Shown here: in pieces, positions 1-32,150 of the stretch
How the letters are laid out: every line of letters begins with the position of its first letter
How positions within the stretch are numbered: position 1 is the stretch's first letter
From: Pigmentiphaga sp. NML030171
GTDB taxonomy: Bacteria > Pseudomonadota > Gammaproteobacteria > Burkholderiales > Burkholderiaceae_B
Direction: 5' to 3'
Assembly (NCBI RefSeq): GCF_002188635.1
Contig: NZ_NINX01000045.1
Span: 1 to 32,150, forward strand
DNA: 32,150 nucleotides
Translations under genes and position numbers: made by a program
Notes under the pieces: model-generated
The model's database searches: none
Told to the model about the DNA's origin: nothing
What the model saw: the letters and a program-made list of their open reading frames with translations, nothing else

Positions 1-1
1 C

Positions 2-91
2 GACTACATCGAGCGGTTCTACAACACAAGGCGCCAGCACTCAACGCTGGGATACGTCAGCCCCATGCAGTTCGAGGCGGCGGTTTGTTAG
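2..91 (+). CDS. IS3-family transposase OrfB, C-terminal end (partial)
   Basis: These 29 codons end at TAG. They contain the signature close of the IS3/IS150-type DDE integrase domain: YIERFYNTRRQHSTLGY followed by SPMQFE. Only the last part of the catalytic-domain tail is present, because the gene enters from outside the window. The family call is firm from this motif. The exact IS name cannot be given. Confidence 0.85.
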   Translation, partial: DYIERFYNTRRQHSTLGYVSPMQFEAAVC

Positions 92-101
92 GTTAAACAA
101 C

Positions 102-127
102 CTGTCCGGAGAGGCGGGGCAAGCCCA
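102..127 (-). repeat. Candidate IS3 right inverted repeat
   Basis: Read on the minus strand this starts with TG, as IS3-family ends do, and contains CGGACA 19 bases in. It matches the candidate left end at 1646-1671 at roughly 15 of 26 positions, including TG, CC and TNTNCGGACA. I aligned the two by eye and the outer boundary is approximate. Confidence 0.45.
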
Positions 128-261
128 ATGCACCTCATCGATAGCGCGGCGTCTGAGGTAGGCCCAATCCCGTATCTAACCACTATCGTCGTATCTAAGT
201 CTGGGCCTGACCAAGGTCTACCGGGCATTGGGTTCGCGAACGATGGCTCGATAATGAAAGA

Positions 262-825
262 ATGAGCAGAGAAGAAAAGCATGCGAAGGTGCTACGCGAG
301 CACACAGAAATACTGCAGTTCGGTAGCCACTGGAATGATGTACTCACTGTACTGGGCCTCTCTCCCGCTGTGTCACTTCATGCAAAACCTGATCCAGCGC
401 CACCGTGCGTGCGTGGCGGTGGTGGAAGCGGTGGTGAATCTGCTGCTCACAAGGCCCTGAAGGCTTATGTTAAAGCCCATCCATCAGAGTTTGGTGCGAA
501 CGCCTCCTGGGAAGCATTCGAGGAATATCCTTTACGTTCGGCGGACACAATTGACGTCTTTTTCAAATCAGATCAGGCTTGGGTTGGTGTAGAGGTAAAG
601 TCGGCTGTTTCCGATGGTGTGGAAAACGATTATCAGCGTGGTCTTTTTCAAGTAGTTAAGTACAAAGCATTATTGGAGGCGCAGGCCCGTGCCGACCAGT
701 TGCCGATCATGCCAAGAGTAAAGGTTCTATTGGTTTTAGAAAATGTTTTGCCTACTGTGCTACGTCCAGTCGCACGCACGTTGGGCATCGAAGTGCGTGA
801 GCATGTTAAAGCTCACCTGACTTGA
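262..825 (+). CDS. Hypothetical protein with PD-(D/E)XK nuclease-like motif
   Basis: A 187-residue protein with no family I can name. The visible core is a beta-strand IDVFF (D98), then VGVEVKS (E111, K113), then a helix with QRGLFQVVKYKALL. This matches the D...ExK layout of the PD-(D/E)XK nuclease fold. The C-terminal half ends in a hydrophobic strand (KVLLVLENVLP), as in many small members. Residues 50-58 are a Gly/Ser-rich linker. The start at 262 is chosen because it opens the frame, although the ribosome site is weak (GAAAG). The gene is visibly less GC-rich than the catabolic genes to the right and sits between IS remnants, so it looks like acquired accessory DNA. Nuclease activity is inferred from the motif only. 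Confidence 0.6.
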   Translation: MSREEKHAKVLREHTEILQFGSHWNDVLTVLGLSPAVSLHAKPDPAPPCVRGGGGSGGESAAHKALKAYVKAHPSEFGANASWEAFEEYPLRSADTIDVFFKSDQAWVGVEVKSAVSDGVENDYQRGLFQVVKYKALLEAQARADQLPIMPRVKVLLVLENVLPTVLRPVARTLGIEVREHVKAHLT

Positions 826-1194
826 TCAGGATGTGGCGGTAATGCTGAGTTCTTACTCCTCAGGGAGCTGGCTTCTGGGCGTTTACTGGTCTGCTGCCGA
901 GTACTGGGGAGGCACGCCGTCGACGGCAAAGACGCTCGCCCCGCTATCTTCCTCAGGTAAGCCGCAGACGTGCAACTAAATGTCCGGCCGTTGTCCGGCT
1001 CCCCGAGTACATTTCGGGTGGATTCGGCCATCTCCACAAGCTTCCAATAAAGCCACGAGGGTGGCCATGTTCCTTCTGAAACTACCTCGACAAATTTCAT
1101 AAAGGTTTCATAGGAAAGGTCATGACCTGCATGGCGTACGTCAACGAAAGACTAGGCTGTACCGGATTCCAGTAAACTTAACCAAGAAGACGCT
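826..1194. other. Intergenic stretch without a convincing gene
   Basis: About 370 bases between the orphan gene and the tRNA fragment. Short frames on both strands lack ribosome sites and family motifs. A tiny plus-strand frame starting near 1121 after GGAAAGGTC has only about 17 codons. I see no repeat array or RNA gene here. It may be degraded island DNA. Confidence 0.5.
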
Positions 1195-1243
1195 CGACTT
1201 GAAAATCCTTGTGTCGGTAGTTCGATTCCGCCCCGGGCCACCA
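1195..1243 (+). other. tRNA 3'-end fragment (candidate att site)
   Basis: The segment reads as the 3' half of a tRNA: an anticodon-loop-like CTTGAAAATCC, then a T arm with GGTAG-TTCGATT-CCGCC, an acceptor strand CCGGGCC, discriminator A and an encoded CCA. The 49 bases fit tRNA-Phe(GAA) best, with one extra T near the loop; a Ser(UGA) reading of the loop is possible. The 5' half is missing. The upstream bases do not supply GGCCCGG for the acceptor stem, and CTCGA cannot pair with the 3' anticodon stem. Such 3' ends are the usual attL/attR duplications left by tRNA-targeting integrases. Confidence 0.65.
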
Positions 1244-1256
1244 AGAATAGCTTAAA

Positions 1257-1286
1257 AAAACGCCGACCCTTACAGGTCGGCGTTTT
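1257..1286 (+). terminator. Rho-independent terminator hairpin
   Basis: AAAACGCCGACC, loop CTTACA, then GGTCGGCGTTTT forms a perfect 12-bp stem whose 3' arm ends in a T run. It lies 13 bases after the CCA of the tRNA fragment, where a native tRNA terminator would sit. Because A and T runs flank both sides it could also act on minus-strand transcripts. Confidence 0.85.
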
Positions 1287-1611
1287 CGTTTCCTGTCCTG
1301 GAAATTCTCGAGTTCGGTTCATTTCCGGTATAAAGCGGCATTGATGCTGCGGCGGCATCGGACTGGATCGTTGCGGCTTCAGCGAGCTCCTTGCGCAGCT
1401 TCGCGTTTTCCGCCTCCAGCTCGGGGACGGTACGACTCCCCGGTACCGCGGACGGTGTGGCGCCGTTCTTCGCAGCGCTTACCCAATTGGCCAAGGTCCC
1501 CTTTGGAATGGCGATGCGTGTGGCCGCGTGTTCAAGCGTCAGGCCTTGGGCCAAGACCAGTTTCACCGCTTCCTCGCGAAGCTCCGGCGTGTATGTTTTC
1601 GTTCGTTTCAT
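1270..1611 (-). pseudogene. IS3 OrfA (transposase N-terminal HTH), truncated
   Basis: Begins MKRTKTYTPELREEAVKLV, the helix-turn-helix start of IS3-family OrfA. It continues through KGTLANWV and a leucine-zipper-like segment PELEAENAKLRKELAEA. After about residue 79 (near 1375) the normal OrfA ending is replaced by unrelated residues that run to a chance stop at 1270, inside the terminator region. The ATG at 1611 is preferred to one four codons upstream because GGAG sits 6 bases before it. OrfA would normally be extended by -1 frameshifting into OrfB; both the slippage region and OrfB are lost, so no transposase can be made. Confidence 0.8.
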
Positions 1612-1671
1612 AAATTCTCCCATCGGTGAAGTTTACCAAACAGGAGTGTCCGAAAAAGTCAGGGTACCTCA
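1375..1671 (-). mobile_element. IS3-family element, truncated left end
   Basis: Contains a candidate outer inverted repeat (1646-1671), a short leader and the first part of orfA. IS similarity stops near 1375, where the OrfA reading frame loses its family sequence. The outer end abuts the broken MFS gene at 1672. No OrfB remains beside it. Confidence 0.7.
1646..1671 (-). repeat. Candidate IS3 left inverted repeat
   Basis: On the minus strand this starts TGAGGTACCC and contains TTTTTCGGACAC. It lies just upstream of the OrfA start and directly borders the interrupted MFS gene, as expected for an insertion end. It partly matches the inverted candidate at 102-127. Confidence 0.5.
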
Positions 1672-2045
1672 CGCCACCGCGATCAGCCAGCCGCCGCCCA
1701 TACCCTGCATGGCGCGGAACACGATTAGTTCCGGTATCGTTGCCGCCTGCATGCAGCCGATCGTCCCCAGCAGGTAAATGACGATTGCCGCGGTCAACGT
1801 GGCGCCGCGTCCGTACATGTCGCTGACGGTGCCGTAGATCGGCGTGACGACGGTCGACGCCACCAGGTAGGCGGCGATGATCCAGGCCATCAATTCGAAG
1901 CCGCTCAGTTGCGTTGCGATCGCCGGTACCGCAACGGCGAGTACGGTTTGCTCCAGCGCGCCAAGCAGCGCCCTGTTATGACGGTCGAAACCCACACGGC
2001 GGAGGGTACGGCAGCTGCGGAAACTCGTCGGTCTGATGTCGTCAT
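1672..2045 (-). pseudogene. MFS drug-exporter-like gene, frameshifted and cut by IS
   Basis: Remnant of a major facilitator of the DHA (EmrB/QacA-like) type. It keeps the start of TM1 (LLGALEQTVLAVAVPAIATQL), TM2 (AWIIAAYLVASTVVTPIYG), the loop-2 motif GTVSDMYGRG, and TM3-TM4 (IYLLGTIGCMQAA, FRAMQGMGGG). The likely N-terminus (MTTSDRRVSAAAVPSAVWVSTV, ATG at 2045) is in a different frame from the TM1 sequence, so a 1-base indel lies near 1975. The 3' end stops after LIAVA, exactly where the IS3 end begins. About 115 of the usual 450-500 residues remain, so it is not functional. Its former substrate cannot be told. Confidence 0.75.
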
Positions 2046-2061
2046 GAGGGAGCGTGAAAGT

Positions 2062-2838
2062 TCAGGAAAACAGCAGCGCCGCATCCCCGGCGCCGGCCAG
2101 CCGCGAGCGGATCTGCTGGCCGCGCCGCACCAGGTAGCCGCGCGTCAGGCCGCCGGTCAGCACGACCTCGCCGGCCTTGAGCGTCGTGCCCTCGGCATGC
2201 AAGCGGTTGGCCAGCCAGGCGACGGCGAGCAGCGGATCGTCCAGCGCGTTGGCGCCGACGCCCTGGTCGGTCAATTGGTCATCGATCCACAGCTCGGCGG
2301 CCAGCGTGCGCAGGTCGCAGCCGGTCGTTACCGGCATCGGCGTACCGAGCACGTAGCGCGCCGCGGAACTGTTGTCGGCGATGTTGTCGACCGCTTTGAA
2401 GCGGTACTCGTGGTAGCGCGTATCGCACACCTCGATCGCCGCCATGAACAGCGGGGCGGCCGCCAGCACCGAGTTCCTGTCGTGCCCGCCCCCGGCGAGG
2501 TCGCGCCCGAGTGCGATCGCAATCTCCGGCTCTACCAGAGGATGAATCAGCGTATTGAAGGCAATCGTGCCGCCTTCGATGACCATGTCGGCGGTCAGGA
2601 CGCCATAGTTCGGGTGCTCGATATTCATCTGGCGGCGCATCGCCGCGCTGGTGTAGCCGAGCTTGTAGCCGGTCCTGGCGTGCCGGCGCCGCCGCAGCCT
2701 GGCCCTGGCGATCGCATATGCATCGGCCTCGTCGAGGCCGGGATAGCGCGACGACAAGGTATCGATCGTGCCGCGGCTGCATTCCGCCTCGACCAGGGAT
2801 TGGGCCAGTTCCTCGATGAGGGCAACAGACAAGGGCAT
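2062..2838 (-). CDS. 2-keto-4-pentenoate hydratase / oxalocrotonate decarboxylase family protein
   Basis: A 258-residue cytosolic member of the hydratase/decarboxylase branch of the fumarylacetoacetase fold. The metal-binding pattern is visible: LVEPEIAIAL (ExE) and MAAIEVCDTRYHEYRFK (E plus the DxR segment), followed by ADNSSAARYVLG and GEVVLTGG. It is the last gene of the catabolic operon, 14 bases after the tautomerase gene. Two other paralogs in the operon (3066-3854 and 5819-6601) match the standard DmpH and DmpE roles better, so this copy is redundant or has another substrate, such as a substituted dienoate. Its N-terminus is diverged and Arg-rich around residues 46-55. Which of hydration or decarboxylation it catalyses cannot be settled from sequence. 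Confidence 0.8.
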   Translation of the reverse strand: MPLSVALIEELAQSLVEAECSRGTIDTLSSRYPGLDEADAYAIARARLRRRRHARTGYKLGYTSAAMRRQMNIEHPNYGVLTADMVIEGGTIAFNTLIHPLVEPEIAIALGRDLAGGGHDRNSVLAAAPLFMAAIEVCDTRYHEYRFKAVDNIADNSSAARYVLGTPMPVTTGCDLRTLAAELWIDDQLTDQGVGANALDDPLLAVAWLANRLHAEGTTLKAGEVVLTGGLTRGYLVRRGQQIRSRLAGAGDAALLFS

Positions 2839-2852
2839 CGCGCGCTCCCGTC

Positions 2853-3044
2853 CTAGCGCCCCAGGTCCTTGGCCGAGACCCCGGCAATGCCCCAGTTCTC
2901 CTTCGGGACATCATGGATCCATACCCGGACGTTCTCCTTCGGCGCGCCGACCGCCTCGGACAGCGCCAGCGTGACCTTGTCGATCACCGCACGCTTTTGA
3001 TCCTCAGTGCGGCCCTCTATCATATAGATTTGTGCAAACGGCAT
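2853..3044 (-). CDS. 4-oxalocrotonate tautomerase
   Basis: A 63-codon gene. Removal of Met1 exposes the catalytic Pro1 (PFAQIYMIEGR). Arg11 and Arg39 (NVRVWIHDVP), the known substrate-binding and catalytic arginines, are in register. It converts 2-hydroxymuconate (enol) to 2-oxo-3-hexenedioate, the substrate of the decarboxylase encoded just upstream (21-base gap). Family members form hexamers of about 62 residues, matching this length. It belongs to the oxalocrotonate branch of the meta-cleavage pathway (XylH/DmpI/NahJ type). Confidence 0.95.
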   Translation of the reverse strand: MPFAQIYMIEGRTEDQKRAVIDKVTLALSEAVGAPKENVRVWIHDVPKENWGIAGVSAKDLGR

Positions 3045-3065
3045 GGCCTTTTCCTTTCTGGATGT

Positions 3066-3854
3066 TTAGACAAAACGCATGCCGACGCTGCCCATCCCCT
3101 GCATGCGCAGGGTCACGCAGTCGCCGGCCTCGACCGCTACGGCCTCGGTGATGCCGCCTGACAGAATCAGCGCGCCGGCCGGAATTTTCTGGCCGCGCTC
3201 GCCCAGATGGTTCGCCAGCATCGCAATGGCCGCTGCAGGATGGCCGAGCACCGCCGCGCCGGCACCAAAGGCCACAGGCTCGCCGTTCTTCTCGAACACG
3301 ATGCCGAGCGTGCGCAGGTCGACTTCGGACACCGGCCGCGGCTGGCCGCCGACCACGAAGCGCGCCGCCGAGGTGTTATCGGCAATCACGCTCTTGAGGT
3401 CGAACTTGAAGTCGCGGTAGCGCGAGTCGATCACCTCGATTCCGGCCATCACGAAGTCGACTGCGGCCAGCACCGAGCCGATGTGGCAGCCTGGGCCCTT
3501 CAGCGCCGTCTTCATCACGAACGCGATCTCCGGTTCGACCTTCGGGTGGATCAGCTCCGATACCTTGCATTCGCCGCCCTCGGGAATCGCGTAATAGTCG
3601 GCCATGAAGCCGAACACCGGCGTTTCGACGCCCATCTGTTTCATCTTCGCGTGCGAGGTCAGACCGGCTTTCCAGCCGACGATCTTGTTGCCGCGCGCAA
3701 CTTTGCGGCGCTGGATCTCGTCCTGGATCGCATACGCGTCGTCCCAGTCCATGTCTGGATGGGCATCGGTAATCTTGACGGTGTCCTGCCCTTCCAGCTC
3801 GCAGTTTTCCAGGTGTGCGGCCAGCTTGGCGATGGTTGCCTGGTCGAGTTTCAT
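3066..3854 (-). CDS. dmpH: 2-oxo-3-hexenedioate (4-oxalocrotonate) decarboxylase
   Basis: This 262-residue protein decarboxylates 2-oxo-3-hexenedioate to 2-hydroxypenta-2,4-dienoate in the oxalocrotonate branch. It starts [20 protein letters not shown], typical of DmpH/XylI/NahK. It shows the family's [16 protein letters not shown] segment, metal ligands in [10 protein letters not shown], and [17 protein letters not shown]. The ATG at 3852-3854 overlaps the aldolase stop in an ATGA junction, so translation is probably coupled; this fixes the start although the frame stays open upstream. In characterised pathways the decarboxylase works in a complex with the DmpE-type hydratase, which is encoded in the same operon. 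Symbol given by family and context. Confidence 0.92.
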
Positions 3855-4879
3855 ACAAGTCCCCTTTCCTTGGCCATGGTCAAGGCCGCGTCTTCGATCA
3901 TGTCTTCCTGCCCGGCCACCATGCCGCGCCGTCCCAGCTCGACCAGGATGTCGCGCGCCGGTACCTGGTACTTCGCGGCGGCGCGCTTGGCGAACAGCAG
4001 GAAGGTCGAATACACCCCTGCGTAGCCAAGCGTGAGCGCATCGCGGTCGATGCGCACCATGTGGTCCATCATCGGCAGCACGATATCCTCGGCCACGTCC
4101 ATGATCTGGTACAGGTCGACTCCGGTCTCGATGCCCATGCGGTTGCAGACGGCAACGAATACTTCCAGCGGGGTATTGCCGGCCCCGGCGCCCAGGCCGT
4201 TGGTAGAGCCGTCGATGCGGTTGGCGCCGGCTTCGATCGCCGCCAGCGAGTTGGCCACACCCATCGCCATATTGTGGTGGCCATGGAAGCCGATATCGAT
4301 CTCCGGCGCCAGGGCCGCGCGCAGCGCGCCGACCCGCTCGGTCACGCCATCCGGCAGCAGGTAGCCGGCCGAGTCGGTCACATACACGCACTGGGCGCCG
4401 TAGGACGCCATCAGCCTGGCCTGCTCGACCAGCTTTTCGGGCGTGGCCATGTGCGCCATCATCAGGAAGCCGACCGTGTACAGGCCCATCTTGCGCGCGG
4501 CAATGATGTGCTGCTCGGCTACGTCGGCTTCGGTGCAGTGGGTGGCCACGCGCACCGTGTGCAGGCCGCATTCGTGCGCGGCACGCAGGTCGTCGACCGT
4601 GCCGATGCCCGGCACCAGCAGCGAGGACACCTTGGTGTGCTTGAGGTGCGGGATCACGGCGCGAAGGTAATCGACGTCGCTGTGGCGCGGGAAGCCGTAG
4701 TTCACCGAACCGCCGCCCAGCCCGTCGCCATGCGACACTTCCAGCATCGGCATGCCGGCGTCGTCCAGTCCCTTGGCCACCGCGATCATCTGCTCGAGCG
4801 TGATCTGGTGGCGTTTCGGGTGCATCCCGTCGCGCAGGGTATTGTCGTGCAGGATGATTTTTTTACCCTTGAGGTTCAT
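3851..4879 (-). CDS. dmpG: 4-hydroxy-2-oxovalerate aldolase
   Basis: A 342-residue HMGL-like TIM barrel that cleaves 4-hydroxy-2-oxovalerate to pyruvate and acetaldehyde. The N-terminal catalytic segment [15 protein letters not shown] is intact, and the metal-binding [11 protein letters not shown] motif lies near residue 200. The next gene upstream, ending 15 bases away, encodes its channelling partner acetaldehyde dehydrogenase. In this family acetaldehyde passes through a tunnel between the two subunits. The length is normal for DmpG/BphI/MhpE. Confidence 0.96.
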
Positions 4880-4894
4880 TTTCTTCTCCTTGGA

Positions 4895-5806
4895 TCAGGC
4901 GGTGACGCGTTCGAGCGTGAGCGTGCCTTTGAGGATTTCCTCGGCAAACATTTCAGCGGTGCGTGCAGCGGCGGCGGTCATGATGTCGAGGTTGCCGGCG
5001 TATTTCGGCAGGTAGTCGCCGAGGCCTTCGACTTCCAGGAATACCGAAACGCGGTTGCCGTCGAACACCGGGCCGTTGACCAGCTTGTAGCCGGGCACGT
5101 ACTGCCGCACCTTGGCAATCATCGCGTGGATCGAGGCCGTGATTTTCTCCTGGTCGGGTTCGCTCTCGGTCAGGCAGTGCACGGTGTCGCGCATGATGAT
5201 CGGCGGTTCGGCCGGATTCAGGATGATGATCGCCTTGCTCTGTTTGGCGCCGCCGACGGTGCGGATCGCCGCCGCCGTGGTGCGGGTGAATTCGTCGATG
5301 TTCTTGCGCGTGCCCGGGCCGGCCGAGCGCGACGATGCGGTGGCGATGATTTCGCCGTATTGCACCGGCTGCACCTGGGCGATGGCTGCGACCATCGGGA
5401 TCGTCGCCTGGCCGCCGCAGGTGACCATGTTGACGTTCATCTCGCCCTTGCCGACCTGTTCCAGCAGGTTCACCGGCGGCACGCAGTAGGGACCGATGGC
5501 GGCCGGGGTCAGGTCGATCATCAGCACCCCCAGCGCGGTCAGCTTGCGCGAATTTTCGGCGTGCACATAGGCGCTGGTGGCGTCGAAGCAGATCTGTACT
5601 TCGTCGGCCAGCACGTGGGGCAGCATGCCGTCGACGCCGTCCGCGGTGGTCTTGATGCCCAGCTCGCTGGCGCGCCTGAGGCCGTCAGATGCAGGGTCGA
5701 CCCCGACCATCCAGACCGGTTCCAGCACCGGGCTGCGCAGCAGCTTGGCAAGCAGGTCGGTGCCGATATTGCCGGGGCCGATGATTGCACATTTAATTTT
5801 TGTCAT
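4895..5806 (-). CDS. dmpF: Acetaldehyde dehydrogenase (acetylating)
   Basis: This 303-residue enzyme oxidises acetaldehyde to acetyl-CoA with NAD+ and CoA. The N-terminal Rossmann motif is [13 protein letters not shown]. The catalytic Cys is C130 in [10 protein letters not shown], and [17 protein letters not shown] follows as in DmpF/BphJ/MhpF. It sits directly before the aldolase gene, the conserved order for this channelling pair, and 12 bases after the hydratase gene. All expected motifs and full length are present. Confidence 0.96.
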
Positions 5807-5818
5807 GGTGTTCTTTCC

Positions 5819-6601
5819 TTAATTAAACCGCACCGAGCAGCTGCCCAAGCCGCCGATGCTGACGCGGAAGTTGTCGCCCGCCTGGGCCGGGAACATCGCC
5901 GCCAGCGCGCCCGACAGGATCACTTCGCCGGCTTTCAGCGGGATGCCCAGCCGGCCCATGGTGTTGGCCAGCCAGGTCACCGCGTTGAGCGGCGAGCCGA
6001 GGGCGGCGGCGCCGGCGCCGGTGGCGACGATCTCGCCGTTCTTTTCCAGCACCATGCCGCACAGCGACAGGTCGATCTTGCGCGGGTCCACCGCCTGGTC
6101 GCCCAGCACGAATACGCCGCAGGAGGCGTTATCGGCCACCGTGTCCTGCACCTTAATCTTCCAGTCGCGGATGCGCGAGTCGACGATCTCGAAGCACGGC
6201 ATCACGCATTCGGTGGCGGCCAGCACGTCGGCATTCGAGATGCCCGGCCCCATCAGGTCCTTCTTCAGGATGAAGGCGATCTCGCCCTCGGCCTTTGGCT
6301 GGATCAGCGTGCCGATGTCGATCGCCTCGCCTTCGTTGTAGATCATCCCGTCGAGCATGTAGCCGAAGTCCGGCTGGTACACGCCCAGCATGTTCATCAC
6401 TGCGCGCGAGGTCACGCCGATTTTCTTGCCGATGATGCGTTCGCCGGCTTGCACGCGGCGCTCGATCATGCGCTGCTGGATGTGGTACGCGTTCTCGATC
6501 GTGATGCCGGGATGGCGGCTGGTAAGCGGGTCGACCACCGTGCGGCCGGTCAAGGCCTGGTAGAGTTCGTCGCCGAGTTGGGTGATGAGTTCTTTATCCA
6601 T
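5819..6601 (-). CDS. dmpE: 2-oxopent-4-enoate (2-hydroxypenta-2,4-dienoate) hydratase
   Basis: A 260-residue hydratase converting 2-hydroxypenta-2,4-dienoate to 4-hydroxy-2-oxovalerate. Family features seen are IIGKKIGVTSRAVMNML, PDFGYMLDGMIYNEG, metal-ligand segments KAEGEIAFIL and MPCFEIVDSRIRDWKIK, and ADNASCGVFVLG. The start MDKELITQLGDEL at 6601 lies 2 bases after the stop of the aldehyde dehydrogenase gene, so the pair is probably coupled. The order dehydrogenase-hydratase-acetaldehyde dehydrogenase-aldolase-decarboxylase-tautomerase matches classical dmp/xyl/nah lower operons. Confidence 0.93.
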   Translation of the reverse strand: MDKELITQLGDELYQALTGRTVVDPLTSRHPGITIENAYHIQQRMIERRVQAGERIIGKKIGVTSRAVMNMLGVYQPDFGYMLDGMIYNEGEAIDIGTLIQPKAEGEIAFILKKDLMGPGISNADVLAATECVMPCFEIVDSRIRDWKIKVQDTVADNASCGVFVLGDQAVDPRKIDLSLCGMVLEKNGEIVATGAGAAALGSPLNAVTWLANTMGRLGIPLKAGEVILSGALAAMFPAQAGDNFRVSIGGLGSCSVRFN

Positions 6602-6603
6602 GA

Positions 6604-8058
6604 TCACAGTTTGATGCAGACATTTTTCAGTTCGGTGTAGAACTCGAGCGAGTGCACCCCGCCCTCGCGCCCGATGCCAGATTGCTTGGAACCGCCGAAC
6701 GGCGTGCGCAGGTCGCGCAGGAACCACGAGTTGACCCAGACGATGCCCGCTTCGATCTGGGCGGCGACCCGGTGGGAACGCGCCAGGTTGGTGGTCCACA
6801 AGGCCGAGGCCAGCCCGTACGGGTTGTCGTTGGCGCGGGCGACCACCTCTTCCTCGGTATCGAACGGCGAAATGTGGCAGCACGGTCCGAAGATCTCTTC
6901 GCGCATCACGGTCGCCGTGTCCGGCAGGCCGGTCCAGATGGTCGGCTGCACCCACGAGCCGCCCGCGAGCTCCGACGGCATGTCGGGGATGCCGCCGCCG
7001 GTGACGACGGTAGCGCCCTCCTCGACCGCGTTGCGGTAGTACGAAAGCACCTTGTTGCGGTGTTCCTGCGAAATCAAGGGCCCCATGCCGCTGGCCGGGT
7101 CGGACGGCAGGCCGGGCTTCATCGTTTCGACCGCGGTCTTCAGGCGGGTAACGAATTCCTCGAAGACCGGACGTTCCACATACACACGCTCGGTGCCGAG
7201 GCACACCTGGCCGGCGTTGGCAAAGCACGAGCGCAGGGTGCCGGCGATGGCCTCATCCATGTCGCAATCGGCAAACACGATCGCGGCGTTCTTGCCGCCC
7301 ATCTCCATCGAGACCGGGCGCGCGCCGTCGGCGGCGGCCTTCATGATCGCGGCGCCGGTACGCGTCTCGCCGGTAAAGGTGATCGCATCGACCTGCGGAT
7401 GGGTGGTCAGGAATTCGCCGGTGGAGTCCGGCCCGAAGCCGTGCACGACGTTGAACACGCCTTTCGGCATGCCGACCTTGTTCATCACTTCGCCCAGCAA
7501 GGCCGCTGCCTGCGGCGTTTCTTCCGACGGCTTGACGACCACCGTATTGCCGCACGCCAGCGCCGGGCCCAGCTTCCAGGTCATCAGCAGGAACGGCAGG
7601 TTCCACGGGCAGATGACCGCCACCACGCCCACCGGACGCCGCAGCGAGTAGTTGAGCGAACCGCGCCCGTCGGGGGTGGCCATTTCGAAAAACTCGCCCG
7701 GGACATTCTTGATGACGTCGGCGAAGACCTTGAAGTTTGCGGCGCCGCGCGGCACGTCGATGTGACGGATGAAATGCGCCGGCTGCCCCAGGTCGGTCAT
7801 CTCGGCTTCGACGAAATCCTCGAAGCGGCGGTCGATCTCGTCGGCCACCGCGTACAGCAGGTCGACCCGGTCGGTCAGGTTCATCTTGCCCCACGGTCCG
7901 TGCAGCGCGTCGCGCGCACACTGCACGGCGCGGTCGACCAGGGCTGAGTCGGCCTCGGCGACCCGGGCGAAGACCTTGCCGTCGTACGGCGCGCTCTTGT
8001 CGAACCAGCGCTCCGACGGCACGTAGTCACCGTTGATGAAGTTCAGAATGTCTTTCAC
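6604..8058 (-). CDS. 2-hydroxymuconic semialdehyde dehydrogenase-like ALDH
   Basis: This 484-residue NAD-dependent aldehyde dehydrogenase is predicted to oxidise 2-hydroxymuconic semialdehyde to 2-hydroxymuconate (DmpC/XylG/NahI role). The cofactor/anion segment is CPWNLPFLLMTWKLGPAL, the general-base Glu is in SMEMGGKNAA, and the nucleophile is Cys in NAGQVCLGTERVYV. A GTG start at 8058 (MKDILNFINGDYV) is chosen because GGAG lies 5 bases before it and family proteins begin at this point; the frame runs a further 13 codons upstream without a ribosome site. It heads the lower-pathway block, 62 bases after the porin. 2-aminomuconate semialdehyde dehydrogenases are very similar, so the substrate rests on context. 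Confidence 0.9.
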   Translation of the reverse strand: MKDILNFINGDYVPSERWFDKSAPYDGKVFARVAEADSALVDRAVQCARDALHGPWGKMNLTDRVDLLYAVADEIDRRFEDFVEAEMTDLGQPAHFIRHIDVPRGAANFKVFADVIKNVPGEFFEMATPDGRGSLNYSLRRPVGVVAVICPWNLPFLLMTWKLGPALACGNTVVVKPSEETPQAAALLGEVMNKVGMPKGVFNVVHGFGPDSTGEFLTTHPQVDAITFTGETRTGAAIMKAAADGARPVSMEMGGKNAAIVFADCDMDEAIAGTLRSCFANAGQVCLGTERVYVERPVFEEFVTRLKTAVETMKPGLPSDPASGMGPLISQEHRNKVLSYYRNAVEEGATVVTGGGIPDMPSELAGGSWVQPTIWTGLPDTATVMREEIFGPCCHISPFDTEEEVVARANDNPYGLASALWTTNLARSHRVAAQIEAGIVWVNSWFLRDLRTPFGGSKQSGIGREGGVHSLEFYTELKNVCIKL

Positions 8059-8120
8059 GTTATCTCCAAAAATGTAAAATCTGGCCGAGGCCACCACCGG
8101 ACGTTCGCGCGACCAGCGGG

Positions 8121-9187
8121 TCAGAACAGGTGGTTGATACCGACCGAAGCCGCTTTCGTTTTGTGCTTGCCGGCAGACAGCAGCGCGCCGCGGTGTTTGG
8201 TCAGGTCCACCTCGAGGTACAGGTTGGTGCGCTTGGACAGGGCGTAATGGGCCGCCGTCATGAACATCCCACGCTTGCCGTCAGGCAGGCCGCCACCCGA
8301 GATCCTGGTGTGGTAATAGGAGCCTATTAAAGTGGTTGCAGGCGTCAAACATACTGGACGCCGCCCCAGGTCCAGCGGGTATGGCGCTCGCCGGCCGCGG
8401 CGGTCGCTACCTTGTCGTCCACATACGCCGCGGTGAAGCGTGCCTCGCCGATCTTGTAGGCCGCACCGGCCAGCCAGTGGTCGCGATCCTGGAACGACGG
8501 GTTGGCGGTCGTACGCATATTCGGTTTGTGCTTGGTGTACACGGCGCCGAGCAGCACCGGACCGCTGGCGTAGCTCAGGCCGAGCGCGCTGGCGGAGCCG
8601 TCGCTGTGGCTTCCGGCCTGCTCGCCGGCGGCGTATTCGGCGCGCGCGGTCCAGGCGCCGAAAGTGCCGGTGTACTGGATGTCATTGTTGAAGCGGCCCA
8701 CGCCGGCATTCGCCGCAGGCGTGGTGGCGGTCGGCGTGCCCAGCGTCTGCGAGCCCGGCACCGCGATTGCCAGCGGCGTGATGCCGGTGTAGTTGGAGCC
8801 GAACGGGGACAGCGGGGCGGCGACCTTGAACGCCACGCTGAACTGGCGGCCGACGTCGACCGCACCCCACTTGCCGGCCAGGCCGACGGTGGCGGTACGC
8901 TGGAACAGCTGGCCGACGTTGTTGTCCAGGGTGCCGGTACCGAGATTGAAGCCGGCTTCCAGGTGGAAGCGCGCCGACAGGCCGCCGCCCAGGTTTTCGG
9001 TGCCGCGGAACGTCAGGCGGTTGTTGTACGAGGTGCCGTTCGAGCCGACCGTCACGCGGTCTTCGCCATCGTTGGAGATATAGCGCAGGCCGCCGTCGAC
9101 CGAACCGGTCACGCTGACGTTGCTTTGGGCATGGGCCGAGCCTGCAAAAGCGCTGCCGAGGGCGAGCGCAAGGAATGTTTCTTTCAT
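8121..9187 (-). pseudogene. Outer-membrane porin (Burkholderia-type), single frameshift
   Basis: A general-diffusion porin of the betaproteobacterial 16-strand family. It has a signal peptide MKETFLALALGSAFAGSAHA cut before QSN, then RLTFRGTENLGGGLSARFHLE, and a C-terminal strand ending in Phe (SVGINHLF), needed for outer-membrane assembly. The frame breaks at 8345-8349: GGVQYV meets TGA, while LTPATTLIGSYYHTR continues in the next frame. Adding one T to the TTT run would restore a 355-residue porin, the expected size. The start at 9187 is set by the signal peptide. It lies between the importer and lower-pathway genes, so it probably served entry of the aromatic acid. Either a true loss or a homopolymer error. 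Confidence 0.85.
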
Positions 9188-9307
9188 GGTTGTCCGGACT
9201 GAATCGATTTTTTTTGCCAGCAGGGGATCACCGCCGCACACCATTGATGTGCGACGCTCTGGATTGCTGTAGGGGTTGTGGGCGGCAGCCTGGGCTGCCG
9301 CGGGAAC

Positions 9308-10372
9308 TTACTTCGGCTTGTAGGGCCCCAGTTCGTTGACTACCGCTCTGGCAAAGGACATGTCGACGACCTTGTCGATATCGACCGGGGTCGTGATCAG
9401 GCCCTGCTCCTTGAAGAACTCGTAATCGTGCTTCATGCTGGCGACATTGACCATGCCGTCCGGATGGCAGCCGTGTGCCGTGGCGACCTTGTAGATGGAG
9501 GGGTCCTTCTCGTTGGTCGACTTGCTCAGGATCGAAATGATCTCGTCCGAGTTCTTGCCGGTCAGCTTGCCATTGACCAGCGCGTCGTTATAGTCGCGGG
9601 TGGCGCGGATATACGCGCGCATCACCTTGGTCGCGGTGGCCGCTTCCTGCCTGGCAAAGGCGCCGCGGTACAACACCACTGCTACCTGTTGCGACGGATA
9701 GATCTGGTCGGCCTGGGGGCTGAAACGGACCACGGTCCCGGTCTGTACGGCCCGGGTCGCATTCGGCTCGGTCACCATGGCCGCGTCCAGCGCCTTGTTC
9801 TGCAGTGCCGCGGCCAGCTGCGAGTGGCCCATGTACGAGATCTTGACGTCCTTGTAGGGCACGCCGCCCTTCTTGAGTGCCTCGTTCAGCAGCGACAATG
9901 CGCTGCCGCCCGGCGACTGGCTGCCGACCCGAAGGCCTTTCAGGTCCTTCAGGCTCTTGAAGGCGCCGCTGTCGACCAGGTCCTTGCGCACCAGCAGCGG
10001 GACGTAGCCATGCCCCGGCGGCATCGAGCCCTTGTCCGCGACGACCTTGATGTCGATGCCGCGTCCGATCGAGTTGTACAGGCCGGCGCTGGTCGCGCCC
10101 ACCGCGACGTCGAGCTGGCCGGCGCCGATCGGCGCGATCATCTGCGCCGAATTCGGAAAGCGGATGATCTCGGCATCGATACCTTCGTCCTTGAAGTAGC
10201 CCTTGGCCTCGGCGATATAGATCGACGCGTCGCTCAGGGAGCCGACCACGCCGATCCGCACCTTGGCGGCGGCGGCCGCGTTGCCGCTCAAGACTGCCAC
10301 GGCGGCGCAGGCATACAGCGTCGAGCGCACCAGCTTGCCCAGTGTCGATTGAATTTTCGCTATTGACTTCAT
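9308..10372 (-). CDS. ABC transporter periplasmic binding protein (NitT/TauT type)
   Basis: A 354-residue periplasmic binding protein of the SsuA/TauA/NMT1 superfamily, start MKSIAKIQSTL at 10372 with GGAG 8 bases upstream. A long N-region and hydrophobic stretch (LYACAAVAVLSG) end in NAAAAA before KVRIGVVGSLSDAS, giving an export signal. The domain shows IYIAEAKGYFKDEGIDAEII, then DVAVGATSAGLYNSI and SLKDLKGLRVGSQSPGG, typical for ligand lobes of this family. It is followed 46 bases later by the cognate permease (minus-strand order reversed: ATPase, permease, binding protein). Its place among dioxygenase and meta-cleavage genes suggests it captures the aromatic carboxylate substrate, which is inference. 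Confidence 0.9.
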   Translation of the reverse strand: MKSIAKIQSTLGKLVRSTLYACAAVAVLSGNAAAAAKVRIGVVGSLSDASIYIAEAKGYFKDEGIDAEIIRFPNSAQMIAPIGAGQLDVAVGATSAGLYNSIGRGIDIKVVADKGSMPPGHGYVPLLVRKDLVDSGAFKSLKDLKGLRVGSQSPGGSALSLLNEALKKGGVPYKDVKISYMGHSQLAAALQNKALDAAMVTEPNATRAVQTGTVVRFSPQADQIYPSQQVAVVLYRGAFARQEAATATKVMRAYIRATRDYNDALVNGKLTGKNSDEIISILSKSTNEKDPSIYKVATAHGCHPDGMVNVASMKHDYEFFKEQGLITTPVDIDKVVDMSFARAVVNELGPYKPK

Positions 10373-10418
10373 TGTTACTGTCTCCGTTATGGTTGGTATA
10401 TGCAACATAAGGCGCTTT

Positions 10419-11254
10419 TTAGCGCTCGGTCTTCCAGGGCACCACGATTCGTTCTACTTCATCCATCACAAGCGTGAACACGAAGCCGATCAGGGCAATC
10501 ATCAACAGGCCGACGTACATGGTGTCCACCGACAGGATTTCCCAGGCGTTCCAGATCATGTAGCCGAGGCCGCTGTGGGCGCCGACCATCTCGGCCAGCG
10601 CGATCAGGATCAGTCCCATGCCGACGCCAAGCTTGATGCCCGTCATGATGAACGGCAGCGCGCCGGGCACCGCGATGGTGCGGAACACCTGCCAGCGGCT
10701 GGCCTTGAAGTTGCTGCCGACGTCGAGGTAGATCTTGTTGATCTCGCGCACGCCGGTGACGGCGTTGATCAGTACCGGGAAGAACACGCCGATCGCCACC
10801 ATCGCGATCTTGGAACCTTCGCCCAGGCCGAAGATCAGCAGCAGCAGTGGCATCAGCGCGCTTTTCGGCACCGGATAGGTGGCCGCGATGAGCGGGTCGA
10901 CAATTGCGCGCAGCGGGCGGTAGAGACCCATCAGGACGCCGATGATCAGCGCCGGCACCCCGCCAACGAGGAAGCCCCAGAACAGCCGCTGCAGGCTGGC
11001 CCGGGAGTTGGCCCACAATTCGCCCGACTCGGCCAGCACCAGCAGCGTCTGGAAAATCGAGGTGGGCGCCGGGAAGAAGCGGGTGTCGATGAAGCCGGTG
11101 CGCGCGGCGATCTCCCAAATCAGCAGCAGCACGAGCGGCGACAGCACGCCGAGCAGGCGGTCGCGCGAGCCGGCGCTCAGCTTTCTGGTCTTGAAGCTGG
11201 CGCGGTTGGCGGCGGACACTTGCGCCGGCGCCGGTGGGAGTTCGACTACCTTCA

Positions 11255-11258
<4 letters not shown>
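10419..11258 (-). CDS. ABC transporter permease (SsuC/TauC type)
   Basis: A 279-residue inner-membrane permease of the BPD_transp_1 family with about six hydrophobic segments (such as LLGVLSPLVLLLIWEIAA and MVAIGVFFPVLINAVTG). The coupling-helix region is FRTIAVPGALPFIMTGIKLGVG, the EAA-like loop that contacts the ATPase. The ATG at 11258 overlaps the ATPase stop as ATGA and is preceded by a perfect AGGAGG, which fixes the start. It pairs with the adjacent ATPase and binding protein to form a complete importer. Confidence 0.92.
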
Positions 11259-12130
<872 letters not shown>

Positions 12131-12213
12131 GGTCTCCTCTTGCTGCCTTTAAAAAATCCGGCGAAGGTCTTGATTGCCTTCCTGTGCCGGTCTTGCCTGA
12201 ATAAAAACTCGTG

Positions 12214-12960
12214 TTACCTGATATTCGCCCGGTCGGACCCGCTCTGTTCCGGGTCGCCATGCGTCAGGAATTCCCACAAGCGTTCGAAGATCCCGCCCGT
12301 AGACACGGCGCGCGCACTGGCCTCGGCGTCCGACAGCAGCGTCCCGCCCTGCCCGCCGCCCGCGGCGCGCACGGTCAGTTCGAGCGCCGCCGCCTCTTCC
12401 AGCAGGAACGACAGGCCTGCCGCCTCCTCGATGCTGCTGCCCGCGACCACGGCGCCATTGCCGCGCATGACAATCGCGCGGGCCCCGCCGAGCAGCGCGG
12501 CGATCGCCTGTGCCTTGTCGTCGTCGCGGACCAGTTGCGGATCGTCCCAGAGCGGCGGGTGCGGCGCAAAGTACGAGCCGTTGCCGTGGCGGGCCGACGG
12601 CGTCAGGCGCATGGTCGACAGCGCGATCACGCGCGCCGGTAGGATGCGGCAGATGCCGCCGACGTCGGGCCGCACCTTGTAGATCTGCTGGTGCAGCCGG
12701 ACTTCGCCCAGCACGCCCTGCGGCAACGGTCCCTCGACCGGCACCACGGTGCCCTGGTCGTCAGCGTCGAGGCAGCCCATTGGGCGCGCCGCGCACACCA
12801 GGAACTCGGTGTCGTTCAGGCGCGCGCTGACGTGGCCGAACGCGTGCACCAGGCCGTGCCGGCCCATCGCGCGCGCAGCCTTGCGCACCTGGGCCTGCAG
12901 GTGCGCAAGGCGTTCTTCACTAGCGCCGGCCGCCATCGCTTGTTCCGTCGTTGCCTGCAT
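12214..12960 (-). CDS. Class II aldolase/adducin-fold protein, probable ring-cleavage-product decarboxylase
   Basis: A 248-residue protein of the class II aldolase/adducin fold. The family segment GEVRLHQQIYKVRPDVG (E86 at the catalytic-Glu position) is clear. The zinc HxH is replaced by CRI (C104, I106), and the third His position of the usual NHG motif reads GNG (168 region). Non-aldolase members include CmtD (2-hydroxy-3-carboxymuconate-semialdehyde-type decarboxylase of p-cumate degradation), PhtC-type dihydroxyphthalate decarboxylases and CloR/NovR. It lies 12 bases after the extradiol dioxygenase gene, so CmtD/DhbB-like decarboxylation of the carboxylated ring-cleavage product is the best role. 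Start at 12960, with GGAGACACG 2 bases upstream. Function is inferred from context and fold. Confidence 0.75.
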   Translation of the reverse strand: MQATTEQAMAAGASEERLAHLQAQVRKAARAMGRHGLVHAFGHVSARLNDTEFLVCAARPMGCLDADDQGTVVPVEGPLPQGVLGEVRLHQQIYKVRPDVGGICRILPARVIALSTMRLTPSARHGNGSYFAPHPPLWDDPQLVRDDDKAQAIAALLGGARAIVMRGNGAVVAGSSIEEAAGLSFLLEEAAALELTVRAAGGGQGGTLLSDAEASARAVSTGGIFERLWEFLTHGDPEQSGSDRANIR

Positions 12961-12972
12961 CGTGTCTCCTGG

Positions 12973-13839
12973 TCAGCTCTTAAATTCGGGAATATCCGGA
13001 CGCGATCCCCACATGCACAGCGAGGTCGATGCCTCGAAGGGGAACTGGCGCGGCCTGACCGTCGACATCTCTTCTTCGGTGAACACGCGCACGCCGGTCG
13101 AGTATTCGTAGGTCATGCCGTCCGGTCCGGCAAAGTACAGGAACATCGCGCCTGAGGTCGGGTGGCGCCCCGGCCCGAACACGATCCGCACGCCCTTCTC
13201 CTTGAGCATGTAGTAGGCGCGCATGATATCGTCGATACCCTCGACCTGATGGTTGATGTGCTGGACCCCGGCGAAGCTGGATGGAAACAGCGCGATCTTG
13301 TGGTGGACCGGGTCGATCCGCAGCAGCGGCGAGTTGCCCAGGCGGTCGCTCACCCTGGCGCTCATGACCTGGGTCCAGAATTTTTCGTCGCGCGCCGGAT
13401 CGCTGGAGCGCAGCCCGATATGGCTGAAGCCGGTAATGCCGGCGTCGCGCGACGGGAAATAGCGCCGCCCGCTGTGGTGCGGACGGACTACCAGGTCGAT
13501 GCTGTTGCCGCTCGGGTCGATGAAATTGACCAGCCCCTCGACCCGGCGCTGCTCGCACTCTTCGCGCGAGCCGGCCTTGACCCGGTAGCCGGCGTTGTCA
13601 AGCTCGGCGGCCGCGGCGTCGATGCCGGCGGCGTCGGCCAGTTCGAAGCCGGTGGTATGGTCGTTGCTGTCGCCTTCGAAGTACACCAGCGTGTGATCGC
13701 GGCTGTCGCTGCGGAAGTAGCGCGCACCCTGTTCGGTGCGCACCAGTTCGAGCCCGAGCACCTCTTGAGCGTAGCGGGTCGACTCTTCAATGTTGCGGGT
13801 ACCGAGCCGTACGTACCGTACATCGTGCAAATCAATCAT
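12973..13839 (-). CDS. Type I extradiol dioxygenase, CmtC/DhbA-like (carboxylated catechol 3,4-cleavage)
   Basis: A 288-residue two-domain VOC (glyoxalase-fold) extradiol dioxygenase. Iron ligands in the C-terminal domain are H140 (GFSHIGL), H194 (VQHINHQV) and E245 (TYEYSTG). The segments HSGRRYFPSRDAG and FGPGRHPTSGAMFLYF, and the ending MWGSRPDIPEF, resemble 2,3-dihydroxy-p-cumate and 2,3-dihydroxybenzoate 3,4-dioxygenases rather than catechol 2,3-dioxygenases; this is from memory of the families. The ATG at 13839 (MIDLHDVRYV) is preferred to an in-frame TTG two codons earlier because GAGG sits 8 bases before it. The product should be a 2-hydroxy-3-carboxymuconic semialdehyde, matched by the decarboxylase encoded next. 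Exact substrate not proven. Confidence 0.85.
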   Translation of the reverse strand: MIDLHDVRYVRLGTRNIEESTRYAQEVLGLELVRTEQGARYFRSDSRDHTLVYFEGDSNDHTTGFELADAAGIDAAAAELDNAGYRVKAGSREECEQRRVEGLVNFIDPSGNSIDLVVRPHHSGRRYFPSRDAGITGFSHIGLRSSDPARDEKFWTQVMSARVSDRLGNSPLLRIDPVHHKIALFPSSFAGVQHINHQVEGIDDIMRAYYMLKEKGVRIVFGPGRHPTSGAMFLYFAGPDGMTYEYSTGVRVFTEEEMSTVRPRQFPFEASTSLCMWGSRPDIPEFKS

Positions 13840-13860
13840 GGTCAATCCTCAGTCGTAAGG

Positions 13861-14871
13861 TCAGCTGGTGGTGACGAAGCGCTCGGCGTGCACGCGCGCC
13901 GGGTCCATGCCGTTCTCGCGCAGCCACGCGGCGGCCGCTTCGACCATCGGCGGCGGGCCGCACAGGTAGGCGTCGCATTCGCCGCCGTGCAACAGTTCGG
14001 GGCGCAGCAAGCGGGTGACGTGTCCGGCAGGGCCCTGCCAGCCGGTCTCCGCTACCGCGATGCGCTCCACCGTCAGGCGCAGGCTCTGGCCGAGCCGCTC
14101 CAGTTCGCTCGCGTTGAAAAACTCGGAGGCTTCGTTGACGCCGTAGATCAGGTGCACCGGCTGGTCGGCCGCACCGGCGCGCACCATGCTGCGCAGCATG
14201 CTGAGCATGGGTGCAAGGCCGGTGCCGCCGGCGATCATCAGGATCGGGCGGCGCAGCGCGCGCAGGTAGAAGTGGCCGGCCGGTCCCTTGATGCGGATGT
14301 CGTCGCCAACCTTTGCGCGCTCGCGCAGGTAGTCGCTCATCACGCCTTGCGGATACACCTTGAGGAAAAATTCGAGCTGCTGCTCCGCCGGCATGTTCGC
14401 AAACGAATACGAACGCTCCGCGCCGCCTGCACCGGGCACTTCCATGTGCACGTACTGGCCGGGCAGGAAGTCGATGTCGCCCGCCGTCAGCTGCACCACC
14501 ATTCGCTTGACGCTCGAGGACACCGATTCGACCGCCACCACCCTGGCGTCGAGCCACTGCGGCGCATGTTGGGCGGTCAGGAAGCGCGACGAATACGGCA
14601 GCTCGACCGTGCACGGCGTTTTCGCCTTCATCTTGCACAGCAGCGTGTAGCCGATCGCCAGCTCGGCATCCGACAAGGCTTCGTCGCTGTAGTCGTCGAC
14701 CCGGAATTCGCCTTGCGTGCAAAGCGCCTTGCAGGCGCCGCACGCGCCTTCGAGGCAGTCGTGCTCGAGCCGGATGTTCGAGCGGTAGGCCGCCTGGTAG
14801 ACGATCTCATCGGCTCGGCTCGAAAACCTGACCGATTTTCCGTCTTCAAAGATTGCCGTTATCTGGTGCAC
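13861..14871 (-). CDS. Dioxygenase reductase (ferredoxin-FAD-NAD, BenC/XylZ type)
   Basis: A 336-residue electron-transfer component that passes electrons from NADH to the Rieske oxygenase. An N-terminal plant-type [2Fe-2S] domain has C39, C44, C47 and C79 (DCLEGACGACKALC, LLCK). A flavin domain follows with RSYSFANMP near 153-161. The NAD domain has AGGTGLAPMLSML near 214-226 and ends with YLCGPPPMVEAA. This fused order is that of class IB reductases for benzoate, toluate, anthranilate and halobenzoate dioxygenases, so no separate ferredoxin is needed and none is seen. The gaps of 11 bases to the dehydrogenase and 21 to the extradiol gene support one transcript. Confidence 0.94.
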   Translation of the reverse strand: MHQITAIFEDGKSVRFSSRADEIVYQAAYRSNIRLEHDCLEGACGACKALCTQGEFRVDDYSDEALSDAELAIGYTLLCKMKAKTPCTVELPYSSRFLTAQHAPQWLDARVVAVESVSSSVKRMVVQLTAGDIDFLPGQYVHMEVPGAGGAERSYSFANMPAEQQLEFFLKVYPQGVMSDYLRERAKVGDDIRIKGPAGHFYLRALRRPILMIAGGTGLAPMLSMLRSMVRAGAADQPVHLIYGVNEASEFFNASELERLGQSLRLTVERIAVAETGWQGPAGHVTRLLRPELLHGGECDAYLCGPPPMVEAAAAWLRENGMDPARVHAERFVTTS

Positions 14872-14882
14872 GGGAGCATCCT

Positions 14883-15917
14883 TCAGGCCGGAACAATGAT
14901 GGGCTTGACCGCCAGGCCTTGCAGGATCAGGTCGAACCCGGAAGTTGCCTCGGACATCGGCAGCACGTGGCTGACCAGCGGCCTGAGGTCGACCTTGCCG
15001 TCATAGATGAGCGGCATGGCGCGCTCCCACGACTGCCAGATGCGGCGGCCGTGGATGTTGTGTACCTTCGGGCACTTCAGTACCCACTGGCTGAAGTCGA
15101 CGTTGATCGGCTGCGCCGGCGCCCCGACCAGGCGGAAGTCGCCGCCCTTGGTGAGCGACTCGAACACGTTGCGAAAGCCGGCCTCGGACCCCGAGAACTC
15201 GATCCCGACATCGGCCCCGACGCCATTGGTAAAGTCCTTCACCGCGTTGACGACGTCCTCGTCACCGACCTTGACCATGCGGTCGGCGCCCATCAGCTCG
15301 GCCGTCTTCAGGCGCAGCGGGTTGATGTCGCTGGCGATGATCCTGCGCGCGCCCAGCGCCCGCGCCACCGCGATCGTCATCAGGCCGATCGGGCCGCAGC
15401 CGTTGACCAGCACCGTCTGCCCGCTGACGCCCGAGCCTTCGAGCGCGGCGTGGACGCCGATGCCGAACGGCTCGAGCATGGCCGCGATGTTATGGTCGAG
15501 CGGCTGCGTGATCACCCATGCGATCCGCGCCGGCACCACGATATATTCGGCAAAGCCGCCGTCGATGTCGATGCCGGGATAGGTCAGGTTCTCGCACAGG
15601 TGCTCCTGGCCGCGATGGCACTGCACGCAGTTATTGCAGTAGATGTGGCTTTCGAGCGCGACGTGGTCGCCGACCTGGATGTTGCTGACGGCGCTGCCGA
15701 CCTGGTCGACAATGCCGCTGACCTCGTGCCCGATGACGCGAGGCAGCGTCATGCGGCGCTTGATGCGGGGCGACCATTTATAGATCTGCATGTCGGTGCC
15801 GCAGATGCCTGCCGCGCGCACCTTGATCCGGACTTCGTCGGCCTTGGGCAGCGCGACGGCCACTTCGGACAACTCGAGCCCGTTCTCGCCTGGCGACACT
15901 TTACTTAGCGCTAACAT
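14883..15917 (-). CDS. Zinc-dependent MDR dehydrogenase, possible cis-dihydrodiol dehydrogenase
   Basis: A 344-residue medium-chain dehydrogenase of the threonine/butanediol dehydrogenase type. Catalytic zinc ligands are C39 (ICGTD) and H64-E65 (GHEVSG). The structural zinc site is C94, C97, C100, C108 (YCNNCVQCHRGQEHLC). The Rossmann motif is VNGCGPIGLM (171-180), with an acidic residue in IASDIN favouring NAD. It sits between the oxygenase beta and reductase genes (14- and 11-base gaps), where the cis-diol dehydrogenase of such operons is expected. Classical BenD/CmtB enzymes are short-chain dehydrogenases, so this is an unusual replacement if that is its role. Oxidation of another alcohol intermediate is the alternative. 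Confidence 0.85.
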   Translation of the reverse strand: MLALSKVSPGENGLELSEVAVALPKADEVRIKVRAAGICGTDMQIYKWSPRIKRRMTLPRVIGHEVSGIVDQVGSAVSNIQVGDHVALESHIYCNNCVQCHRGQEHLCENLTYPGIDIDGGFAEYIVVPARIAWVITQPLDHNIAAMLEPFGIGVHAALEGSGVSGQTVLVNGCGPIGLMTIAVARALGARRIIASDINPLRLKTAELMGADRMVKVGDEDVVNAVKDFTNGVGADVGIEFSGSEAGFRNVFESLTKGGDFRLVGAPAQPINVDFSQWVLKCPKVHNIHGRRIWQSWERAMPLIYDGKVDLRPLVSHVLPMSEATSGFDLILQGLAVKPIIVPA

Positions 15918-15931
15918 ATTTTTCTGCTTTC

Positions 15932-16429
15932 TCAGAGGTGATAGACGTCGACCGTGCCTTGCAGCTTTTCGTCGATGATGACCGTCACTTTGCGGGCGAT
16001 GCGCAGTGCGCCGTCGACCCGGCGCAGCGTGTATTTGTAGCGTCCGCCGCGGGTGGTCTCGCCGCGCGCACCCCAGGCGTGCACCAGCCAGGTCGCGGCC
16101 ACCTCGACTGTGTCGGCGTCGCCGCCGGTCACAAGGATGTTCGAGGTCAGGTGCGTGGTGCGGTCGACCGGCAGCGAGGCGAACGAATCTTCGCTCTCGA
16201 TGCGGAACACGCGCTCTTCGAGGCCGGCACGGGTCGGACTGTAGATCAGGCTCAGCTGCGTGGTCGGATCATCGGTCAGCTTGCTCTCCGACTGCCAGGC
16301 CGGCACGAAGTACACCGCGTCTTCGGTGTACAGCGCGAGCCAGTCGCGCCAGCGCTGTTCGTCGAGGAAGATCGCCTCGCGCGCCAGCAGGTTGCAGACT
16401 TCGGCGTAGATTGTTGCGTCGTTCAGCAT
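15932..16429 (-). CDS. Ring-hydroxylating dioxygenase, small (beta) subunit
   Basis: A 165-residue beta subunit with the SnoaL/NTF2-like fold (Ring_hydroxyl_B). Visible family segments are the N-terminal EAIFLDEQRWRDWLALYTED, AVYFVPAW and TTHLTSNILVTGGD. It carries no metal sites; in the family it forms the trimeric base of an alpha3beta3 oxygenase. The start lies 2 bases after the alpha-subunit stop, so the subunits are probably made in equal amounts. BenB/XylY/AntB/CbdB types are the nearest relatives by layout. Confidence 0.93.
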   Translation of the reverse strand: MLNDATIYAEVCNLLAREAIFLDEQRWRDWLALYTEDAVYFVPAWQSESKLTDDPTTQLSLIYSPTRAGLEERVFRIESEDSFASLPVDRTTHLTSNILVTGGDADTVEVAATWLVHAWGARGETTRGGRYKYTLRRVDGALRIARKVTVIIDEKLQGTVDVYHL

Positions 16430-16431
16430 CG

Positions 16432-17772
16432 TTATTTACCCTTGCTCATCAGTTTCAGCCAGTGGCGGTAGTAGCCCTGGTAGAAAGTATCGTGGTCCCA
16501 GTTGCGCGATACCGCGACGGCGTTGCAGCCGATCTCCTGCAGTTCCTCGCACTGCTCGCCCGGGATGGTGGACTTGGCGCCGCGGCTGAAATCGTTCCAC
16601 TGGCTCTTGCGGCCGTGGCTGCCAAGCGAGGTGTCTTCCAGGGCCGCGATGTCGTCCGAGGTCGCCATGCCGGTCGGCAGATAGAAGTCGAGGAATTTGC
16701 GCAGACGCGCGGCGCGCGCATTGGCGCTCTCCCCCTTCGGCGCGACGCACTGGATCCGGACCTCGGCCAGTTCGGCCGAGATCGGGCGGAACACGCGGAT
16801 CTGGGTCGATGGCTGGTCCATCAGCAACATGTTGGGGAACAGGTAGAGGTTGCGGCCGCGGCCGAGCATCCAGCCGACTTTCGCTTCGCCGAACTCGGCG
16901 ACCAGGCGGTCCTTGGCTTCGTACAGCGGCGCCGCCTCGGGCGTGGTGCGCTTCGCCCACACCACGTTGTGGCCGTTGCCCAGGTCGGCCGAGCCGGATT
17001 CCACGTCGCCCGTAATGCGCCCGGCCTCGGTCTTGCCGGCGCCGCTGTAGCCACCGGCTTCCTCGCGCTTGGCCATGGTCGCAGCGAACACGCGGTGGAC
17101 GGTGCTGACATGGTAGCCGTCGACGCCGTTTTCCGCGCCCATCTTCCAGTTGCCGCGGATGACGTAGGTCGATTCCCCGGGCAGCACTTCCAGCCCGTCG
17201 GGCGACTGGTCGGCCAGCAGGTCGATCATTGCCGCCGCGGCGCCTAGGTGGTCCTTGAGATCGGGAACGTCGGCGACCAGGCTGCCGAACACGAAGCCCT
17301 TGTAGGTATCGACGCGGGCGATGTCTTTCAGGCTGAACTTGGAGCGGCAGCTTTCCTCGCCCGGATAGGCGCCGCTTGCCTCGCTCTTGATCTTGATGCA
17401 GCGGCCGCTGTCGGCATAGGTCCAGCCGTGGAAGCGGCAGGTGAAGGTTCTTGCCGTGCCTTTGCGCAGCGGCGCCAGCAAGGTGCCGCGATGCGAACAC
17501 GCATTGATGAAGCCGCCCACGGTGCCGTCCTTGCGGCGGTTGACGACGACCGGCTGGCGTCCCATGTAGGTGGTGATGTAGTCACCTTCGTTCGGGATTT
17601 CGCTTTCGTGGCAGAGATAGATCCACGAGCCTTCGAAGATGTTTTCCATTTCGGCATCGAAGATCCCCTGGTCGATATGGATCAGGCGATCGACCATGAA
17701 GGTGGAGGTTTGCGGCTCGTCGCGGATCAGCGTGGCCGGATCGATTTCTGGTGTCTGGTTTCGGTTTATCAT
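16432..17772 (-). CDS. Ring-hydroxylating dioxygenase, large (alpha) subunit (benzoate/anthranilate class)
   Basis: A 446-residue catalytic subunit. The Rieske cluster is bound by C92, H94, C112 and H115 (ACSHRGTLLA, TFTCRFHGW; spacing CxH-17-CxxH). The mononuclear iron site has H221 and H226 in NGVDGYHVSTVH, with bridging D218; the third ligand is probably D373 or D374 in TSDDIAALED. With the separate beta subunit and fused reductase this is a class IB (two-component) system of the benzoate/toluate/anthranilate/halobenzoate group. It is the first gene of the operon, with AAGG 6 bases before the ATG. Because a dehydrogenase and a carboxyl-tolerant extradiol enzyme follow, the product is probably a carboxylated cis-diol, not the 1-carboxy-1,2-diol of BenABC. 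Substrate unknown. Confidence 0.94.
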   Translation of the reverse strand: MINRNQTPEIDPATLIRDEPQTSTFMVDRLIHIDQGIFDAEMENIFEGSWIYLCHESEIPNEGDYITTYMGRQPVVVNRRKDGTVGGFINACSHRGTLLAPLRKGTARTFTCRFHGWTYADSGRCIKIKSEASGAYPGEESCRSKFSLKDIARVDTYKGFVFGSLVADVPDLKDHLGAAAAMIDLLADQSPDGLEVLPGESTYVIRGNWKMGAENGVDGYHVSTVHRVFAATMAKREEAGGYSGAGKTEAGRITGDVESGSADLGNGHNVVWAKRTTPEAAPLYEAKDRLVAEFGEAKVGWMLGRGRNLYLFPNMLLMDQPSTQIRVFRPISAELAEVRIQCVAPKGESANARAARLRKFLDFYLPTGMATSDDIAALEDTSLGSHGRKSQWNDFSRGAKSTIPGEQCEELQEIGCNAVAVSRNWDHDTFYQGYYRHWLKLMSKGK

Positions 17773-18008
17773 GTCAACCTTCTGTGCTTTATGAAGTACG
17801 CAGATCGATGGTAACGAGTCTTGTGTCGTTTAAGAAATGAAATGATTACATGCTCATCATTCGGCACATGAATGTCCGCCCGCGACTGATTCGTATATCC
17901 TTAGTCGTCGATGGCGGCAACTGCCTGCACTGAACCCGCGCAGACGGGGCCCCGGCGGGCCGGTCTTCGCGCAGCACCCGCCGACTCGACCACGGAAAGG
18001 AGACAAAC
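17773..18008. promoter_or_regulatory. Divergent promoter region between catabolic operon and TTT cassette
   Basis: These 236 bases separate the minus-strand dioxygenase operon from the plus-strand binding-protein gene, so both outward promoters should lie here. The part nearer the operon is AT-richer (17795-17870) and holds an inverted repeat at 17841-17861. On the minus strand TATACG around 17893-17898 could be a -10, but no good -35 is seen. The plus-strand side ends with AAAGGAG 6 bases before GTG 18009. No regulator gene adjoins the region. Confidence 0.55.
17841..17861. repeat. Inverted repeat, candidate operator
   Basis: AATGAT, nine bases, then ATCATT: perfect 6-base arms with one helical turn between centres of the half-sites. 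It lies about 70-90 bases upstream of the alpha-subunit ATG, a plausible activator or repressor position. No family-specific consensus is recognised. Confidence 0.4.
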
Positions 18009-19035
18009 GTGAAGAAATTGCTTGGTTTCATCCTGCATGCCGCGCTGCTATCGGCGCTGGTTCCCTCGCACGCCCAGGAACCCCCCCGGTTATTGCATGG
18101 ATCGCATTGGTGATCACACGGTTCCCTCGCACGCCCAGGAACCCCCCTCGAAAATCCTTACCATCGTCGTGCCCACCACACCGGGCACGGGCAGCGACAT
18201 CGCCGCACGGCTGATGGCGCCCAAGCTGTCGCAAGCCCTCGGCCAGGCGGTCGTCGTCGAGAACCGCACCGGCGCCAGCGGCACGATAGGCATCGGCGCG
18301 GTCGCCAAGGCGGCACCAGACGGCAACACCATCCTGTTCGTGCCGAACACGATGGCCATGATCAGCTCGCTCTACACCAACCTGACCTGGGATCCGGTCC
18401 ACGATTTCGCGCCGGTGGTCCGCATCGGCAAGATGCTGGTCGCGGCCGTGGTCAACCCGGCCCTGCCGGTGGAAACGATCGGCGATTTCGTCGCGCTCGC
18501 CAAGAAGAAACCCGGCCAGCTCAACTACGGCACTCCCGGGACCGGCACTCCCCATCACTTGCGCACCGAACAGCTCCGGCAGATCACCGACATGGACGTC
18601 GTGCACATTCCTTACAAAGGCTCCGCGGGCGCTGTCACCGACCTGATCGGCGGCCAGGTCCAGTTCGCCCTGTTCCCCCTGCATTCCGTCCTGTCGATGA
18701 CCGCCTCGGGCAAGCTCAAGATGCTCGCAACGACGGGAGACACACGTTCGCAGTGGACTCCCAACGTCCCCACCTTCCGCGAAAGCGGCATCGCCGGCCT
18801 CAACAATTACGACTGGCTCGGCGTATTCGTCCCCCGCGCGACGCCCCAGAAAACCGTGGACCGGCTCAGCCGGAAACTGCTCGCACTGCTCGACGATCCC
18901 GACATCAGGAAGGAACTGCTCGCGCGGGGCATCATCCCGACGCCTGGCGGGCCGAGCGAGCTTGCAACGCTGCTCTCGTCGGAGCTCGACGAATGGCGGC
19001 ACGTCATCAAGACGGCCCACATCTCCGCCGAGTAA
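18009..19035 (+). pseudogene. TTT (Bug) periplasmic binding protein with disrupted signal peptide
   Basis: The natural start is GTG 18009 after AAAGGAG, giving MKKLLGFILHAALLSALVP then SHAQEPP, a clean signal peptide. That frame then hits TGA near 18112. The mature domain (SKILTIVVPTTPGTGSDIAAR, VVVENRTGASGTIGIG, VHIPYKGSAGAVTDLIGGQVQF) is intact but in another frame. A 61-base insertion carrying a second copy of a 28-base segment separates the two; removing it restores SHAQEPPSKILTIVV. An internal ATG at 18098 could yield the domain without export. Bug proteins bind carboxylates or amides in the periplasm. No TctAB membrane genes are nearby. Probably non-functional for uptake. Confidence 0.75.
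18059..18147 (+). repeat. 28-bp direct repeat flanking a 33-bp spacer
   Basis: GGTTCCCTCGCACGCCCAGG plus AACCCCCC occurs at 18059-18086 and again at 18120-18147, offset by 61 bases. The 33-base spacer (18087-18119) does not repeat neighbouring sequence, so this is not a plain tandem duplication. It lies inside the signal-peptide coding part of the TTT gene and shifts its frame by +1. Confidence 0.95.
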
Positions 19036-19090
19036 CGGCAATGCACAGCGATCATCCGCGGCCCCGCCGCGATTCCAAAGGAGCTTAGAC

Positions 19091-19972
19091 ATGAGCGCCA
19101 CACAGCGTCTCCCATCATCATCGTCCGCCGGTCCCGAGATACACCCGCTCTCGCCGGCGCTGGGCGCCCGGGTCCAAGGCGTCGACGCCTCCCGCCCCCT
19201 GCCGGCCGCAACGCTGAAGCGGCTGCTCGAGGCCTGGCACGCCCACGGGGTGCTCTACCTGCCCAACCAATCGCTCGACGAACTCGAGCAGGTCCGGTTC
19301 GGCGAAAACTTCGGCGAACTGGCCACGACGCAGGGGGAATACGCGATCAGCAAGGGCCATCCCGCCATCATGTACATCACCAACGAGAAACAGGACGGCC
19401 AGTACATCGGCGCCCTGCCCGACGGCGAAATGTTCTTCCACTCCGACATGTGCTACGTCGAGAAGCCGTCGATGGCGACCATGCTGTATGCCATGTCCAT
19501 CCCGAAAACAGGCGGCAACACGCTGTTCGCCAACATGTACAAGGCGTTCGATGCGCTTCCCGCCGCCACCCGCCAGCACCTGGCCGGGCTCAAGGCCGTC
19601 AACAGCTACGAGCCGGGGACCAGCGCGCCGACGGCAGCAATGCGCCTGAGCAGTTCGCAGGCGTCGGACCAGGTCCGCTCCTATGCCCAGCCCGTCGTGT
19701 GCACGCACCCCGTCACGGGCCGGAAGGCGCTTTACGTCAACCGCCTCATGACCGAATACATCGTCGGCATGCCCCGGGAGGAAAGCGACGCGCTGCTCGA
19801 GTCGCTGTTCGACCACCAGGAACAACCCGAATTCATCTACGAACATACCTGGACGCCGGGCGACCTGCTGATCTGGGACAACCGCTGCATGCTGCACGCC
19901 CGCGGCGACTTCGACGCCAGCGAACTGCGCAAGCTGCGCCGCATCACAGTCAAGGGCGAGAGGATTTCCTGA
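19091..19972 (+). CDS. TauD/TfdA-family Fe(II)/2-oxoglutarate dioxygenase
   Basis: A 293-residue oxygenase. Iron ligands are His and Asp in FFHSDM and a distal His in CMLHARGDF; an Arg in LRRITVKGER fits the 2-oxoglutarate site. The N-terminal segment IHPLSPALGARVQGVDASRPL is typical of the TauD family. The family hydroxylates carbon next to a heteroatom (taurine, alkyl sulfates, aryloxyacetates), releasing an aldehyde or keto acid. The aldehyde dehydrogenase encoded next overlaps by one base (TGATG), so it may oxidise the product. Start chosen at 19091 because AAGGAG precedes it by 8 bases. Substrate is not evident. Confidence 0.9.
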   Translation: MSATQRLPSSSSAGPEIHPLSPALGARVQGVDASRPLPAATLKRLLEAWHAHGVLYLPNQSLDELEQVRFGENFGELATTQGEYAISKGHPAIMYITNEKQDGQYIGALPDGEMFFHSDMCYVEKPSMATMLYAMSIPKTGGNTLFANMYKAFDALPAATRQHLAGLKAVNSYEPGTSAPTAAMRLSSSQASDQVRSYAQPVVCTHPVTGRKALYVNRLMTEYIVGMPREESDALLESLFDHQEQPEFIYEHTWTPGDLLIWDNRCMLHARGDFDASELRKLRRITVKGERIS

Positions 19973-21435
19973 TGACCCAAGCACTTACCGCCCCTCCCCT
20001 GCCCAAGCGGCTCGCGCTCTACTATGGGGGCAAGTGGCACGAACCGGCCGGCGGTTATCGTCCCACGTTCAATCCCGCGACCGGAGAAATCCTGGCCCAG
20101 GCGCCGGAAGCCAACGCCGAGGACATCGCCGCCGCCGCCGAGGCCGCCCACCAGGGTTTCCTCGCCTGGTCCCGGCTGCCGGCGGCCGAGCGCGGCGCGC
20201 GGCTGCGCGAAATCGCGCGGCGGGTCCGCGACCACGCGGACGAACTCGCCCATCTCGATGCCGCCAATTGCGGTAACCCGATCCAGCGCATGCGGCCGGA
20301 CGCCCTGAACGCCGCGGCGCAGATCGACTATTACGCCGGCCTGGTCCACGAGCTCAAGGGCGAGACCATACCGACCGCGGATCGGGGACTGAACTACAGC
20401 ATGCGCGAACCGCTGGGCGTGGTGGCGCGCATCGTCGCCTACAACCACCCCCTGATGTTTCTTGCCGGCAAGATGGCGCCCGTCCTGGCGGCGGGAAACA
20501 GCGTGATCATGAAAGCGCCGGATCAAGCGCCGCTATCGGCCCTGCGCTTTGCCGAGATCATCGACGGCATCCTGCCGCCGGGGACCTTGAACATCGTCAC
20601 CGGCGGCAGCGACTGCGGCGAAGCCCTGGTGCTTCATCCGACGGTCAGGAAGGTTGCGCTGATCGGCTCGGCCGGCACCGGTGCCGCCATCCTGCGCAAT
20701 GCCGCCGACAAGATCATGCCGGTCACGCTCGAGCTCGGCGGCAAGAACCCCCTGGTCGTCTGCCCCGACGCCGATCTGGAAACCGCCGTGCAGGGCGCGA
20801 TCAACGGCATGAATTTCACCTGGGCGGGCCAGTCGTGCGGCTCCACCTCGCGGCTGTTCGTCCACGACTCCCTGTACGACGCCGTCCTCGAGCGCCTCTG
20901 CGCGCAGCTTCCCAAGCTGCATCGCTGCGGCCTGCCGACCGACCCCGCCACCACCATGGGCTGCCTGATTTCCGAGGCCCAGTTCGACAAAGTCATGTCC
21001 TACATACAGCTGGGCATTTCCGAAGATGCCCGCCTCGTCGCCGGCGGCAAGCGGCCGGACGACCCGGCGCTGGCCAAGGGCTGGTTCATCGAACCAACCG
21101 TTTTCGCCGACGTCACGCCGGCCATGCGGATCTTCCGCGAAGAAATCTTCGGGCCGGTGTTGTCGGTCATCAGATGGAGCGACGAAGACCAGCTCATCGC
21201 CGACGTCAACAGCGTCGACTACGGCTTGAGCGCATCGATCTACACCCGGGACCTGGCTCGCGCGCACCGCCTGGCGCAGCGCATCGAAGCGGGCTACATC
21301 TGGATCAACACCAGCAGCGCCCACTATCTGGGCGCCAACTTCGGCGGCTACAAGAAATCGGGGCTGGGGCGCGAAGAAGGCCTGGAGGAACCATTGTCCT
21401 ACACCCAGGTCAAGAACGTGCACGTTGCCCTGTAG
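19972..21435 (+). CDS. NAD(P)-dependent aldehyde dehydrogenase (betaine-aldehyde-DH-like)
   Basis: A 487-residue ALDH. The cofactor segment is IVAYNHPLMFLAGKMAPVLAAG, where the usual W-N-F-P reads Y-N-H-P. The general base is in LELGGKNPLVV and the nucleophile is Cys in AGQSCGSTSR. The C-terminal motif is EEIFGPVLSV and NFGGYKKSGLGREEG. Its ATG shares a base with the stop of the TauD-like gene, so the two are translationally coupled and probably act in sequence: oxygenative cleavage to an aldehyde, then oxidation. It is distinct in sequence from the meta-pathway ALDH at 6604-8058. Confidence 0.92.
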   Translation: MTQALTAPPLPKRLALYYGGKWHEPAGGYRPTFNPATGEILAQAPEANAEDIAAAAEAAHQGFLAWSRLPAAERGARLREIARRVRDHADELAHLDAANCGNPIQRMRPDALNAAAQIDYYAGLVHELKGETIPTADRGLNYSMREPLGVVARIVAYNHPLMFLAGKMAPVLAAGNSVIMKAPDQAPLSALRFAEIIDGILPPGTLNIVTGGSDCGEALVLHPTVRKVALIGSAGTGAAILRNAADKIMPVTLELGGKNPLVVCPDADLETAVQGAINGMNFTWAGQSCGSTSRLFVHDSLYDAVLERLCAQLPKLHRCGLPTDPATTMGCLISEAQFDKVMSYIQLGISEDARLVAGGKRPDDPALAKGWFIEPTVFADVTPAMRIFREEIFGPVLSVIRWSDEDQLIADVNSVDYGLSASIYTRDLARAHRLAQRIEAGYIWINTSSAHYLGANFGGYKKSGLGREEGLEEPLSYTQVKNVHVAL

Positions 21436-21438
21436 CAC

Positions 21439-21458
21439 GCCGGGGCGCGCGCCCCGGC
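21439..21458. terminator. Perfect 20-bp GC palindrome between convergent genes
   Basis: GCCGGGGCGC is followed directly by its reverse complement GCGCCCCGGC. It lies 3 bases after the plus-strand ALDH stop and 6 before the minus-strand TTT stop, the place for a bidirectional terminator. It has no real loop and no T run on either side, so efficient intrinsic termination is uncertain. Confidence 0.55.
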
Positions 21459-21464
21459 ACCGCG

Positions 21465-22448
21465 TCACTCTTTGATGTTCGCATCCTTGACGATGCGCTG
21501 GTAGCGCGCCTGCTCTTTCTTGACGAAGTCGCCGAACTGCGCCGCGCTGCCGGTTCCCGGCGCCACGGACTGTTCGGCGAACTTGGTCTTGACCTCGGGC
21601 AATTGCAGCACCTGGTTCAATTCCGAATTCAACCTGGCCACCACGCTCGCCGGCGTGCGCGCAGGCGCGAACAGGCCGATCCAGGCCGTCATCGCCATGC
21701 CCTTCAGGGCCGGCAGCTCGCCGATGGCAGGCACGTCGGGCAGCGTGGGCAGGCGCTGAGCGGTGGTCACGGCCAGGCCCTTCACCTTCTTCGCAGCCAC
21801 CAGCGGCACCGCCGAACCCGAGGCCAGGATGGCCAGGTCGACCTGATTGCCCAGCAGGTCGGTGGTGGCCTGGGCCCCGCCGCGGTACGGCACGTGGCGC
21901 AGGCGCACCTGGGCCTGCTGCTGGATGATCTCCATGGCAAGGTGCAGCACCGTGCCTATGCCCGAGGTGGCGTAGGTCAGCGTGTCGGGCTGGGCCCTGG
22001 CCATCTCCAGCACCTTGGCGAAGGAATCCGCCGGCAGGCCCGGACGGCCCATGATGACCATGGGCTGGGTCGCGATGAGTCCGATGGCGACCAGGTCGCG
22101 CGCGGTGTCGTACTTGACCGACTGGGGATTGACGTACTGCGCGATGGCCGCCGGGCTGTCCACGCCCAGCAGCAGCGTGTAGCCGTCGGGCTCGGCCTGC
22201 GCCGCCCGGTAGGTGCCTATGGTTCCTCCCCCACCGCCGACGTTGTCGACGATGACCGACTGCCCCAGGCGCTCGCCCAGCTTCTGCGCCACCAGGCGCG
22301 CGATGCCGTCGGTGCTGCCGCCGGCCGTGAATGGCACGATCAGGCGGATGGGCTTGGCATGGGGCCAGACGGACTGGGCCTGCGCGGTGGCGGCGCATCC
22401 GAGCGCCAGGGCCGAAACGAGGAATGCGCGTCGAAGCGTGGCGGTCAT
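21465..22448 (-). CDS. TTT (Bug) family periplasmic binding protein
   Basis: A 327-residue Bug-type binding protein. The signal peptide is RRAFLVSALALGCAATAQA, cut before QSVWP. The mature domain shows KPIRLIVPFTAGGSTDGIARL, VIVDNVGGGGGTIGT, YATSGIGTVLHLAME and HVPYRGGAQATTDLLGNQVDL, the paired loops that hold a carboxylate through water molecules in this family. The ATG lies 5 bases after the stop of the amidohydrolase gene and lacks a clear ribosome site, so it is probably translated by coupling. The pairing suggests that its ligand is the amidohydrolase substrate. No TctA/TctB genes are present. Confidence 0.93.
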   Translation of the reverse strand: MTATLRRAFLVSALALGCAATAQAQSVWPHAKPIRLIVPFTAGGSTDGIARLVAQKLGERLGQSVIVDNVGGGGGTIGTYRAAQAEPDGYTLLLGVDSPAAIAQYVNPQSVKYDTARDLVAIGLIATQPMVIMGRPGLPADSFAKVLEMARAQPDTLTYATSGIGTVLHLAMEIIQQQAQVRLRHVPYRGGAQATTDLLGNQVDLAILASGSAVPLVAAKKVKGLAVTTAQRLPTLPDVPAIGELPALKGMAMTAWIGLFAPARTPASVVARLNSELNQVLQLPEVKTKFAEQSVAPGTGSAAQFGDFVKKEQARYQRIVKDANIKE

Positions 22449-22453
22449 GGTCG

Positions 22454-23548
22454 TCAGCAAGCAGAGTGGGAGGGGTTGGCCGGAGTGCCGAAATGCTGCC
22501 GGTGCAAGTCGTCGAAGCGGCGGTTCCAGTCGGCGCTCCAGGCCTTGCGCTGGCCCGCGTCCATCCATGCGCCGGCCAGGCCGTTCAGCATGAAGTCGCG
22601 CAGGTCGGCGACGGGGAACTCGAAGTCCTCGACCATCATGGTCCAGGCCTTGGTCTGGGTGATGTTGTGCAGGGTGGGATCGTCGCTGTTGGGGTGGATG
22701 CGCAGGCCCATCGCGCGCATCTTGCGAATGGGATGGTCCAGCGCCCACCGGTCCGGCGGCAGCGTGCGCAGGTAGTACGAATTGGCGGGCACGACCGCGA
22801 ACACGATGCCCGATTCGACGCAGCGTCGCGCCAGTTCCGGCTGGTCGACGACCGTGTAGCCGTGGTCGATGCGATCGACCTTGAGCACGTCCAGCGCGGT
22901 CTGCACGTTGGTCCACGGCAGGCCGTACTCGCCGGCGTGGGCGGTGGTCTTGAGGCCCGCGCGGCGAGCGTCGGCGTAAGCCTGTTCGAACCACTCCGGC
23001 GGGCCGAGCGCCTCGCGGTAGTCGATGCCTATGCCCGGCACCTCGTCGCGCCGGGCCGCCACCATCCATTCGACCATTTCCACCGCGGCGGCGGGCGGTG
23101 CCTCGCGGTCGATGGCCGGCACCAGGCGCCCGACGATGCCCAGGTCCCGCTCGGCGTCGTGGATGGCACGCACCATCGCGTCCTGGATGGCGGCATAGGA
23201 AAGGCCCGAGCCGCGCACCGAGCCCGTGGGATTCCAGAAGAACTCCGCGTACAGCACGTTGTGCGCGCGGGCATCCTCCAGGTATTCGCGGGTCACGCGG
23301 TAGAAATCGTCCAGCGTGCGCAGGCCGTAGTCCTCCAGCGCGCGCAGGCCGGGGATCGCGCCCTGGCGCTTCTCGCCATGGGCATACAGGCCATCGATCT
23401 GCTCGCTGGACAACCCGCCCCTGCCGCCCGCCAGTTCGTGGAAGGTGGAACGGCGCAGCGCCCCCAGCAGGTGGCAGTGCAGCTCGGCCTTGGGCAGCGC
23501 ATGGCAGAAGGCGCGCACGGCGTCGATGGAAACGTGGGTATCGGTCAT
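22454..23548 (-). CDS. Adenosine-deaminase-like amidohydrolase, altered substrate site
   Basis: A 364-residue TIM-barrel amidohydrolase of the adenosine/AMP deaminase family. Metal and catalytic motifs are present: KAELHCHLLGAL (HxH), TTAHAGEYG (His, catalytic Glu), RIDHGYTV (His) and PNSDDPTL (Asp). The residue after HxHL that contacts ribose in true adenosine deaminases (D/E of HLDG/HLEG) is Leu, and the usual GDE segment before HAGE reads YREALG, so adenosine itself is an unlikely substrate. The start MTDTHVSIDAV at 23548 follows GGAG by 9 bases; an ATG at 23563 is the alternative. It stands between ispF and a TTT binding protein, probably transcribed with the latter. Confidence 0.88.
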   Translation of the reverse strand: MTDTHVSIDAVRAFCHALPKAELHCHLLGALRRSTFHELAGGRGGLSSEQIDGLYAHGEKRQGAIPGLRALEDYGLRTLDDFYRVTREYLEDARAHNVLYAEFFWNPTGSVRGSGLSYAAIQDAMVRAIHDAERDLGIVGRLVPAIDREAPPAAAVEMVEWMVAARRDEVPGIGIDYREALGPPEWFEQAYADARRAGLKTTAHAGEYGLPWTNVQTALDVLKVDRIDHGYTVVDQPELARRCVESGIVFAVVPANSYYLRTLPPDRWALDHPIRKMRAMGLRIHPNSDDPTLHNITQTKAWTMMVEDFEFPVADLRDFMLNGLAGAWMDAGQRKAWSADWNRRFDDLHRQHFGTPANPSHSAC

Positions 23549-23573
23549 GTCCGGCAACTCCATCCAGGCAGGG

Positions 23574-24125
23574 TCAGTCCCCCGCGTACAGATCCTTGTA
23601 CAGGAAGGGATCGGGCTTGCGCGCCAGCATCGCGACCACGGTCGCGGCGATGCCCTCCTTGCGCCCCAGGAAGCCCAGGGCCTCGTTGGTCTTGGCCTTG
23701 ATGTTGACGCAGGCAGCGGGCACGCCCAGGTCCTGGGCGATGTTGGCGGCCATGGCGGGCGCGTGGGGGCCGATCTTGGGCGCCTGGGCGTGGACCGTCG
23801 CGTCGACGTTGATGACCTGCCAGCCCGCTTCGCTTACCCGCTGCATCGCGGTGCGCAGCAGCAGCCGGCTGTCGGCGCCGGCATAGGCGGGATCGGTATC
23901 GGGAAAGTGGCGGCCGATGTCGCCCAGCCCCGCCGCGCCCAGGATGGCGTCGGTGACCGCGTGCAGCAGCACGTCGGCGTCGGAATGGCCCAGGAGGCCA
24001 TGCGTATGCTCGATCCGGACCCCGCCTATGATCAGCGGCCGCCCTTCGACCAGGGCGTGCACGTCGTAGCCCTGCCCGATGCGGTAGGGATAGGTGGTGG
24101 GATCGATGTTCTTGTCTTTGTTCAT
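23574..24125 (-). CDS. ispF: 2-C-methyl-D-erythritol 2,4-cyclodiphosphate synthase
   Basis: A 183-residue enzyme of the non-mevalonate isoprenoid pathway that cyclises CDP-methylerythritol 2-phosphate to MEcPP with release of CMP. Zinc ligands appear in GYDVHAL (D, H) and [12 protein letters not shown] (H), with LLGHSDADV between them. Substrate-binding segments are [10 protein letters not shown] and [21 protein letters not shown]. It has normal length for a trimeric IspF, with about 14 extra N-terminal residues. The ATG at 24125 overlaps the ispD stop in an ATGA junction, fixing the start and showing coupling. Confidence 0.98.
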
Positions 24126-24856
24126 GATGCGTCCAGCAGTTTTTCCATCAAGGCGAAATCCTGGGGCCAGGTCACCTTGAAATTCGACAGCGTGCCCGCC
24201 ACCAGGCGGGGCGCCAGCCCCAGCCCCAGCGCCTCGACCGCGCTTGCCTCGTCCGTCACGACCAGCCCGCGCACCGCGGCATGGGCCAGCGCGCGGCGCA
24301 ACAGGCCGGCTCGGAACATCTGGGGCGTCTGGGCCTGCCACAGCCCTTCGCGCGGCACGGTGCCCGCCACGCGGGGCACGGCGCCGCCGCCCTGGGTCTT
24401 GATGGTATCGGCCACCGGCATGGCCACCAGCCCGCCGACCTCGTCGTCCAGGCAGGCGTCGATCAGCGCCCGCAACACCTCCGCCGGCAGGCCCGGACGC
24501 GCGGCATCGTGCACCAGGACCCAGTCGTCGGCCTCGGCCCCGCAGCGCGCCAGCGCATTGGTGACGGTCTCGGCGCGGGTGGCGCCGCCACACGGCAGGC
24601 AGGCCACGCGTGGCAATCCCTCCAGCGCGGCGCCCGCCAGGGTGTCGTCCGGGCCGACGGCCACCACCACCTGCCCGATGCGGTCGTCGCGCAACAGTGC
24701 CTGGACGGCATGGCGCAGCATGGGCCGGCCGCCCAGGAGCCGGTATTGCTTGGGCCGCACCGGCGCGGCGGCCGCCGGATCCGGCGCGGGATCGGCGGCG
24801 CGCGCCCCCACGCCACCGGCCGGCACGATGGCGATCAAACGGGAAATCGGTCTCAT
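24122..24856 (-). CDS. ispD: 2-C-methyl-D-erythritol 4-phosphate cytidylyltransferase
   Basis: A 244-residue nucleotidyltransferase joining CTP and methylerythritol 4-phosphate, the step before IspE. It has the N-terminal signature [12 protein letters not shown], then [23 protein letters not shown] and the C-terminal [12 protein letters not shown] and [14 protein letters not shown]. The CTP-binding loop carries an Ala/Pro-rich insert of about 14 residues ([14 protein letters not shown]) between GAR and RPKQY, longer than in E. coli IspD, and the usual PAAG reads PAGG. Start at 24856 gives the standard N-terminus. It is divergent from mfd, with 69 bases between. Confidence 0.97.
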
Positions 24857-24862
24857 GGCTTC

Positions 24863-24868
24863 TATAAT
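24863..24868 (+). promoter_or_regulatory. Candidate -10 box (TATAAT) for mfd
   Basis: A perfect TATAAT lies 57 bases before the mfd ATG in the ispD-mfd divergent gap. No good -35 hexamer is seen 16-18 bases upstream, which would fall within the start of ispD. On the minus strand the same stretch reads TATTATA only a few bases before the ispD ATG, so it is less useful for ispD. Confidence 0.5.
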
Positions 24869-24925
24869 ACGGAATTGCCGCCACGCCCGCGCCGGCCCCT
24901 GGGCGACGCTCTTTCCGCGAAACCG

Positions 24926-27900
24926 ATGTCCCTCCCAGCCAGTACAGCCTCCACGTCTTCCCCTTCCGCCAGCACGCCCGCCGCCTGCCTGCCCTCGGCG
25001 TTGACGCAAGCCGTGCTGGCCGCGCTCAGGCCCGGCGAACGCTATGCCCAGCCCCGCCCGCCGGGAGCCGGCGATGCCTGGCTGCTGGCCGACCTGGCAC
25101 GCCGCGCCGGCAAGCCGCTGGCGGTGCTGACGGCCGACCCGCTCGACGCCCAGCGCCTGGCCGAGGAAATCCGCCTGTTCTCGCCCGGCCTGCGGGTGCA
25201 CCAGTTTCCCGACTGGGAAACCCTGCCCTACGACGCGTTCTCGCCCCACGAAGACCTGATCTCCGAGCGCCTGAAGGCCTTGCACGCCCTGCTGCGCCAG
25301 GACGTGGACGTCCTGACGATACCGGTCACGACCGCGCTGTACCGGCTGGCCCCGCGCGCGTTCCTGGCGGCCTACACGTTCTCGTTCAAGCAGGGCGACC
25401 GGCTGGACGAAGCCGCGCTGCGGGCGCAACTGACGCTGGCCAACTACACGCACGTCACCCAGGTGACCGCGCCCGGCGAATTCTGCATCCGCGGCAGCCT
25501 GATCGATCTCTTCCCCATGGGCTCGGCCCTGCCCTACCGGCTGGACCTGTTCGACGACACCATCGAGTCCATCCGCAGCTTCGACATCGACACCCAGCGC
25601 AGCCTGTATCCCGTCAAGGAGATCCAGATGCTGCCGGGGCGCGAGTTCCCGATGGACGAGGCCGCGCGCAACGAATTCCGCGCGCGCTTCCGCGAGGAAT
25701 TCGAGGGCGACCCGTCGCGCGCCACGCCCTACAAGGACATCGGCAACGGCATCGCCTTCCCGGGCGTCGAATACTACCTGCCGCTGTTCTTCGACGAGAC
25801 CGCGACGCTGTTCGACTACCTGGGCGAGCAGACGATCGCGGTCACGCTGGGCGACGCCGAGGACACCATCCGGCGCTTCCTGCAGGACACCTCCAGCCGC
25901 TATGAATTCCTCAAGAGCGACCGCGAGCGTCCCATCCTGCCCCCGTCCCGGATCTTCCTGGATACCGATGGCCTGTTCGGCCACCTGAAACGCTTCGCCC
26001 GCCTGGCCCTGGCGGGCGACCGCCCGCACCCCGCCTTCACCGCGCCGCCCGAGGTCGCCGTGCAACGCAAGGCCGAGGACCCGGTGGCGCGCCTGCGCGC
26101 GCTGGCGGCCCGGCAGGACCAGCGGGTGCTGCTGTGCGCCGAGTCCGCGGGCCGCCGCGAGACCATCGCCCAGATGCTGGCCGAGTTCGGACTGGATCCC
26201 GAGCCGGTCGAATCCGTGCAGGACTTCCTGGGCCGCGCGTCGTCCTTCGCCATCGGCATCGCGCCGCTGTCCTCGGGCTTCGGCCTGGCCGACCCCAAGC
26301 TGCTGTTCCTGACCGAGAGCGACCTGTTCCCGGGCCACGCCGTCCGCCGCGGCAAGCGCGGGCAGGAGCGCGCCAGCAACGTCGAATCCATGGTGCGCGA
26401 CCTGTCCGAGCTGCGCGTGGGCGACCCTGTCGTCCACGTCCAGCACGGCATCGGCCGCTACCAGGGCCTGGTCAGCATGGACATCGGCGAAGGGGAAATG
26501 GAATTCCTGCACCTGGAGTACGCCGGCGGCAGCACGCTGTACGTGCCGGTGTCGCAGCTGCACGTCATCGCCCGCTACAGCGGCGCCGATCCCGAGACCG
26601 CGCCGCTGCACCAGCTGGGCTCCGGCCAATGGGAAAAAGCCCGCCGCAAGGCCGCCGGCCAGGCCCGCGACGCCGCCGCCGAGCTGCTGAACCTGTATGC
26701 CCGCCGCGCGCTGCGCCAGGGCCATATGTTCAAGCTGCCCATGTCGGACTACGAGGCCTTCGCCGAATCCTTCGGCTTCGAGGAAACGCCGGACCAGGCC
26801 GCCGCCATCCAGGCCGTGATCCAGGACATGACCTCGGGCAAGCCCATGGACCGGCTGGTGTGCGGCGACGTGGGCTTCGGCAAGACCGAGGTGGCGCTGC
26901 GCGCCGCCTTCATCGCCGTGGCCAACAGCAAGCAGGTCGCGCTGCTGTGCCCGACCACCCTGCTGGCCGAGCAGCACGCCCAGAACTTCGCCGACCGCTT
27001 CGCCGACTGGCCGGTCCGGGTGGTCGAGCTGTCCCGCTTCAAGTCGGCCAAGGACATCAGCGCCTCCATCGAGCAGATCAACGACGGCCGGGTCGACATC
27101 GTCATCGGCACGCACAAGCTGCTCTCGGACAAGGTCAGGTTCAAGAACCTCGGCCTGGTCATCATCGACGAGGAGCACCGCTTCGGCGTGCGCCAGAAGG
27201 AAGCGCTCAAGGCGCTGCGCGCCGAGGTCGACGTGCTGACGCTGACCGCCACGCCCATTCCCCGTACGCTGGGGATGTCGCTGGAAGGCATACGCGACTT
27301 CTCGGTCATCGCCACCGCGCCGCAGAAGCGGCTGGCGATCAAGACCTTCGTGCGGCGCGAGGACGGCAGCACCATACGCGAAGCCCTGCTGCGCGAACTC
27401 AAGCGCGGCGGACAGGTGTACTTCCTGCACAACGAGGTCGAGACCATCCACAACCGCCGCGCCAAGCTCGAGGAACTGGTGCCCGAGGCGCGCATCGCGG
27501 TCGCGCACGGGCAGATGCCCGAGCGCGAGCTGGAGCAGGTCATGAAGGCCTTCTACCAGCAGAAATACAACGTGCTGCTTTGCACCACCATCATCGAGAC
27601 CGGCATCGACGTGCCCACGGCCAACACCATCGTGCTGCATCGCGCCGACCGCTTCGGCCTGGCCCAGCTGCACCAGTTGCGCGGCCGCGTGGGGCGTTCC
27701 CATCACCAGGCCTACGCCTACCTGCTGACGCCCGGCGAGGACGCCATCACCAGCAACGCCAGGAAGCGCCTGGAGGCCATCCAGGCCATGGAGGAACTGG
27801 GCTCGGGCTTCTACCTGGCCATGCACGACCTGGAGATACGGGGCGTGGGCGAGGTGCTGGGCGAATCGCAATCGGGCAACATCCAGGAAGTCGGCTTCCA

Positions 27901-28411
27901 GATGTACACCGACATGCTGAACGAGGCGGTACGCGCCCTGAAGAACGGCCGCGAACCCGACCTGAACGCCCCCCTGTCGGCCACTACCGAGATCAACCTG
28001 CACGTGCCCGCCCTGCTGCCGCAGGACTATTGCGGCGACGTGCACGCGCGCCTGGCGATCTACAAGCGCCTGGCCAACTGCGAGGACGCCGCCGACATCG
28101 ACACGATCCAGGAAGAGCTGATCGACCGTTTCGGCAAGCTGCCCGAGGCGGCGCGCGCCCTGATCGAGATCCACCGGCTGCGCCTGGCGGCCAAGTCGGT
28201 GGGCGTGATCAAGATCGACGCCAGCGAATCGGCCGCCGTGCTGCAATTCGAGCCCAATCCTCCCATCGATCCGATGCGCGTCATCGGCCTGGTCCAGAAG
28301 AACCGCCACATGCGGCTGTCGGGCCAGGACAAGCTGCGCATCGAGATCAAGGGCGCCGACCTGAAGGCACGCGTGGACGCCGTGCGCACGGTACTGCGCT
28401 CGCTGGTCTGA
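24926..28411 (+). CDS. mfd: Transcription-repair coupling factor
   Basis: A 1161-residue DNA translocase that removes RNA polymerase stalled at lesions and recruits UvrA. In order: UvrB-like N-terminal domains ([23 protein letters not shown] near 95; [14 protein letters not shown] near 185), the CarD-like polymerase-interaction domain ([18 protein letters not shown] near 505), superfamily 2 helicase motifs ([12 protein letters not shown] near 650, [10 protein letters not shown] near 750, [30 protein letters not shown]), and the TRCF C-terminal domain. Length matches the family. No strong ribosome site precedes the ATG; the first about 25 residues are Ser/Thr/Ala-rich and poorly conserved, so the start could be slightly downstream. 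serB follows after 28 bases. Confidence 0.98.
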
Positions 28412-28439
28412 ACCCGTTTCCCCTTCCCATCCCCTGCCC

Positions 28440-29300
28440 ATGACCCATCTCGTTATCCAGGCCCCCGACCTTGCCCAGGCGGCCATCGAACACGTCTCGG
28501 CCCTGGCCCGCGCCCGGCGGATCGTCGAGCTCGCTCCCGGCGCCGTCCGCCTGACCGAGGCCGACGACACGCCCGCGGCGCGCGCCCAGGTCGCCGCCTA
28601 CTGCCAGGAAGCCCGCGTGGACTGGGCCTACGTCGAGCCCGGCGCCCGGCTGGCCGACTGGAAGGTGCTGGCCATGGACATGGACTCGACCCTGATCAAC
28701 ATCGAGTGCATCGACGAGATCGCCGACATGGCCGGCCTCAAGCCGCAGGTGGCGGCCATCACCGAGGCTGCCATGCGGGGCGAGATCGCCGACTTCAGCG
28801 AAAGCCTGACCCGCCGCGTGGCGCTGCTCCAGGGACTGCCGCTGGAGGCGCTGGAACAGGTCTATGTGGAACGGCTGCGGCTGAACCCGGGCGCCGAGCG
28901 CCTGCTGCTGGCGGCGCAGCGGGTGGGCATCAAGACCCTGCTCGTGTCGGGAGGCTTCACCTGGTTCACCAGCCGGCTGCAGCAGCGGCTGCAGTTGAAC
29001 GAGGCGCACGCCAACACGCTGGAAGTGGAGAATGGCCGGCTCACCGGCAAGGTGCAGGGCGCCATCCTGGACGCCGACGGCAAGGCCCGCCACCTGCGCG
29101 AATTCGCCCAGCGCCACGGCGCCCCGCTGTCGCGCGCGATCGCCGTGGGCGACGGCGCCAACGACCTGAAGATGCTGGGACTGGCCGGCCTGAGCGTGGC
29201 CTACCACGCCAAGCCGGTGGTGCGCGAGCAGACCAGCCGCGCGCTGAACGTCTGCGGACTGGACGGCATCCTGAACTGGTTCGAGGATACCCTGGGCTGA
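28440..29300 (+). CDS. serB: Phosphoserine phosphatase
   Basis: This 286-residue HAD-family enzyme performs the last step of serine synthesis. The nucleophile motif is VLAMDMDSTLINIECIDEIA (DxDST near 80-84), followed by the cap region, motif II VSGGFTWF, and motif III/IV GDGANDLKMLG. The N-terminal 70 residues form an ACT-like domain as in many proteobacterial SerB proteins. It sits 28 bases after mfd with no ribosome site visible before the ATG, so it is probably cotranscribed. Confidence 0.97.
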   Translation: MTHLVIQAPDLAQAAIEHVSALARARRIVELAPGAVRLTEADDTPAARAQVAAYCQEARVDWAYVEPGARLADWKVLAMDMDSTLINIECIDEIADMAGLKPQVAAITEAAMRGEIADFSESLTRRVALLQGLPLEALEQVYVERLRLNPGAERLLLAAQRVGIKTLLVSGGFTWFTSRLQQRLQLNEAHANTLEVENGRLTGKVQGAILDADGKARHLREFAQRHGAPLSRAIAVGDGANDLKMLGLAGLSVAYHAKPVVREQTSRALNVCGLDGILNWFEDTLG

Positions 29301-29359
29301 TCCGCGGCCGCTTCTGTTGTAGTGTTACGGTCCAGCCCCATTTTCAGGATTTGCCCGCC

Positions 29360-30013
29360 ATGTCACCACGCCCAGCCAAGGCCTCGGCGGATGCGCCCCG
29401 CACCCGCGATGCCGAGCGCACGCGCCAGATCATCCTGGAGGCCGCGACCGCCGAGTTCGCGTCGCTGGGCCTGGGCGGGGCCCGCATGGACCGCATCGCC
29501 GAACGCGCCAAGGTCGACAAGCGGCTGATCTACTACTACTTCAACAACAAGGACGACCTGTTCCTGGCCGTGATGGAACGCGCCTATGCCGCGATCCGCC
29601 AGGCCGAACGGGAATTGCACCTGGAGGCGCTCAACCCTCCCGACGCGGTGCGCAGGCTGGTCGAATTCACTTGGCACTACTACCTGGAAAACCCGGAGTT
29701 CCTGTGCCTGCTCAACAACGAGAACCTGCACCAGGCCACGCACCTGAAGCGTTCGTCCCAGGTGCGGGACATGCACTCGCCCTTCGTGCAGTGGCTGGCC
29801 GACATCCTGGAACGCGGCCAGGCGCAAGGCCTGTTCCGCGCCGGCGTCGATCCGGTGCAGCTCTATATCTCCATCGCCAGCGTGGCCTATTTCTATCTGT
29901 CCAACCAGTACACGCTGTCGGAGATCTTCGGCCGCGACCTGATGGCGCCCGCCGCGCTGGACGAGCGGCTGGCCCACATGGTCGATGTCATCCTGGGCTA
30001 CCTGCGCCCCTGA
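29360..30013 (+). CDS. TetR-family transcriptional regulator
   Basis: A 217-residue repressor-like protein. The N-terminal DNA-binding domain reads RTRQIILEAATAEFASLGLGGARMDRIAERAKVDK, then RLIYYYFNNKDDLFLAVMERAY, the classic TetR HTH. The C-terminal ligand domain (TetR_C-like; HYYLENPEFLCLLNNENLHQATHLKRS) resembles that of the RutR/YcdC group of regulators. It lies 59 bases after serB. Its 3' end overlaps the convergent gene on the other strand by 26 bases. It may control the TTT/SMP-30 set to its right; this is inference from proximity. Confidence 0.93.
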   Translation: MSPRPAKASADAPRTRDAERTRQIILEAATAEFASLGLGGARMDRIAERAKVDKRLIYYYFNNKDDLFLAVMERAYAAIRQAERELHLEALNPPDAVRRLVEFTWHYYLENPEFLCLLNNENLHQATHLKRSSQVRDMHSPFVQWLADILERGQAQGLFRAGVDPVQLYISIASVAYFYLSNQYTLSEIFGRDLMAPAALDERLAHMVDVILGYLRP

Positions 30014-30656
30014 CTCCCCTGCCCTTCACCAGCGGCGTCCCGGTGGCCGCATAGACGTGCCGTACCACGTCCCGGGCGCCGTCGTCGAAGCGGCGCCGTG
30101 CGGGACGGTCGAAGAAGGCCGCCAGGGCCGGCTCCGCCGCCTGCTCCGGCGCGGCGAAATCGAAGATTTCCAGGTAGCGCCCGGGGTCGCGGACCTGGCG
30201 AAACAGCCGGTATCCGGTGCAGCCCGGAATCTCCGCGCTGGCCCGCCCCTGCTCCAGCCCGTCGGCCTCGGCCAGGGGACGCGGCGCACGGAAGGCACGC
30301 AGCAGCACGGCGCCAGGATCCGGATGCCCGCCATGCGCCACCGACGCCAGGCGGGCCAGGTTCTGCCGGATGCGGTCCTTGCCGAAGAAAGTCCATATCC
30401 GGCCCGACCACGGCGTCGGATGCGTCACCACGTGCTGGAAGCCGGGACTGTCCTCCACGCTTTCATCCCGCGTCTCATAAAGCGCCAGGAACTTGGGGAA
30501 CGCGTCGTCGCAATAGTAGCGGCGCCCGCTGACGAACCCGTCCAGCCCGACCACCTGGGGTATGTGCTCCAATTCGTACCACGCATGGAACTCTTCTTCG
30601 CGATGCGGCGGCACGTGTAGCCAGACCGCGATCAAGCCGGTTGCCTGCATGATCAT
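29988..30656 (-). CDS. Ferredoxin-like (dimeric alpha/beta barrel) hypothetical protein
   Basis: A 222-residue protein I cannot name. The N-terminal part GLIAVWLHVPPHREEEFHAWYELEHIPQVV followed by GFVSGRRYYC has the W-Y-x-x-x-H layout of EthD/DUF4286-like ferredoxin-fold domains. A second, weaker repeat is at GYRLFRQVRDPGRYLEIFDF. Such proteins are often small-molecule enzymes or accessory proteins in catabolic clusters. The start at 30656 overlaps the stop of the TTT gene (ATGA), so it is coupled to it; a second ATG two codons later is possible. The 3' end overlaps tetR on the opposite strand. Confidence 0.75.
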   Translation of the reverse strand: MIMQATGLIAVWLHVPPHREEEFHAWYELEHIPQVVGLDGFVSGRRYYCDDAFPKFLALYETRDESVEDSPGFQHVVTHPTPWSGRIWTFFGKDRIRQNLARLASVAHGGHPDPGAVLLRAFRAPRPLAEADGLEQGRASAEIPGCTGYRLFRQVRDPGRYLEIFDFAAPEQAAEPALAAFFDRPARRRFDDGARDVVRHVYAATGTPLVKGRGVRGAGSPG

Positions 30657-31618
30657 TCCATCCTGATGTTGGCATGGGTGATGACGCGCTGCCATCTCTG
30701 CAATTCGGTATCGACCAGCCTGGAGAAGGCCTCGGGACCGTCATTGGAGGGGTCGGCGCCCGCCGACGCCAGCTGGGCCCGGACCTCGGGCAGCGCCAGC
30801 GCCTTGCGCAGTTCCGCGTTCAGCCGCTCGATTACCGGGCGCGGCGTGCCCGCCGGGGCGATCAGGCCGTACCAGGCCACGACCTCGGCCCCCGGCAGTC
30901 CGGCCTGCGCCACGGTGGGTACTCCCGGCAGCGCCGGCGAGGGTTCGGGCCCCGCCACCGCCAGCGCGCGCAACTGGCCCGACTTGATGAACGACAGCAC
31001 CGGCGGCACGCCGCTGAACAGGATCTGCACGCGCTGGGCCAGCAGGTCGGTCAGCGCGTCCTGGTTGCCCTTGTAGGGCACGTGCACGATCTCGACCTGC
31101 GCCAGCGATTTGAACAGCTCTCCGGCCAGGTGGTTGGTGCTCCCCACGCCCGACGACGCGAAATTCAGGCCGCCCGGGTGCGCGCGGGCATAGGCGACCA
31201 GTTCCTGCAGGCTGCGCGCCGGCACCGAGGGATGCACCAGCAGCACGTTGGGACTGCTGGCGATCACGCCCACCATGGCCAGGTCCTTGCGGGTGTCGAA
31301 CGGCATCTTCGACCCGTACAGCGCCGGGTTCACCGTCATCGGCCCCGTCGTCCCTATCCCTATCGTATAGCCGTCCTTGGGCGCCTTGGCGACCATGTCC
31401 ACGCCTATGTTGCCACCCGCGCCGCCCTTGTTCTCGACCACCACCGGTTGGCCCAGCTGCCGCGACAAGGGCTGCGCCAGCGCACGTGCCAGGATGTCCA
31501 CCGAGCTGCCCGCCGCGAACGGCGCGATCAGGCGTATCGGGCGGGTCGGGTAGTCCTGTGCGTGCGCGGCGCCCAGCGCGCCGGTCATGATGGTCAGCGC
31601 AAGCGCGGTGTGTTTCAT
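30653..31618 (-). CDS. TTT (Bug) family periplasmic binding protein
   Basis: A 321-residue Bug-type binding protein. The signal peptide is MKHTALALTIMTGALGAAHA, cut before QDYP, and the ribosome site GAGGAG lies 5 bases before the ATG. Mature motifs are RPIRLIAPFAAGSSVDILARAL, VVVENKGGAGGNIGVD, FASSGVGSTNHLAGELF and HVPYKGNQDALTDLLAQRVQI. It lies 22 bases after the SMP-30-like gene and overlaps the following ferredoxin-like gene, making a three-gene transcript of sugar-acid or lactone character. The third such protein in the window, it is unlike enough to the other two to argue for separate ligands. Confidence 0.94.
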   Translation of the reverse strand: MKHTALALTIMTGALGAAHAQDYPTRPIRLIAPFAAGSSVDILARALAQPLSRQLGQPVVVENKGGAGGNIGVDMVAKAPKDGYTIGIGTTGPMTVNPALYGSKMPFDTRKDLAMVGVIASSPNVLLVHPSVPARSLQELVAYARAHPGGLNFASSGVGSTNHLAGELFKSLAQVEIVHVPYKGNQDALTDLLAQRVQILFSGVPPVLSFIKSGQLRALAVAGPEPSPALPGVPTVAQAGLPGAEVVAWYGLIAPAGTPRPVIERLNAELRKALALPEVRAQLASAGADPSNDGPEAFSRLVDTELQRWQRVITHANIRME

Positions 31619-31640
31619 CGGCTCTCCTCGTTGTCTTTCT

Positions 31641-32033
31641 TCATGTGTGTGCGTATGGCGGCAGGCCGGGTTCGGGCAGCCGGGCGGCCAGGATCACGCC
31701 CTGCTCCGCTTCGGTCACGTACAGCGTGCGCCGATCGGGCCCCCCATAGGCGACGTTCGTGGTGCGGCGGCCCGCGCACGAACGGATGCGCAGCAGCGGC
31801 TCGCCCATGGCGCTGAACAGCCACACCGATCCGAGCCCCGCGTGGACCACGGCCAGATTGCCTTGGGCGTCCGTCGCCAGGCCGTCCGGGCCGGTGGGAC
31901 TGCCGGACAGCTGGATGAAACGCCCCACCTTGCCGACCCGCCCCGCCTCGTCCAGCGGCACGCTGTAGATGGCGTTGTCGCGGGTCACGGCCAGGTAAAG
32001 CAGGCGTTCGCCCGGCGCGAAGGCTAGGTCGTG
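31641..32033 (-). pseudogene. SMP-30/gluconolactonase-like protein, C-terminal part, cut by IS
   Basis: The remaining about 130 residues form the last blades of an SMP-30/strictosidine-synthase-type beta-propeller: DLAFAPGERLLYLAVTRDN, then GPDGLATDAQGNLAVVHAG and NVAYGGPDRRTLYVTEAEQG. Family members (about 290-350 residues) are calcium-dependent lactonases or related esterases. The reading frame runs back without a start until about 32033, where a normal NDLAF segment is interrupted by the IS5-type end. The N-terminal half, if it survives, lies beyond the IS outside the window. It probably worked with the TTT protein and ferredoxin-like protein encoded next. Confidence 0.8.
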
Positions 32034-32150
32034 TTAACACTAATGGTGTTAATCATGAAAATTAAGAGATACTTCGGTGATGGAAATCAGCGAAGCCCAA
32101 TTCAAGCAGATAGAGCATTGCCTTCCTCGCCAGCGGGGCAATGTGAGCAT
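32034..32150 (+). mobile_element. IS5-family element, left end (partial)
   Basis: Lower-GC sequence starts abruptly here, with GTGTTAACAC (a 10-base palindrome) and a nearby GGTGTTAA, followed by a transposase start. The flanking host sequence contains CTAG at 32024-32027, which would suit a YTAR-type target, but the exact boundary cannot be fixed with one end. Confidence 0.7.
32080..32150 (+). CDS. IS5-family transposase, N-terminal end (partial)
   Basis: The ATG at 32080 opens a frame reading MEISEAQFKQIEHCLPRQRG then NVS, running off the window. The IEHCLPRQRGNV pattern is the usual N-terminus of IS5-family (IS427/IS1031-like) OrfA proteins. GAGAT-type purines lie 10-15 bases upstream. 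The insertion has split the SMP-30-like gene, with the transposase oriented opposite to it. Confidence 0.8.
   Translation, partial: MEISEAQFKQIEHCLPRQRGNVS

What the first reader, a model, noticed from the sequence alone, without database searches (positions are those of the whole stretch)
2062..17772. Candidate uncharacterised aromatic acid pathway: class IB dioxygenase feeding 3,4-extradiol cleavage and late decarboxylation
Seen: one packed minus-strand set with dioxygenase alpha/beta/reductase, a dehydrogenase, a CmtC/DhbA-like extradiol enzyme, a class II aldolase-fold protein, and all enzymes from 2-hydroxymuconic semialdehyde to acetyl-CoA. Known: BenABC-type systems give 1,2-diols that lose CO2 on rearomatisation, while cumate and 2,3-dihydroxybenzoate routes keep the carboxyl until after ring cleavage. 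Inference: this operon joins a benzoate-class oxygenase to a 2,3-dihydroxybenzoate-type route. There is no ring-product hydrolase (CmtE/DmpD type), so the ring-cleavage product should be an aldehyde, not a ketone, arguing against alkyl-substituted substrates such as cumate. Benzoate 2,3-dioxygenation, or a substituted benzoate losing its substituent, would fit.
Basis: partly seen in the sequence, partly recalled or inferred. Interest (0 to 1): 0.8.

Follow-up and report, generated by a model that had tools for sequence, protein, structure and literature searches.

The report
Phthalate-type ring-opening operon, new parts
A bacterium carries one gene set that appears to import an aromatic acid, most likely the plasticiser breakdown product phthalate, turn it into 2,3-dihydroxybenzoate and open the ring, using parts that differ from the one described pathway of this kind; the substrate is inferred, not shown.

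Summary
Seventeen minus-strand genes at 2062-17772 encode a BenA-like oxygenase with reductase, a zinc MDR dehydrogenase, a DhbA-type extradiol dioxygenase with its decarboxylase, an ABC importer with porin, and the 2-hydroxymuconic semialdehyde pathway, including a small tautomerase. No ring-product hydrolase is among them. The genome is most likely Pigmentiphaga. Nearly the same operon, without the porin, is in a Herminiimonas MAG. The oxygenase alpha forms a clade apart from BenA/XylX (100/100). Both clade-bearing genomes found outside the genus by the alpha search also carry the rare DhbA-type enzyme, so 2,3-dihydroxybenzoate is the likely ring-cleavage substrate. Best reading: a second phthalate 2,3-dioxygenase pathway, with parts unlike those of the one described (opa). 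The substrate is inferred.

The parts
16432..17772 (-). oxygenase alpha subunit (446 aa), BenA-like but a separate clade; Fe-ligand candidates H221, H226, D374; Rieske CxH 92-94 and CxxH 112-115; clade residues R227 and P321
15932..16429 (-). oxygenase beta subunit (165 aa)
14883..15917 (-). zinc-type MDR dehydrogenase (344 aa), inferred dihydrodiol dehydrogenase; zinc motifs present
13861..14871 (-). BenC-like single-protein reductase (2Fe-2S, FAD, NAD domains)
12973..13839 (-). type I extradiol dioxygenase of the DhbA type (288 aa from the ATG at 13839; P0011 starts two codons earlier at a TTG, 13845)
12214..12960 (-). class II aldolase-fold decarboxylase (DhbB type, 248 aa)
11255..12130 (-). 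ABC importer ATPase
10419..11258 (-). ABC importer permease (alternative GTG start at 11288)
9308..10408 (-). ABC importer substrate-binding protein (SsuA/NMT1 family)
8345..9244 (-). porin; frame ends early in this assembly, a porin-like C-terminal stretch lies in another frame within 8124-8249
6604..8058 (-). 2-hydroxymuconic semialdehyde dehydrogenase (GTG start)
5819..6601 (-). 2-oxopent-4-enoate hydratase
4895..5806 (-). acetaldehyde dehydrogenase (acetylating)
3851..4879 (-). 4-hydroxy-2-oxovalerate aldolase
3066..3854 (-). 4-oxalocrotonate (2-oxo-3-hexenedioate) decarboxylase
2853..3044 (-). 4-oxalocrotonate tautomerase (63 aa)
2062..2838 (-). third hydratase/decarboxylase-family gene, below the four curated cutoffs scored, role unknown

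Best explanation
The operon takes up and degrades an aromatic dicarboxylate, most likely o-phthalate, through 2,3-dihydroxybenzoate. Steps: (1) porin and ABC importer bring in the dianion (inferred). (2) The two-component BenA/BenC-like oxygenase adds O2 at the carboxyl-bearing carbon and its free neighbour (C2/C3 in phthalate numbering) (inferred). (3) The MDR enzyme oxidises the cis-diol, which loses that carboxyl as CO2 and gives 2,3-dihydroxybenzoate (inferred). (4) The DhbA-type extradiol enzyme cuts between C3 and C4 to 3-carboxy-2-hydroxymuconate semialdehyde. (5) The DhbB-type class II aldolase-fold enzyme decarboxylates it to 2-hydroxymuconate semialdehyde. Steps 4-5 rest on family, gene order and co-occurrence. 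(6) HMS dehydrogenase, tautomerase, decarboxylase, hydratase, aldolase and acetaldehyde dehydrogenase give pyruvate and acetyl-CoA. In step 6 the five larger enzymes pass equivalog cutoffs; the tautomerase passes one equivalog cutoff of five and one subfamily cutoff. It works like the opa pathway of Pseudomonas sp. PTH10, with other parts at oxygenase, electron transfer, dehydrogenase, decarboxylase and uptake.
For: Families and order. Nearly the same order in L031 (alpha 77, beta 75, MDR 78, reductase 72, extradiol 80, decarboxylase 65, ATPase 77, permease 78, SBP 68, HMSD 68%). The alpha-beta-MDR-reductase cassette recurs in G480 (56/46/58/45%). Co-occurrence: clade alpha in 2 of 369 class genomes (own, G480) and 2 of 399 order genomes (own, G190); DhbA-type extradiol at E<=1e-100 in 2 of 369 (the same two) and 9 of 399 (including own and G190). 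Importer: 7 of the 30 plasmid records listed for the SBP (82 in all) have 42% or more. Of these, EbN1 plasmid 2 has it near two CoA transferases, UbiD/UbiX, a porin and TAXI-TRAP. Two Caballeronia loci have it behind a porin with homologues of 4,5-dihydroxyphthalate decarboxylase (only PDB match 9jp7, 1e-81; NK8), a Rieske oxygenase (best 9ina, unnamed substrate, 1e-144; then 7fhr, putative phthalate 4,5-dioxygenase, 6e-101; NK8) and 4,5-dihydroxyphthalate dehydrogenase (best 7wzd, 4e-83; C. insecticola). ATPase 73-75, permease 64-67, SBP 52-53% to the window in these three. PMC13040137 (passages): the characterised Burkholderia o-phthalate ABC has one permease, one ATPase and one SBP, with a co-transcribed porin in B. 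multivorans, the same make-up as here; TAXI-TRAP also takes up o-phthalate, and G480 has TAXI-TRAP genes near both its cassette and its extradiol pair. BoxB is present, BenA over cutoff is not.
Against: No substrate was tested. The other 4 of the 7 SBP relatives are not in clear o-phthalate clusters, and 53% SBP identity need not mean the same ligand. The Caballeronia clusters are called phthalate-type from PDB names only; the decarboxylase homologue hits no Pfam or NCBIfam model and its family has 11 matches in the window's own genome. That genome and 9 of the 10 other genus genomes hold a 75% relative of it, in the own genome with a 71% Rieske relative about 7 kb away, so a phthalate 4,5-type route may already exist. 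DhbA-type extradiol enzymes are not bound to DHB routes without hydrolase: relatives of 65% (L017) and 57% (L019) stand in clusters with another Rieske oxygenase and an alpha/beta hydrolase. The MDR role rests on position alone: its nearest plasmid relatives (46-47%) include a gene before the benzaldehyde dehydrogenase gene of pWW0, a plasmid whose annotated diol dehydrogenase is another gene; G480 has an SDR after its reductase; the own C1 paralogue has no MDR beside it, only a 26% one about 6 kb beyond its reductase. Only 1 of 80 extradiol loci has this operon. The porin frame is broken.
Confidence: 0.45

Rival explanations
1. Another substituted benzoate feeds the same route: isophthalate attacked at C1/C2, or an ortho-substituted benzoate (sulfo-, amino-, halo-, hydroxybenzoate) attacked at C2/C3, each giving 2,3-dihydroxybenzoate.
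For: The DHB node is well supported. The importer is of the SsuA/NMT1 type, which includes sulfonate importers. The clade paralogue in the own genome has no MDR gene directly beside it, as expected if a first product re-aromatises by itself.
Against: Amino-, halo- or sulfo-substituents leave without a dehydrogenase (established chemistry, recalled), yet the MDR gene sits inside the oxygenase cassette in the window, L031 and G480. The importer points to phthalate-type clusters.
Confidence: 0.3
2. Benzoate 2,3-dioxygenation: the oxygenase makes cis-2,3-dihydroxy-2,3-dihydrobenzoate, the MDR enzyme makes 2,3-dihydroxybenzoate, and the rest follows. This is the first reader's first choice and would be the first natural pathway through that diol.
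For: Candidates for every enzyme such a route needs are in one operon. PMC12442788 (parts 1, 3, 4 and 5 of 8 read) speculates that a missing HMS dehydrogenase is why P. citronellolis EB200 cannot grow on benzoate this way; the window has that gene. The clade differs from BenA/XylX at two positions fixed in each group, so regiochemistry may differ.
Against: Known benzoate oxygenase pathways attack only 1,2 (PMC12442788). The genome has BoxB. Importers of this kind are described for phthalate (PMC13040137, passages). OpaA, which feeds the same node, did not consume benzoate (PMC6362003).
Confidence: 0.15
3. A catechol pathway: the oxygenase is an ordinary benzoate or anthranilate 1,2-dioxygenase giving catechol, and the extradiol enzyme is a catechol 2,3-dioxygenase.
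For: BenA, BenB and BenC are the closest NCBIfam models and the lower pathway is the catechol meta pathway.
Against: The Ben equivalog cutoffs are missed (466.8 vs 781; 122.1 vs 225.6; 329.2 vs 430). Alpha is apart from the BenA/XylX clade (no AntA row was in the tree). The extradiol enzyme is far from catechol 2,3-dioxygenase (66.9 vs 320.2), and the DhbB-type decarboxylase would have no task.
Confidence: 0.05

Closest known systems
opa pathway, o-phthalate 2,3-dioxygenase route, Pseudomonas sp. PTH10 (PMC6362003)
   Same: Oxygenase, diol dehydrogenase, DhbA-type extradiol, decarboxylase, HMS lower pathway; passes through 2,3-dihydroxybenzoate (shown there, proposed here).
   Different: opa: three-component oxygenase (alpha about 30% to BenA), BenD-like dehydrogenase, metal-dependent-hydrolase decarboxylase, TAXI-TRAP, HMS hydrolase gene. 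Window: BenC-like two-component oxygenase (alpha 41-44% to 8 BenA/XylX rows), MDR dehydrogenase, class II aldolase-fold decarboxylase, ABC plus porin, no hydrolase.
dhb genes, 2,3-dihydroxybenzoate meta pathway, Pseudomonas reinekei MT1 (as cited in PMC6362003; original not seen)
   Same: Extradiol enzyme, class II aldolase decarboxylase and lower-pathway gene set.
   Different: PMC6362003 says genes converting o-phthalate to DHB were never reported for MT1; the window adds oxygenase, reductase, dehydrogenase and importer. DhbA sequence not held, so identity not measured.
benABCD/xylXYZL benzoate/toluate 1,2-dioxygenase
   Same: Alpha, beta, single reductase in one operon; Fe-ligand columns and R326 kept.
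   Different: No SDR diol dehydrogenase; MDR in its place; W to R at 227 and F to P at 321; extradiol enzyme not of the catechol type.
p-cumate cmt pathway (described in PMC12442788)
   Same: 2,3-dioxygenation, ring cleavage with the carboxyl still on, then decarboxylation.
   Different: No ring-product hydrolase in the window; HMS dehydrogenase instead.
Burkholderia o-phthalate ABC importer with porin (PMC13040137, passages)
   Same: One ATPase, one permease, one SBP, porin beside them.
   Different: Its sequence was not held or compared; here the importer lies inside the catabolic operon.

Membership tests
Benzoate 1,2-dioxygenase (BenA equivalog TIGR03229) | Score above the curated cutoff | tested here: not met
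   466.8 vs 780.95 bits
Benzoate 1,2-dioxygenase (BenA equivalog TIGR03229) | Groups with BenA/XylX | tested here: not met
   8 clade rows and 8 BenA/XylX rows separate at 100/100 each
Benzoate 1,2-dioxygenase (BenA equivalog TIGR03229) | SDR diol dehydrogenase (BenD) in the operon | tested here: not met
   The dehydrogenase between the oxygenase genes is an MDR
2,3-dihydroxybenzoate 3,4-dioxygenase (DhbA/OpaC type) | Type I extradiol fold with 2-His-1-Glu candidates | tested here: met
   Glyoxalase/dioxygenase domain; H142, H196/H199 and E247 (P0011 numbering) invariant in 5 aligned sequences, window plus 4 relatives; ligand assignment recalled
2,3-dihydroxybenzoate 3,4-dioxygenase (DhbA/OpaC type) | Followed by a class II aldolase decarboxylase, with HMS lower pathway, as in dhb | tested here: met
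   Window; decarboxylase directly downstream in 50 of 80 relatives, HMSD of 50% or more in 55 of 80 loci; dhb gene roles from PMC6362003 Table 1
2,3-dihydroxybenzoate 3,4-dioxygenase (DhbA/OpaC type) | Identity to DhbA AFN52421 or OpaC | not tested
   Sequences not held
2,3-dihydroxybenzoate 3,4-dioxygenase (DhbA/OpaC type) | Activity on 2,3-dihydroxybenzoate | not testable with these tools
   Needs assay
opa phthalate 2,3-dioxygenase pathway | Separate ferredoxin and ferredoxin reductase | tested here: not met
   One BenC-like protein with 2Fe-2S, FAD and NAD domains
opa phthalate 2,3-dioxygenase pathway | BenD-like SDR dehydrogenase | tested here: not met
   MDR
opa phthalate 2,3-dioxygenase pathway | Metal-dependent-hydrolase decarboxylase | tested here: not met
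   Aldolase_II domain
opa phthalate 2,3-dioxygenase pathway | o-Phthalate converted to 2,3-dihydroxybenzoate | not testable with these tools
   Needs assay
p-cumate (cmt) pathway | Ring-product hydrolase in the operon | tested here: not met
   None among the 17 operon genes
L-threonine 3-dehydrogenase | Score above curated cutoff | tested here: not met
   338.3 vs 380 and 332.8 vs 458.35 bits

The most novel reading that the evidence does not exclude
A natural benzoate pathway by 2,3-dioxygenation: the clade oxygenase makes cis-2,3-dihydroxy-2,3-dihydrobenzoate and a zinc MDR enzyme, of a family not known to me for this task, makes 2,3-dihydroxybenzoate, which is then cleaved at 3,4. PMC12442788 (2025) says this diol occurs in no known pathway and leaves open whether a benzoate route through it exists.
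Probability: 0.15. Interest if true: 0.8.

Novelty: new variant of a known kind. Interest (0 to 1): 0.5.

Why it matters
A March 2026 review (PMC13040137, passages seen) says the phthalate 2,3-dioxygenase route has so far been described only in Pseudomonas sp. PTH10. If o-phthalate is the substrate, this operon is a second, separately assembled version with a simpler electron chain and a dehydrogenase of another superfamily, in Burkholderiales. If benzoate is the substrate, it answers a question left open in PMC12442788. Either way one expression experiment decides, and the MDR gene is a candidate for a new class of cis-dihydrodiol dehydrogenase.

Tried and rejected
Catechol pathway: rejected on cutoffs and tree. 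p-Cumate-type route: rejected for the window, no hydrolase. MDR as L-threonine dehydrogenase: cutoffs missed; the annotated tdh relatives among the 20 plasmid records listed are 36-39%, while a gene in the pWW0 upper operon is 47% (the name xylW is recalled).

Active-site argument: R227 and P321 are fixed in 8 of 8 clade rows, and W and F in 8 of 8 BenA/XylX rows. I first took R227 as a second carboxylate binder. PMC9060491 (passages) says the helix from the second Fe-ligand His onward forms part of the TPADO site, but I had no coordinates, so this stays a clade mark only. Structure prediction was not run.

Decarboxylase: the class II aldolase HxH metal motif (recalled) is absent in the window, but also in 11 of 11 relatives that I aligned (11 of the 52 loci among L031-L110 with this gene), so it is a family trait and not damage.

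Papers: chemical names with commas cannot be searched; two searches returned 0 and say nothing about the literature. The 5 papers listed were seen as a listing only; none is named as an MDR cis-diol dehydrogenase study. Searches were seen as listings only.

Context counts come from a simple gene caller that favours ORFs matching the window; genes were missed (dmpH in L031 appeared only, and a reverse-strand ORF stands where its aldolase should be), and many loci are cut by contig ends.

Co-occurrence caveat: the own genome is in both samples; without it alpha is in 1 of 368 (class) and 1 of 398 (order) and the extradiol in 1 of 368 and 8 of 398. L031 and L076 were found through the extradiol enzyme and are not independent. 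The C1-type alpha in G002, G003 and G006-G009 was found by the alpha search too; DhbA presence was not tested in those genomes.


Full report
What is there. The window is a whole 32150-base contig (C31) of a 5.86 Mb genome. The genus is most likely Pigmentiphaga: another locus of the genome, C7, matches P. kullae K24 at 94.4% over 16864 aligned bases, the longest match among 80 loci (names). Seventeen genes run on the minus strand from 17772 to 2062 with gaps of -4 to 83 bp, except 286 bp after the porin frame. In order of reading they are oxygenase alpha, beta, zinc MDR dehydrogenase, BenC-like reductase, extradiol dioxygenase, class II aldolase-fold protein, ABC ATPase, permease, substrate-binding protein, porin, HMS dehydrogenase, hydratase, acetaldehyde dehydrogenase, aldolase, 4-oxalocrotonate decarboxylase, a 63-aa tautomerase and a third hydratase-family gene. 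Five lower-pathway enzymes pass their equivalog cutoffs; the tautomerase passes one equivalog cutoff of five and the subfamily cutoff; the last gene passes none of four. No ring-product hydrolase is among the 17.

The oxygenase. Alpha is closest to BenA models but far below the cutoff (466.8 vs 780.95 bits; beta 122.1 vs 225.55; reductase 329.2 vs 430). In a tree of 23 alpha rows, the window, L031, the own-genome C1 paralogue, two other genus rows, G190, L076 and G480 form one group, and eight BenA/XylX rows another, each with support 100/100; some outside rows are long-branched and their place is unsure. Identity of the window row to the eight BenA/XylX rows is 41-44%, and of all clade rows 39-47%. 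All 8 clade rows have R at 227, directly after the second Fe-ligand His, and P at 321; all 8 BenA/XylX rows have W and F there; the 7 other rows have neither pair. R326, the column that matches TPADO R309 by my own counting through NDO (TPADO residues from PMC9060491 passages), is kept in 23 of 23 rows. AntA, CbdA, CmtAb and OpaAa sequences were not held, so the tree does not test those. The clade is rare: E<=1e-150 in 2 of 399 order genomes, E<=1e-140 in 2 of 369 class genomes, and in 7 of 11 genus genomes, where the window form is only in the own genome and the rest are the 68-69% C1 type; in 268 family genomes it is in the same 7.

The extradiol enzyme and its partner. The extradiol protein is far from catechol 2,3-dioxygenase (66.9 vs 320.2 bits). 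Of 249 confirmed relatives in named genomes the best 80 were kept, at 64-80% identity. The decarboxylase gene is directly downstream in 50 of 80; HMSD of 50% identity or more is in 55 of 80; 26 of 80 hold decarboxylase, HMSD, acetaldehyde dehydrogenase and aldolase. Several Pseudomonas loci (for example L072, L079) have extradiol, decarboxylase, HMSD, hydratase, 4-oxalocrotonate decarboxylase, acetaldehyde dehydrogenase, aldolase in that order. By the gene roles in PMC6362003 Table 1 and text this is the dhb gene set. Only L031 and L076 of the 80 have an alpha of this clade within the fetched DNA; L076 has clade alpha and beta directly before the extradiol, without MDR. The entry enzymes of the other 78 were not identified. 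On plasmids, L018 has a FAD-monooxygenase-like gene about 1.2 kb upstream (judged from N-terminal sequence), and L017 and L019 have other Rieske oxygenases with an alpha/beta hydrolase. So the same extradiol family also serves routes with a hydrolase, and the DHB assignment rests on the whole operon, not on this protein alone.

Linkage of oxygenase and extradiol. In the 369 class genomes, the two with the clade alpha (own, G480) are the same two that have the DhbA-type extradiol at E<=1e-100. In the 399 order genomes, both with the clade alpha (own, G190) are among the nine with the extradiol. In G480 the two gene groups lie on different contigs, each near TAXI-TRAP genes; in G190 the extradiol has no adjacent DhbB-type gene. 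So the link does not depend on adjacency. Numbers are small: without the own genome it is one genome in each sample.

Nearly the same operon elsewhere. L031, a Herminiimonas MAG contig of 15404 bases, has a divergent regulator-like gene (LysR type by its sequence) and then alpha, beta, MDR, reductase, extradiol, decarboxylase, ATPase, permease, SBP, HMSD, hydratase, dmpH (seen) and acetaldehyde dehydrogenase. It has no porin between SBP and HMSD. No regulator was seen next to the operon in the window; a TctC-type binding protein starts on the other strand at 18022.

Which substrate. Three lines bear on this. First, chemistry: known benzoate oxygenase pathways attack the carboxyl-bearing carbon and its neighbour (PMC12442788, part 1). 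On o-phthalate the same attack followed by dehydrogenation and CO2 loss gives 2,3-dihydroxybenzoate, which the Opa enzymes make in Pseudomonas sp. PTH10 (PMC6362003, parts 1-3 of 6 read). Benzoate would need attack at 2,3, known as an activity of p-cumate dioxygenase on benzoate (PMC12442788, parts 1, 3, 4, 5 of 8 read). Second, transport: of 30 plasmid records listed for the SBP (82 in all), seven have 42% or more. EbN1 plasmid 2 carries it near two CoA transferases, UbiD/UbiX pairs, a porin and TAXI-TRAP, which fits the anaerobic phthalate genes of that species described in PMC13040137 (passages), though that text did not name this locus. Caballeronia NK8 and C. insecticola carry it behind a porin, with homologues of 4,5-dihydroxyphthalate decarboxylase and of a Rieske oxygenase (tested in NK8; best match 9ina has no substrate in its name, 7fhr is second) and of 4,5-dihydroxyphthalate dehydrogenase (tested in C. 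insecticola). Arthrobacter and R. fascians carry it near a Rieske protein (the R. fascians one matches 9ina best and 7fhr second, 1.9e-89) and a distant MDR, in R. fascians also near an alpha/beta/PdxA set; Phyllobacterium has another Rieske oxygenase and class II aldolases; for Rhizobium WYJ-E13 no Rieske gene is listed in the stretch. Third, redundancy: BoxB is over its cutoff (911.6 vs 499.1) and no BenA match is, so benzoate may well go by Box; the other Box genes were not searched. Against this, the own genome also holds a 75% relative of the NK8 decarboxylase homologue and a 71% Rieske relative about 7 kb from it, so it may already have a 4,5-type route for a phthalate.

The dehydrogenase. 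The MDR sits between beta and reductase in the window, L031 and G480. It has zinc motifs (C39, H64, E65; C94, C97, C100, C108; positions, roles recalled), fails the threonine dehydrogenase cutoffs, and its nearest plasmid relatives are 46-47%, among them a gene before the benzaldehyde dehydrogenase gene of pWW0. No other diol dehydrogenase candidate was seen in the operon; its activity is not shown. G480 also has an SDR directly after the reductase.

Verdict. I put o-phthalate first (0.45), another substituted benzoate second (0.30), benzoate third (0.15). It works like the opa pathway but is not a member of it: separate ferredoxin, SDR dehydrogenase and hydrolase-type decarboxylase are not among the operon genes. 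Novelty: new variant of a known kind. PMC13040137 (passages) calls PTH10 the only case described so far of phthalate 2,3-dioxygenation.

Noticed in passing
window 8124-9244, minus strand: The porin frame ends at 8345 (299 aa), while a porin-like C-terminal stretch lies in another frame within 8124-8249: a broken gene or an assembly error.
   Followed up: partly
window 1-2000: G+C falls to 55.5% and the stretch holds a transposase-HTH gene (1270-1623) and an MFS fragment (1669-1995): a likely mobile-element border at the contig end.
   Followed up: partly
window 2062-2838: Third copy of the hydratase/decarboxylase family, below the four cutoffs scored; task unknown.
   Followed up: partly
window 18022-19972, plus strand: A TctC-type binding protein and a TauD/TfdA-family dioxygenase stand divergent from the operon.
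   Followed up: no
L020 (own C1) 9129-13048: 69% alpha paralogue with reductase and a LysR-like gene but no MDR or extradiol gene directly beside it; 7 of 11 genus genomes hold this type.
   Followed up: partly
L138 4323-5924; L023 11873-13426; L024 13029-14651: Sulfatase-family genes (below the curated cutoffs) stand near the DhbA-type pair of G480 and near Rieske oxygenases twice in the own genome (the L024 one is judged by its N-terminal sequence only).
   Followed up: no
L145, L147, L148, L149: A Rieske protein, an MDR (27-28% to the window's) and a small unknown protein recur near relatives of the same ABC importer in four plasmids of two phyla (the LigXa_C domain was checked in L148 only).
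   Followed up: partly
L139 (G190 C35): DhbA-type extradiol without a DhbB-type neighbour; a second VOC gene and UbiD-like genes stand nearby (UbiD-like judged from N-terminal sequence).
   Followed up: no
L017 and L019 (plasmids): Relatives of the extradiol enzyme (65% and 57%) sit with other Rieske oxygenases (PdxA-type or SDR dehydrogenase) and an alpha/beta hydrolase, so related cores serve other aromatic acids.
   Followed up: partly
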